Shown here in pieces: positions 1-64,000 of a stretch of DNA of 64,000 nt. The notes below the pieces were generated by a model, which was given only the letters and a program-made list of their open reading frames with translations, was not told the origin of the DNA and did not search any database. The position numbers and the translations under genes are program-made. Origin of the DNA: Lytechinus variegatus (taxonomy: Eukaryota > Echinodermata > Echinoidea > Temnopleuroida > Toxopneustidae); the NCBI RefSeq assembly GCF_018143015.1, contig NC_054748.1:3464580-3528579 (forward strand), in the 5' to 3' direction. The first letter of the stretch is position 1; each line of letters opens with the position of its first letter.

Positions 1-281
1 TCATAACCGTGTCATCTCTGAATCTGCTGATCAAAATCAATTGGATTTAGTTTATGTTGCCAGTGGAAATGAATTGATGAAAACTGTAAAATACATTGAT
101 ACCAATTTTTTTGTGCATTTGATCAGAATCCCCCTAAAGTTTATCCAAGGTGGGGCCATATGCTCTTCCCCCTGAAACAGCAAAACCCCAGGACTTACAT
201 GTAAAGTATTAATGCAAGGCTTATAGGCCCTATACAGATACTATTAATATTTTTGTATTTATTTTTGCTCTATCTACACAG
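1..281 (+). other. TYMS: last intron of thymidylate synthase (partial)
   Basis: This stretch precedes the terminal TYMS exon and ends in a pyrimidine-rich tract and the acceptor TCTACACAG. No other coding signal was seen. The upstream exons lie outside the window. Confidence 0.7.
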
Positions 282-419
282 TTGAAGCGAACCCCGCGTC
301 CGTTCCCCAAGCTGAACATCAAGCGGAAGGTCACCGACATCGACGACTTCAAGTTCGAAGACTTTGAGATTGAAGGATACAAGCCCTACCCGAAGATCAC
401 CATGCAGATGGCTGTGTGA
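282..419 (+). CDS. TYMS: thymidylate synthase, final coding exon
   Basis: Thymidylate synthase makes dTMP from dUMP with 5,10-methylenetetrahydrofolate in the cytosol and nucleus. The exon follows the acceptor TCTACACAG in phase 0 and encodes 45 residues then TGA. Its sequence contains RTPRPFPKLNIKRKV, then DDFKFEDFEIEGYKPYP, and ends MQMAV. This matches the C-terminal strand of animal TYMS (human: REPRPFPKL, IEGYNPHP, MEMAV); the extreme C-terminus is known to close over the active site. Only this exon is present, so the catalytic Cys and the folate site are not visible. It is on the opposite strand from the receptor genes downstream. Residue-level similarity makes the identification firm. 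Confidence 0.95.
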   Translation: MKRTPRPFPKLNIKRKVTDIDDFKFEDFEIEGYKPYPKITMQMAV

Positions 420-789
420 AGGTCACTGACAATGAAGGTCATCTTGAAGGTCATGCTCAATGACAGTCAAAGTCATGGACTATGAAAAGCATGGACCAGG
501 TACCGTCTAGATTATGCATAAGGCTTTCATTGTAGAATTCCACGATGGAATGCATCTAAATTTAATCCATTTCCTTTTGGAAACAGGTGATGCCTGTAAC
601 CGATTGCCCACTGAAACCAGCTGATCTGTGTGCAAAAGCTATGGAATTTACGGGTTTCAAGGGGTTTATTCTTCCTTTTTTTTGGGGGGGGGAATGAAGT
701 ATGGTAGGCCACACCAAGGGCAACCTCTCCCCTTAACTCTTTGCCCGCCATCGACAGAATCACTCCTATGTCACATTGATTTCAAGGTG
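420..789 (+). other. TYMS 3' UTR and flank
   Basis: Sequence after the TYMS stop. It begins with a short GA-rich run containing repeated AAGGTCA-like words. I see no clear AATAAA here, so the cleavage site is undetermined. A G run lies near 684. No open reading frame looks genuine. Confidence 0.5.
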
Positions 790-1372
790 CAACCGTAAGA
801 TTGGATTTGTGTGGACTATTCTAATTCCGCTCACAGTAGCTTTTGATTGGTTCAGCTGCGAGATTAGTAACACGAACACGCAAGTATGAAGCAATTACTC
901 CAGTTCTGAGAGAATTACATTGGCTCCCTGTCCGTTCCCGGATTGTATTCAAACTTCTAGTTTTTGCACACAACTGTTTTTATAAAATTGCCCCGTCCTA
1001 TTTACTCGATTTAGTTTCATATTACCAGCCATCCCGAAATCTTAGATCAAGCTCAAAAGCATTATTTGTTGTTCCCTCTGTCTTTACAAAGTCATATGGT
1101 GAGCGTGCTTTTACTCATGTCTCTGCTGTCCTCTGGAATGCTTTACCGAATTCAATGAGATATCAAAGTGATTTTATGTACATTCAGGAGATCCCTCAAA
1201 ACATATCTTTTCAATGCATAAAAAAATAACTTTGAACTAATGGTCCAATCTAAATATCTCGATTACTTTATTCTTATATACCTTTCACTATTTCTTCTTT
1301 AAGCGCATAGGGACATGCTATGCTATGTGTGATGCGCTATACAAGAATTGAGCATCATTATTATTATTATTG
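790..1372 (+). mobile_element. 5'-truncated LINE (CR1/L2-like ORF2 C-terminus)
   Basis: The frame from 843 encodes AARLVTRTRKYEAITPVLRE, then LHWLPVRSRIVFKLL and APSYL. This is the conserved tail after the reverse transcriptase domain in CR1/L2-type LINEs. About 128 codons remain open before a stop. The 3' end has a GCGCTATACAAG motif and an ATT microsatellite, the usual 3' terminus of such elements. The RT and endonuclease are absent, so it is immobile. Confidence 0.8.
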
Positions 1373-1431
1373 TAAAGAAAGGCTCTGTGAGTGCACTGTA
1401 CAGTGCAATCCAGGCATTGCTCTTGTGTATG

Positions 1432-1708
1432 TGGAGCGTTGTGACCCGGTGGATTAGTCTTCTAACTTTGAAACAGAGGTGTCATGGGTTCGAATCCCAG
1501 CCATGGCGTAATTCCCTTCAGCAAGAAATTTATCCACATTGTGCCGCACTCAACCCAGGTGAGGTGAATGGGTACCCGGCAGGATTAATTCCTTGAATGC
1601 ACTGAGTGCTGAAAGTCAGCTCGAGCTAAAGCTGGGGTAATAATAAACAATGCGCCTCTGAATAGAATTTTTCTAGATAGATGGCGCTATATAAATGCCT
1701 ATTATTAT
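1432..1708 (+). mobile_element. tRNA-derived SINE
   Basis: The head contains an A-box-like CCGGTGGATTAGTCTTC and a B box GGTTCGAATCCCAGCC. A conserved body follows (CCTTCAGCAAGAAA, CAACCCAGGTGAGGTGAATG), and it ends in a GGCGCTATATAAATGC(ATT)n tail. The same family recurs at 56330-56605 (+), 60330-60525 (-) and, more diverged, 45290-45540 (-). Confidence 0.8.
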
Positions 1709-2474
1709 GTGTATGAACAATAGGTTCTTTGCGTATTGTGAATATAATGTGACTTGAGTCGAACTTGGCAGTCTGCTATGTGTGACTTCAGTCAAACAAA
1801 GCGGGCAAAGAGTAGAAACAGTGATTTTCTGTTTTAAAAAAATGTCTTTTTGGTTTCTGAAAATCTGTAATTCCATTTCAACTTATGTACACAGCAGAAA
1901 CCTGAATTTTGTTTGTGCAAAGGTGAATTCCATGAATTTTAACATGAAAAGTATAAGGACCAAGCATAATTTTTGTTTCATTTACTGGTAAAACGGAAAA
2001 TCACTGTCCCTAAAAGAGTTTAAAAAATCCTCACAGACTGACAAGCTGTGGTACCTAGGCCTACCTAGGTTCATTATTAATATTGATTCAAAGGTTGATA
2101 TTGTGGTTTAGAACAAATTTCTGAAGTGAAAAATAACTTTGCACTGCCCACTTACGCAAAACATGATCCTTCATACAGTAGATTTGTATGACTAATTACC
2201 AGTAATGGTCAATGCCATCAGTTTTTGAAGTCAGCCTTACAATCAGTCACTATGTGTTGTGTAACACGATCCAGACTTCAACCAGATCTTCTGAAGATAT
2301 TTATTATGTATATAGATATTTTGTTGTAAACATTATAATGGAAGAGGGCTTTGAAATATTTGAGACTGTTTTCTATTTTTGTTTGATTCATTTTATTTTG
2401 TTTAGTTTTGTTATTTTGTTTCCATGACAGCAGTTTTCAAACTGTATGATTCGGTGTGGTGCATAGATTTTGTT
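1709..2474. other. intergenic, no gene seen
   Basis: AT-rich sequence with short open frames only. Nothing resembles a known domain or element end. Confidence 0.5.
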
Positions 2475-3209
2475 TTAAAAGGTCAAGTTCACCTTAGAAA
2501 AATTTTAACTTGAGTCAAAAGATAAAAATTGAAACAAACATTAAGCTGATAATTTCATCAAGATTGGATGTAAAATAAGAAAGTTGTGACATTTTTAATC
2601 TTTTGCTTATTTAAAAAAAAAAAAACTGTTATTTGCACAACTCAGTTGTATTCCCATGAGAGAGTTGATGATGTCCCTCACTATTTCCTTTGTTTTTTAT
2701 TGTTTTAATTATAAAATATTTTAATTTTTCGCAGATATGACATTGACAACTTGACTGTGTGGTCCAGTGGTTAGAGCATTGGACTCATAATTGCAAGGTT
2801 GTGAGTTCGAATCCCAACTCTGCCATTGTCTCCACTTGTCAGCCGCTATGACTGATTAACCTAGACGTAAAACGTTTCATAGGTAATTGGTTATATGCCA
2901 GCTTGGCGTTTACCAGCAAAAAAATGCTGTCCTGCTGAGTTCCTACGGGAGTTACCACAAACAGAAACAGAATCACACACACACACAAATATCCACATGT
3001 TCAGGGAGGAATACAATGAGGATAAAATTGAAATATTTCATGTAAAAAAAAAATAATAAATGTCGATCATTAGTCCCCTCATTTGCATACTGGCCAGGAT
3101 GTGCACATAACTGTTGTGAAATTAAGAGAAATTATGTCTTTTACATCTAATTTTGTCAATTTCTCAGTGATATACTTGTTTCAATTTTGCCTCTTTTTGG
3201 GTAAAAAAA
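2475..3209. mobile_element. degraded TTAA-type palindromic MITE split by a SINE
   Basis: Begins TTTTAAAAGGTCAAGTTCACC and contains GAGAGAGTTGATGATGTC and GATGTAAAATAAGAAAGTTG, words shared with the well-preserved copy at 37572-38181. A SINE at 2751-2990 interrupts it. Confidence 0.6.
2751..2990 (+). mobile_element. tRNA-derived SINE (Met-like head)
   Basis: The head has GTCCAGTGGTTAGAGCATT (A box), a CAT anticodon-like loop and GAGTTCGAATCCC (B box). A roughly 150-bp unrelated body and a CA-rich tail follow. The acceptor stem does not pair properly, so it is a SINE and not a tRNA gene. Confidence 0.7.
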
Positions 3210-3703
3210 AAGCAGAGGAAATGGTAAATACTCTCGCTTAAATCTTTGCTTGGGTTGTCAGTTGGGCAACCAGTATTGTATACTATGATAAGTTGCCCAA
3301 CTGGCAACCAAAGAGAAAACATTTTTTTTAATTTTTTTTCGCCAGCCGGGAAATCTATAATATTCTACTAGTGTATTAAGGGATGCCTGGCTGCCAACCA
3401 AGAAGAAAAGTTAGTAAAGTCCTTTAACATTTTGGTTAAATGATGTTTGTCCAAGATAGTTTTTCTAAGCTCACACATTTGGTCGCATTATGAATGCGGA
3501 CGTTTGTCTATGCATTACTTACATCATTAATCATTGGAATGTACTATGAATTTATTACCAATGAGTGCGTACATTTATTTTACATCTAGAGCTTTTGATA
3601 CAAATATGAATTGAATGTAAATCATTAAAATAGCAAATAAACATATAGTTTTATTTTGGTGTGTGTGTGTAATTTTGAAATTTTTGGAAAAACTGCAATT
3701 TTT

Positions 3704-4810
3704 GTCTCACCTGCGAAGCAGAGTGAGACTATAGGCGCCGCTTTTCCGACGGCGGCGGCGGCGGCGGCGTCAACATCAAATCTTAACCTGAGGTTAAGTT
3801 TTTGAAATGACATCATAACTTAGAAAGTATATGGACCTAGTTCATGAAACTTGGCCATAAGGTTAATCAAGTATTACTGAACATCCTATTAAAGTTTCAT
3901 GTCACATGACCAAGGTCAAAGGTCATTTAGGGTCAATGAACTTAGACCATGTTGGAGGAATCAACATTGAAATCTTAACCTGAGGTTAAGTTTTTGAAAT
4001 GTCATCATAACTTAGAAAATATATGGACCTAGTTCATGAAACTTGGACATAAGATTAATCAAGTATCACTGAACATCCTGCATGAGTTTCACGTCACATG
4101 ACCAAGGTCAAAGGTCATTTAGGGTCAATGAACTTTGGCCGAATTGGGGATATCTGTTGAATTCCCATCATAACTTTGAAAGTTTATGGATCTGATTCAT
4201 GAAACTTGGACATAATAGTAATCAAGCATCACTGAATATTTTGTACAAGTTTCAGGTCTCATGATTAAGGTCAAAGGTCATTTAGGGTCAATGAACTTTG
4301 GCCAAATCGGGGGTATCTGTTGAATTACCATCATAACTTTGAAAGTTTATTAGTCTAGTTCATTAAACTTGGACATATGAGTAATCAAATATCACTGAAC
4401 ATCCTGTGCGCGTTTCAGGTCACATGACCAAGGTCAAAGGTCAATGAACTTTGGCCGAAGTGGGTGTATCAGTTGAATTACCATCAAAACTTTGACAGTT
4501 TATGGATCTGATTCATGAAACTTGTACATAAGAGTAATCAAGTATCACTGAACATCCTGTGCGAGTTTCAGGTCACATGATCAAGGTCAAAGGTCATGTA
4601 AGGTCAATGAACTTTGGCCATGTTGGGGTTTTTTTGTTGAATAACCATCATATCTCTGTAAGTTTATTGGTCTAGTTCATAAAAAGTGGACATAAGAGTA
4701 ACCATGTATCACTGAACATCTTGTGCGAGTTAGAGTAGTATTCAAAGTCAGCACTGCTGCTATATTGAACCGCGTGATGCAGGTGAGACGGCCAGAGGCA
4801 TTCCACTTGT
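3704..4810. mobile_element. transposon with 11-bp inverted ends and tandem DR1-bearing repeats
   Basis: Ends are GTCTCACCTGC (3704-3714) and GCAGGTGAGAC (4779-4789), with about 20 further inserted bases. Just inside the left end is a GTCTCAC...GTGAGAC palindrome and a GGC run. The interior has about five degenerate tandem units of 154-192 bp, each with TTCATGAAACTTGGACATAA and AAGGTCAAAGGTCA. No transposase is present, so it is nonautonomous. Copy B near 11290 shows the empty site. Confidence 0.8.
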
Positions 4811-4854
4811 TTATTGCATATATCACTTTCACTTTATTAAATAAATGTTTGCTT

Positions 4855-5350
4855 TCATATTTAGGTGGAGGTCAAGTCCACCCCAAGCAAACAAAGAGAA
4901 AATCAAGCATGATACCCAAAAAAATTGATTTATGATATGAAAGTTGTATTCTGAAGTTTTTGTTTATTTTTGTGGAAACGCTTATTTGCAAATGATGTCA
5001 CTCACAATCCCTTTGTATTATTTTTATGAGTTATTTATTCCTCCTACTTGTAAAAATAAGACAATAAGAACCCTCTTGGTTGAACAACAAAGGCTATAAG
5101 CCAATGGCAATTTCGCATGTTCAAATATTCATGGAGGATTAACATATTAAAAGTTCACATAATATCAAATAAAATACAAAAGAATAGTGAGTGATGTCAT
5201 CAGTTCCCTCATTTAGATAGCGATCAGAATATGCATATTTGCGTTTTCTCAAATCAAGCAAAATTTTATGAATTTTCAATATGCAGCTTGTTTTATTTTG
5301 ATGTTTTTGTCAAAATGAACTGGGTGGTAGACTTCTAGTAAATATTTACA
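4855..5350. mobile_element. palindromic MITE of the TTAA family
   Basis: Starts near GGAGGTCAAGTCCACC and ends in the inverted counterpart AACTGGGTGGTAGACTT. The interior carries GTGAGTGATGTCATCAG, as in the copy at 37572-38181. The matching copy in the other duplicate is at 11345-11770, so insertion preceded duplication. Confidence 0.65.
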
Positions 5351-5629
5351 AGGTCAGATCGAGTCCCTCCCCTCCCCCCCCCCCTGGCATTTTTTTTTAT
5401 AGGATAATACAACCCAATAATACAACTAAATTCAGAGAAGCAGAAAAAATGAACCAAATTTTACAAACTTTCACGTCTATAAATTTTTAGAAGTTAAATC
5501 AGCAATCACTCGACATATGCAGATTTATGTAGCTTGCTGTCATTTTGATGCAGTGAAGGGATAAATCTAAATTGTTTCAATACACTTAGTGACAAAAAAA
5601 TGTTTATGCCCCCCCCCCAAAAAAAAAAA

Positions 5630-5926
5630 GGTTGCACTTAGTAATTCCGAAAGTTCGCAATTCCGAAGGTTCGATGTTCCGAAGGTTCGTTTATCCGAAA
5701 ACGAAATAAGGTTCGTTGTTCCGAAGGTTCATTAGTCCGAAAACGAATTTACGTTTTCGGCCTAACGCACCTTCGGAATTACGAACCTCATTTGGTTTTC
5801 GGACTAACGAGCCTTCGGAATTGCGAAACTCGTTTCATTTTCGGACTAACGAACCTTCAGAATAACGAGCCTTCAGAATATCGGAACCTTCGGAATAACG
5901 AAGCTTCGGAATCACGAATGTATGCG
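5630..5926. mobile_element. small fold-back element with TTCGGAA repeat arms
   Basis: Left arm is tandem units of AATTCCGAAGGTTCG and TTATCCGAAAACGAAATAAG; the right arm is the inverted version. The left terminus GGTTGCACTTAGTAATTCC matches the right terminus (reverse complement) of 40620-43665. Its right terminus, read inward, CGCATACATTCGTGATTCC, matches that element's left terminus. It is therefore a small relative in opposite orientation. It is missing from copy B. Confidence 0.8.
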
Positions 5927-6811
5927 AAACAAAAAAGATTATTCAAAATAATGTATATTTTTTCGTGACCCAAGGACAAATCTTCCTTTCGATATATGAG
6001 ACTTATGTCTTTCTACTTGTCAAAATGTAATACTCAAGTTGCCATTTATTATTTTTATCATTTTTGAATCGTTATTCATAACGTTCGTATCGCTTGTCCG
6101 AGTTAGTTTTCTCCTTTTTATGTTTCCCCTCTTCCACATATAGTTTTCGTTACTAAGTTCACTCTGACCGAAGTTACGCCAATTTTAGTGCATGCTCCAA
6201 AATAGTTTTCATGTTCAGCTCAAATTCAAATTCTGCATGTATCCAAAATTCATAACTTCAAATAAAAGACGGGACACGTGGTAGATTTAAACCAATCATT
6301 TGATTAGGATCTATATCATTTATTTTAGATAAATTATTCAGTAATATAAGCCAGTTAGTCGCAAGGTGATTGATAAAATAATTAGTCACAAACATCACGG
6401 TAAACCAAACTTTAAGTTAATTTGATAGCCAATCAGTCACACAGAAATAAAAAAAAATTACACTCGATAAGATTTTGTGTGCAATATTAATGTACGTTTA
6501 TTTTGACTTATACTTATCAGGACTATTTACAATAATGAGGGTGTTAATTATGCCATCAACACTTTGTTCAGTCATTTAACCTTTTCATGAAATAAACTGC
6601 AACATTATTTTTCCAATGAAATGTATATCTCGGAGGCCACCCTATGACCATTCTCAAAGCCCCCAAATGAAAAAAGAGATGAAATCCGTCTATTTGTATA
6701 AATTCCAAAAGGCAGCCAAAATTAATTAATTTGACCAAAAGTTTGAATTCCCAATAGCTTATTTGAATCATTTAGAGTTCCCAAGTCGAGCATTTCTCTA
6801 AATGAGGTATC
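5927..6811. other. duplicated AT-rich sequence, no gene seen
   Basis: Aligns with about 11985-12888 in copy B. The 67-codon open frame at 6568-6771 (-) is kept in both copies, but the duplication explains that; no domain is recognised. Confidence 0.6.
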
Positions 6812-6819
6812 ATTCAATA

Positions 6820-7423
6820 CCGGGGGGGGGGGGGTGCACTTCTATTGACGAGCTAGTGGATACCATGCGCAACCATGGGGTTTCGAAAAGCACCCTAAAA
6901 AGTATTTTCCATATTCTGGAAATGCACCCTTTAACGGGCCCTAAGCAAATATTGGCGTGTGAAACCCTACCCTAAACAAGCATTGAAAACAAAACGATAC
7001 CGCGCCTTGGCAAGTATTTCCTGAATTTAACCCCATAACAAATACAGAGATTTTAATTGTGTATTTCATGGACGTCGGTTTTACCTTTAGCTACATGTAC
7101 ATCATTAGGTTTAGTCGGGGATTAGAACGGCCCCACTTCCCACACCTCGCGCAATCGGACTCTAAACACGTAGTGTTGTCTGGTTGGGCAAAAAGTACAT
7201 CTTTTATAAAAAAAAAAACCTAGTTTTTTTTTTTATGCCCTCGCAAGTTTGACCCGGCTAAACACGTAACTTTTTTAACGAAATAGATACCTTTTTTTCA
7301 TTATTTTAGTGTTTTTGACACCCTTATTACGTTACGTACGTAACGAGCCCTATCTTGTAAAAGACCTCCTTTTTAATGTTTTTTGTATCCACTCGTCAAT
7401 GTAAGTGCCCCCCCCCCCCTTTA
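6820..7423. mobile_element. G-run MITE (8-bp target duplication), copy A
   Basis: Inverted ends read GGGGGTGCACTTCTATTGAC and GGGGGCACTTACATTGACG inward. An 8-bp duplication ATTCAATA flanks it (6812-6819 and 7424-7431), which suggests a hAT-type origin. Relatives are at 12897-13424, 19530-20083, 28926-29181 and 38641-39180. Confidence 0.85.
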
Positions 7424-7747
7424 ATTCAATAGAGTTCCCATTTGATCATATGAGTTGCACATTGCATAAAAAAGACCATTTTTGGTTTCATGCAAAAAAA
7501 AACGTTATTGTGTATTGAAAGACCTTTAATACTTTTTTTGCAAGAGATAAAAAAATGTAGTATTGGTTACATACAAATGTTTATATTCAAACGCAAAGAC
7601 CTTATTGTAAATGTATATCTATTATCTCGCATTTCTTTGTGTCAAACGACCGCACTACAAGTTCCAAATGGGGGAGGGGGGGGGGCGTCATTATAAAAAA
7701 AATCAAGATAGCCACATAGGTGAAATACTTTTGCGTAGGACTTTAAA

Positions 7748-8260
7748 CCCGGGGGGGGGGGGGCACTCGACCAAAAAAATGGTGGGGGTGTGCCGCGGCC
7801 GGGCGAGACAAAAAACGGGGGCCTTGGAGCGGCCTTGTAAAAAGGAGGGCCCTCGGAACGGGCTTCGGAACTACAAACGTTTGTGAAAACGGGCCGGGGT
7901 CCTTAATTGGAACGGATCGCCAGCGTGTAAGTGCGTATGCATCCCAAATGGAACGGGCATGCGTGTATGATGCAGAGGCGATGGTCGGACAGTGCGTTAA
8001 TTGCGGCCGCTTTTCGATAAACTTGCAGCTCATTGTAGCAGAGATCAATGCGACCAAAACGGCGTAACGAAAAAGATGCGAAGCTTTGGAGCGGATTTTT
8101 TTTTCTCGATAAGAAGAAAATGCTATGCTTTGGAGCGGCTTTCTCTGTTCTTTTCTCAATAAGACAAAAATGCCTTGGAGCGGAAATTTTAGTGTAAAAA
8201 TGGGGGTCCCCTCCGCGGCACATACCCAGTATGCATTATACTGAGTGCCCCCCCCCCCGG
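7748..8260. mobile_element. second G-run MITE, copy A
   Basis: Ends are a long G run plus GCACTCGACC on the left and ACTGAGTGCCC plus a C run on the right. A perfect 8-bp duplication ACTTTAAA lies at 7740-7747 and 8261-8268. The interior has repeated TTGGAGCGG words. The long open frames read from the minus strand are noncoding shadows. Copy B counterpart is 13753-14258. Confidence 0.85.
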
Positions 8261-8317
8261 ACTTTAAAGTTGAATCATATCAATTGATGGATTCCCATAT
8301 ACTCGAGATTGTACTGA

Positions 8318-8479
8318 TCAATCGCAACTCTTTGTGAGACCGGGTCCAGGAGTTTCAGCAGCACTTGCGTTGGATGGTAGGTGGTTCCCTCTGTCCTCGT
8401 TTTTAACCTCTTGTAGGTTGATTTTGTTGTCTTCGATCCCATTCTTCTTTTTCGCCTTCATGCCATCGATATAAACGAT
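8318..8479 (-). pseudogene. receptor tail fragment in copy A
   Basis: Encodes the cytoplasmic tail of receptor gene 1 (VYIDGMKAKKKNGIEDNK, ending PGPGLTKSCD and stop), differing from 14316-14470 by few substitutions. The upstream coding sequence is cut by the hAT-like insertion at 8480. It resumes only for about 13 codons at 10086-10124. There is no promoter or upstream exon of its own, so this is a partial-duplication pseudogene. Confidence 0.9.
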
Positions 8480-8540
8480 TAGTGGCGTAGACAGGTCCTT
8501 AGACCTGGGGGATAGCATGATCCCTAGCTGGGTCATACTT

Positions 8541-8611
<71 letters not shown>

Positions 8612-10077
8612 CATGTAATTAATATATAAATATAAAGAATAAAGGAGATAACGTACTCGATAAAAACAAAATATCATGGGCCAAAGCAGACGAGTTAAAG
8701 ATAACAAAATAACACGATCTGCCTCATGGATTATCTAGTGTGTCTTTTAATCACTTTGCTTTCAGCAATAAACAGGGCATCCAGTAATAAACAAACTTCC
8801 TTGCACATTTTTCATGGCAGTAATCTTTTGTTTGATCAATGACAATGAGTAAAGATGATCATAAGAGAAATGTCATTTGTCGGAAGTCTAGTTATCATCT
8901 TGGTCATGACAGTCCTGCTAAACATGATCTAGAATAACTAGTATTCCTTATTTTACTAGTATAGTAGTATACTCTTTTAAAAGTAGCGATATTGTTAATG
9001 ATCAAACGAATGAATTAACAACTAAAGGAATAAACAAATAAACAGCCAAATAACTAAAAAAATATCAATTACAATTATAGTAATAGGGGTAAAATAAAAA
9101 AAGCTCAACATTATATTTCTTATCCACATGCAGATATGCGGACACTAAAATGATAAGCACACTCTGTTTAAAATTACCATGATTACAAAGGCTTGATTGA
9201 ATTAAGTATGGAGATGAAATAAACCTCACCGGGTTGTCGAAAGTAAACTGCATAGATAGTAACTTGTTATAATTTCGATTCATTTCTTATTATGTACCTT
9301 GTTATGATAATTATGGTAAAAACATAGGTAAGGAAATGTAACAGTTTATAACCTTCAAACCTAGAAGACTGCGCACATATACAGAAATCACTGGTATAAG
9401 TAATTCCAAAATACATTGCGCCAAAAATATTGAGTGAAAAAAACCTCGGATATCACTGAGGCCATCCAAAATTTGCACTTTCATTCCAAAATCATTCATT
9501 TACTAATTCGCTCCTCAGAGACTGAAAATTTTCACCTTTCCTTTGCAAAGTAGGGGTTGAGGACATGGCCAGCAGGGAAAAGGGTCAGTGTATGTGTATA
9601 GGTAATTTCTTTATTAATTCGTTTGAACAGTGTTAATGTGTTATGAAAGCAATTGCTCTGAAAGGGAGTGATTAAGCGACACTTTCTTAAATCTGTAATG
9701 AAATATTTTGAACTTATCTCCTTTGCAAATACATAATTATTATAAGGAAATGTACTTGGTGAAACTCTGAATAACGATCCTTAAATGTATATGACGACGC
9801 AAGACAGTTGTTATTACTTAAAACTTGCAAGTTGTAAATGCATATAAGATGATTGACTCTGAATAAAAGTCCAATTTTGATCATGTTTGTCATTGTTGTA
9901 CGTTATGATTATTACTGCTATTATTATTGATTGATTTTAACTAGCATTCATTGCTTTGTTACTGTATAGTTTTGCTTCTTCCCCCACAGAAACCTGGGGG
10001 GGGGGATGATTGTACACACCATCCCCCCCACCTAAAATTCTGGGGGGATGCATCCCCCCCCGCTATCTACGCCCCTG
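8480..10077. mobile_element. nonautonomous hAT-like element inside the duplicated receptor exon
   Basis: Inverted ends TAGTGGCGTAGACA and (inward) CAGGGGCGTAGATA are flanked by a perfect 8-bp duplication TAAACGAT at 8472-8479 and 10078-10085. The intact copy at 14475 has one TAAACGAT, giving the empty site. The interior is AT-rich with a TA microsatellite and no transposase. Confidence 0.9.
8540..8612. repeat. TA dinucleotide microsatellite
   Basis: Nearly uninterrupted TA repeats within the hAT-like element. Confidence 0.9.
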
Positions 10078-10124
10078 TAAACGATGAAGGTATATAGGAA
10101 CGGATTGATTGATGAATTGATATA
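10078..10124 (-). pseudogene. receptor TM7 stub in copy A
   Basis: Continues the copy A receptor fragment beyond the hAT-like element. Its codons encode the SINPFLYTF segment of TM7. Identity with copy B ends at GAATTGATA (10116-10124), which marks the duplication breakpoint. Confidence 0.85.
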
Positions 10125-10814
10125 GGGGTTTGGCTAAGCCTTTTCAAAGGAATTGTTACGTTGTAGAGGGTTTCCCCGTTGTAAATGCGAAAAGTTCTGC
10201 ATAACTGAGAGTTTTTTTGATGATCGTTTGAGAATAAGGTCATATAGTACCAGCTCAAAGGTGTCTGATTCAGCATTATACTTTACACACCCTCCCATTC
10301 CCCTTGTAGCATGTGTAGGGTTTCACTTTTGCAGGTCTTCTATTCGTGTCTTCTTTTTTTCCTTCTTCTTCAGGGGGGTGTTTCTGTTATGTGACAGGTC
10401 ATAGATCAACGAAAACTTTTTCATCATTTGATGTTGATTGTGTTGATGTGAATTTTCGAATGTATAATATAATGGATTCGAAGATAATTCCCTTGACATT
10501 GAAACAAAATTTCCTCCGGCACCCCTTTTCTCACTCCCCGCTTGCTCTAAATGTTGCAAATAGATTCACAAAATCGTCTGATCAAAGGTTCAGGGGTTAG
10601 GATATGGAAAAAATGCGGGTATCGCTAATGAGATTCAAAGCAAGCGAGGGGAGACAGACAGTTTTCAAATCAGCATCAACCTACATTGGCCTTCACGAAG
10701 CTGAAGTGTTTCAGAGTGTTTCATTAATGAGTAATGGGATAATATAGGTCTACCACTGCGCTGAAGCTAGATGACTTAGTCTTGTTTGAGTTATGTTTTA
10801 AAGGAATTAAGAAA
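10125..10814. other. spacer between duplicates, no gene seen
   Basis: Not matched in the other duplicate. Open frames of 70-84 codons on both strands overlap one another and show no domain. Confidence 0.5.
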
Positions 10815-11344
10815 AAAAACGTAGGAAAAGGCAAATACTTTTGGGGCTCTTGCTTAACTTTTTGCTTGGGTTTATCAGTTGGGCAACCAGTATTGTATAC
10901 TAGTATATTATAGGTTGCCCAGCTGGCAACCAAAGAGAAAACTTTTTTTTTGGCCAGCCGGGAAATCTATAAAATTCTACTCTTGTATTAAAGGTTGCCT
11001 GGCTGGCAACCAAGAAGAAAAGTTAAGTGAAAGCCCTAAAAACATTTTGGTTAAATGATCTTTGTCCAAGATAGTTGTTGCTAAGCTGACACATTGGGTG
11101 GCATTATGAATGCAGACATTAATTGTTGGAATGTACTATGAATTTATTATCAATGAGTGCCTACATTTATTTTACATAGAGCTTTTGATACAAATATGAA
11201 TGGATGTCAAATCATTAAAATAGCAAATAACACATGTAGTTTCAATCCTTTTTTTTCTGTCATTTTGAAATTTTGAAGAAAAAAATGCAATGTTTTTCAT
11301 TGCATCTTTCACTCTTACTTTATTAAATTATTTTTTGCTTTCAT

Positions 11345-11770
11345 ATTTACATGGAGGTCCGATTTTTCTCAAACTTTCTTTGTTCTTATTCTTTCGTTTT
11401 TTCTGTTTCGACACAAGCCTACGTTCCAACGGTTTCATTTTCCCTTTAAAAAATAGACAATAAGAACCCTCTTGATTGAATCACAAGGGTTAAAAGCCAG
11501 TGGCAATTTCTCATGTTCAAATATTTAGGGAGGAATAAAATATTACTTCACATTGCAGTGAGAACATTTTAAAAGTTCATATTTCATATGATATTAAAAT
11601 ACAAAAGAAAAGTGAGTGAGTGATGTCGTCAGATCCCTCGTTTGGCTAGTGACCAGAATGTGTATATTTGTATTTTGTAAAATCAAGCAAAATTTCATGC
11701 ATTTTCAATATTTAGCTTGTTTTATTTTGACCGTTTTGCTGAAATAAACTTGGGGGTCGACTTCTGAGAG
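11345..11770. mobile_element. palindromic TTAA-family MITE, copy B
   Basis: Counterpart of 4855-5350, with the shared GTGAGTGATGTCGTCAG word and inverted ends. More diverged than the copy at 37572-38181. Confidence 0.55.
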
Positions 11771-12896
11771 TAAAATTCTACATGGTTAGATCAAGACCAC
11801 CCCCTTTTTTTAATAGGATAACACAACCCCATAACAGTTATATGCAGCAATCAATTAACATATGCAGATTTATGCATTTGTGTAGCCTAATGTCATTGTG
11901 ATGCAGTGAAAAGATAACTCCAATTGTTTCAATACATTAAATTACTAAACAAACATGTCCCCCCCAAAAAAAAAAAAATCGTGAGAGCATGTATAATATG
12001 CTTAAAAGGTAAATAATCTGAGGACAAAACTGTATCTTCCTTTCGACATATCAGACTTGTATCTTTCCACTTGGCAAAATGTAAAACTCAAGTTGCCATT
12101 TACTCTGTTTAGCATTTTTAAATCGTCATTCATAATGTTCTTATCGCTTGTCCGATTTAGTTAAAAACTTTTCTCCATTCTTTTCTGTTTACCCTAATCC
12201 ACATATAGCGTTCGTTACTAAGTTCACTCCGACCGAAGTTACGCCAATTTTAGTGCAGGCTCCAAATTATTTTTCATGTTTAGATCAAATTCAAATTCTG
12301 CAAGTATCCAAAATTCATAACTTAAAATAAAGGACGGGACACGTGATAGATTTTAACCAATCATTTGATTAGGATTTATATCATTTATTTTACATAAATT
12401 ATTCAGTAATATAACCAGTTAGTCGCAAGATGATTGATAAAATAATTAGTCACAAACATCATGGCTAACCAAACTTTTTAATTTGATAGTCTATCAGTCA
12501 TACAGAAATGAAAATTACACTCGATAAGATTTTGTGTGCAATTTCGTGCTCTGTTTTACCCAACCTATTAATGTACGTTTATTCTCATATTTATCAGGAC
12601 TATTTACAATAATGAGGGTGTTAATTATGCCATCAACTCTTTGTTCAGTCATTTAACCTTTTCATGAAATAAACTGCGACATAATTTTTCCAATGAAATG
12701 TATTTCTCGGAGGCCACCCAATTACCATTCTAAAAGCCCCCAAATAAAAAAAGAGATGAAATCCGTCTATCTGTATGAATTCCAAAAGGCAGCCAAAATT
12801 AATTAATTTGACCAAAAGTTTGAATTCCCAATAGCTTATTTGAATCATTTAGAGTTCCCAAGTCGAGCATTTCTCTAAATGAGGTATCATTCAATA

Positions 12897-13424
12897 CCGG
12901 TGGGGGGGGGGGGGGGTGCACTTCTATTGACGAGCTAGTTGATACCATGCGTAACCATGGGGTTTCGAAAAGCACCCTATAAAGTATTTTCCATATTCTG
13001 GAAATGCGTGTGGAACCCTACGCTTAACAAGTATTGAAAACAAAACGATACCGCGCCTCGGCAAGTATTCCCTGAATTTAACCCCATAACAAATACAGAG
13101 ATTTTAATTGTGTATTTCATGGACGTCGGTTTTACCTTTAGCTACATGTACATCATTAGGTTTAGTCGGGGTTTAGAACGGCCCCACTTCCCACACCTCG
13201 CGCAATCGGACTCTAAACACGTAGTGTTGTCTGGTTGGGAAAAAAGTACATCTTTTATAAAAAAAAAAACACATATGTCTTTTTTATACCCTCGCAAGTT
13301 TGACCCGGCTAAACACGTAACTTTTTTAACGAAATAGATACCTTTTTTTCATTATTTGAGTGTGAAAAAGACCTCCTTTTTAATGTTTTTTTATCCACTC
13401 GTCAATGTAAGTGCCCCCCCGGGC
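12897..13424. mobile_element. G-run MITE, copy B
   Basis: Counterpart of 6820-7423 at the same site, flanked by ATTCAATA (12889-12896) and ATTCGATA (13425-13432). It lacks about 70 bp present in copy A. Confidence 0.85.
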
Positions 13425-13752
13425 ATTCGATAGAGCGTTAAAAACATTTTTGGTTTCATACAAAAAAAAACGTATTGTATATTGAAATATAAAGACCTTT
13501 ATTACTTTTTTTGCAAGAGATTAAAAAAAAATGTAGTATTGGTTTACATACAAATATTTATATTCAAACGCAAAGATCTTTAATATTTCTTGTAAATGTA
13601 TATCTATTATCTCGCATTTCTTTCACCTACATTGCATTTCTTTGTGTCAAACGACCACACTACAAGTTCCAAATTGGGGAGGGGGGGGGCGTCATTAGAA
13701 AATAAAATCAGGATAGCCACAACGGTGAAATGCTTTTGCGTAGGACTTTAAA

Positions 13753-14258
13753 CCGGGGGGGGGGGGGAGCACTCGACCTAGGAATGGTGGGTGTGCCGCG
13801 GGCGAGACAAAAAACGGTGGCCTTGGAGCGGCCTTGTTGTAAAAAGGAGGGTCCTCGGAACGGGCTTCGGAACTACAAACGTTTGTGAAAACGGGGGTCC
13901 TTAATTGGAACGGATCGCCAGCGTGTAAGTGCGTATATGCATCCCAATGGAACGGGCATGCGTGTATGATGCAGAGGCGATGGTCGGACAGTGCGTTAAT
14001 TGCGGCCGCTTTTCACTAAACATGCAGCTCATTGTAGCAGATCGATGCGACCGGAACGGCGTAACGAAAAATATGCGAAGCTTTGGAGCGGATTTTTATT
14101 TCTCGATAAGAAGAAAATGCTATGCTTTGGAGCGGCTTTCTTTGTTCTTTTTCTCAATAAGACAAAAATGCCTTGGAACGGAAATTTGAGTGTAAAAATG
14201 GGGGTCCCCTCCGCGGCACATACCCAGTATGCATTATACTGAGTGCCCCCCCCCCCGG
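13753..14258. mobile_element. second G-run MITE, copy B
   Basis: Counterpart of 7748-8260, flanked by ACTTTAAA at 13745-13752 and 14259-14266. Its right end lies 58 bp beyond the receptor stop codon, so it falls within the likely 3' UTR of gene 1. Confidence 0.85.
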
Positions 14259-14315
14259 ACTTTAAAGTTGAATCATATCACTTGATGGATTCCCATATAC
14301 TCGAGATCGTACTGA

Positions 14316-15522
14316 TTAATCGCAACTCTTTGTGAGACCGGGTCCAGGAGTTTCAGCAGCACTTGCGTTGGATGGTAGGTGGTTCCCTCTGTCCTCGTTT
14401 TTAACCTCTTGTAGGTTGATTTTGTTGTCTTTGATCCCAGTCTTCTTTTTCGCCTTCATGCCATCGATATAAACGATGAAGGTATATAGGAACGGATTGA
14501 TTGATGAATTGATAGGGACGATGAGAATCACTGTCCAAGCATAGAGGGAAGGATCAAGGGTGACTGCTCCGGTCTGAGACAGGATACCCATGATGATGAC
14601 TGGCATCCAACAAGCAAGGTCTGTAGCAACGATCATCGCCATACGGACTGCCAGTTTAGTCTCTTGCCTATTGGGTTTGCTGCTGCGCACTTTGGCCGAA
14701 GAACGCCTGGACGTGATAAACATCGTTATGTAACATATCGACATGAAAGTGAAAGACACTAGATTGAAGCCAATGAAAATTATTATGGAAAACAACCATG
14801 GAGGCCTAGAACCGCTTTCATTGATTTTGAAATCTACTTGGTACTCAAAGAAGAAATGTCCAGTGATTTCCAAAAATCCAGTATCTTTCGCCTCAACATG
14901 CAGCGGTAGACCAAGGCAAACATCGGAAAGTCCGTATACGTCAGGTCTGTATGATGTAACGATCACCAATGTGATACTCAACATTACAGTGAAGGACCAC
15001 GCTGCAGCAACAAGAATTATAGACCCCTTGTGACCAAGTCTAAACTCTGGCCTGAATGGAAACATGATGCATATGAACCTATCAATGGTTATCAAGGTCA
15101 GGGTCAGAACCGATGCTTCACTGGATAAGAATCCTAGAAATCCAGCAAATCTACACATGTTGGAATCCCGCCACTGAAGGGCACTCAGGTAGAAGGTATT
15201 GCCATACTTAAGATCGGCAGACGTAATGATAATCATGTAAACTCCCATCAACATATCAGCCATCGCCAAGCTAGTTATCATGGTATTCTGGACTGTGTCT
15301 TTCATTTTCTTCTTATCTTTCTTGTGAGTTCTATCCCGAAGCCGAAGGAAGAGAACGGTGCCGTTGCCAGCTAAGGCCAATAAACCCATGACCCACCCTG
15401 CAATCCTCAAGGCCAAGTTTGGGTATAATCTGCTACAGGTGTCCAAGGGACTGGTCTGGGATGTCCTCGCGCAAGTGGTATTTTCCGCTAAAAGACAACA
15501 CAGGCGATTGTCAGAGGTAGAC
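14316..15522 (-). CDS. LRR-GPCR gene 1, hinge and seven-transmembrane exon
   Basis: Last exon of gene 1, encoding about 401 residues. The acceptor TTTTTGCATCCAG gives phase 2, matching the donor at 18047, so the upstream TTG-initiated start of the open frame is not the real start. Order: cysteine hinge DNRLCCLL...NTTCARTSQ...LDTCSRLYPN, then TM1 (GLLALAGNGTVLF), TM2 with LAMADMLMG, TM3 followed by TIDRFICIM in the DRY position, TM4, loop 2 with NESGS glycosylation site, TM5, TM6 (DLACWMPVIIMG) and TM7 with NSSINPFLY. These are rhodopsin-family LRR-receptor (LGR/relaxin-receptor-like) hallmarks; the protein should signal through G proteins at the plasma membrane. The tail ends PGPGLTKSCD, which appears to come from a MITE end. 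No frame disruption is seen. The exact LGR subtype and ligand are unknown. Confidence 0.93.
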
Positions 15523-15929
15523 CTGGATGCAAAAAGTAATTCAAATTGTCAAGACAAAAACATGTGAGTACTTAAATAAAATGGTAGGATTTTATCTTTT
15601 CTAAAGTCATTTACCTTTATGTCTGTTTGATAGGGCCATGACTCATGAACAAAATATGAAACCTAACACTTGAAAAACAAAATAATGATGAGAGGGAAAT
15701 GCTACTTCAACCGAATCCTTTTATCTTTTGTACTCGGTACGTTATGTCTTGTGTGCATTTTGAAGAAAATACCTACATTGCACGCCCTTTCTTCGATCGA
15801 GCACGCAGGGGCAGGCAAAATCATTCGGTGCACGAAGGTTCCTACGTGTTCTGCTAAACTCAACCAAATACAAAAATATATATTCGAATTCGTCACTGTG
15901 AAACCCCGTTCAAATTGATTAGAAACCAA
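15523..15929 (-). other. gene 1 intron, start
   Basis: Intron sequence next to the 7TM exon. No element or exon recognised. Confidence 0.6.
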
Positions 15930-17400
15930 CTGGTCACCAATGCGGCAAGGTGCCAACTAGTTGTCATGCAAAATCGAGCAATTGGGACCAGCAAGACGCA
16001 GATGGTTTACTATAACGATGCTTGAAACCTTGCAATTTTTTGCGTTGCGTGAATGCATGTCAGTAGCATGGCCAAATATCACCCCGGGGTACAGGTTAGG
16101 CTGGGCTTCATGAACATTCAGGCAGAATGCTGTCGGTATGTTTCCTCCGCATTTAAGATGTGCAGGCGGTCGTATCCGTGTTCGATGGCCGGGTATTCTC
16201 TAGCTGTGAACCAACTACTATCCGATGATGGGAATTATCATAAGTTTGATGAATACGTTGAAACGACGTTGATTAATGTGAGGCTAACAATGGACCTTGA
16301 TGGAGATCTCGATCTCGATCTCGAGCTAGGTTGAGAGGATAGTGATTACTGTTGGGGGCAACACTTAACCTTGGAAAAACTCTGCTCTTTAGTCAGCGCA
16401 TTCTGCTCACGTATCCGTCACCTGTACGCCTTTAGCAGAATGATGTTGTGGTTAGATGTGGTGGTACAGATGAATCGCACAAGGTGTCAGCAATAGTTGA
16501 TCCAGCTTCAGGACGAACCCATGATGCCAGACGTGGCCTTATAATGCTGCTGTAAGGGCTAGTCCAGCTGTTTGACCTTCTAAAACAATTCCTTGATCTA
16601 AAGCTCGCTATATCTTGACAGTAGTTCTACCTCGATCGGCAATATCTTCCTTGGTCTTCCGAAAGGAAATGATCGATCGCAGATCCAGGTGCGCGAGAGG
16701 AGTCTTTTCAAGAGCTTGAACGGAACGCAGAAATAGGTTTGGGTCATTTCTTGGATTGTTAGATTTTGATGTGGCGATGGCTGTTAGCACCTTGCGCCAG
16801 ATATTTCACTTCGACAAGCATAGGAGGCAGTTGGCATAGAAACCTCCAAGCCATTCCAGAGATGGATACCCGCGCCACTCTACGTACGTTCTCTGGTCCA
16901 TGAGCATATAGCAAGTACACACTAGCGGGAGAGATCAACGCGAAAGCCACAATGATGGACGTATAGTCCAACGTGTTCCTTGCTTGAACTCCTAAAGGTT
17001 TGATCCGTTTTCCAAGAGATATTCGACGATCTGATTGCCAGACACGATTCGCTTGGAGCTTCTTTCTTCGAGGCAATTGACTTTATTCCAGGTTTTTGTT
17101 TATATAAGGCAATTCCTTCCACGGCCTCTAACCAGATCTGCGTATCCTGTCTAGGCAGGCTGTAAGTTCAGAAGCGATAATTCCACATCGAGCATAGAGG
17201 AAATCGAAGGTGTTGCGTCTGCATGTAGGAGCTTGCTTGAGGGATGCTGACTTTTGAGGTTCAGGTCGGAGGCCATTTAACGGTTGGAGACTAGGTTGTC
17301 CACAAGATCTTAGGTAAGTCCAGTTTGCCTTGCGAAAATTCCACCTCTTCACTGCGCAGGCATAAAAGAAATGGTACAGACTGGGCTTAATTTTGTGATC
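15930..17400 (-). mobile_element. eroded LINE ORF2 fragment
   Basis: In shifting minus-strand frames it contains RRWNFRKANW-like linker residues (about 17300), a motif-A-like stretch with VWHHGFVLKL (about 16530), and HLNAEETYRQ with a downstream RT-tail-like segment (about 16140). Order and motifs fit jockey/BS-type LINE reverse transcriptases. Stops and frameshifts are frequent, so it is old. The plus-strand frame at 16053-16334 is a shadow. Family assignment is tentative. Confidence 0.5.
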
Positions 17401-18046
17401 AGAGGGATCGAGCCAGCTGTGTGACGATTTGCAGAAATAGCAAAGGATAATTTAATTGGACAGGGTCTTGAAGGTTAAAGAAATGCCAATTAAGTCATGG
17501 TTGGAGTTTGTATTCCAGCATCCGTAGTTAAGACTGCTTGTTACGTACTTGCTTGGGGTTAAACAGGAGATGCATGCCAGAAGCCCAGAGATTTCGCTTG
17601 TAGATTGCAGTTACGATTAAAGTCTGTGGAGCACTCGCTATCATTTCGCTCCAGGCTTTATGGTTAACCCAGATCTCAGTGTAGAGAACTTCACAATGTA
17701 AAAGAATTTTTTTTGTTTTCCATTCATGCATGTGATATATATCTTTGTAATCATTCTATAATTTATTTCTCTTTAAAGGAAATAAAAACCGGGGGCTTAT
17801 TTCGATTTCATGACCATATGCATTAAGTTTATCAATATTTTCTTTAAATGCACACAAAGACAAATTGCATTAGATGCGGTTTCTGTCAGTTAATTTCCAG
17901 TGAACCAAAAATGTTTGCTATGAACATGGTGAATACTTGCCTCTGATTCGGCTTGGCTTACACAAATTCACATGCAAGACGGATAGAACGTTACATTCAT
18001 TTGCTTTGATAGATGTAAATCACTATGAAAACAGAAGTTTACTTAC
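17401..18046 (-). other. gene 1 intron, no exon seen
   Basis: AT-rich intron between the eroded LINE and the last LRR exon. Confidence 0.6.
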
Positions 18047-18118
18047 ATTTTCTCTAAGGATACAAGTCCAGCAAGTGCATTCGAGTCTACAGCTCCCAAT
18101 TCAGTGCCAAGAAAGAAC
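18047..18118 (-). CDS. gene 1 LRR exon 9 (last repeat)
   Basis: A 72-nt exon between acceptor CTTTGTTAG and donor GTAAGT. It encodes FFLGTELGAVDSNALAGL plus the end of one leucine-rich repeat. Phase (1 nt in, 2 nt out) joins to the 7TM exon as M-STSDNRLCC. The paralogous exon is 53354-53425. Confidence 0.9.
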
Positions 18119-18335
18119 CTAACAAAGACAAAGTCAATGGCAGTGTAAGGACTTATATTTTAATGCGGCACTATATTTCTGGCGTTTAAATATTTCCCGC
18201 ACTAATATCATTATCATCACCACCAACATCACCTAGGTAGTCTTTCATAAGGCTTTTCGTACATATCGTAAAAAAGTACACACGGCTTTATGCACGAAGA
18301 TATGTTCTTATATAGAGTAGGGGCTGTGAGGTTAT

Positions 18336-18430
18336 GGATATAATATTAATAATACTAATAATGGTATATGCATAGCGCACGTGGCCACATTGCTTGGTGC
18401 TCAAGGCGCTCCTATGTGGCGCTCCAACAT
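18336..18430 (-). mobile_element. SINE 3' end fragment
   Basis: Reverse complement reads GGAGCGCCTTGAGCACCAAG followed by TGCGC and ATT repeats, the 3' tail shared with the SINE at 56330-56605. Head missing. Confidence 0.6.
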
Positions 18431-18439
18431 TATATATAC

Positions 18440-18665
18440 CGGTGTGTTGGCTCAGTTGGTAGAGCGTCAGTCTCACAAGCGAAAAGTCCGGAGTTCAAAC
18501 CCCGGCTGCGTCAGACCGAAAAGACATTAAAAGATAAAAGTGGTTGTTACCCTGTTTGACGTTCAACGATTGAAGGGATATAGCCTCGTCGATTTGGCGC
18601 TGCACAGCGGCTGCAGGGCCAAGGATCAATTGGGTAAAGCAAATTTCCGGAGTATTTAATTTCTT
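18440..18665 (+). mobile_element. tRNA-derived SINE
   Basis: The head has GTGTTGGCTCAGTTGGTAGAGCG (A-box region) and GGAGTTCAAACCCCGG (B-box region). The body continues at least to TGCAGGGCCAAGG. It lies between LRR exons of gene 1, in opposite orientation to the gene. The 3' limit is uncertain. Confidence 0.65.
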
Positions 18666-18798
18666 GACTATAATTTTCATCATTAAGCACACAAGGAATT
18701 ATCTTAATTCGTGCATATAGTCATGCGTATTATTTACGATAGTTACGTGAATGACGCGGATAACATGAAACAATAAAAAATACATTAACTTTGCTTAC

Positions 18799-18870
18799 AG
18801 ATACTGGAGATTCCCCAGGGATTCAAAGGCATGCCCTTCGATGACATGGATATGGTTGTCAGTTAAAAAC
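18799..18870 (-). CDS. gene 1 LRR exon 8
   Basis: A 72-nt exon (acceptor CTCTGTCCTCAG, donor GTAAGC) encoding FLTDNHIHVIEGHAFESL and the end of one LRR. Same phase as the other LRR exons. Paralogue at 54298-54369. Confidence 0.92.
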
Positions 18871-19190
18871 CTGAGGACAGAGGTCGAACAAAATAACAAG
18901 GAAAATGAAGAGCGCGTGGTTAGACAAACAAGAGCATTCTGTTAAGGGACCATTTGCCAAAGAGTGGTAAGAAATTGTCATTTTTGGTCAAAAATTTGCC
19001 AAAATGGCCAAAATTGCGTGAGTACAATCAATAAAAGTAACATTTTTAGAATCAGCACACAATTTTACCCCGGATAACCTTGTCAAACCTTCCCCATCAA
19101 AAATGTTGAATAAAGCCCCCCCATCTCCTAGACTAAATCAGAAACCTATTCAGTAAACCTCTACAGAGTCTTAAGCGCCAGTTAACTTAC

Positions 19191-19262
19191 AGATATTGAA
19201 GAGATCGTAGTCCTGTGAATACTCCACTACTCAAAACGGTGATGGAATTCGATGACAAATTT
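19191..19262 (-). CDS. gene 1 LRR exon 7
   Basis: A 72-nt exon (acceptor TTTGCCTAG, donor GTAAGT) encoding NLSSNSITVLSSGVFTGL and the end of one LRR. Paralogue at 55338-55409. Confidence 0.92.
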
Positions 19263-19529
19263 CTAGGCAAAAGAAGCATTTTTTTTCAATGAAGGCTTCA
19301 TTTATTGAAGAAAAATCGAGAAAATTGAAAAGGACAGTAAAGAGAAGATGATATAGAAAGCGTTCAAGCAAATTGCAAATGAGGGTTTGTAAATCTAATG
19401 AGATTGTGGTAACTTTGCCCTTCAATGGTAGTTTTAAAAAAAATGCCATCGCTTTGCCTGCCCCACTGCCTGATTTTGCTTGTCCGCACTGCAACATACC
19501 GTTTAGGCCAAAGATTGGTCTGTTCAGCC

Positions 19530-20083
19530 CCCGGGGGGCCACTTACATTGGCGAATGGATACCATGCGCGACCAAAAAAACACGTAAAAAGGATGTCTTT
19601 TTCACGATAGGGCACGTTACGTACGTAACGTGATAAGGGTGTCAAAAACACAAAATAATGAAAAAAGGGTATCTATTCCGCTAGGAAAATTACGTGTTTA
19701 GGGTCGAATTTGTGGGATGATAAAACAAAATTAAAATGTTTTATAAAGGATGTCCTTTTTGCCCCAACACTACGTGTTTAGAGTCCTATTTGCGCGAGGT
19801 GTAGAAGGTGGGTTCGTACTAAACCAAATAAGGTAAAGCCGACGACCGAAGGACCCGTAACAATAAAACATTCCTGTACTTGTTTAGGGGTCCATTTCAG
19901 GGAATATTTGCCAAGAGTATTGTTTTGTTTCCAATACTTGTAAAGGGTAAGGTTTCACACGCCAATACTTGTTAAGGGGTGCATTTTCAGAATATGGAAA
20001 TTACGTGTTTAGGGTGCTTTTCGAGACCCCATGGTCGCGCATGGTATCCACTCGTGAATGGAAGTGGCCCCCCCCCCCCCGGG
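19530..20083. mobile_element. G-run MITE
   Basis: Inverted ends read ATGGATACCATGCGCGACC on the left and GGTCGCGCATGGTATCCACT on the right, next to G/C runs. A perfect 8-bp duplication GTTCAGCC lies at 19522-19529 and 20084-20091. Its interior has further GATACCATGCGCGACC-like and CACGTGTTTAGGG words. Noncoding. Confidence 0.88.
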
Positions 20084-20263
20084 GTTCAGCCATCTTCGAA
20101 CCAGCCTCAATTCGTGAAGCTGTGGACGTTTTCACAGGCAAAGGACGAAAACTATCATCATTATCATCATCATCCTCACCATCGTCATCATTACCATAGT
20201 AACTATGAGGAACAGCCAATCAAAATGAAGGCTTTCCCTGAAGGTATCATTAGATCACCTATA

Positions 20264-21035
20264 TTTGAAGAGTTTAGTTGCAAAAGGGGTTAGGTCCACT
20301 TTGGACCATTCCAAGAAAAAAATAGTTTTTTTTATTCTCACTTACTGCAATAGTTTTATGAGAAACTAAATTGACTTAATGTACTACCCTATCATGTTAA
20401 ATTCAAATTGGGTACAAAAGAAATCTACCTGTCTTCATTTTTTTCTACATATTGTTCTAAAAATTATCATTGTGGACCTAATCCCTTTTGCAAGTAAACT
20501 GAAATGAGTCTATTTTGATTTAAAAAAGTGATTTTATTTGCCATTTTTATTTACGTTTTCATGTGAATTTCAAATTTTCTTTGTTTTCATCAGAGCGACT
20601 TGATTATGAACAATGGACCTAACCCCTTTTGACAAATGAGCTCTTCAGAAGAGTTTGTTTGCAAAATGGGTTAGGTTCACTCCAAGAAAATCATTTGTTT
20701 TTATTCTCCCATATTGCAATATTCTTATGGGAATTAAATTTTCATACCCTACCATGAGGATATAACATTGGATATAACAGAAATCTACCTGTCTTCATAT
20801 TTTTAAAAATATTATTTTCCCCAAAAAATTATGCGTGGACCTAACCCCTTTTGCAACTAAACTAAAATGGACCTAACCCCTTTAAAAAAAAGTGATTTTT
20901 ATTTGCCCTTTTAGATCACCTTTTAAGGGGAATTTCAACTTTTCTTTGGTATCATCTTATAGAGCTACTAAAAATAGACAAAAATATCAAATATGATGAA
21001 AAATGGACCTAACCCCCTCTGCAAGTGAGCTCTTC
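20264..21035. repeat. two direct copies of a ~380-bp repeat bounded by GGGGTTAGGTCCA
   Basis: Each unit opens with GAAGAGTTT(A/G)(G/T)TTGCAAAA and GGGTTAGGT(C/T)CACT and closes with the inverted GGACCTAACCCC followed by GAGCTCTTCA. Units are about 20268-20645 and 20646-21030. Additional GGACCTAACCCCTTTTGCAA copies lie inside (20473, 20838, 20871). No coding content. Confidence 0.75.
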
Positions 21036-21585
21036 ATTTGCTTTCATGTAACTGGGCCAAGCTGGTCTAAAGGTTAGCAACTATATTTGCGACATTGGCC
21101 GGAAAGTTGAAATCAAAAACTGAACAAAGTCAATAACTTACATCAAAGCGGCATCAAAGTCATTTAGGATTTATATCGTCATTTTTCCCCCCAACAAAAC
21201 GCGAATAGTTTTGAAACAGAACTCCAATGTTACCTCTTTTGATAAGAAATTACTAGAACGGGTTGACTTTAGTTTAAAAAAAATGTTTAACAAATCTTTG
21301 CGAACTGGGTTATGCAACCCATCTGTGCCAGTGAATCATTTTTCAAGGAAGGATCAATAAGAGCAAAGTAAATGGAGTTGCTTGCTTCAAATGGCTATGG
21401 AAAAGATGTTTCAGATCAAAGTTGTAAACGTTTAACCCACTTTATAGATATGTTCCGAAATATTTACAATGATAACATTAAATTGGTAAATAGTACCTGA
21501 TATCATTACATACAAAGATCGACGTGGTTGATACTATTTTTACAATCTCCAAGTATAGTGGAGACGTAATTGAGTGAGAACTTAC
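21036..21585 (-). other. gene 1 intron, no exon seen
   Basis: Ordinary intron sequence. No element recognised. Confidence 0.5.
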
Positions 21586-21657
21586 AATATTTTAAGGTTT
21601 TCAAGATCAGAAAATGCCCCAACATCTAGATGGCTGATTTGATTTTCATACAGATAC
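21586..21657 (-). CDS. gene 1 LRR exon 6
   Basis: A 72-nt exon (acceptor CTCTTTCAG, donor GTAAGT) encoding YLYENQISHLDVGAFSDL and the end of one LRR. Paralogue at 56041-56112. Confidence 0.92.
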
Positions 21658-22094
21658 CTGAAAGAGAAGAAATACATTCAATATCTATTTGTATCGGATG
21701 AACATAGACGCAGGGAACGATTCAGAATGATTTCTATTGAAATAAATTTGTCAACAAGCAGTTGGTCTGATTTTCTCATGTAGATAATTTTAATCAGAAT
21801 GGGCTATTCTATATTGATTTGCTCTAATTCCCAAATCGGCCTACACTACAAGTGAATCTAATCTAATAGCAGATCCGGATTATTAGTGCATTTGTCAATT
21901 GAAAACCTGGTCTATACGGTACTTTATATAAGCTAAGTGGTGTTATAGGCCTACCAAATACGACATTGACAGGCCTATTCAATAGTGTGGCTAAAATAGC
22001 CAAAGTGGAAGGTAAAAATGAGCTAAAATTGTAATCAGACCAAACGATTAGCAGAAGAGGTTAAGAAGGAAAGTGGCAATTTACCATCTGTGGG

Positions 22095-22357
22095 GGGGGG
22101 GGTGTCTCTCCGAGAACGGCGACATTGTCCGTCAGCTAGGGCCTCACGTGTCATACCGAGGTTTTACCTGACTGATTAGAAAGCACGAATGCCTGTGAAA
22201 AAGCAACCAGGGGACCGACGGCTTAAGGTCCTCTCCGAGGGACCTGGTAATTAGGATAAATGCCTTACCAAAGGGTACTAGCGCACCACTTGGGAATCGA
22301 ACCCTGGTCACCGGAATCTGAAACCCCCGCTCTACCGACTGAGCTATCGCGCCTCCC
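22095..22357 (-). mobile_element. tRNA-derived SINE
   Basis: On the minus strand it starts GGCGCGATAGCTCAGTCGG, then AGGGTTCGATTCCC (B box), followed by a roughly 185-bp body. The head matches the truncated element at 38547-38632. Stem pairing is poor and the body continues, so it is not a tRNA gene. Confidence 0.8.
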
Positions 22358-22729
22358 GCATAATTTATTTTCCAAGTGGAGGTGGGGGGTAGGGTATTTC
22401 TGAAAGGAACTGGAAAGTAAGGGCATTTTTACTTTTGCATCTTTATGGTAAAATTAAGGGAAGGGGTAGTTTGCCACGTAAACCATTCACACGAGTCGTG
22501 TGGTCTGAATAGTCAGATAAAGGTCCTTGCAATTTTGCGTACATAATATCTTACTAGACTTGCGTAAAAACCATATGTATTGATTTCTTATCAGGTTCTG
22601 CGTCTGCAGACTATAGGGAAGGGGAATATAGAGTGGGACATTAGCGGATAATTATTCTTCATTTTTTAAGGCATTATAAATTTCATTCTCAACGAAACTC
22701 AAAATTGTAATTTCTTTAGTTTTACTTAC

Positions 22730-22801
22730 AAGAATTCTAATTCCTTCAGTCCGTCGAAAACCCCCTTGTCGATGCCTTGGATCCTATTGAGGTGTAGACC
22801 T
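22730..22801 (-). CDS. gene 1 LRR exon 5
   Basis: A 72-nt exon (acceptor CTTGAAAAACAG, donor GTAAGT) encoding GLHLNRIQGIDKGVFDGL and the end of one LRR. Paralogue at 60683-60754. Confidence 0.92.
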
Positions 22802-24562
22802 CTGTTTTTCAAGAGAGAGTGAATAAACTGACTATATTAATGAAATAAGGAAACCGACATTAGATATTTGAAAATGACGTTTCAAGTTATTTATCAGTCA
22901 TGATTCCAGGTAAAGCCATTCTCTTGGATCATTGTGTATTTATTTTTTTTTTCTCTGTTGGTATTGGCACTCAGAATAGGGTTGGCATACTAAAAATTCA
23001 CGTAAAAATGTATGTCATAGGTCAAGGGTCACTTTCTCTGACATAACACATTTATTGGTATTTATCTAAATTACATTTATTGGCATCAATAATTTGGTGG
23101 ATTCACAGAACGGAGCGCCAGCTATCGGTTGGCAGCGGACAGGCCAATGTCTAACGTTTGGGGTCGACATCACGCGCAGGCTAGGCTAGTGCTGGTGTGA
23201 AGATGCTTAAGAAAATAAAACCATTTGATAAGCGGAGGAAAAATTTACCAAAACGGTTTAAATTTCCCAACAAATATGCAGAAAATCTCTCTCCCACCTC
23301 CTAGATCCTGGTAAACATAATATTATGTAAACCGGCCGAGAAGCGTCAGTCAGCGAAGTATCGCATGCATTATGCACTATAAAGCGCGCTCAGCAGATAC
23401 CAACTTTGTCCGCTGCAACCAATAGGTGGGGCACAGTAATTGTGAATACACCGAATAAATTTGGTTAAAACACAAGTTATCTTCATAAAGAATTCAATTC
23501 TTGAATATCTAGGTTGCTAAAAAATAAAATGGAATGCTTATTAAAATTTAAAATGGAATCCATGGAATGGAATGATATCAGGGAATATGTGGAAGAGTCG
23601 CGACGCGTCGTGGTGTAGATGTTCAGAGTTTAAGAACTCTTGTTCGAATGCTCCCCAGGGAGTCGGGAAAGTGAAACTTTGCGGGCATGCCAGGATCCGA
23701 TGATCGAGGTAATGGTAACTGAATTTTAAAGCACAAAGGAACAGAATTTAATTGAGCGAAAGCTTGGGTGTTGCTGCCCTCTACGTTTGTTGATGACATT
23801 GCCTTTGGGAAGGTCCACTCTGCTCAGATTTTTATGACCACAAAAGCTCTGACCCTAACCCAGAGAACTTTTATGGGAGATTTTAGAGTTATTTTTTTTT
23901 CGTTTGTTCACTTTTTTTTTTCAAGGATAATGAAAACTCCACGACATTTAACGTTAGTAATATTAAAAGAATATTTCTGTATTTTTTTTCCAAAAAGGTA
24001 AAACAAAACGCAATCAAGATTCTTGTTGTTTGCATAAATGCAAATACATAGACTGATGACATTGTTTTATGGTTCTTCATGCTTAATTTTGCTGCCCCTA
24101 CCAAATCTACACAAGACCTTGATATCTTCTGGTCTGGCCGCGCCCAATACAGGCAGGATTATGTCGACGCGACTCGACCTAGCGAGGTATGGACTTAAAG
24201 GACATGGACTTGGTCTGCCATTGTTATGGCACTATTTCAAATGAGCAACGACGATTTTTTTTTAAAGGTTAGAAACAAAACTTTCACTTTCAGTGTAGAT
24301 TAGCGTCTGAAAATATATAAGTATTTAATATCCGACCCAGCTTTTTGAACTTCTCTTTTAACGCCATTCTTACATGACACACTTTAATCATGCCTCTCAA
24401 AGGGGGGTGGGGGGGGGACAAGCGCCGGGTTTGCCCCCCCCTACCCTCCTCCTGTGCCTATGACGATCGCACAACAAAACAAATCCGCAACTAATGTGCG
24501 GGTAACCCAAATCCTAACCCTACGGTAACAGCCTGCGAGACCGAAGGCCAGCGAGAACGGAG
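22802..24562 (-). other. gene 1 intron
   Basis: No exon found. At 23604-23745 (+) a GTGGTGTAGATGTTCAGAG...GTTCGAATGC stretch resembles a weak tRNA-derived SINE head. G runs begin near 24403. Confidence 0.5.
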
Positions 24563-25830
24563 GCCCGCAAGACCGAATATTTTTTCCCCCTTCATCGGGT
24601 CCCGCGGTCGAATGGTTTAAAAGCACATCGTTGCAGCGGCATAACAGGTGCCTGTTATCATAGGGGGGGGGGGGGGGGGGGTAGAGCCAAATCTTTCCCA
24701 CTTATTCCGTCTAGAATTTGTGGCATAACTAGGATTTCAGTATAGGGGCAGTAGTGAGCCGGGAAGCGCGTTCGGGGGGGGGGGGGGGAGGGAGGGGAGT
24801 GCACCCCCCTCCCGCGAGAAGCACAAAAGGTCCGACGTTCCTTTAAATTGTCCCTTATCTGCTCTCGCTCATTTTAATACGTCCCCTGTCTGTTTTTGGA
24901 AGGGGGGGGGGGGGCGAGAGCAAAAAAAAATCCCGGTAACTAAAACCAGAATCTGTGGCTTTGCTAACGGTTCATTTTAGGGGGTGGTTGTGAAACATTT
25001 TATAATGAGCGCGCGAAAGGCGCTCCATATTATAAGGGGAGTTTTTCCCCTCCCGCGCGAAGCTCGGAAGCGCCGACGTTTTCTTCGAATTGTTCCTTGC
25101 CCGCTCCTGCTCTTTTTAAGTTCTGTGCCTGTACAGAACGTGAAGCAGAAGCTCCGACCCTTCTTTGAATCGTTCATTGTCTGCTCCGCTCTTCTTTAGT
25201 TTTCTGCCTGAAATGGGGAGGGCCACATCCAAAAATTTCCCGTTAACTAAATCTACAATTAGTGGCGAAGCTTGGATCTAATTCAAGGGGGCGGTAGTCA
25301 GCACGCGAAGCGTGTGAATCACGGGACACGGGAGCAGACAAGGAGCAATTCGAATAAAATGTCTGAGCTTCGGTGCTTTGCGTGGGAGGGGAAAACTCCC
25401 CCTTATAGGGAGCGCCTTTCGCGCGCTCAGTATTAAGTGTTTCGCCACTTCGCGTGCTCACTACCTACCACTAAAATGAAATCCTTCTGGATTTAGTTAC
25501 CGGGAAATATTTTGGCTCTAGCCCATCCCCCCCCTCCCGCCCGAAAATAGGCAGAGGACGTATTAAGAGCGGTAGCAGACAAGGAACGATTCACGAGAAC
25601 GTCGGAGCTTCCACGCTTCTCGAGGGAGACACCCCACCCCCAGGGAGCGCGCTTCCCGTGCTCACTACCGCCCCTAAACTGAAATATGTCAATTCTAGAC
25701 GGAGTTACCGGGGAATATTTGGCTCTGCCTCTCCCCCCCCCCCACCAGGCATAGGCCTACACCGCTGCAACGTACCCGGCACTTGATGAAGGAAAATAAA
25801 ATTAAAAAATATAATCGGTCTTGCGAGCCT
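24563..25830. mobile_element. 1.27-kb long inverted repeat
   Basis: Outer arms pair GCAAGACCGAATAT and CGTTGCAGCGG (left) with ATATAATCGGTCTTGC and CCGCTGCAACG (right). Inner arms pair TAGAGCCAAAT...CCGTCTAGAATT with AATTCTAGACGG...ATTTGGCTCT. The centre is near 25200. The arms hold nested words such as GGCGGTAGT(G/C)AGC and GCGCGAAGC, C/G runs, and AACTAAA-TCTACAATTAGTGGC. No coding content. It lies in a gene 1 intron and could form a large hairpin in RNA. Exact ends are uncertain. Confidence 0.75.
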
Positions 25831-26053
25831 AAAATAATGGGGAGAGTTGTTCACAAGTGACACTAAACATCTCTGTCGCATTGTCAATGTGAGGATCGCT
25901 ATAGCATTAGTGATATCAAAATATTCAAATGCTAATAACTTTCTCATTATTTGTCCGATTTTTCGCTGATATATGTCGTTGATTTTTCTGTTTTCACACA
26001 AGCTTTCTTGTTCCAAAGGTTTCATTCTCCTTTAACTAGACGGTAATACTTAC

Positions 26054-26125
26054 AGTTCTCGAAGATTGCTCAATCCAGTAAACACGCCAGGTTGCAAGTA
26101 TTCTAAGTGGTTCCCAAAGAGTTCC
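26054..26125 (-). CDS. gene 1 LRR exon 4
   Basis: A 72-nt exon (acceptor ATTATTAAG, donor GTAAGT) encoding ELFGNHLEYLQPGVFTGL and the end of one LRR. Paralogue at 62077-62148. Confidence 0.92.
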
Positions 26126-26576
26126 CTTAATAATAAGATGTAAGATATTTGGCACCTTGCATAAAACTTTGAATTTTGTCACTAATAATAACATATATGT
26201 CAAGAAGTCTATACCAAAATAGAAATGAAGTATTTCAATGTAAGTTCACATAAATGAAAAGACAGGTTAATTATACTAAACATGTTAAATGAGTTGAGGT
26301 AGCGGGGCTAATCCGCCCTATGAACAAGTCCGCCAACCACATGATTTCCCCCTTTGCTGTGATTGGATATATTGTTGATGAGGTAATATCAACCACCCCA
26401 AAGGTTGCAACATAATTTGACGAGAGGTAAAAATTCCAGAAAAGTACGACCATTTGATGCCATTTTTATGTGGTATATGTTTATAAGCGGATAAGGAGGA
26501 ATTATTCTTTGCCCTGACGCAAATCCGAACTATACCAGAGCTTTCAGCTCAAACAAAGATCCAGACGAATACTTAC

Positions 26577-26648
26577 AAGTAAAGAAGACTGTTCAAATGT
26601 GTAAATGTGCCTTTTTCAATCGAAGATAGCTCGCTCCATTGAATATTC
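26577..26648 (-). CDS. gene 1 LRR exon 3
   Basis: A 72-nt exon (acceptor TCGGCTAG, donor GTAAGT) encoding NIQWSELSSIEKGTFTHL and the end of one LRR. Paralogue at 63182-63253. Confidence 0.9.
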
Positions 26649-26940
26649 CTAGCCGACAGAATAAAACAATAGTTAATATAACATATTAAAATAATGAGGC
26701 GACACGCCATGTAAATGAATACGATATCACTAAGAATTGAGCTTGGAGTTTGGACCGACATTCAATATCATTGGAACACACAAACGGGCATAATAGTAAT
26801 TGTATCAGGAGGGGGGGGGGGGATATTTTTTCTTCCACGGACACTCGAAGCCCATCATACAGAAACGTATTTCAGTGAACACTGCTAGTGCAAGTTAAAG
26901 ATACTTTTGATATTTACACCTGAAAAAAGAGACAGTTACA

Positions 26941-27195
26941 ATGATAATAACGATAATGACAGAATTGACAGTATTAGTATAAAGAATAATAATAATCATA
27001 ATGATAATATTAATAATCGTGACTCTTAAAATATTTATACCAATATATGATAATAATATTACTTTTCATAATAATGATAATTACAACAATAATAATATTT
27101 ACAATAATGGCAATTATCATGGATATGATGCAGAATCGATGATACTGATAATAACAACAATAATGATAATAATAATAATATATGATGACCATTTT
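26941..27195. repeat. AAT/GAT trinucleotide-rich region
   Basis: Degenerate ATAATA and ATGATA repeats. The open frames here on both strands are low-complexity. Confidence 0.75.
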
Positions 27196-27388
27196 TTCAT
27201 TAATAAAGATGTAAATTTAAATAAGCACATTTTAGTTTTTCATGCACTGCACCAGTTTCATGTTGTTTTCTTTTAACTTTTCGTTATATATAAGAATGGA
27301 GGCTGATTGAACACAGACTTTCCATATCTAAAACCTCCCCGAATTGTGTTCAAGTCCTGAATGCCATGCTATATCTGATATAACTTAC

Positions 27389-27460
27389 ATATGTTGCAAT
27401 TTGTGTAAACCAGTGAAAGCTGTATTCCTGATCTTCTGTATCTTGTTCGAACCTAAGATT
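27389..27460 (-). CDS. gene 1 LRR exon 2
   Basis: A 72-nt exon using acceptor TTTTTATATAG and donor GTAAGT. It encodes ILGSNKIQKIRNTAFTGL and the end of one LRR. A closer AG 8 nt downstream (ATCTTAG) would break the repeat and the phase, so the upstream acceptor was chosen. Confidence 0.88.
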
Positions 27461-28925
27461 CTATATAAAAAGAACAAGCTGTGTAATTTATAAAAAAAAT
27501 CACTTCAATCTGGCTTCCTTGAAAGGTGGGTGACGTCGTGTCGGGTCTAGTGGCGTAGCTAGGATATCTTCCTGGGGGTACTTGGTGTCATTACCTTTTA
27601 ATGGGGGGGGGGCATTTTTCTGTAGCTGTATGTGTCACAGGGGCGGATCCACTTTCGCCAAAAGGGGAAGGGCCCAACTTTTTTTAAATCCATATTTTCC
27701 CCGATCGGTCGCTCAAAGTTGACCTATTATTATAATAATTTTTTTGGGAGGGGGAGGGGTAGGGGTAGTCCTCTCAGTAATTTCTTTGCTTTATTCTTTT
27801 AAAACAACATAAATATGAAATAATATTTCAATCACTATATGTATTTAAAAAGATAATGTCAGGTCGAAGTGCGAGCTATTTCATTTTCATTTTGTTTTGG
27901 AAGTTTTATGTATTTTGTCCTGAAAATTTAACATTCTGGGTATTGTTTGTGATCCTGAACAAAATGCATATGGAACTCAGATAATTACCGCGAACGCCAA
28001 GCGCGAACAGACAATTATAATAAACGTTCTGGCCTGATCTAAAAGGGACCTGGTAAGGACTGTTTGCAGATATCCGTGAAGACGACACATAGCTTTAACA
28101 ATTAAATAATGCGAAAATTTTTGACATTCCGACCTTAAAAAAGAGGTAATTCTCAACAATTTTATGTAATTATGAAAGGGATAGGTATGTAACTAAACAA
28201 TTGATGTGAACGCTAAGCGCGAGCGGAAGAAAATTCAGATTTTAGATCTAAAAACTGGACACTTCATTTATGTTTTTAAACCATGAATAGGATGGGTACC
28301 GGATGGGTAATTGGGTATCTACCTACATCAATAATGCATCCGTGAAGTGCGAGCAGAAAATTATTGATATTCTGGTCTGAAACTGGATAATTTCAGCACG
28401 TTTTAAACAAAAAACAAAGAACAAACTGCCGTTCTCAATAAACATGCATGCGCGTGTTTTAGAGTTAGACCTATAATCTGAATACATTTTTTATCATGAA
28501 GATCAATAGTGCGAGCTCGAACCGCGAGCTGAAAACATTTGATATTCCGATCTGAAATAGTGTTGATTTGTGCACTATTTCAAGCACTGTAGCAAAATTC
28601 TGAAGTGGATGTAGATCACACTTAATAGATAGAAATAGCTGAAAGTGTTGATATTCCCGACCTTTCGTTGGAGAACGTGAATGCTTATTTGCGACGGTTA
28701 TTAATTTTGGAAGAGACTTTGGGCCCTCGTCATGGTCGTAACACTCTGTTCTGCAATGCAAATTGTGTGACATGAGATTTTTTTTTCGTTTCGCATCTGG
28801 AACGGAAGCATTCATTCTGCGTTTCGTGTGTAAAATTCTGGTTGCGACTATGGTAACAGCGATATATCCGATTCAGGACGACTTTCCAAAGCCCCATTTG
28901 GTTTCTCCCTGAGCTCGAAAGGCCG

Positions 28926-29181
28926 CCCGGGGGGCCCACTTCCATTGAAGAGTGGATACCAGGCGCGACCACGCGTAAAAAGGGAAAGAGTGTGCAAGTA
29001 CGGTACGTATAGGCCTATGTAACATTATAAGGGTGTCAATACTTGTAGGGTTTCACAAGCTAAATACTTGTTAAGAGATGCATTTTCATATTCTGGAAAA
29101 GCCTTGCTTCCCTTGTTTAGGGTGCTTTTCAAAACCGCATGGTCGTGCCTGGTATCCACTCATCAATCGAAGTGGTCCCCC
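28926..29181. mobile_element. internally deleted G-run MITE
   Basis: Left end CCCGGGGGGCCCACTTCCATT, then AGTGGATACCAGGCGCGACC. Right end TGGTCGTGCCTGGTATCCAC near the CCCCCGGG boundary. About half the length of 19530-20083. No clear target duplication. Confidence 0.7.
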
Positions 29182-29611
29182 GGGAATTCGAATCTTATCC
29201 CCATTTCTGGGGAAAGTAAAGCATAATGCCCATTACATTGTGTGCTAGAGGCATGTCGTTTGTGTAGGAGTAAACAAAAGAAAAAAAAAAATCAACGCAT
29301 GCGAAATGCTTTCGGCTGGAGAGGTGATTTGACCCATGGAATCAATTGTCAGAGATCCACCAATAATCCACATTAAATGCAATATCGATTCGATGGACTG
29401 TAATGATCTATATCTAAGCCTTGATTCAGTAACTTTTTCCTCATTCAATATGTACTCGATTTTTTTTAAAAGAAGAAAACACTTTCTTATCCATGTCATA
29501 ATCTATTTAGGTCCTGCACTTCGAATATCTCCAGTTTTTAGTCGTAATGTACATGCATGGCGCGGGTGTCTCGGGAAAGAATTTTGCACACGAAAAACAG
29601 ATCTGTAGGGC

Positions 29612-29755
29612 CTGTAACCCCCCCCCCCCGTAACACAAAGCTTAGCATTGATTGTAGAGCAGTTTTATACGTGTGATTCTATTGACTATAATGTACAATC
29701 AATCTTAAAAATTAAGTGTATGATTAAGCGTTAAGCTTTGTGTTAGGGGACCCTA
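29612..29755. mobile_element. short palindromic MITE
   Basis: Inverted ends GTAACACAAAGCTTAGC and, inward from the right, CTAACACAAAGCTTAACGC enclose about 90 bp. No coding capacity. Confidence 0.65.
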
Positions 29756-30349
29756 ATATAAGCGTCCGTGAGGATTGCGAAAGGTGGCAATTAAGACCAT
29801 AATACGGACATTTTAAAGAAAAAAAATTAATGAATGCTCGATGTCCGAGCTGAAATATGTTTTGTATATACATGTATTGACTTGATATTTTAAGCTCCAT
29901 ATAAACCATGTTGAGCAAGACATGAACCACATCGAACAGGCAATGCAAGCGCCAGCGAAAATTTTATATAGTGACATGAAAACTTTTCCCCTCACCTTAT
30001 TTTATTCACTCGTGTTCCTCCTCTTATTTTCCTCTTCGTTTTCCCTTCTCTCTTTCCCCCTTTTTTCTTTCTTTTTCCTTCTTTTTGCTCCGCCAATTTT
30101 TTCAGGGGTCGGAGACCTGGGGGGGGGGAACGTTCTCCCCCGGCACCCCCGTAGCTACGCCCCTGGCCGCGTCGCACGCAATAAAACTTGGATGTTGTCT
30201 CGTAGAACTGAGTTGTCGCGTGGCGCCAACCTTTCTGACTTTGTGAGACCCTTTCTTCCTTTTTCGCGACCTGACATCTTGATGAGTGAGATTCATCGAA
30301 TTGCGTATTTTCACAGAGATTTTATTTTTACACAGCCATATGAAAGAGG

Positions 30350-30640
30350 CTATCATTTGGATCAATTCATTACCACTTGATCTAAAGTCATCTGCCGTTC
30401 GGTCTTCTAAGCAATTCATCTAATCGGTACCACTTCATCCACCGCGAATTCTTCTAAGACCCCTTTGGTCTAATACACATGTTGTCTAAACCCATTTGGT
30501 CTAAACGACACTTGACAAACTTCAACTCGTCTAATGATCACATGGTTAAACATTAGATGATTTTCCCCATTTTGTAATCATTTAATATGCTTAATAAACC
30601 CTCGATGGCTTAATCAATTTAGTCAAACTCATAGCCATGA
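30350..30640. repeat. degenerate TTTGGTCTAA(A/T) tandem repeat
   Basis: Repeated GTCTAAT/TTTGGTCTAAAC words with variable spacers. A similar block is at 47215-47400. Noncoding. Confidence 0.55.
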
Positions 30641-30753
30641 ATATCGCGATGTTAACATTGTATGTATGGATATTACAAACGGTAGAAGAGCAAAATATAT
30701 ATATATAAAACCTCTTTTACAATATCATAAAAACATGACTAGTTTAAACTCAC

Positions 30754-30825
30754 AGTGTCAGAAGGTTCGGAAATCCAGTGAAGGTGTTTGCTTCGATGGA
30801 GACTAAACTCGTATTATAAAGAAAT
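30754..30825 (-). CDS. gene 1 LRR exon 1
   Basis: A 72-nt exon (acceptor TTTTTTTCTTTAG, donor GTGAGT) encoding FLYNTSLVSIEANTFTGF and the end of one LRR. First of nine regular 72-nt LRR exons in gene 1. Its paralogue, if present, lies beyond the window. Confidence 0.9.
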
Positions 30826-30979
30826 CTAAAGAAAAAAAAGGAGAGCAGAAAGGGGATATCAATTTAACTCTCCCGGATGAAATCAACATTATAAAACAAA
30901 TATCTCATCATGCGTTTATATTTTATAGCAATCGTAATCGTTTCCAGTAAAACATGCAAAACGTCGCTTAAATAGATTT

Positions 30980-31290
30980 TAAAGGTAAAGAACGCGAAGT
31001 GATGAAAATATCATCAAAATCGAATTTTGAATTCATTAATATTTTGTGAAAACATTTATATGCACATCGTTATGAATATTCATTAGGTGGGCTGATGATG
31101 TGAAATCCCGACTTTCCTTTTTATTATGTTATTACAATTTACATGTAATCATTATTGGTTAATTTTTCATGCATGTGTAAATCATGTGTCTCCATTGTAA
31201 TGAAATAAGTTGCGGCAATAAACAACTAACATGACTTATGCACTTAATCAGTAATGTAGAAGTTCTTGGTGGAAAAAAATGTTTGATAAA
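30980..31290. mobile_element. TTAA-family MITE remnant
   Basis: Begins TTTTAAAGGTAAAGAACGCG and carries GGGCTGATGATGTGAAATC. Divergent from 37572-38181. Confidence 0.4.
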
Positions 31291-31399
31291 CCTAGTTTCA
31301 TATAATAAAATACAAAAGAACAAATGGGGATATATATATCATCAGCCTACCTAATGAATATTTATGAATATTTATTGATTCTAAGGTTTCCCAACACAT

Positions 31400-31768
31400 C
31401 ACCGAGCCCCGTCTCATAAAATGTTACAATTATTCCAATCAAGCACAACTACATGTATGGCAAGCCAGTTGCATGTACGTCGTTATCTAAAATGCATGTT
31501 AGTTTAAAATATATCCAACTGTTTCTGTACACATCCATGGGTCCCGTCTTACAAAGAGTTACGATTAATCCAATGAAGCACAACTATGGGAAGACAGCTC
31601 CGTAGTTATCTAAATTTTATGTTTGATCAAAATATTTTCTAGATAATTTATCGTGCATTCTTATTTCATTAATCGTTTTCTTGAAAATCGACGGTACTTC
31701 TCCAAAGTCTCTGTTTACAAAGGGCATTTGGCAAAAAAATTGAAGGATTTTCATATAGCTGAGGTTGA
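31400..31768. mobile_element. fragments of the GTCTTACAAAGAGTTACGATT MITE family
   Basis: CCCGTCTCATAAAATGTTAC at 31409 and GTCCCGTCTTACAAAGAGTT at 31544 each start a partial copy related to 31769-32050. Confidence 0.55.
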
Positions 31769-32050
31769 TCAGGGGCCCGTCTTACAAAGAATTGCGATGT
31801 ATCCAATCAATCGCAACTATGGAAAGCCAGCAAAGTCAACATATAAAATGCACGTTGGTTAAAAAAGAATTCTAGTTATGAAATGTATATCCATAAATTC
31901 ATTGATTTCTTGACAACTTGATGTGTTCTCCTTTGTTTACAAAGGACATTTTGCAAATTTCCTGTGGAAAAAAATTATGACATTGATGGATTTCCATAGA
32001 GTTACGATTGATTGGGTCAATCGTAACTCTTTGTAAGACGGGGCCCTGAT
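31769..32050. mobile_element. MITE with GGGCCCGTCTTACAAAGA inverted ends
   Basis: Left end GATCAGGGGCCCGTCTTAC; right end, read inward, GATCAGGGCCCCGTCTTAC. The element lies 6 bp beyond the GTAAGT donor of the 222-nt exon (32062-32283). The same end sequence forms the last codons and 3' UTR start of gene 1 at 14316-14346. Confidence 0.85.
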
Positions 32051-32061
32051 CATCAACTTAC

Positions 32062-32283
32062 AAGACTGTATCCTGTCTCTGTCGGGCTAATATTTGCTCT
32101 GGATGCAGTTCTAAATTGTAACGCTGAATGTACGCGAAATAGCCGATTAGTTTCATTAGAGCTTCTTCTATTTTCAGGTTGGCTTCCACCGTTGAACGAC
32201 TGAGCCCCTTCATTCTCCATCTCAATTTTTCTACCGATTTCAACGGAGATAGAGTGGTCCTTGTTCGTTCAGTTGTCAAATCC
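32062..32283 (-). CDS. gene 1 non-LRR exon (74-codon insert before the repeats)
   Basis: Acceptor CTGATAAAG and donor GTAAGT give 222 nt with 1 nt in and 2 nt out. This is exactly the phase needed between the cysteine exon 33108-33162 and LRR exon 1. It encodes DLTTERTRTTLSPLKSVEKL, then a basic, helix-like stretch (SRSTVEANLKIEEALMKLIG, AYIQRYNLELHPEQ). The first part resembles an irregular capping repeat; the rest has no domain I recognise. The acceptor lacks a strong pyrimidine tract, so the exon could be alternative. Confidence 0.65.
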
Positions 32284-33107
32284 CTTTATCAGGCGAAACA
32301 TAGAAAATAAAGACAAACATGAAATGTCGATGTGAGATCACTCATTATAAGTCGAAAGAATATTATTGTTTTCCCCTATCAATTACTTCTACGTCCGAAA
32401 CGCTTCTATGACTTCTCTGTAGCAGGGGCGCCGGAGGGGGGTGGGGCCATGGGGCAGAGGGGGCACTTGCTTCCAACAGAGGTTCGGGGCAAAGCGAGAT
32501 TTTGTCCCAAACGCGTCCATTAAAAAGTAAAAAAAGATAATTTAAATACAAAAAAATGCGAAGAAACCTTTCTTGTCTCACAATTTTTCAATTTCATATT
32601 GAAAAAAAAGGGAGACATTTTTACCTCCGTAGGTGCGCTTACACTTCTAAGCATGGCAAAGCCTCGCGTCCTTCAACGAGCGCAGCTTAACCAATGCCCC
32701 CGTAAAATATATCTTTGATTAACCCTTCCTTTCCTTGTAAGTTTTCTAGCAATACTGTTAAGGATATTTTCCGTTCCCCCCAAAAAAAAATAAAAAAATA
32801 ATAAAATAAAAAAATTCTACGTTCAACCTTTCGATGAATACAATTCAGACTTAAACCGAATGAAAAAGTGAAAGTAAATTCATGCTGGCCATGTCAGTAG
32901 CTTCGGATATTTTGAGTGTGTAAAACCGTAAATTAACAATAATAAGAATAGGGTACATTCTGAAGTGCTTTATTTTCGTAAAATAAACATTTCTTTTTTT
33001 CTATATGATTTTAGTCCGTTCGCAATGGAGTTTGAATTTTTGTTCTGAATATAAACGGAATATTTATAATAAAAAAGAATTGAATGGTCTCGATTGAGCT
33101 AACTTAC
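32284..33107 (-). other. gene 1 intron
   Basis: A hAT-like end CAGGGGCGCCGGAGG lies near 32424. Otherwise low-complexity AT with no exon. Confidence 0.5.
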
Positions 33108-33162
33108 ATGCATCGCATGGATGACGGAACGCCGGCAATCGGAGTTGGTACACATAACACCC
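33108..33162 (-). CDS. gene 1 cysteine exon, second half of LRR N-cap
   Basis: A 55-nt exon (acceptor CATCCAATTACAG, donor GTAAGT), 2 nt in and 2 nt out, encoding VLCVPTPIAGVPSSMRC. The C...VP...C pattern fits an LRRNT cap. It converts the phase-1 ectodomain exons to the phase-2 LRR exons. Confidence 0.85.
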
Positions 33163-33719
33163 CTGTAATTGGATGATAAAAGTACACTAATCTATGGTAA
33201 GTAAATTGTCAATTAGGTCACCAGTGGGGTACATTTTGGGAGGGAGGGGGGCAAGAGGGGAAAAACAACCGCCCCCCAAAAAACACACAAAAATAAGGGG
33301 ACAGAGAAAAGGGAGAGAAAAGAAGGAGGAACATGGAGGAAAATAGATATATATATATATATATACATTTTCACAATTTGTTGAAACACATTATTTTTTT
33401 ATTTGAATTTATTCATTTTTTCTGCTCGCGCTCCCATTTCTCCCAAATGACATCCTGAATATATAGAAATAATAAAGACAAAACAATAACCCCCCCCAAA
33501 AAAAACATCCCACAGTGTTTCATTTAGATTAGTTCTCCCAAATCATATTCCACCTACTTTCTCTGAGTTGCCGATTGGGGTTAAAAGTGGAAATAATTTG
33601 ATTTTTACCCCCCCCCCCTCCCTTCCCATCGATTGCCGATACTGGATCAACAGTGACCCCCAGTAATGAACTTCTGGGGTGAAGTACATATGTTTGTGAT
33701 AAAATTGAATTCTCTACAT
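33163..33719 (-). other. gene 1 intron
   Basis: A G-rich stretch (33230-33340) and a short TA repeat (33345-33364). No exon seen. Confidence 0.5.
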
Positions 33720-33896
33720 CAGGGGCGAATCAAAGATTTTTTAAGGGGGGGGGCACATTTTTCCGAGGAAAAATGGACAACCCCCCAAAAAAAAAAAAAA
33801 TTAATTTTTATATTACGAATTTTTCAATTTTGATTCTAATGGGGGGGGGGGGTGGGGCATGGGCCGGCTGTTCCCCCCCCTCTGGATCCGCTAGTG
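33720..33896. mobile_element. 177-bp hAT-like MITE
   Basis: Ends CAGGGGCGAATC and, inward, CACTAGCGGATCC. Flanks CTCTACAT (33712-33719) and ATCTACAT (33897-33904) match at 7 of 8 positions. Internal G and C runs could pair. Confidence 0.75.
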
Positions 33897-34849
33897 ATCT
33901 ACATATACTTACCTTGATACCACCCTGTAACACCACATACATCCACAGCTGGTATGCAATTTTGGGCTGATTGTGGATTAACAATGAAAGAATAATAATG
34001 ACATTTATCATGCATGTCATGACGATGGAGACGATGATGAAGAAGGAGGAGGAGGAGAAGTAGAAGAAGACAAAAAAGAAGAGGAAGAAGATGATGATAG
34101 TAATAATGATGAAAATAATAATCATATTTCTTATAATACTATACTAAAGAAAAATAGAAGACTCAGAGGCATAGGAATAACACAAACAATAACAAACGTA
34201 ACAATTATGATCTACCAATCCGAAAAGTAGCCCTTCAACATGTTCAAGGAATAAATTTAAGATTGCCTTCCATTTCCATCCATAAGAAACAAACAAACAA
34301 ACAGATAACGAGATCTCGAATCTTTTTATGTCTACATCATTTTTGAGAGAAGAATAGATGGTAATATATCATGTATATTGGAACCATAATCATGTCACCT
34401 GATCATCTCTCCCTTGGGCTGTAGACATGTCAAGATCCATGATTTTGCCATCTTATCATCATTTTTCTTCAATAGATTTATTTCAGACCTAACAAGATGA
34501 CTGTTTTTTAACATCTGGGTGGCAGTTTTATTAAAAGCTTCCTTAGGAAACTAAGCTTAGTGATTTTGGTATGAATATTTATTTGAATAATTTTACCTCC
34601 TCCTTAGCGCGTTCTCATTTTTTTTAAAAGGCACTTCAAGTTTCATAATAACAACAATGTTAAGGAAAATAGAGGTCATAAGGGTTCTTGGAAGGAAATA
34701 CATTTTCTTTTGATTTTTTCCTAAGTCTCATGACACAGAAAATGCTCCATGATTTGTCATGTTTGTTGAAAGGGAGCATTCGTAATATCATTACGCGGAA
34801 ATATATTAATTACATGGATTTATTTTCAAATAATGAAGTGAATTCTTAC
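33897..34849 (-). other. gene 1 intron with GAA/GGA microsatellite
   Basis: 34025-34130 is purine-rich GAAGAAGGAGGAGG-type repeat. The remainder holds no recognised feature. Confidence 0.55.
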
Positions 34850-34918
34850 CATTGTTGGAATCCAGGAAGCAATGTCCTGCCACACACGTTTCTTCTTCCG
34901 TGAGAGCTGATGCTGAAT
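34850..34918 (-). CDS. gene 1 cysteine exon, first half of LRR N-cap
   Basis: A 69-nt phase 1-1 exon (acceptor ATGTTTTTCCAG, donor GTAAGA) encoding SASALTEEETCVAGHCFLDS and NN. With the next exon it forms C-x4-C-x9-C-x12-C, an LRRNT-like cysteine cluster. Confidence 0.82.
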
Positions 34919-35470
34919 CTGGAAAAACATACATTGTTCATTAACCAAAGCATTATTTCGATAAAACTCTATACAAGCTTCAGACAAAAAATGTAAATAA
35001 AGGAGAAGTATACCCTGCCTGACGTAAATAACCTTTAATAAAAGAAGGGGGAAAATAGAGAACAATATTGGTGAATTGATCATGTTTCCAGTTCCCATAA
35101 TTTACAACTCTGACATGTTATTACCTAAGTACGTATGTAGGCCTTCGTACCGTCTCTCCAAAATGTTACAAGAAACCCATACAAATCCGATTTAAAACAA
35201 TACTGATATAGATTTGATAATATTTATTGCAAAAATAAAGAAGATAAAGAAAGATAAAAAGCATACACTGAAATAACACAAGCCAACAAGAGAGAAAAAG
35301 TTGATAAATCGATTGTTATATTTATCATTGTATAATTTTCTATGTCATCAATAGATCATGATATGAATTAATTTATTATTGTCTGCGCTATGCTTTGAAT
35401 TACGTAAATAAAATCATCGATAAGGATAGGAGGGGGGGGGGGGGGAGAAACATGGGTCTTGTCATAGCTA

Positions 35471-35637
35471 CCAGGGAGGTGTTTCATGAAAGGACTTGTC
35501 GGACATTATTATCCGACAAATCCCATTTTATCCGACAATTACCATAGGAACAGTGCCTCTCAGCCAATCAAAATCATGGAAAGATGTCAGATCTGACAAC
35601 TTGTCGGATGAAAATACTGATAGAACACCCCCCCCCT
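35471..35637. mobile_element. MITE with GTGTTTCATGAAAGGACTTG inverted end
   Basis: Left end AGGTGTTTCATGAAAGGACT and then TTGTCGGA; right end GACAACTTGTCGGATGAAAA ... GAACACCC. Internal CCGACAA repeats. It ends 14 bp from the ShKT exon donor. Confidence 0.65.
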
Positions 35638-35651
35638 GATGTTCCTCTCAC

Positions 35652-35777
35652 CATTTATGTTGAGTAGGGTACACTGGTGGCAGCTAGTCTGACAAACGGG
35701 CAGGACCTCTGAAGGGTAAGACTCGCAAGCTCCCTGCCTGGCCCATTCTTCACAGCTAGGATTGATATCCCGACAAT
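35652..35777 (-). CDS. gene 1 ShKT-domain exon
   Basis: A 126-nt phase 1-1 exon (acceptor TTCAAAACCCAG, donor GTGAGA). It encodes CRDINPSCEEWARQGACESY, then six further-spaced residues and C-x3-C-x2-C. The order CxD...C..WA..G.C......C...C..C is the six-cysteine ShKT (SXC) pattern. This fold is common in secreted animal proteins as an extracellular module. It lies between the SRCR exon and the LRR cap with matching phases, so it is probably part of the receptor ectodomain. Confidence 0.87.
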
Positions 35778-36227
35778 CTGGGTTTTGAAAGAAGATTATG
35801 TTGATACTGACAATAATTCCAATTTGCTTAAGCAGCTCATCACTGCAAACTGCGTCCTTATTTGCATTTTTGAAGAAGACAGAAAAGTAAAAAAAAAAAA
35901 AATAGAAAGACAGGAAAATTTCTGGTAGTCACATATAAGTCGCTGAGGAAATGTTTTATTGTTCGCCACTGGTTAGTATTTTCTATGTTGCTGCTATCTT
36001 CATTGTCTGATGAACGACAACAATATAGTCATCATAATCATCTTCACCAGCACCACCGCCACCATCGCAATCAACATCACAGTCATTATCGCCATCATAC
36101 AACAACAGAAAGAAAAATCTCAACATTATGCATAATTGTTATTTAAATTACAACCACTATTAAAGAAAATGCTTCCATTGTCTTTTCATATAACAGCGTA
36201 AGGGTCATAAATTGAATTTCCATTATA
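35778..36227 (-). other. gene 1 intron
   Basis: Contains a CATCA-type simple stretch near 36030-36100. No exon seen. Confidence 0.5.
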
Positions 36228-36459
36228 CACAGCAAAAAATGTGGTGTTAACCGGTGTACACAGAGGACCACACCAGATATTTTACACCAGTGTTAAATTG
36301 GTGGTTTAGTTTTACACCTATAGGTGTTATTACAACACCTATGGTTGTTACATTTACACTCTTTGGTGTTATGTTCAATTTCTAGGGTGTAACACCTCAA
36401 GGTGTGGTCCTCCTTTCACACCATTTGGTGTCAGTTTTAACACCACAGTTTTTACAATG
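36228..36459. mobile_element. 232-bp TA-flanked palindromic MITE beside a splice donor
   Basis: Ends CACAGCAAAAAATGTGGTG and, inward, CATTGTAAAAACTGTGGTG, flanked by TA at 36226-36227 and 36460-36461. This is typical of Tc1/mariner-related MITEs. The interior is rich in GGTGTTA/TAACACC. Its end lies 12 nt into the intron after the SRCR exon. A copy of identical length is at 63314-63545. Confidence 0.88.
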
Positions 36460-36470
36460 TAGGATCCTAC

Positions 36471-36785
36471 CTGAGCATCTTACACCAGCCTCGTTGAAAA
36501 CTGAGTTGCATCCCATTGTCTGGATCTTAAGTTCTCTCCTGGGACATTCCGAGATGTCAGTTTCGTTCCCCTTGCACTGGAGATCAATCGCGTGTATATT
36601 CAAAGAACTCGGTCCAAACTCCGACAATGGTGTGGTACCAAGTGCCCCGGTTAGGCCAAGACTTCGGCAGATGACATGGGCGTCGTTGATGTCAAAGCCG
36701 TTGTCGCAGAGAGTACCCCAAGTTCCATTGATGCGAACCTCCACTCTGCCCTCTTCCGGTGTCAGTCCATTCATCAACCTCACAT
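36471..36785 (-). CDS. gene 1 SRCR-domain exon
   Basis: A 315-nt phase 1-1 exon (acceptor ACGCTCTCAAG, donor GTAGGA) encoding one whole scavenger receptor cysteine-rich domain: VRLMNG, GRVEVRINGTWGTLCDNGFD, HVICRSLGLTGA, LQCKGNETDISECP, and GVRCSG. Six-cysteine group A-type spacing is visible, plus an N-glycosylation site (NGT). The open frame runs past the donor into a MITE, but that read-through is not coding. It is the most N-terminal module that can be joined with confidence; the signal-peptide exon was not found. Confidence 0.92.
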
Positions 36786-37571
36786 CTTGAGAGCGTTTTA
36801 TGGAAGAATGAGGCAAGTTAAAAAACATCAGAATAAAGTATTAGCTTCGTTATTCTATTAGTTTGTTTGTTGGACTTTATTTATTCAGGAATTAAAACAT
36901 GATATAGTTTCCAAGAGTCAAAATTCAACCATTTTTCAGAGCAGCCGTGATTAATAGATATCAGTTAAACGTGGACATATTTTCATTCCGTAACACTATT
37001 TCGTAATAAATTCGAGTGAATGCAAAGCTTATTTCGAAATACATGTATGTTATAATTGTCTTCTTAGCGAATCCGAAAATGAAGAGTTGGAGGTGGGGAA
37101 TATGTACTCGTGGTGCCCTCTTCAAGCATTTACAACTGACGGGTTTGGATTAAACTGCATGGATATGCCCTGTAGCTGTGGGATTGTCATAGAAATTTGA
37201 TCAAGACAAAAACAACTATTTGTTTTTGCATGCAAGAGAGAAAGTACTGAAGTTTTGGGTCTTTTCAACCACAACTACTCAGTAGACTTGTCGAATCATC
37301 TACTTTATAAGTTTTATATAGGCCAGCTAGATATTAGAAGAAGTTGTTTTGGCTTAACTTTAGAAATTGTAAAAAAATTGAAATATTTGGGTTGCTTCAC
37401 AATTCAATCAAATTTACACAGTTTCGTCAGGAAACAGGATGCTCGTGATGTATAACTCTGGCGCGCATGCGCGGCGGTTTACACATTTTCAGCATTGCAG
37501 TATCATTTGGACGAATGTTATCGGGATATGAACTCCGCAAGGGTCCAAATGGAGCAGGCCGAATTCCTGTT
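36786..37571. other. no gene seen
   Basis: Intron or 5' flank of gene 1. No signal-peptide-like exon was recognised. Confidence 0.45.
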
Positions 37572-38181
37572 TTAAGGACAAGTCCACCCCAACAAAAACT
37601 TGATTTGAATAAAAAGAGAAAAATTCAACAAGCATAACGCTGAAAATTTCATCTAAATTGGATGTAAAATAAGAAAGTTATGGCATTTTAAAGTTTCGCT
37701 TATTTTCAACAAAATAGTTATATGAACGAGCTAGTTACATCCAAATGAGAGAGTTGATGACATCACTCACTCACTATTTCTCTTGTATTTTATTATATGA
37801 AATATGAAAAAAATGATTTTCTCGTCATTGTCATGTGAAATGAAGTTTCATTCCTTCCCTGAACATGTGGAATTCCATTATTTTAATATTTTGTGCTTCA
37901 TGCAATGAGGTCCTAATGATCAAATTCATAAAAATTGAAATATTGTATAATTCAAACAATAAAAAACAAAAGAAATAGTGAGTGAGTGACGTCATCGACT
38001 CTCTCATTTGGATGTAACTGGCTCGTTCATATAACTATTTTGTTGAAAATAAGCGAAACTTTGAAATGTCATAACTTTCTTATTTTACATCCGATTTTGA
38101 TGAAATTTTCAGCATTGTGCTTGTCTGATTTTTTTCTATTGATTTAAATTAACATTTTTCTGAGGTGGATTTGACCTTTAA
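37572..38181. mobile_element. 610-bp palindromic MITE with TTAA ends
   Basis: Long inverted arms (about 200 bp each): TTAAGGACAAGTCCACC on the left and GGTGGATTTGACCTTTAA on the right. Both arms carry GATGTAAAATAAGAAAGTTA and GAGAGAGTTGATGACATC or their complements. Best-preserved member of the family also seen at 2475, 4855, 11345 and 30980. Confidence 0.85.
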
Positions 38182-38546
38182 CCTATTGATATATATCCGA
38201 AGCCAAGCATGCACTGTAATTAGGTTAAACTATTCGCACTTTATTAGATTACCAGCAACTTTGCTTTCACTATTTTATTTTAAGAAACTTGATTCCCCAT
38301 TTCTCCGGAACTAGAAAGAGGAAACAAAACAAGGAAGTGCAATATTTACATTTTTAAAAATATATTTTCATTTTATCTTTTATATTTAAAGCACTTAATT
38401 AAAAGGAAATTATTCTCTTTCGTTGATTACAAATGAAGATTGTTTTTCTGCTCATTGAATTACTTTTGTGTCCTGTCATTCGGAATTGACATGATTGAGG
38501 AATATTTTATTTCCTCTATTTTGTTCGTCATGTAAAAGAAGAGGAG

Positions 38547-38632
38547 GCGCGCATAGCTCAGTCGGTAGAGCGGGGTTTCCTATTCCGGTGACCCAGGTTC
38601 AATTGCGATCTTGTAGCGATTGCTTAGTCTAC
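38547..38632 (+). mobile_element. truncated tRNA-derived SINE
   Basis: GGCGCGCATAGCTCAGTCGG, GGTTCAATTGCG: same head as 22095-22357. The body is replaced by the G-run MITE at 38641. Confidence 0.7.
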
Positions 38633-38640
38633 GATTTTAG

Positions 38641-39180
38641 CCCGGGGGGGGGGGCACTTACATTGACGAGTGGATACCATGCGCGACCAAAAAAACACGT
38701 AAAGATGTCCTTTTCACGATAGGGCACGTTACGTACGTAACGTGATAAGGGTGTCAAAAACACAAAAATAATGAAAAAAGGGTATCTATTTCGCTAGGAA
38801 AATTACGTGTTTAGGGTCGAATTTGCGGGGATGCTAAAACAAAATCAAAATGTTTTATAAAGGATGTCCTTTTTGCCCCAACACTACGTCCTATTTGCGC
38901 GAGGTGTAGAAGGTGGGGTCGCACTAAACCAAAAAAGGTAAAGCCGACGACCGAACGACCCGTAACAATAAAACATTCCTGTACTTGTTAAGGGGTTCAT
39001 TTCAGGGAATATTTGCCAAGAGTATCGTTTTGTTTCCAATATTTGTTAGGGGTAGGATTTCACAAGCCAATACTTGTTAAGGGGTGCATTTTCAGAATAT
39101 GGAAATTACGTGTTTAGGGTGCTTTTCGAGACCCCATGGTCGCGCATGGTATCCACTCGTGAATGGAAGTGGCCCCCGGG
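38641..39180. mobile_element. G-run MITE
   Basis: Same ends and interior as 19530-20083 (GTGGATACCATGCGCGACC and inverse). Flanked by GATTTTAG (38633-38640) and AATTTTAG (39181-39188). Confidence 0.88.
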
Positions 39181-39259
39181 AATTTTAGGTGACATAAGTA
39201 GTTACAGGGTGTATTTTATGATTAAAATATTTACAGTTATAGTACGATTTCTAGTGTTG

Positions 39260-39440
39260 GGCATCGTAGAGGGCAGGAACTTAACACGGCAGGAAGTAAT
39301 TCCTCAAAAAGCTGTGTGCACCGAGAAGGTAGCCTAGCTTAGCCGGGTAATAATAGCAGGGCCCGCTGGGAGAACAGTTTTCGGAACTGAAGTGGCTACC
39401 CTGGGTAAATATACCTTTATTATTATTATTATTATTATAG
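39260..39440 (+). mobile_element. SINE 3' half
   Basis: AGGAAGTAATTCCTCAAAAAGCTGTGTG and TAGCTTAGCCGGGTAATAA match the body of the SINE at 56330-56605, ending in ATT repeats. Confidence 0.65.
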
Positions 39441-40083
39441 AGGGTCAAACACGAAGATATTATATATAATAGAGGCACTACATTTATCGTACGATATCGC
39501 TGCGTTGATTGTACGATGCCCGTGGATTCCACGATTCTTCTGCGTTAACCGTGCGATGACCCTGCGGTGATAGCTACAGTCCTACGATTTTGCCAAACAA
39601 AAGTATAACTTTCGCTTAACATAGTCATGGTACTTAACACAATCGGGAATCCGAAGAGAAATTTTAGGACCTGCGATCATCTTACCCCAATACGACACAC
39701 AAGAAGGTCATACAATTAGCAGGATGATCATCATAAAAAAAATCACTCTACGATGATCGGATACCAAATGCACGCATGGCATAGATTTTAGTTGTATATT
39801 CTCTGCATCTGTTCAACAAAAAATACGTGTAGGCCTATGAAAAATGCTTTCTGTACATGTACCTGTAGGCCTATATATAACCGGATAGATATTATGCATT
39901 TGCTTGAGAAAATCAATAATAAATGTTAAACTACTTTTAATTCCCAATCGCGATAGGTCTACTTCCGAAATAATAAGAACATAATAATAATAATCCGCTT
40001 TTACATAGCGCATAATACATCGAAGCGCCTTATTACAGATATATTATTACCCGCGTTACGCTTAATTTCTCCCTTTGCAAAAG
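39441..40083. other. no gene seen; SINE/LINE tail debris
   Basis: 39965-40055 reads, on the minus strand, as a GCGCTATGTAAAAGCGG(ATT)n tail. The rest is unremarkable. Confidence 0.5.
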
Positions 40084-40307
40084 TAAACGCCTGGTCACAC
40101 CGCCCGAGCGTTGTTGGAGCGGTCGTGGAGCGGTAGGGAGAGAGGGTCGATTTCGCTCACAAAATTGGGGGAAAAATGGAAAACAAAAATCGAAAAAAAA
40201 ATCAATCGAAATCGAAAATGGTAAACGGTAGCGAGCGGTGATGATTTGTTTTTCTCTCCGCTCCACGACCGCTCCAACAACGCTCGGGCGGTGTGACCAT
40301 GCCTTTA
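40084..40307. mobile_element. 224-bp MITE with ~45-bp near-perfect inverted ends
   Basis: CTGGTCACACCGCCCGAGCG then TTGTTGGAGCGGTCGTGGAG at the left, inverted exactly at the right (CGCTCGGGCGGTGTGACCA). The central A-rich part is noncoding. Confidence 0.85.
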
Positions 40308-40619
40308 CATTTGGATTTCAAGTGGAGGTATTAATCTTTCACACTTGAAATCCAAGAAAAAAATATTATTAATAAAACCATCCATACAATCATATATGAT
40401 TCTGGCTCCCTCCAAGCTTGCTTTGTATAATGCTGCCATTGCAAGTTGGCATGTTAATCGGAGGGGGGGGGGGGGTACTGTATTCAATTTAAATATTGTG
40501 CGTTCAAATTATTAATCGGGGTTAATAATGCTAATAAACACAAATTTCTCGTACGGAATTAACTTTAAAGTCAGTGCGCAACAATATGTTTGCACGACGC
40601 CATCTCTAGTCAAAAAAAA

Positions 40620-43600
40620 CGCATACATTCGTAATTCCGAAGCTTCGTAATTCCGAAGGTTCGGTTATTCCGAAGGTTCGTATTTCCGAAGGTTCGTAAT
40701 TCCGAAGGTTCGTAATTCCGAAGGTTCGTCAATCCGAAAACGAAATAAGGTTCGTAATTCCGAAGGTTCGTTAATCCGAAAACGAAGTAAGGTTCGTAAT
40801 TCCGAAGGTTCGTTAATCCGAAAACAAAATAAGGTTCGTAATTCCGAAGGTTCGTTAATCCGAAAACAAAATAAGGTTCGTAATTCCGAAGGTTCGTTAA
40901 TCCGAAAACGAAATAAGGTTCGTTAATCCGAAAATTAAATAAGGTTCGTATTTCCGAAAATGAAAATAATTCATTTTGGTAACAAAAACGATGTTGTCAT
41001 TACAAGATTACACGATATTACGCAATGATAGTAATAACGATCGATGATACATGCGTGTGTTGGGGCCAAAGCATGTATTTCATTAAGAATATAGGCGCCC
41101 TGATCAAGCATAGGCTAATTTCGATTTTATCTGAGCAATTGCTGCCAAAGCAAATGGTTTAATTACAGATGCAGGGATCAAGTGTGTTGGAAGCGTGCGA
41201 GCAACCTCTAGATAATAGGATTTGTATTGGAGGGGATGTCATTTTTAATAACAGCTTCTGCTGGTAATGAAAATAACACTAATAATGATTCTTGTGAGAT
41301 GTTGAAAGCGCGAATCGCAAGCTCAAACTAGTATTTTATGTAACAAGACGCGAAGTGAGCATTCGGAGCATTTTTTGTAATCGTGAGAAAGATGTGTATC
41401 TTTCTAAAGAATTAATGCGAGGGCGAGCTGTAATTTGTTTATATACTGACCTGGGGCCCGTTGCATGAAACTTTTTACCTGAGAAAACTCAGGTTGTTTT
41501 TACAGGAGTTTTTGCCCTGTGCTAAAGTCAATGGCGGAAATCAGACTAACCTTAGTTTTCAGTTTTTACCAGAGTTTTCTCAGGTAAAAAGTTTTATGCA
41601 ACAGGCTTCAGAAAGTAATTTTTAAGGACTGCATTTAGTGACACATGAAATTTCCAAAAGTTTGAGCACGTGATTCGCTCGCAACATCTCACAAGAATGC
41701 CCTTTTAACAGTAATTGACCAAAAAGGTGAATTTTACATCTTCAGATTTGACATTTTCCCCCGAACCGCTTGCTCTCTACGCTCGCAGAAATGAAACGTA
41801 AATATATAACTTTAGTGATCACTAAAAAAATTGTGCTCAATTTAGTTACTACAAAACACACAACCTCTTTACACAGATGATAATCTAATGATGAAAATAT
41901 CCGTTTGCACAAAATTGCCCCTATTGGCCCCTTTTTTTTTGCTTTGCCCCCCCCCCCCAAAAAAAAAAGTTCCGCCGCCATTGGTTAAAACACGCATCGT
42001 CTTCATGGCTAACTGCAAAAAGTTCTTAAAATGTCCCCTTTAGATCAGGTCAGAGCTTATACATTTAAAAATTCTGTTCGCGCTTCTTGCTAGCAGTTAT
42101 TATCTAAATTTAGTTACAAAGGCATCTCGCTTTGAAGATCACAAACATATTGCCCATCATATTAAAAAAAAATATATAGCTCGCGCTCGCATTATTTAAA
42201 AAGGGTTTATCATGTTATTACATATTTACTTTATTTTATATGGATAAAGCTAATTATTGACTGTTAGGACTACCCTTTCAAAGAAACAAACAAAAATCAA
42301 CTTTAAACTGCCGATCAAGGAAAATATGGCTAAAAAAAATTGCCCCCCCCCCCTCTATTTGACGAAAGTTGGATCCGCCGGGAGGGAGGCAGGGGGCATC
42401 TAAAATGAAATAAAAAAACAGGGGAATTAATATTTTCCAAAATGGGAAAGTTCCTTTTTTCAAAAATAAATATGCCATTTTTCATTTTTTTTCGAAATAA
42501 AATACTCTTTTAAAGTATACAAGTTAAGTTTTCAGGCTGGAATATTGAAAATTTTCAGCTTGCGCTTCGCACTCTCATTCGATTGGTGAAATATGCATCC
42601 TAAAGAGGTCACTAAATGCTTTCTTTAACAGGTTCCTTTTCTGGTCAGTATGTTTAAGCTCGCGTTTTGCGCTCGTGTTAATTCTTTAGTTAGATGCACA
42701 TCTTTTTAATGACAGCGGAAATCTGCTCGGATTTTTCAAAACTAATTTTCATTTTTTATTGAAATAACCTAAAGTTTTAGCTTGTGATTCACGCTCGCAA
42801 CACCTCGCAATAATGCCATTTTAAGAATAATTGACCACAAAAAACGTTATACAACTTCACCTTTGAATTTGTTTTATCAAGCCGCTCGCTCATTATACTC
42901 TCTCCCGAAAAATAAAGCCTAAATACACATTTTGCCATAATAAGAAGTCACTTCAAAAAAGTTTTTCTCTACTTAATCACTATCAAACACACAATGACTT
43001 CAAGCAGATGATAATCTTAAGGTGAAAATATCACCAAAGTGCCCATTTTGACGTATGAGTTTCATTTTTTGGCTTTACCCCCAACGAAAATTCGTTCGGC
43101 CGCCCTTGCCTTTCCATCCTCATAATAATTGAACGGCAACAGTGTCCCCCTCCCCTTGCCTCTGCCTCTGCTTTCCCGGTTTTCATTTTTCGGATTAACG
43201 AACCTTATTTTGTTTTCGGATTAACGAACCTTATTTTGTTTTCGGATTAACGAACCTTATTTCGTTTTCGGATTAACGAACCTTCGGAAAAACGAACCTT
43301 ATTTCGTTTTCGGATTAACGAACCTTCGGAAAAACGAACCTTATTTCGTTTTCGGATCAACGAACCTTCGGAACAACGAACCTTTTTTCGTTTTCGGATT
43401 AACGAACCTTCGGAACAACGAACCTTATTTCGTTTTCGGATTAACGAACCTTCGGAACAACGAACCTTATTTCGTTTTCGGATTATCGAACCTTCGGAAT
43501 AACGAATCGTCGGAATTACGCCACAAATGTTCGGATTAACGAACCCTTTTTCGTTTTCGGATTAACGAACAGCGAGGTATAGGCAATTTACGTGTTTCGG

Positions 43601-43665
43601 AATTACGAACCTTCGGAATAAAGAACCTTCGGAATTACGAAGCTTCGGAATTACGAAGTGTAACC
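40620..43665. mobile_element. 3-kb fold-back element with tandem-repeat arms
   Basis: Left arm (40620-40960) is tandem copies of GGTTCGTAATTCCGAA and GGTTCGTTAATCCGAAAACG. Right arm (about 43190-43665) is the inverse. Terminal 35 bp pair almost perfectly (TTCGTAATTCCGAAGCTTCG). The loop of about 2.2 kb is AT-rich with GCGCTCGC-type words, and no transposase was recognised. Sea-urchin TU elements have this fold-back architecture; a sequence relation to TU is inference. Related to 5630-5926. A-rich flanks obscure the target duplication. Confidence 0.85.
41450..41610. mobile_element. MITE nested in the fold-back element
   Basis: Inverted ends CCCGTTGCATGAAACTTTTT and, inward, CCTGTTGCATAAAACTTTTT, both followed by ACCTGAGAAAACTC. 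Confidence 0.8.
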
Positions 43666-43927
43666 AAAAAACTGCCTCGTTACGACCCTTCATCGTTACC
43701 ACGGATGAATCGTTTTGATACGTAAAGCAAAGTCTTATAATATATAATCTATACAATGAGAAATACTTTCTTTCAAAATTTTACAGCCTTTATGCAACAA
43801 TTGTTCCAAGTTCAATGGCCATCATATTCGTTAACTAAAACTTAATAAGATTATTACCATTTTTTTTTAGAAATGAAAGTGTATCAATAAGAGTATCAAC
43901 ACGATGTACAGGTCTTTCACATGGAGG

Positions 43928-44380
43928 ATATTTATTGAGATATATTTGATTTCGGCGCTCCTTTAATTGTAGTTTAAAGTCTGTTTATATGTATACAAAA
44001 CTCTAAATCAATTAGCACCTGAATTTCTTAATAATACCATCAAATTATACACTCCTTCTCGTAATCTTCGTTCAATCACTGACACATGCAGAGTTTGCAT
44101 TCCCTTGTCAAAACTCTCCTCTGTCGAAAAACGGTTTGCTGTAGCAGCTGCCAAGACTTGGAATGCTATCCCTCTTTCAAAAAGAAATGCTTCCAGTGAT
44201 CTTGGCTTCAAATCACCCCTTAAGACATACCTTTTTCCTCAATAATTAATATTTCCCTTTTTATCTTGAATATTGTAGTAATCATTGCAAATGTTAAATT
44301 GTTTTCTATTTTTGTACGCGCTATGGTACTTTTTGTTTTTAGCGTCTCTAAATATCCATTATCATTATTACTATTATTAA
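43928..44380 (+). mobile_element. 5'-truncated LINE (CR1/L2-like tail)
   Basis: From about 43969 it encodes FKVCLYVYKTLNQLAPEFLN, YTPSRNLRSITDTC, FAVAAAKTWNAIP and SPLKTYLFPQ then stop. It is followed by GCGCTATGGTAC and an ATT-rich tail. Only the region C-terminal to the RT remains. Confidence 0.78.
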
Positions 44381-44491
44381 AGGGTATGCAGTTAATGTCA
44401 TGATTAATATAATGACGACACTAATAATATTATCTAGTAACATTGAAAAACGTGAAGATACCGTAAATAATAAAGATTTCATAACACATAC

Positions 44492-44606
44492 CTGCTTCCT
44501 GGCAGTATATCACTCTCGTAAAGATCCAGACTGAGATAATTCGATACAAAACGTCGGCCATTATCATTTGTTTCATGCTCGACATTGAATATGTCTTTGG
44601 CAGAAA
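44492..44606 (-). CDS. candidate coding exon, function unknown
   Basis: Acceptor ACGATTATACAG and donor GTATGT frame 115 nt encoding SAKDIFNVEHETNDNGRRFV and SNYLSLDLYESDILPGS. It is in phase with the candidate exon at 44710-44787. It ends with 2 nt, so it cannot join directly to the SRCR exon; at least one linking exon would be needed if it belongs to gene 1. No domain recognised. Confidence 0.5.
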
Positions 44607-44709
44607 CTGTATAATCGTGTAAGATTAATATCATTCAAGCACATCCAGCATTGACATTCCTTAGCTTTAGAAATAATCATCTATCCTTACATACTGGCAG
44701 TTAACTTAC

Positions 44710-44787
44710 TATATGACTCGGAATAACGTATTATGTTACATTTGTATCTTCCTTGAAAGACGGTTTCAACGTCTCGTAAATGCTTTT
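44710..44787 (-). CDS. candidate coding exon, possibly Ig-like
   Basis: Acceptor ACACCTACAG and donor GTAAGT frame 78 nt (phase 1-1) encoding KHLRDVETVFQGRYKCNIIR and YSESY. The L..V...F.G.Y.C pattern resembles the C-terminal half of an immunoglobulin-like domain, but it is too short to be sure. It splices in phase to 44492-44606 through an Ile codon. It may be the N-terminal part of gene 1 or of another minus-strand gene. Confidence 0.45.
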
Positions 44788-45289
44788 CTGTAGGTGTTCT
44801 TTTTCCTTGCATGAAAGCTTCTAAAACTCACATTCGGCTATTCTTTTTTTAATTCTTCTTGAATGACGGCTTTCAGACGCTAAGGTCAGTTTTAGTATCA
44901 TACAGAATATTGATAAAAGGAACTAAAAGAAGCACACCATAAACATAACTATCATTATCCTGAAAAACTTGTCTTTTATTACTTTTAATACCATTTTTAT
45001 GTGTTTTATTTTTAGGCTTGGATAATTAGGAGACATTCTTTGACATGGTGTGAAATTCGAATGGCGTTGAGATTTTGCGTGGTCATTTTTTATGTATCCA
45101 TGGAGCCATAAAAAGTACATAGGTTGTAGTAACTTCAAAACAAAATCTTTTTTTTTTATATTAATAGAAATGAACATTAATGCTAAAATTTGTGTATCAT
45201 GTTGATTTCTACATTACTATATATCTATGAAAAGAACATTTACATTTTTTTTAGTGATGATAATGATAATAATTAGTTTTTTCCCCGAG

Positions 45290-45540
45290 GAAAAGCGCTG
45301 CTATTATTACACCGGCTTTGGCGCTAGCTACCATCACCGCCACTCAGTGCACTCAAGGAATAAATCTTGCCGGGTGCCCATTTAACTCATCTGTGTCGGG
45401 TGCAGCAGAGTGTGGATAATTTCCTTCCTGAAGGAGAAGAGGATATGGCTAGGATTCGAGCCTTCGACCCTCTATTTGAAAGGCAAAAGTCAGAACTACT
45501 AGACCACGATGCGCCCACTATTCACCACTCGGTAGTAGAG
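45290..45540 (-). mobile_element. tRNA-derived SINE
   Basis: Minus strand: CATCGTGGTCTAGTAGTTCTG head, AGGCTCGAATCC B box, CCTTCAGGAAGGAAATTATCC and CACCCGGCAAGATTTATTCC body, GCGCCAAAGCCGG end. Same superfamily as 1432-1708. Confidence 0.75.
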
Positions 45541-47214
45541 TACCAGTCATTAATTCAGTCAGTCAGCCAGTCACCCATTCATTCACTCATAGTTATATTG
45601 ATTCACACTTTCACTGGTTGATTGATCCATTTTCCCGTACATTAACACCCCCTTTCATCATTAATTCCTGTGTTAAGTTTCAAGTTTATTCATTTGTCTT
45701 ACAAACATAACAGAGAACAACACCAACAAAAGTAAAATAGCCTTAAAACGGACACACTGTTCAGCTTTTCGACGTGTATTTATCGGAGTATAATCCGAAT
45801 GACTAGAAAGCTAGAGCGAAACTATATATATATATACATGTATATATATATTTATACTACTTGTATATAGAACCGAAAGAGACAATGGACGCTAAACAGT
45901 GAGCTGTTTATGTACTCTGATGTGTGAATGTTGGAAAGCTCAGGTATGTCCGTATGTAAGGCTATTTTACGATTAAACGGTACCAAACTCTTATACAAAA
46001 TAGTAGTATACAGAGAGTTTATTATTAGGAGCGATACACACTGCAAACAATATGAGTATATATTATATAAAACAGAATAAAGTCATGAAGCAGGGTTTGT
46101 GGAATTAAGACTCATTCATTTCATTAATTATTAATTAAGTGTATTCCCCTATTTTATAGTTTTAGACATACATTTATAACTGCTTGCCATTGTTTTACTC
46201 GGTTTTCCATAATGCCATTATTAATTCATTGCTATAATTTCAGTGTTTTTTATCAGTGAATAAATCATACAATTAGTACTTTTATAATAATATCTGTACC
46301 CTTTTGATAACTTGAATATTTCATTTTGATTCATATTATTCTTTAAGTAAGAATATTTGTTTATTTATGTTACCAAGCATTGTTATCTTGGATTTGGATT
46401 TGGATTTTTTTTTCATGCATGTTGATGATTTATGTTATTCTTTATTTTCCTCAGGTCATTGATGAAAAACAATTTTATGCTGATCTTTTGTACCTAAATA
46501 AATATTTTCTAACGAAACATAATAAAATTTAATGAAGAAATATTTTGTCCACAAAAGTCTCAACGATCAATATCAATTTTTTTGGTGACGATGCATCGTA
46601 ATCATTCTATCTAGAGTGTATAGCTCATTACATGCCCCCCCTCCCAAAAAAGTCTTTATCTTTGGAATCAGATAAACATCGGATAATCAACTTCAAATGT
46701 TAAAGATAATCATGACTGATGGGAAAGGTGAGGAAAGCATACAGCCATATGTTGTTAGAAAAGTTTTTTATTAAAAAATAGTGTATGCTCGAAATGGACT
46801 CAAATCAATTAAAAACAAACACAGAAAAACGGAAAACCTGTATTCTTCTAAATAACGTGCATGCTTTAATTAACACCACCATGACATGTATTTCAAAATG
46901 TAAGAAAAGACACTAATATATGCCTTATAACCCGGAGATAACAGATAAATTTGATATCATCCATCTCACCGGTGCATGGGCGGAGATCCCACGGGGGACG
47001 CGGGGGCACAATATCAAATGTCCCCCTACAATTTTTATATCTTATAATGGAAGAAATGCATCATTCAAAATGGAAATAAAACATGTATTTTGTCGAAATG
47101 ACCTTCCATTTGGGTGTGACAACCTTCTTTTTTTTGGGGGGGGGAGGGGCTTGTCAAAATTTTCAGCCCTCGGTCCCTCCTTACCTTTTGGGAGATATTT
47201 CCGTCAATAGTAAT
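45541..47214. other. no gene seen
   Basis: AT-rich. Contains a short TA repeat near 45825-45850 and a degraded hAT-like end GGGCGGAGATCCCACGG near 46978. No exon recognised on either strand. Confidence 0.5.
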
Positions 47215-47400
47215 TGTAGGTGGCCAGACGGTAAATTGCCAATTCATCCACTCACCACAGTCTAATTTCATTTGGTCTAATTCCATTCCGTCCATTCATT
47301 TTTCGTCTTACAACCACTTGCTCCATTAATCAATTGTCCAAATCATCACCTCGTCTAATATTAACCCAAGAACACGAATCTTCTCTCAACTTAGACGCGG
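47215..47400. repeat. degenerate GTCTAAT repeat
   Basis: CAGTCTAATTTCATTTGGTC and CTAATTCCATTCCGTC-type words, like 30350-30640. Confidence 0.55.
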
Positions 47401-47443
47401 CACTTCAATCTTCTGAATGTCTACGATCCACCTAGGAACCTTG

Positions 47444-47516
47444 CTAGGAACTATCAATCATCTGAATGACATCGACATTGAATGTCGATGTCATTCAGAT
47501 GGTAGATAGTTCCTAG
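47444..47516. repeat. 73-bp near-perfect hairpin
   Basis: Arms of 36 nt (47444-47479 and 47481-47516) pair at 34 of 36 positions around a single central G. The stem includes CATCTGAATGACATCGACATT. Could be a young palindrome or a small RNA hairpin; no other copy is seen in the window. Confidence 0.85.
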
Positions 47517-48225
47517 GTATCCTGGCAATCAAAACTAAAACAGACAATTATGAACGATTCGAAAGCCAAATGGGCTGTAACATGACATTTCTACTGTTGA
47601 TTTATGATGATTTATGTAACAATTGGCTTTCCATATGTAAACCACAACTTTAAACCTGAGTTTAAGTTAAACCCGACTTCAAAATATTGGCCATTGTCAA
47701 CAAAGACCATGGAGACTGGGCGCTACAATATTAGATCCCTACACTGTATGTATGTTAGTAAAGTTAATTTGGGTTAAATCGTTGATGAAGGCTGCAGTGG
47801 ATAGCCGAGAACTGCAAATGAAATTTGCCACATTCTTAATAACATAAGATAAATTTATGAATGTTTACAATTATGTCTTAATCAATCTAAATGCGATTTA
47901 TTGATTTTACCCTGTAGTGTTTAACCTAATAAAATACACTCATTCGAAACTTATACATAACATTTACAGTTTTAGGAGTTAACATTTATGATGACGATGA
48001 TAATAATAAGATTGATAATCTATAAATACAACAATTATGATGATTCAATTAGTGCTACTTCTATTACTCTTCTTCTATTACTGCTGATACTACGATTTGT
48101 AATAATGATAATAGTATAGTTACTAATAATAGTATGTTATAATCATAACATCCGGTTCTTCTACAATGCACACCATGCACAATTCAACGTCTTTATGCCC
48201 TTGCAAAAGGATTGTGGGTAGTATT
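47517..48225. other. no gene seen
   Basis: AT-rich with scattered ATAATA near 47985-48130. Confidence 0.5.
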
Positions 48226-50805
48226 TTTTTTTTAAAGGATGTTTTATTATATTCTCTCAAATCAACATACATAATCAGATTCTATAAACAATTTGTACAA
48301 ACTATTTGAAACATAATTATAAATTATACAATAAATCCATTACAATATAATTATACAACTTATACATCAAACTTAAAAAATACTAGAAATTAATATACTA
48401 ATGCGTTTCAGCAATTACAAAATGAAATATTAACAAAATATATGACATGATCAGAGAGAAAAAAGATAAAAATGTTGTTCCACCTCCCACCCCCCCCCCC
48501 CCCCCCCTCCCCTCCGTCCCCAGGTTAGGAGCATTCTCCCCTTTATGCCTATACTCTACATGGAAGGGACTGCAATTCTCCGTATTGGTTTTTTTCTGTG
48601 TTTTTATTTATTTTGTTTTGTGGCTTTGTCTCTAGTATATATACCTTTGCCTCACTCTCCTTATTTATTCTTTTAATTAAGATTTTCCCATTTCCTTAAA
48701 CGAAGAGACATCTTGCCTCTACCTAGCGCCAGCCTTCTTTCTTCCCATTCTTCTTCTTTAAATTTCCTTTTAATTTCATCCATGGTTATATGTGCACCCT
48801 TTTCCCTCCCTTTGAAGATTAACAATTTAACAAAGATTAAAAAGTGATTGATTAAGCGTTCTTTTCCTTCGTCCTTTAATTCTACCCCTACAAGAATTTC
48901 CTCCCAGCTTAAATTACCCGTAGAAATAAAACCAAACATCTCCTTACAATTATCCCAAACCAGACAAGCATATTCACATTCCAAAAAAAGATGGCGGTAT
49001 GTTTCCTCCTCTTTTTTACAATAACAACAAAGGTTATTTTGTGAGATTTTAAAACGGAACAAGTGATGATTTGTGTAAGCAATGCCGTGTAACATTTTAA
49101 ACTGAAATTCTCTTAATCTACTGTTCAGAGTACATTGTCTTGGTCTCATAAAAATGTGTTCAATCTTTTCATAAAAGAAACTATATTTGTTTTTTTAACC
49201 TTTCGAAAACATCAGGTATTTAGAAGTTGCATTTCATAAAATTTGCATAAACGTTTTTAGATACTAACTCCTCCATTGACAAAATTCTTTTTCCAGATAT
49301 AAATGATATTTCTTCCCTAAGAGAAGCCTCTTTGCTATCTATTTTCATATTTCGTTTCCAGCTGACTGGAAAAGTTTTATAAATTGACTCTATCAGATGA
49401 AAATCATTTATGTTTAAACCCTGTCTTTGGAAGTACGAAAATGGCCTTAAGTTTCCATCATAATCCATAATATGTTTCAATCTGTAAATATTTTTTTCAT
49501 ATATTTTTTGGTTAAATATGCATTTCCCTTCAATTCGTACAAATTTATTGTTAAAAAATATCTCATTTCCTTTAAATGTTTCAGATTTTAAACGAAAATC
49601 CTTCGTCTCTATCCATACTTCTAACAAATCTATATAAAACTGCGGCAATGCTATCTCCAACAATCCAAGCAAGTAATCACATGAAAATATAAAATTTCCT
49701 CCCAGATGTTTTGTGGCATAATTGAAAAATTGTTTCCATTTCATTGTATTATTTTCTTTTAGTCTTTTAATCCACATAACTCTCTGTGCCTTTATTAACC
49801 ATTGAAAATTCATCATTTTCAAGCCACCTTGATGGTAATCTAAGTACATCGTTTTTTGTTAATCTTATTTCTGCCACCCCACAAAAAAGTAAAAGTCAAC
49901 TGATCAAGCTCAACATAAACCCATTCTGGAATTGGTGTAAGAGATGCCACATATATGAATTTTGAAAAGATAAACTGCTTTAATAGTTGTATTTTGCCCA
50001 TCAAAGTTAAATCTCTTTGCTTCCACCAGTTTAACAACTTCTTTATTTTACTTAATATTTCTTTATAATTCAATCTTTCTTTTACTTCTACATCTAAAGA
50101 AAAAAATACACCGAGAATCTTTATAAAATCCACCTTTTGGCCAAAAGATAAATCATATGATTTTCCTTGGGAGGAACCTAATAATAGAACCTTCGTCTTA
50201 TCGTTATTAACTTTGAGTCCTGACACTTTTCTGAATTTTTCTAAAATTTCTATTACTTTTCTTACTGAATCTAGATCTCGGACAAATATAGACATATCAT
50301 CTGCATACATAACCTGTTTTACTTCTTCCTTTCCAAAGGAAATTCCTTTAACATCATTATTATATCTTATATTATGCGCTAATACTTCAATACATAAAAT
50401 GAAAAGATATGGTGAAAGCGGATCTCCCTGCCTTACCCCTCTTTCAACATGAAAATAGCTTGTAGAATCCCCCCCCCCATTAAAAATACAACTTTGGCTA
50501 TTTGTATATAATATTTTGATCCATTTGCGAAATTGCTGGCCAAGACCAAATGAACCTAATGTTTGATGTAAAAATTTGTGGGATATCGAATCAAAGGCTT
50601 TTTCTAAATCAATTGCTATCATATACCCAGGGATATTATTATATAACGTATGAAAAAGCATATCATCAATTAATCTAATAGCTTCTCCTATATTCCTGTT
50701 TTTAATAAATCCTATTTGATCTGCTAACACCACGCTCTCCAAAACCTCTTTAATTCGTTTTGCTAAAACTTTGGATATGATCTTATAATCTGTATTCAGT
50801 ATTAT
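48226..50805 (-). mobile_element. 5'-truncated LINE (L1/Tx1-like) with RT
   Basis: Starts inside the RT domain at LNTDYKIISKVLAKRIKEVL, then ADQIGFIKNR, AIDLEKAFDSISH (motif A), GVRQGDPLSPYLF (motif B), VMYADDMSIFV (active site), LKVNNDKTKV and FLWGG. After the RT come YLDYHQGGLKMMNF and a CCHC-like C-x2-C-x8-H-x4-C segment. One frameshift near 49845 and another near 49150-49220 separate three open frames, which are otherwise well preserved. An A-rich tail (T run at 48227) ends it. With the endonuclease absent, it is dead on arrival. Confidence 0.85.
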
Positions 50806-51049
50806 CGTTGTAATCGATTACAGAGCATGACAATCTTATTTTTAAGTGCAGTTCCAACCTATTGGTTATCTATTATATTATGATGGGTTTCCATATCTCA
50901 CCAGTAATATCTAATTTATATGGGGACATTTTGAGGGCAGAAATATACGGCAAACCTACAAATTTCAATGCATACTGAAATCAGTTGATGACTTAAATAA
51001 AATGTAGGTTGGGTATGTTCGGTTAGGACGAAATTATGAAATTATCACG
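50806..51049 (-). other. 3' flank of receptor gene 2
   Basis: Short AT-rich stretch between the LINE and the gene 2 stop; likely 3' UTR. No clear polyadenylation signal. Confidence 0.5.
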
Positions 51050-52238
51050 CTATATTTCAGATGACTTGCTATTATCACTATTAATCCCAGAAGACTGTTC
51101 AAGACTTCGCTTGCTTTTTAATTCTTTTACTTTGACTTTGTTCTCGTTCGTCACTGTCTTCTTCTTCGCCTTCTTTTCATCGATGTACACGATGAAGGTA
51201 TATAGGAAAGGGTTGATTGATGAATTGATAGGGACGATGAGAATCACTGTCCAAGCATAGAGAGAAGGGTCGAGGGTGACTGCACCGGTCTGAGAAAGTA
51301 TTCCCATGATGATGACAGGCATCCAACAGACGAGGTCTGTAGCAACGATCATCGCCATGCGAACAGCCAATCTGGTCTCGTGCTTATTGGAGCTGTTCTT
51401 CCGAACTTTGGCCGAAGAACGACGAGTCGTGATAAAGATCATAATGTAGCATATCAAGATTAAAGTGAAAGACACCAGATTAAAGCCAATAAAAATTATG
51501 ATGGAAAGCAACCATGGAGGCCTGGAACCGCTTTCATTAATCTTGAAGTTTACCTGATACTCAAAGTAGAAATGTCCAGTGATTTCCAGAACTCCAGTAT
51601 CTTTCGCCTCGACATGAAGCGGCAAACCAAGGCAGACGTCGGAAAGTCCGTACACGTCAGGTCTGTATGAGGTAACAATCACCAATCCGATACTCAACAG
51701 TATAGTCAACGACCAAGCTGCACCAATAAGAATCTTAGACCCCTTGTGACCAATTCTCAAATTTGGACGGAAAGGGAACATGATCCATATGAACCTATCT
51801 ATGGTGATCAAGGTCAGGGTCAGAACCGATGCTTCACTGGATAAGAATCCTAGAAATCCAGCAAATCTACACATGTTGGAATCCCGCCACTGAGGGGCAC
51901 TCAGGTAGAAGGTATTGCCATACTTAAGATCGGCAGACGTAATGATAATCATGTAAACCCCCATCAATATATCAGCCATAGCTAAACTACTTATCATGGT
52001 ATTCTGGACCTTATCTTTCGGTTTCGTCCTGTCGTTCGGCTTCTTTTTATCCCATAGCCGAATGAAGAGGACGGTGCCGTTTCCGGCAATGGCCAACAAA
52101 CCCATGACCCATCCTGCGATCCTCAAGGCCACGTTTGGATACAACCTGCTACAGGTGTCTAAGGGACTGGTCTGGGATGTCCTCGCACAAGTGGTATTTT
52201 CCGATAGTAAACAGCACAATCTATTGTCAGAAGTTGAC
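51050..52238 (-). CDS. LRR-GPCR gene 2, hinge and seven-transmembrane exon
   Basis: Last exon of gene 2, about 395 residues, acceptor TTCTTGCATTCAG, same phase as in gene 1. It encodes hinge CCLLSENTTCARTSQTSPLD, TM1 (GLLAIAGNGTVLF), TM2 with LAMADILMG, TM3 then TIDRFIWIMFPFR, loop 2 with NESGS, TM6 (DLVCWMPVIIMG) and TM7 with NSSINPFLY. It is very close to gene 1 through the helices. It differs in loop 1 (WDKKKPNDRTKPKD) and completely in the tail (KSKRSLEQSSGINS, ending KSSEI), lacking gene 1's MITE-derived terminus. The reading frame is intact. Probable plasma-membrane receptor for a peptide or glycoprotein hormone-like ligand (inference). Confidence 0.93.
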
Positions 52239-53353
52239 CTGAATGCAAGAATGAAACCATTTTGTTTGTCATTTAGATGAAAGCAAAGGCCTACATGTAC
52301 GTCAACTGAGCATTTTCCCCATTATAGGGCTCGTGAACCCCAACAGAATGCCGTAATTTAATATATCCAATACATCTAACTTGTCGAGCAATTCAGATAA
52401 ACCTATAATTGGTCAATGAGTAATGAGGAAATTATAGTTACTTCTTTACATTTTTATATCTCCTAAACTTACAAGGAATATCAACATAGGAGACACAAAT
52501 CTAATGTTGAAAAATTGAAATTTATTCAATTCGATACTATCTTGGTTTTACGTCTTTCGTCATCGAAACTCCCAAGGTTACCTCAAAAAGGTAACTTTAT
52601 GAGGTGACGGGTGAAATTATTTTCAAAACGGAATCTTTCACATTTTTGATTGTCTGGAATTTTCTAATGCTTCCGAAATTTATGAGCAAGAAAAAAATAA
52701 CGACATGGGCCCGTAACACAAGGGTAGAGCGACTGTTTGCGAAATAAAATGGCATATCAAGATCATCTATGCGTGTGCAATTTGGTCAGTAGTCTGACTT
52801 TGGTAACCAATCAGAAGCATGTTTTTCACATTAGGCAGGTTAGGGATCAATCGCAGACCCCTGTGCTTCGGGCCCTGATTTTAACTCATCGTGCACATCC
52901 AAGAAATGTCATCTACGGACATTTCTTTTTGGAAAATCCGTGCGGCGCACGTACTTATCCGCAACTTCTTTATCAGTTACGAATGACCACGAAACTCATG
53001 CAAAAAGCATGTAACTGTGGGTAATGTTTCAGTTCTGTGTGTGCAACGAAAGACTTCATTTTTATTTTCCGATTTCGCTTTAATTCACCGCAGATAGTAG
53101 AGGTTCTTGACAGAACATGGCCAGGTTTGACATGAGGGTGTGGCAGCTACGATAGGTGCGTCTGTGGATACAAAACTGGCTTTCATTTTTTCACCAGGCT
53201 TCCTGGGAAACATGGGATTTAGAAACTAAGTGTACTTTCTTTCCAACTAAAATTTCTTTGTTTCCATTTATTATACAGATTAAAACAAAATCAAAGTGTG
53301 AGTACATTTGTTTTGATAGTGGTCAATCTCTGCATGAAAACAAGTTAACTTAC
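52239..53353 (-). other. gene 2 intron
   Basis: Intron after the last LRR exon. It contains a GGGCCCGTAACACAAGGG fragment near 52709 related to the MITE end at 29612. No exon. Confidence 0.5.
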
Positions 53354-53425
53354 ATTTTCTGCAAGGATGCAAGTCCGGTAAGTGCATTCGAATCTACATC
53401 TCTCAGTTCAGTACCAAGGAAGAAC
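53354..53425 (-). CDS. gene 2 last LRR exon
   Basis: A 72-nt exon encoding FFLGTELRDVDSNALTGL and the end of one LRR. Acceptor CTTATTAG, donor GTAAGT. Paralogous to 18047-18118. Confidence 0.92.
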
Positions 53426-54297
53426 CTAATAAGAGGTAGGGTAATACAGAATAACATATTCCAGTCGAGACTATGCATGTATTTTATCTGTATAATGTTT
53501 ATATAACACTGTATATGTATTACCAACGCTTTCACCATTGTTACTGCATGTTGATCCGACTACTACCACCCGAACCACCATGAATATTAGTCATGCTGTT
53601 ACCTTTTTACCAATACTTGCCTCTTTAAAACAGAACATCTACAATATTACACCCAAGTTCTTTTCATAGTTCAATAATTTACTTTCATATTTTCGCTACA
53701 GGTGTTACAAAGACAACAGCAACAAATACTGCTACTACTACTTCTACTACCTCTACTATGATAGTACTGCCAGATGTGGGCACACATAATGTTGATGCTA
53801 TTCATCCGCCCTGGGGAGGGGATTGGGCTTTGTGTATCCCTCGAATATGATACCAAAGTATATCTCTTTCAATGGCAATTAGCGAATTTACTGTGATAAT
53901 TTAACTCCTGGAATGGATGTCCTACATGTAGATGCATTGTTATTTCCGTCCAAAACACTTATTTTGTGGCAAAAAAGATTCGAAAGAGAGCCTTACCCTG
54001 TTAATTTCATTTTAATTATCTCGAGTTTCAAAGAATCTTCTGTGTATTTGTATGTATATGGACTCGTTTGTTAGAGGTCACAGCTTGGTTCCTTGATTAT
54101 TGTGACATTACGTCGAAAGAAAACGTTACATCTCCTCTTAAATGTAATTGTAATGTAAATGTAATTAGTGTTGCATGAAGAGGTTGATGCAACAAATCGA
54201 AAAGCTCTCTTGTGTCTGTGGCAGAAGTACTGACGAAAAATACCCACGCTGGTTAATTGAATCAGGTTAACACGAATAAAACTCTGACATTGCTTAC
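53426..54297 (-). other. gene 2 intron, no exon seen
   Basis: Nothing recognised apart from a short ACTACT-type stretch near 53728-53760. Confidence 0.5.
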
Positions 54298-54369
54298 AGA
54301 TACTGGAGATTTGCCAGTGAGTCAAATGCATGCCCTTCAATGGTATGGATGTGGTTGTTGGTTAAGAAT
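54298..54369 (-). CDS. gene 2 LRR exon
   Basis: A 72-nt exon encoding FLTNNHIHTIEGHAFDSL and the end of one LRR (acceptor CCCGCCTCAG, donor GTAAGC). Paralogous to 18799-18870. Confidence 0.92.
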
Positions 54370-54471
54370 CTGAGGCGGGAGGAAAAATAAAGAAGAGCTG
54401 GTTTTAAACAATGGGTAATTTGGTGTTTGTAAACAAAGTAAAGAAAACATCTAAAGGGTAACTATTGTAGG

Positions 54472-54651
54472 CTGGTGTTTCATAAAGCTGTTCGTAAAGT
54501 TACACATTACTTTACGATAGACTGGAACATGTCCTTATACATATGTCAGCTACAAAGGTATACAGGTGTATGTCATACAACACAAGTAAGGGTCACCAGC
54601 CGTGCGTAAAGTCATTCCTAACGTACGAACAACTTTATGAAACGGGCCCCG
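54472..54651. mobile_element. MITE with TGTTTCATAAAGCTGTTCGT inverted ends
   Basis: Left GTGTTTCATAAAGCTGTTCG; right, inward, CCGTTTCATAAAGTTGTTCG. About 180 bp, noncoding. Confidence 0.8.
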
Positions 54652-54834
54652 CAAATGGATAAATGGCGTTGAGCAGGGAGTTTTCACAACCACAACGCAG
54701 AACGTTTTCGGAAACCTCGAAATCTGTCAAATGCGCTTGTGTTAACACAGTCTTTGTCGAGGTACGGTGAATCAAAACAGCAGTTTCGTCCTGGATTCTG
54801 GACAAACGACATAATATATAAGATGTAATGGTGT

Positions 54835-55085
54835 TGTGGATCAGTGGATAGGTCTCCGAACTTCGAACCACAAGGTTCGAGGTTCAAATCCCACAGCAAA
54901 ACTCGCGTCATTTTGCAAGGCGTTTGTCTACATTTGCCACTATCCTCAGGCGTAGTAAATGGGCACCCTGAATGCTCAAGCGTGAGATCAGGATAGCCGT
55001 GCTAGAGTCGGGGTAATAGTTTGCAGTGCTGAGAAAACAAATTCTATATTTACCGCTTTTTAAATGTTGCATATCATTATTATAA
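54835..55085 (+). mobile_element. tRNA-derived SINE
   Basis: Head GTTGTGGATCAGTGGATAGG, B box GAGGTTCAAATCCC, a body with CTCAGGCGTAGTAAATGGGC, and an ATTATT tail. Confidence 0.75.
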
Positions 55086-55337
55086 TTATTATTCTTAACA
55101 TTCTCCCTTCAGCTCCGAAACTTAATACAAAACTGCAGTTCCAATACAAGTTTGAATATATTTTCTTCATGATTTGACTTTCGTTTTCAGTTAATTTGTT
55201 GTGTTATTAACTTTGTTCTGCGCCGCGTTGCGAAAAATCTGTTATCTTTGTTTTCAGTTATTTGTGAAAGTGAATGCAATCACCTACTTTAATGAATTGC
55301 AAAATATACCACGAATTACAAGCGTAATTTAACTTAC

Positions 55338-55409
55338 AGATATTGAAGAGAATGCAGTCCTGCGAACACTCCACTGCTTAAAATGTTTATTGAATTCGAT
55401 GCCAAATTT
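55338..55409 (-). CDS. gene 2 LRR exon
   Basis: A 72-nt exon encoding NLASNSINILSSGVFAGL and the end of one LRR (acceptor TATTCCCCAG, donor GTAAGT). Paralogous to 19191-19262. Confidence 0.92.
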
Positions 55410-56040
55410 CTGGGGAATAAACAAAAATACTCCATTACAGACTTGTTACGTCAGCATCAAATTTGTAACGTCCAACCGAACGTATTTGGTTGCAGGTGCA
55501 CCCCGCAACGCCCAGTTAAGCAATGTAAGTAAGAACTCTTTTCAAATTCAAAACGTCGAAAATGCTCTCTCTCTCCCTCCATCTATATATATATATCTCT
55601 CTCTCTTTCCGTCTCTCTCTTTATACCAAAATGTTAAACTTCCACGATAAAAAAATATAATTCTAAAAAGATATGCAAATTTGCACAATTGATTTAAGAC
55701 TTAAATGAATAACAAATCTTCATATGGTTAACGTATTGCGTGTAAAACCTTGGCTATCCCTGTTTGTAACCGTTGTCTGTGAAAGCAAATAGAACGGATT
55801 TTTTTAGAAATCAGCTAGTTGTTTCTTTTTCAATTTGGAAAGTATTATGTTTATGCAAATAAGATGGTCAAAATAGGTGTAATGAGATTTAGCAAAATCG
55901 AAGTTTATTAATAGACCAGTTCCCAACTTGTACTTCCTAATGCCTCTAGAAAATCATGCCTCTTCTCTTCTTGCAAATGATGAATGAAAGACTGCAATTT
56001 AATAAGAGATCAGAAGGGAAATGACAATGATGGAACTTAC
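55410..56040 (-). other. gene 2 intron, CT-rich patch
   Basis: CTCTCTC/TATATA simple sequence around 55565-55620. No exon. Confidence 0.5.
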
Positions 56041-56112
56041 AAGATTTCAAGTTTTCCCAGGGTAGAAAGTGCTCCAACTTGTATGTCTTTAATCTTATTT
56101 GATTGCAGATAC
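56041..56112 (-). CDS. gene 2 LRR exon
   Basis: A 72-nt exon encoding YLQSNKIKDIQVGALSTL and the end of one LRR (acceptor TACTTTCAG, donor GTAAGT). Paralogous to 21586-21657. Confidence 0.92.
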
Positions 56113-56329
56113 CTGAAAGTAATGGGGTAAATGCGTGATATAAATTTTCTGATATTGGATAATAATTATAAAAATATAAAATTCTTGTCACCAGTGTTTT
56201 AAAATTGCTCCACCAGCTGACACTGCTTTACCAGATTTAATTTTTAATTAATACTCCTTTGGAATAATAATACTGGACGCCAATCTAAAACGCGGAAGGT
56301 TCCATGTTCTTATACCCTTTAGTATTAGT

Positions 56330-56605
56330 GGAGCGTTGTGGCCCAGTGGATTAGTCTTCGGACTTTGAAACAGAGGGTCGTGGGTTCGAATCCCAGCCAT
56401 GGCGTAATTTCCTTCAGCAAGAAACTGATCCACAATGTGCTGCACTCGACCCAGGTGAGGTAAATGGGTACCGGTAGGAAGTAATTCCTTAAGAAGCTGT
56501 GTGCGCTATGAACGCCTAGCTTAGCCGGGTAATATAGGAGCGCCTTGAGCACCTAACAAGGTGGATATGTGCGCAATATAAATATCCTATATTATTATTA
56601 TTATT
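56330..56605 (+). mobile_element. full-length tRNA-derived SINE
   Basis: GGAGCGTTGTGGCCCAGTGG head, GGGTTCGAATCCCAGCCATG B-box region, CCTTCAGCAAGAAACTG body, GAGCGCCTTGAGCACC, and an ATT tail. The best copy of the 1432-1708 family in the window. Confidence 0.88.
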
Positions 56606-56606
56606 A

Positions 56607-56672
56607 TTATTACCGAACCAGGGGTCGAACCCACGGCCTTCCTTTCATGGGACAGGCGCTCTTTCACTGAAC
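56607..56672 (-). mobile_element. tRNA-like SINE head fragment
   Basis: Minus strand GTGAAAGAGCGCCTGTCCCA and GTGGGTTCGACCCCTGG. Abuts the SINE above in opposite orientation. Confidence 0.55.
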
Positions 56673-56694
56673 ATTCTTTTTTCATTGGCCAACG

Positions 56695-56860
56695 ATTTAT
56701 TTATTTTATTTATTATTTGTTTATTTGTTTATTTATTTGTGATTTATTCATTCATTTATTTTTTGTTTATTTTTTTTTACTTTTTATTTATCTATTTATT
56801 TTTATTTATTTATTTATTTATTATTATCATTATTATTATTATCATTTTTTTTTTTTTTGG
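56695..56860. repeat. TTTA microsatellite and T/G runs
   Basis: Imperfect TTTA/TTAT repeats followed by a T run and a G run. The frame across it is low-complexity. Confidence 0.9.
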
Positions 56861-56879
56861 GGGGGGGGGTAATTGTACT

Positions 56880-57236
56880 GTCCTGTTACCGTGGCCTGTG
56901 ACACAGTGTGGTAGTCATGTGATATTCCTATAATATCATCATGTGGTACTGTCTTCCATAACTGGCCTGTGATACTGTGTGGAACTGTTCTGTGGTATTT
57001 CTGTATTCAATACTGTCCTGTAGTATTGTCCTATAGTTCTCTGCGTGGTACTATCCTGTTGTTTTCTTTTAAGTACTGTTCTGTAGGAGGTATGTGAAGT
57101 ACTGCAGTGTAGTATTCCTGTAGAACTATCCTGTCGTATTCCTATATTGCTGCCATCTGGTACTCTATTAAACTATCATGTGGTGTTTCTGTCATGTGGC
57201 ACCATTCTACTGTGCGGGTCTGCAATATTCTCCAGT
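56880..57236. repeat. degenerate GTGGTACTGTCCTGT minisatellite
   Basis: Variants of TGTGGTACTGTCCTGTAGTATT recur. The array resumes at 59779-59840 (TGTGGTACTTTCCTGTGGTA), so the element 57241-59774 split it. Confidence 0.75.
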
Positions 57237-57819
57237 TAGTCTGCCCCCCATGGAAAAACGCAATATCTGACATTTTTTTTTCAATTTTCACTTTTTTCAT
57301 AAAAACAGTCAGTAAACATCCCTATTCATGTGACACATCCATTTTTCTGAATTTCTTTTGGAAAGCCCACTTTTGAGTAACTGCAAAACGCAGTATCTAC
57401 TCTGAACTTACGGTTTCCCCATCGAAAAACGCAGTATCTACATGATGAGGCTTTTCCCCATGGAAAAACGCAAAGCTTTGTCTACAAAGCTAGTCTTTTA
57501 CTAGACTTTAATTTGTATGTTTGGATTTTATTTTGCTTTTATTTTTCAGTAAAGCATGTTGACTTTTAAAAAACCTCATTATAAGCACAATACGAATTAT
57601 AAAACTCGAATTGTCTAAGAGAGTCAGAAATTTGAAGTAAATGCTGATAAGATTGAAAATGAAAATTTTAAGCAAGTATGGGTTAAGGCTAACGCATCAG
57701 ACCTGACTAGCATTAATTTCCATTGCTTGCAGTGCAAATGAATGCAGCACTGCGCTGCAACTCAGAACTATAAATTTAGTCAGTGTCAGTGTAGGAGCTA
57801 GCAGCTGTCTGCTGCAGAT

Positions 57820-57887
57820 ATGTTTTCGAGGGGCAAATTGATGGTCTCTCTGGCCTTAAATAAAACACCCAGAGATTCATTAAATCG
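57820..57887 (+). other. possible 5' exon (ATG to splice donor) inside the element
   Basis: ATG at 57820 opens MFSRGKLMVSLALNKTP and continues to the strong donor GTAAGT at 57888. A TATA-like CTATAAATTTAG lies about 50 bp upstream (57768). This may be the first exon of a lost transposase gene or a captured host exon. No downstream exon recognised. Confidence 0.4.
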
Positions 57888-57949
57888 GTAAGTTAAGATA
57901 TTTTCTCCTTAGATTTGTTGTAAAGATGAAAAAGTTATCAAGATGAAGT

Positions 57950-58980
57950 AAAATACCAACAGCCTAGGCCCTAACGTTAGGCCTAACGTTAATTAATTTA
58001 GACAAGATGAGCATCATGTCGAGAATGGGTTGCTTGACTCGATGTGCTAGTGACAGAATGGCACCGGTAACATAGGCCTAGGCTAGATCTAGATCTAGGC
58101 CCTAGATTCTATCTAACGTTAGATTAGGTCTATCGTTAGATCTAGATCTAGGTCTTTTATTTGCTTTGGCCTTTGCCTTTGCTAAGCCGCCATTGTCAGT
58201 GGCGGTGGTGCTTTCTGGGTGATAATCTATTTTAGATCTAAAGAGAGTCTAGACCTAGAGTCTAGATCTAGATCTAGGCCTAAATCTAGATTTAACTTCT
58301 AAGGCTATGAGTTAGACTTCACAATCGAGACCTAGATCTAGATAGAAGTCTAACGTTAGACGACTAGGCCTAGATTACATCTAGGCCTAGGCCTACATGT
58401 AGAATCTAGATCTAAAGTGATCGTTATGCATATAGATCTAGATCTAGGCCTACATGTAGATCTAGATTTTAGATCTAAAATTCTACATCGTTAAAGTAGA
58501 TCTACATATACAATTTACAGTGATCGTTACGTAATTCTTACTAGAATCGTGCAGAAACTCGACCGTGTGCGCAGACAAGCCAGAGGCAGAGGAACCGCAT
58601 AGACTTGGGGGACCTTACCATACATAAAAGGTCTAGACTCTAACTGTTAGATCTTACAATTTAGAATCTAAATCTAGATCCGAGAAACCTACATATATTA
58701 GGCCTATATCTAGACCAAACAAAAAAATAGAAACTAGATCTAGAGTCTATATCTAGACTCTAGATCTAGGCCTAAGTTAGAAAGGTCTAACTTCTCTTCA
58801 TAGACCTAGATCTAGGCCTAGACCTCTAGATTCTACATCGATAGATCTAAGGTCTAGTTAGATCTAGGTCTTGGGTCTGACTTTATGTGTGCATTCTTAG
58901 TTAGACTGTAGACTCTAAATCAGTGTTAGATTTTTGTTCTAGTCCAACATTAGAACGTTAGATCTAGACCTAGAAGTGTG
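57950..58980. repeat. palindromic TCTAGATCTAGGCCTA-rich block
   Basis: Dense degenerate runs of TAGATCTAGA, AGATCTAG, TAGGCCTA and AACGTTAGA. It has no fixed period, unlike a microsatellite. Noncoding. Confidence 0.85.
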
Positions 58981-60329
58981 TGGAAGTTATTTTCTTTTCT
59001 CTCATTGGTAAACCGGCCAAGATTATAATCTTTTTTGTTACCAATTATTTCTTTAGTAAAGATTAAAGAACATATATATATCAAATTAAAATCTTACATG
59101 CAAGCAGAAAGACAAAGAAGATATTAAACAAAGCAATGCAGGAGGCATTGTTTATTACGACTTTATAATAAAGTTCGGCCATTTTCATGAAGTTTGGGAT
59201 TCTACCACAGAGGGCGCCCTTGTTTGTAGAAGGCGCCCTCGATATTTCAAGGCTATTTTTGAATTAAATCAAAGTACAAACACAAAACAGTTGAACACAG
59301 CTGCACTACATTGTGTTAATTACAACTTTACGAGAATATACGTTTCGTGTCATTTTGAAGTTTGGGACTTTAATACAGAGGGCGCCCTTCATGTTTCTAA
59401 GTTATTATTTCCCTTCTGAATTACACACTGATATATTGTTAACTGGAATGAACCAATATCGACTGAGAAAGTGATGATAAAAAAAGAATGGATTTAATCT
59501 TTTTTTATCATATGTAGATACTGCATTTTTCCATGGGGAAACCGGGCGTTTGCTTCGAGTTTCCCCAAAATTATGTACATTTTGGTCAATAACTAAAAAA
59601 CAACAACAAATTTGTTTAGGGGGCTTGAAATAGGCATATTTATATCCCATAATTTGATAACAAAGGGATGATAAGAAATCAAATATTTTCGAGCGGCTTT
59701 GAAAAAAAAAATGCTTAATATCTCAACTTGTGCAAAATGTAGATACTGCGTTTTTCCATGGGGGGGGGGGGCAGTAGTAGCCCTGTGGTAATGTGTGTGG
59801 TACTTTCCTGTGGTACTGCGGTAGTGCGTGTGTTCATATATGTGTTAGCGTGGTATGGATAGTGGGGAAAGTGTCGTGAGGTAGGCCTATTCCCTGCAGT
59901 ACTTTATGCAGTTATTACCACAAAAAACAAAATGTCAAAGGACGCGAACCTGTTGTATTCATGTTGTACAGTGTCATGGCAACGCCCAACTTTACTCGCG
60001 CGTTATGTCTCTTGGTACTTCCTGTAATAAATCTCGTAGTACTTAGAGTATGACAGGAATTTTACGTATTAAAGGTGATGCGTCTCATTTTAATAGGCTT
60101 ACCTTTTTTTTTTTGGGGGGGGGGACTGACTCATGGCATACATTTTCGTGACAGCTATTGCGGTATGCACAATTCTAATCGTTGATGGAAAAAAATGGTC
60201 AATGATCTCTGTTTTGGGGGCACTTAGCATTTTTGATAGCGAAATTTCCCCTCCCTACCATGCGTTATGAATTAACATGGAAGTGACCCTCTGCTCACGT
60301 AATGAAAGGCCTGATAATGATATAGGGTA

Positions 60330-60525
60330 TTAATATTGCGCACATATCCACCTTGCTATGTCCTCAGGGCGCTCCTATATTACCCGGCTAAGCTAGGCGT
60401 TCATAGCGCACACAGCCTTTTAAGGAATTATTTTCTACCGATACCCATTTACCTCACCTGGATTGAGTGCAGCACATTGAGGATCAGTTTCTTGCTGACG
60501 GAAATTACGCCATGACTGGGATAGC
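60330..60525 (-). mobile_element. tRNA-derived SINE, head missing
   Basis: Minus strand matches the body and tail of 56330-56605 (TCAGCAAGAAACTGATCC, CTTAGCCGGGTAATATAGGA, GGTGGATATGTGCGCAATA). Confidence 0.8.
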
Positions 60526-60682
60526 ACATACTTATTTTTCGAATCGGTAATGTCGAATGGCCCTGCCTTTATTTTTCACGGGTGAGGGAGGAATGGGATA
60601 CAAATGTGCTCTGATTTTCCCACTTTAAAATTATAATCGAAACAATGTTCCCCTCATTCTAAGTTTTCTTAATGTTACTTAC

Positions 60683-60754
60683 AAGAATTGTAATTCCTGC
60701 ACGTCGTCAAAAACTCCTTTATCGATTCCTCGAATCCTATTTTCGTAAAGACTC
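60683..60754 (-). CDS. gene 2 LRR exon
   Basis: A 72-nt exon encoding SLYENRIRGIDKGVFDDV and the end of one LRR (acceptor CTTGACAACAG, donor GTAAGT). Paralogous to 22730-22801. Confidence 0.92.
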
Positions 60755-62076
60755 CTGTTGTCAAGAAAAAAAGAGATCAGGGTGAGTAAACGGATCATGT
60801 AAGTAAGACAGTATAACTGTTAAAAAAAACAGACGCAAAGTCGAGTTCTATTAAATAATTGTTGCATTAATCCTCTCGTGAGATGTGCCCTTAAAGGCAT
60901 TCATTCTTACCGTCTTAGTGAAATAAAAATCTTGGTAACTCACAAATCCCCAAATTAAAGAAAACATGTCATAAGCACAGGACCATAATGTATGGCAGGA
61001 AAGAATATCTTCGGCCAAATAATTTGAGACCATATTCATGTGGTAATGTCGGTACGCTTTGACAAGCAGTAATTATTCTTTGCAGCGATGTAACTTTTGA
61101 TTTGTGCCAGAGTAAGGCATGATTGCATGTAAAGAATCCAGATGTCGTAATCCTACAAGGTTGTCATTGATATCCATTGCTAAACATTTGTTTCAATGAC
61201 TAATATTTTGATTATTTGATTAACACTTATTGTTATTAATCATGGAGTCTATCAATTGAAAGGTAATTTACAAATAGGCATACTAACTCATGTAGGGTTA
61301 TGGCATCGTTGGCATCTGGATTCATTGGTTGCAATCATGTCTGTCTTTGCCGCAACTCGAACTTTACTTCATAAAAAATACCTCCTGATTATCAAAGTGT
61401 TTACTACATAAACATGGAATCAAATAATTTGGGAAAATATACTAATAAATAACCATTTGCATCAAATAGCCATTTGATATCAGTATCCCATTCTAAAATT
61501 TCAGGGGCGCTCTTTCCACAACTCTAATTGGTTCCTGGTCAATGTTTTGAACAGAGATAACATGGAACGATGAGCGTGATTGAACATTTCCAGACATTAA
61601 TGGATGAGTTCATTATGATTCTTTCATTATAAATAATGGCTTTGATTCTGAACTAGGGATTACTTTAAACTCGGGTCCAAAGTCATGGTATAACTATGGA
61701 AAGCCAACTGCGGCATTAATCACAAGCAATAAAGGTTCGGTTTGTGTATGTGGTACCCAATACATTCAAAATAATCTGGGAATGATGACCGAAGCAGTTA
61801 GTTTCATCATGGGGAACATTGGGAAAGTGGTAAACATGATCAATATACGATGGAAACAAATTTAGGGCATAGCCAACTTACATATGACTATAGAAAGCCA
61901 ATTAAACCACTAATCACAATCAGAAGAGTTTAGGTTTTTAAGAACATGTATATAATGATAATAATAATACAATGTAACGATGGTGATGAAGATGATGATG
62001 ATAATAATAACAATGATAATGATAAAAACGTGCAAAACTGTCTACAAAGAGTTCCTGTATGGTGTATAATACTCAC
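60755..62076 (-). other. gene 2 intron
   Basis: ATA/GAT-rich patch at 61945-62030. AACTATGGAAAGCCAACTG (61695) and a second copy (61886) resemble the MITE at 31769. No exon. Confidence 0.5.
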
Positions 62077-62148
62077 AGTTGTCGAAGGTTGGTCAATCCA
62101 GAAAATACACCTGGTTGTATGTAATCTAAGGCGTTACCGAAAAGATCC
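62077..62148 (-). CDS. gene 2 LRR exon
   Basis: A 72-nt exon encoding DLFGNALDYIQPGVFSGL and the end of one LRR (acceptor GACTTTCAG, donor GTGAGT). Paralogous to 26054-26125. Confidence 0.92.
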
Positions 62149-62917
62149 CTGAAAGTCGAATACAAGAAAATTTATTTTCATTTCTTTCTTTATTAAATCA
62201 TTTTATGATAAGAAAGATAAGAATAATCTTAGGTTTACCATTTAATGATGGCACCGTCCATCACAAGGGGCTACATCTGTAACTCTTAGCTACGAGAAAT
62301 ATAAAAAAAGACAAAATATTATGCAAAAAAAAAATGTTGCATAATCGTTGGTTGTTAAAAAGGGACCACCCTTAAAAATAAAGAAAAAATCAAAGGAGAT
62401 TTTGCTCAATCGGACATTTTTTTTCAAATACATTTATGGGACAACTTTTTACACTGAAACATTAATAACAGTCTTCTAATACCAGATTCATGTGAAATTG
62501 AGGTTTGGAAACCCCGAGCCCGTATTTGGGATTATTTGTGCAGAAACTTGGATAAATACTCTACAATGAAATGCTAGTGAAGAACTTAAAAAGCTTCTGC
62601 AGTGACTGCACCTCGAAGTGCTGATTTTTCTAGTTTTAATTTGAACTATATATATTTTTTTCTATTTTGAAACATCTAAAATTTGAGCACTCTGAAGTGC
62701 AGTCGCTACTCAAGCTCCCGAGGTGCCACAGTAGCACTTTATCTTTTAAGAATTGAAACAATAATCTTTAGTAATTAGGGATGGTTAATTATTTTATCAT
62801 TCCATGTTATATGCTATATTCTTATTCAGATCAATTCTCGCTAGTGATTTCTCTGGCGACCCTGAAATGTGATTATGAAAAGTTTCGAACTAAGATACCG
62901 TTATCCATGAAGACCTA
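62149..62917 (-). other. gene 2 intron, no exon seen
   Basis: No recognised element. The open frame at 62781-62969 overlaps the next MITE and is noncoding. Confidence 0.5.
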
Positions 62918-63133
62918 CCGTTCAAAAATGCGGGTGTTAATTAAACACCAGCCCGGTATCTATCGGTAAACACAAGAGAAGCGTTGAAACCACTCCAGTT
63001 TAGAATCAAACCGATATTGTTTAAACACTATTGGTATACCTAGCGCCAAACCGGTGTTGTTTCAATACCTCTCTTGTGTTTCCCGATATAGATACCAGGT
63101 TGGTGTTAAATCAACACCGGCGTTTTTACAGTG
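62918..63133. mobile_element. 216-bp TA-flanked palindromic MITE
   Basis: Ends CCGTTCAAAAATGCGGGTG and, inward, CACTGTAAAAACGCCGGTG, with TA at 62916-62917 and 63134-63135. Internal TATCTATCGG...AAACACAAGAGA is repeated inverted. Related to the 232-bp family. Confidence 0.8.
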
Positions 63134-63181
63134 TATATGTGACTCTACTTAATTAGTACTTTCTAAAAGATGAATACTCAC

Positions 63182-63253
63182 AAGAAGAAAAGACTGTCCA
63201 AATGTGCGAATGTACCATTTTCAATCGAAGATATCTCGTTAAACTGGAGATTA
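63182..63253 (-). CDS. gene 2 LRR exon (most upstream in window)
   Basis: A 72-nt exon encoding NLQFNEISSIENGTFAHL and the end of one LRR (acceptor TGTCCCACAAG, donor GTGAGT). Paralogous to 26577-26648. Further upstream exons of gene 2 lie beyond the window. Confidence 0.88.
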
Positions 63254-63313
63254 CTTGTGGGACAGAGCAAACAACAATTATCATAAACATGACAGATGAA
63301 AGGCATTATGCTA

Positions 63314-63545
63314 CACTGTAAAAACTGTGGTGTTAAAACTGATACCAATAATAGAGGACCACACCCTGAGGTGTTAAAATTACACCCTAAAGATTGAACA
63401 TAACACCAAAGAGTGTAAATGTAACAACCAAAGGTGTTGTAATCACACCTATAGGTGTAAAACTAACACCACCAATTTAACACCGGTGTAAAATAACTGG
63501 TGTGGTCCTCTATGTACATCGGTTAACACAACAGTTTTTGCTGAG
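63314..63545. mobile_element. 232-bp TA-flanked palindromic MITE
   Basis: Ends CACTGTAAAAACTGTGGTG and, inward, CTCAGCAAAAACTGTTGTG. TA at 63312-63313 and 63546-63547. Same length and interior words as 36228-36459, in inverse orientation. Confidence 0.88.
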
Positions 63546-64000
63546 TACGTGCAATGCCAGTGGCTCTGGATATCATTTATGTTAGAACTCCTGATTTTAT
63601 TTTTAAAAAGATTAGAGCACACCAATCATAAATAATAATTGTAATAGCATTACTACTGAGAATAGTAGTAATAATAATGATAGTCAGAATTTATTACTAT
63701 CATTATTACTACCGATAGTAATCATTATAATGGTCAACGTCTTTATAATAACATAATTGCTATAATTATAATGGTAATAGTTGAAATTGGTGGTGATACA
63801 AATATGAAGAATTAAAGATTTTTTTCGTTCACCTCAGATGGCCAACTTATCATGTCGTTACTTATGACGCCGCTTGGAACTTGTTTTATATGCTAGGCAA
63901 AACGTGGTGGCTTTTAACTTTACTTGCGGGGCGGTATACCCGTAGTTTTGTGATGATGACCATAACATCGCCCATGACTTACATGTATTCCAACCTTTGT
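63546..64000. other. intron of gene 2, ATA-rich
   Basis: AATAATAATTG-type repeats at 63625-63790. No exon recognised to the window end. Confidence 0.5.

What the first reader, a model, noticed from the sequence alone, without database searches (positions are those of the whole stretch)
14316..36785. LRR-GPCR with an SRCR plus ShKT ectodomain
On one strand, in order and with consistent phases, are an SRCR exon, a six-cysteine ShKT exon, two LRR-cap exons, a 222-nt exon, nine 72-nt LRR exons and a 7TM exon. Relaxin-type receptors and GRL101 usually carry LDLa modules instead. I know of no named LRR-GPCR with SRCR and ShKT. The domains and phases are seen directly; that they form one protein is inferred from phase and spacing.
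Basis: partly seen in the sequence, partly recalled or inferred. Interest (0 to 1): 0.85.

Follow-up and report, generated by a model that had tools for sequence, protein, structure and literature searches.

The report
Sea urchin SRCR-ShKT leucine-rich-repeat GPCR
A sea urchin gene appears to join a scavenger-receptor (immune-type) domain and a small six-cysteine domain to a relaxin-receptor-like G-protein-coupled receptor, and the same exon order recurs in a duplicated gene family, so the odd protein is very probably real; what it senses is unknown.

Summary
A likely first exon lies upstream, 44561-44492. The genome is probably a sea urchin (bindin). No transcripts were available, but 13 of 13 close 7TM copies (12 open, 1 broken) each have one of the 13 best SRCR rows and 13 best ShKT rows of the genome upstream, same strand, same order. 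These are tandem and allele-like copies on C9 plus one on C2, so not 13 independent events. The C2 gene matches exon by exon, including the 222-nt exon, which has no Pfam match. Exons are under purifying selection. The 7TM is closest to RXFP1 among solved structures, but LDLa was not found, and the introns fit neither RXFP/LGR3 nor LGR4 genes. Expansion of RXFP1/2-like genes in sea urchin is in print (PMC3310001); this ectodomain I did not meet in ten searches. New variant of a known kind; ligand and signalling are inference.

The parts
44492..44561 (-). likely first coding exon (signal-peptide-like MADVLYRIISVWIFTRVIYCQEA), ends in phase 1; an in-frame ATG also at 44585
   Evidence: paralog exon MADVLYRLITIWVFTRIAFCQES in L037 and MAHLLTGFNLMVAVCILTRIISGRET in the C2 gene; in-frame stops upstream. 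Against: not seen in the flank of L038, the counterpart of L037; no signal-peptide predictor was run; hydrophobicity alone is not specific (109 of 382 ATG frames reach 1.5, this exon 1.75)
36471..36785 (-). SRCR domain exon, 315 nt, phase 1/1, six cysteines
   Evidence: Pfam PF00530 6.4e-25 for the exon
35652..35777 (-). ShKT (ShK-like) six-cysteine exon, 126 nt, phase 1/1
   Evidence: Pfam PF01549 4.9e-6 for the exon
34850..34918 (-). LRR N-cap exon 1, 69 nt, phase 1/1
   Evidence: C2 copy 79% identical
33108..33162 (-). LRR N-cap exon 2, 55 nt, phase 1 in, 2 out
   Evidence: C2 copy 53% identical
32062..32283 (-). 222-nt exon, phase 2/2, no Pfam match
   Evidence: 222 nt in 3 of 3 further C9 paralogs read, 213 nt in the C2 gene
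30754..30825 (-). LRR exon 1, 72 nt, phase 2/2
27389..27460 (-). LRR exon 2, 72 nt
26577..26648 (-). LRR exon 3, 72 nt
26054..26125 (-). LRR exon 4, 72 nt
22730..22801 (-). LRR exon 5, 72 nt
21586..21657 (-). LRR exon 6, 72 nt
19191..19262 (-). LRR exon 7, 72 nt
18799..18870 (-). LRR exon 8, 72 nt
18047..18118 (-). LRR exon 9, 72 nt
14316..15522 (-). hinge plus seven-transmembrane exon to stop, 1207 nt, no intron
   Evidence: Pfam 7tm_1 5.3e-27; best PDB match relaxin receptor 1, 7.3e-34
51110..63252 (-). tandem paralog (partly in window): 7TM 52237-51110 (84%) and LRR exons 9 to 3; its ShKT and SRCR exons lie beyond the window

Best explanation
One 16-exon sea urchin gene (44561-14316, minus strand) encodes a receptor of about 900 residues: signal peptide, SRCR, ShKT, LRR N-cap, a 74-residue domain of unknown kind, nine LRRs, a short hinge and a class A seven-helix domain of LGR type. 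It belongs to a tandem family of SRCR-ShKT-LGRs. Shown by sequence: exon order, phases, co-occurrence in the copies, purifying selection on the exon classes tested, and a class A 7TM resembling RXFP1. Inferred: the LRR horseshoe with SRCR binds an extracellular ligand; ligand binding moves the hinge and the N-terminal modules against the helices; the helices activate a G protein. SRCR-ShKT stands where LDLa stands in relaxin receptors and may do LDLa's job of ligand-dependent activator. The family most likely serves recognition of microbial or environmental cues rather than one hormone, because it is a tandem array and SRCR genes are among the sea urchin's expanded immune recognition genes.
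For: Spliced frame open, 15 of 15 named exons with AG/GT and in phase. First-exon candidate. 13 of 13 close 7TM copies have SRCR then ShKT upstream on the same strand, with no other close 7TM copy between; N-cap exon 1 in 12 of 13. The 13 best SRCR rows have E at most 6.6e-32, the next SRCR row 1.2e-22 (150 scored of 1112 candidates); the 13 best ShKT rows have E at most 9.5e-9, the best row outside the clusters 7.3e-5 (42 rows). ShKT keeps a phase 1 GT donor in 10 of 11 loci read, the eleventh being cut by the end of its locus. C2 gene collinear exon by exon. dN/dS of the window gene against non-allelic copies: 7TM 0.12-0.20, SRCR 0.18-0.37, ShKT 0.04-0.21, LRR3-9 0.21 and 0.30, 222-nt exon 0.36-0.63. 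PDB, 7TM exon: RXFP1 120.6 bits, TSHR 103.7, 8w1z 96.4, LHCGR 95.4, FSHR 84.5, LGR4 39.9. Sea urchin SRCR expansion and coelomocyte expression: PMC3308324 passages, PMC7308585 passages.
Against: No transcript, protein or ligand evidence. Copies are related by tandem duplication and C9 1.70-1.95 Mb may be the other haplotype of 3.48-3.73 Mb, so 13 is not 13 independent tests; the C9 to C2 contrast is the cleanest. In the window, signal-like ATG frames with a phase 1 donor lie between ShKT and cap exon 1 (for example 35098-35014) and between the caps (34020-33909); the C2 gene has none in those two introns. The 222-nt exon was found in 9 of 13 loci (8 by genome search, C2 locally) and not in the loci of 7TM 3675978, 3731900, 1747329 and 1704704. 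The ShK score is only slightly above cut-off. The first exon has an arginine inside the hydrophobic stretch and was seen in 3 genes only. dS above 1 is near saturation. The recognition role rests on analogy; purifying selection dominates and no test for diversifying sites was run.
Confidence: 0.71

Rival explanations
1. Two neighbouring genes that duplicate as a block: a short secreted SRCR-ShKT protein, and an LRR-GPCR that starts after it; or one gene with a main isoform that starts after ShKT.
For: No transcript joins them. Introns of 0.7-1.7 kb lie from SRCR to cap exon 2 in the window. Signal-like ATG frames with a phase 1 donor exist between ShKT and cap exon 1 and between the caps in the window. 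RXFP1 has a natural splice form that gives its LDLa-linker part as a soluble protein (PMC4561518 passages).
Against: The C2 gene has no such frame in the same two introns, so those of the window are not conserved; hydrophobic ATG frames are common by chance (109 of 382). ShKT is followed by a phase 1 GT donor, matching the cap exon, in 10 of 11 loci read. A conserved ATG exon lies before SRCR in three genes. Order kept in 13 of 13 loci.
Confidence: 0.09
2. A relaxin-type (type C) LGR with an unusual N-terminal decoration, still a receptor for a relaxin- or insulin-like peptide.
For: 7TM closest to RXFP1 among solved structures; short hinge; nine LRRs against ten in RXFP1/2 (PMC4561518 passages); 27 rxfp1/2-like sequences reported from a sea urchin database (PMC3310001 passages).
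Against: LDLa, held to distinguish and activate type C, was not found. The 7TM exon has none of the introns of RXFP/LGR3 or LGR4 genes (against PMC11863921 section 6). A tandem array is not what I expect of a single hormone receptor (inference). Ligand peptides were not searched here.
Confidence: 0.2
3. A chemosensory receptor family of surface organs, comparable with other expanded sea urchin rhodopsin-type GPCRs, not an immune receptor.
For: Sea urchin rhodopsin-type GPCR expansions are expressed in tube feet and pedicellariae (PMC7042368 and PMC10855541 passages); a GRL101-type LGR is differentially expressed in starfish sensory organs (PMC6267866 passages).
Against: Nothing here tells tissue. 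SRCR is better known as a protein- and microbe-binding domain (PMC7308585 passages). Not excluded.
Confidence: 0.3
4. Assembly or pseudogene artefact: scattered exons brought together by misassembly.
For: Some copies are broken (7TM at C9:3675978 with stops, ShKT in two pieces at C9:3621305), and C9 holds a mirrored region.
Against: The window gene is open through its exons; its C9 1.9 Mb counterpart differs by 5 of 1203 bases in the 7TM exon; the C2 gene has the same order.
Confidence: 0.02

Closest known systems
RXFP1/RXFP2, LGR3, LGR4 (type C1 LGR)
   Same: LRR horseshoe of 24-residue repeats, short hinge, 7TM best match RXFP1, small cysteine-rich module at the N-terminus
   Different: SRCR plus ShKT plus a 74-residue domain where LDLa would be; 7TM in one exon; tandem family
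GRL101 (type C2 LGR)
   Same: LRR class A receptor with N-terminal cysteine-rich modules
   Different: GRL101 is described with many LDLa repeats (PMC8286064 passages and section 15)
Sea urchin rxfp1/2-like expansion (27 sequences, PMC3310001)
   Same: may include orthologs of this 7TM family (not tested); the expansion is in print
   Different: what I saw (section 10 and passages) gives no ectodomain; the words LDLa, scavenger and ectodomain occur 0 times in the main text
Amphioxus Adhesion GPCRs with SRCR (PMC2246102)
   Same: SRCR on a GPCR
   Different: Adhesion class; its authors in 2008 thought SRCR unique to amphioxus among GPCRs (passages). Here it is rhodopsin class with LRRs
Placozoan C-type-lectin GPCRs (PMC6321704)
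   Same: pattern-recognition domain coupled to a GPCR
   Different: secretin/adhesion family, C-type lectin instead of SRCR, and one glycoprotein hormone receptor with a lectin domain mentioned (passages)

Membership tests
LGR (LRR-containing class A GPCR) | LRR ectodomain with N-cap fused to a rhodopsin-type 7TM | tested here: met
   Pfam LRR_8 and 7tm_1 on the spliced product; one frame across exons; cap recognised by eye, no Pfam cap model listed; splicing not shown
Type C LGR | N-terminal LDLa module | tested here: not met
   none in Pfam scan, none by motif on minus strand 46000-14000 or in three paralog regions (the only unplanned motif match in the window was one loose sushi-like pattern), none of the 150 best LDLa matches (of 981 candidates) in the C9/C2 clusters, ten other 7TM loci as positive control
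Type C LGR | short hinge (about 30 residues in RXFP1/2, PMC4561518) | tested here: met
   about 38 residues between LRR9 and TM1 in the spliced product; TM1 border by eye
Type C LGR | 7TM groups with type C in a tree with types A and B | tested here: inconclusive
   best PDB score RXFP1, then TSHR; no tree with outside references was built; the tree holds 29 own-genome rows only
RXFP/LGR3 ortholog | phase 1 introns in TM2 and TM5 (PMC11863921 section 6) | tested here: not met
   7TM is one exon of 1207 nt
LGR4-type (C1) | phase 0 intron after TM7 (PMC11863921 section 6) | tested here: not met
   frame runs from TM7 to the stop in the same exon
Adhesion GPCR | GPS/GAIN and 7tm_2 | tested here: not met
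   Pfam lists 7tm_1 and no GPS or 7tm_2 at E 0.1
SRCR superfamily | SRCR domain over the curated score | tested here: met
   82.1 bits against 26.1
ShK/ShKT domain family | six-cysteine ShK model over the curated score | tested here: met
   21.5 bits whole protein, 27.4 exon alone, cut-off 20.9
surreal-GPCR groups of S. purpuratus | phylogenetic placement with those groups | not tested
   their sequences are not held here

The most novel reading that the evidence does not exclude
Sea urchins carry a class of innate pattern-recognition receptors that signal by G proteins: SRCR-ShKT (or several SRCR) domains have replaced the LDLa activator of relaxin-type LGRs, turning a hormone receptor into a tandemly expanding recognition family that bridges SRCR immunity and class A GPCR signalling. 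The C2:72302056 gene with four SRCR exons upstream would be a second architecture of the same class.
Probability: 0.35. Interest if true: 0.82.

Novelty: new variant of a known kind. Interest (0 to 1): 0.62.

Why it matters
If transcribed as predicted, it suggests that the LDLa activator module of relaxin-type receptors can be replaced by unrelated cysteine-rich modules, which would make the open question of how LDLa activates RXFP1 testable by comparison. It also links the sea urchin's large SRCR recognition repertoire to G-protein signalling. A 2021 survey reported one ortholog each of LGR3, LGR4 and GRL101 in the ambulacrarians studied, despite extensive attempts to find more LGRs (PMC8286064 section 15); a 2012 paper retrieved 27 rxfp1/2-like sequences from a sea urchin database (PMC3310001 passages). 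This gene family may help to reconcile the two.

Tried and rejected
Two-gene model: considered, weakened by co-occurrence and phases, not excluded. LDLa overlooked: motif scan and LDLa list negative in the clusters. The 222-nt exon as a chance frame: rejected, it recurs with the same phases in four further genes. I thought it looked like half a SEA domain; Pfam listed nothing at E 0.1 and PDB two rows at E 1.1 and 4.8, so I make no claim. A sigma-70 promoter scan near the first exon is meaningless for an animal and is not used. Rfam on the window: 0 matches at gathering threshold. Species: bindin points to a sea urchin (that starfish have bindin too is recalled); that 870 Mb fits Lytechinus variegatus is recalled, not tested (only looks the name up). 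First exon: SRCR flanks of 1.5 kb were scanned in 13 loci; a conserved ATG exon was seen in L037 and L046 only, not in L038, the counterpart of L037. Literature: ten searches; I saw the listings of the rows shown, passages of 14 papers (two of them with whole sections: PMC8286064 section 15, PMC11863921 section 6; and PMC3310001 section 10), and met no SRCR-LRR-7TM or SRCR-ShKT receptor of rhodopsin class. Not every listed paper was opened, and the library lacks most subscription journals, among them 2006 sea urchin genome companion papers that I recall as relevant (GPCR, immune repertoire, adhesome), so absence from print is not shown.


Full report
What is there. The window lies in G000:C9:3464580-3528579 of an 870-Mb genome with a bindin gene (E 4.0e-66), so probably a sea urchin. 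Each border has an AG acceptor and a GT donor (the last ends in the stop), and the phases match: SRCR, ShKT and N-cap exon 1 are 1/1, N-cap exon 2 goes from 1 to 2, the 222-nt exon and nine 72-nt LRR exons are 2/2, and the 7TM exon starts in phase 2 and runs to the stop. The join gives 880 residues without a stop. Pfam finds SRCR, ShK, LRR and 7tm_1 in it; ShK only just passes in the whole protein.

The start. A paralog locus (L037) and the C2 gene have a short ATG exon with a phase 1 donor upstream of SRCR. The window has a counterpart at 44561-44492, MADVLYRIISVWIFTRVIYCQEA against MADVLYRLITIWVFTRIAFCQES. Stops lie in frame upstream; the same exon was not seen in the flank of L038, the counterpart of L037. 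Hydrophobicity alone would not pick it out: 109 of 382 ATG frames on the minus strand reach 1.5 on the scale used, this exon 1.75. With it the protein has 903 residues.

Is it one protein? No RNA was available, so I used duplication. The 7TM exon has 12 open close copies including itself (77-100% identical) and one broken copy. There are 13 close SRCR rows and 13 close ShKT rows, clearly separated from the other rows; one ShKT copy, C9:3621305, is in pieces. A script paired them: 13 of 13 7TM copies have SRCR then ShKT upstream, same strand, 18-40 kb from SRCR to 7TM, with no other close 7TM copy between; N-cap exon 1 was found in 12 of 13 and the 222-nt exon in 8 of 13 by genome search. A ninth (213 nt) was found in the C2 gene locally. 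Four loci (7TM 3675978, 3731900, 1747329, 1704704) showed none. The C2 gene, 77% identical in the 7TM, matches the window gene in order through SRCR, ShKT, both caps, the 222-nt exon, LRR1 to LRR9 and 7TM. Splice borders: SRCR acceptors and donors are in phase 1 in the 12 SRCR loci read, with the acceptor of L039 and L040 three bases earlier; ShKT has a phase 1 GT donor in 10 of 11 loci read, the eleventh being cut by its locus end. Because C9 seems to hold the cluster twice (below), the copies are not independent; the C9 to C2 comparison is the cleanest.

A result against. Between ShKT and cap exon 1, and between the caps, the window has hydrophobic ATG frames with a phase 1 donor (for example 35098-35014 and 34020-33909). 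The C2 gene has none in the same two introns. They look like chance, but a receptor isoform without SRCR-ShKT is not excluded.

Constraint. Pairwise dN/dS of the window gene against non-allelic copies is 0.12-0.20 for 7TM (10 copies), 0.18-0.37 for SRCR (10), 0.04-0.21 for ShKT (9), 0.36-0.63 for the 222-nt exon (4), and 0.30 and 0.21 for LRR3-9 against the neighbour and C2. In one search one SRCR locus (L044, partial) was left out, and ShKT was read in 10 loci. The caps and LRR1-2 were not tested. Several dS values exceed 1 and are rough. The pattern says that the tested exons code and are kept.

What kind of receptor. The 7TM part scores best against RXFP1 (120.6 bits), then TSHR (103.7), and far less against LGR4 (39.9) among solved structures. 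The aligned segments show the N of the TM5 segment shared with RXFP1, CWMP in TM6 (CWIP in RXFP1) and NPFLY in TM7; the meaning of these motifs is recalled. The hinge is short, about 38 residues, as in RXFP1/2 (about 30, PMC4561518 passages). But LDLa, the mark of type C, was not found, and the introns that mark RXFP/LGR3 and LGR4 genes (PMC11863921 section 6) are absent. So it is an LGR by anatomy; membership in type C is not met on LDLa and untested by tree.

Family context. In a tree of 29 own-genome 7TM exons, the 12 SRCR-ShKT copies form one clade (100/100), and six C2 genes of 49-53% identity lie in a neighbouring group. One of these, C2:72302056, has four SRCR exons, an N-cap motif and LRRs upstream, without ShKT by my scans; its splicing was not worked out. 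Single SRCR rows lie upstream of C2:72228817 and C2:72339343 as well. C4:43281468 showed only LRRs in about 19 kb upstream. Ten more distant 7TM loci have LDLa about 9-19 kb upstream on the same strand. Thus this genome seems to have LDLa, SRCR, and SRCR-ShKT versions of LRR-GPCRs.

How it most likely works. Ectodomain outside, helices in the membrane and G-protein coupling inside follow from the anatomy and from what is known of class A receptors. That SRCR with the LRR horseshoe binds the ligand, and that SRCR-ShKT plays the activating role of LDLa, is inference; for RXFP1 and RXFP2 the LDLa is held to be the true agonist (PMC4561518 conclusion passage). A recognition role fits a tandem array and sea urchin SRCR biology (218 gene models, 1905 domains, coelomocyte expression; PMC3308324 passages), but chemosensory or peptide-hormone roles are not excluded.

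Prior work. Retrieval of 27 RXFP1/2-like sequences from a sea urchin database is in print (PMC3310001 section 10 and passages). A later survey found single orthologs only (PMC8286064 section 15). SRCR on a GPCR is known for amphioxus Adhesion receptors (PMC2246102 passages). I met no description of SRCR or ShKT on a rhodopsin-class LRR receptor in ten searches of open papers; not all listed papers were opened and most subscription papers were out of reach.

Verdict. The finding is real and, as far as genome sequence can tell, correctly read. It is a new domain architecture, to my knowledge, in a known superfamily, in a tandem family, with unknown ligand.

Noticed in passing
window 5038-8485 against 11434-14448: About 6-kb tandem duplication (91-98% in most blocks, 82% in one) just downstream of the gene; it carries a second copy of the last 54 codons of the receptor at 8482-8321 (94%), and a 15-residue TM7 scrap lies at 10121-10077.
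   Followed up: partly
G000:C9 1.51-1.95 Mb against 3.48-3.88 Mb: Mirrored, inverted copies of the LGR and SRCR arrays; four paired 7TM exons compared have dS 0.004-0.05 and the window pair 0.007. Either both haplotypes in one scaffold or a real inverted duplication.
   Followed up: partly
L066 1455-6887 (C2:72283000 onward): Four SRCR exons upstream of the cap motif and LRRs of an LRR-GPCR gene, a possible second architecture.
   Followed up: partly
G000 C9:15222165, C16:8745225, C16:26662466, C16:28958870, C18:10528837, C10:26990029, C10:2944011, C1:74719607, C4:6413052, C4:7084043: 7TM matches with an LDLa match upstream on the same strand: more LDLa LGR loci than the single orthologs of the 2021 survey, some perhaps haplotype pairs.
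   Followed up: no
L068 2199-5303 (C4:43262500 onward): Row of very similar 72-nt LRR exons (NSITVICERTFTGLSSL) upstream of a 7TM gene, suggesting recent LRR exon multiplication.
   Followed up: no
window 40705-40932 and 43241-43506: Two tandem arrays of a 42-nt unit in the long first intron, related to each other in inverted orientation by eye.
   Followed up: no
G000:C9:3621305-3621438 and 3675978-3677044: Broken copies: a ShKT exon in two pieces with a stop, whose counterpart at 1793276 is open, and a 7TM exon with stops. Observed only.
   Followed up: no
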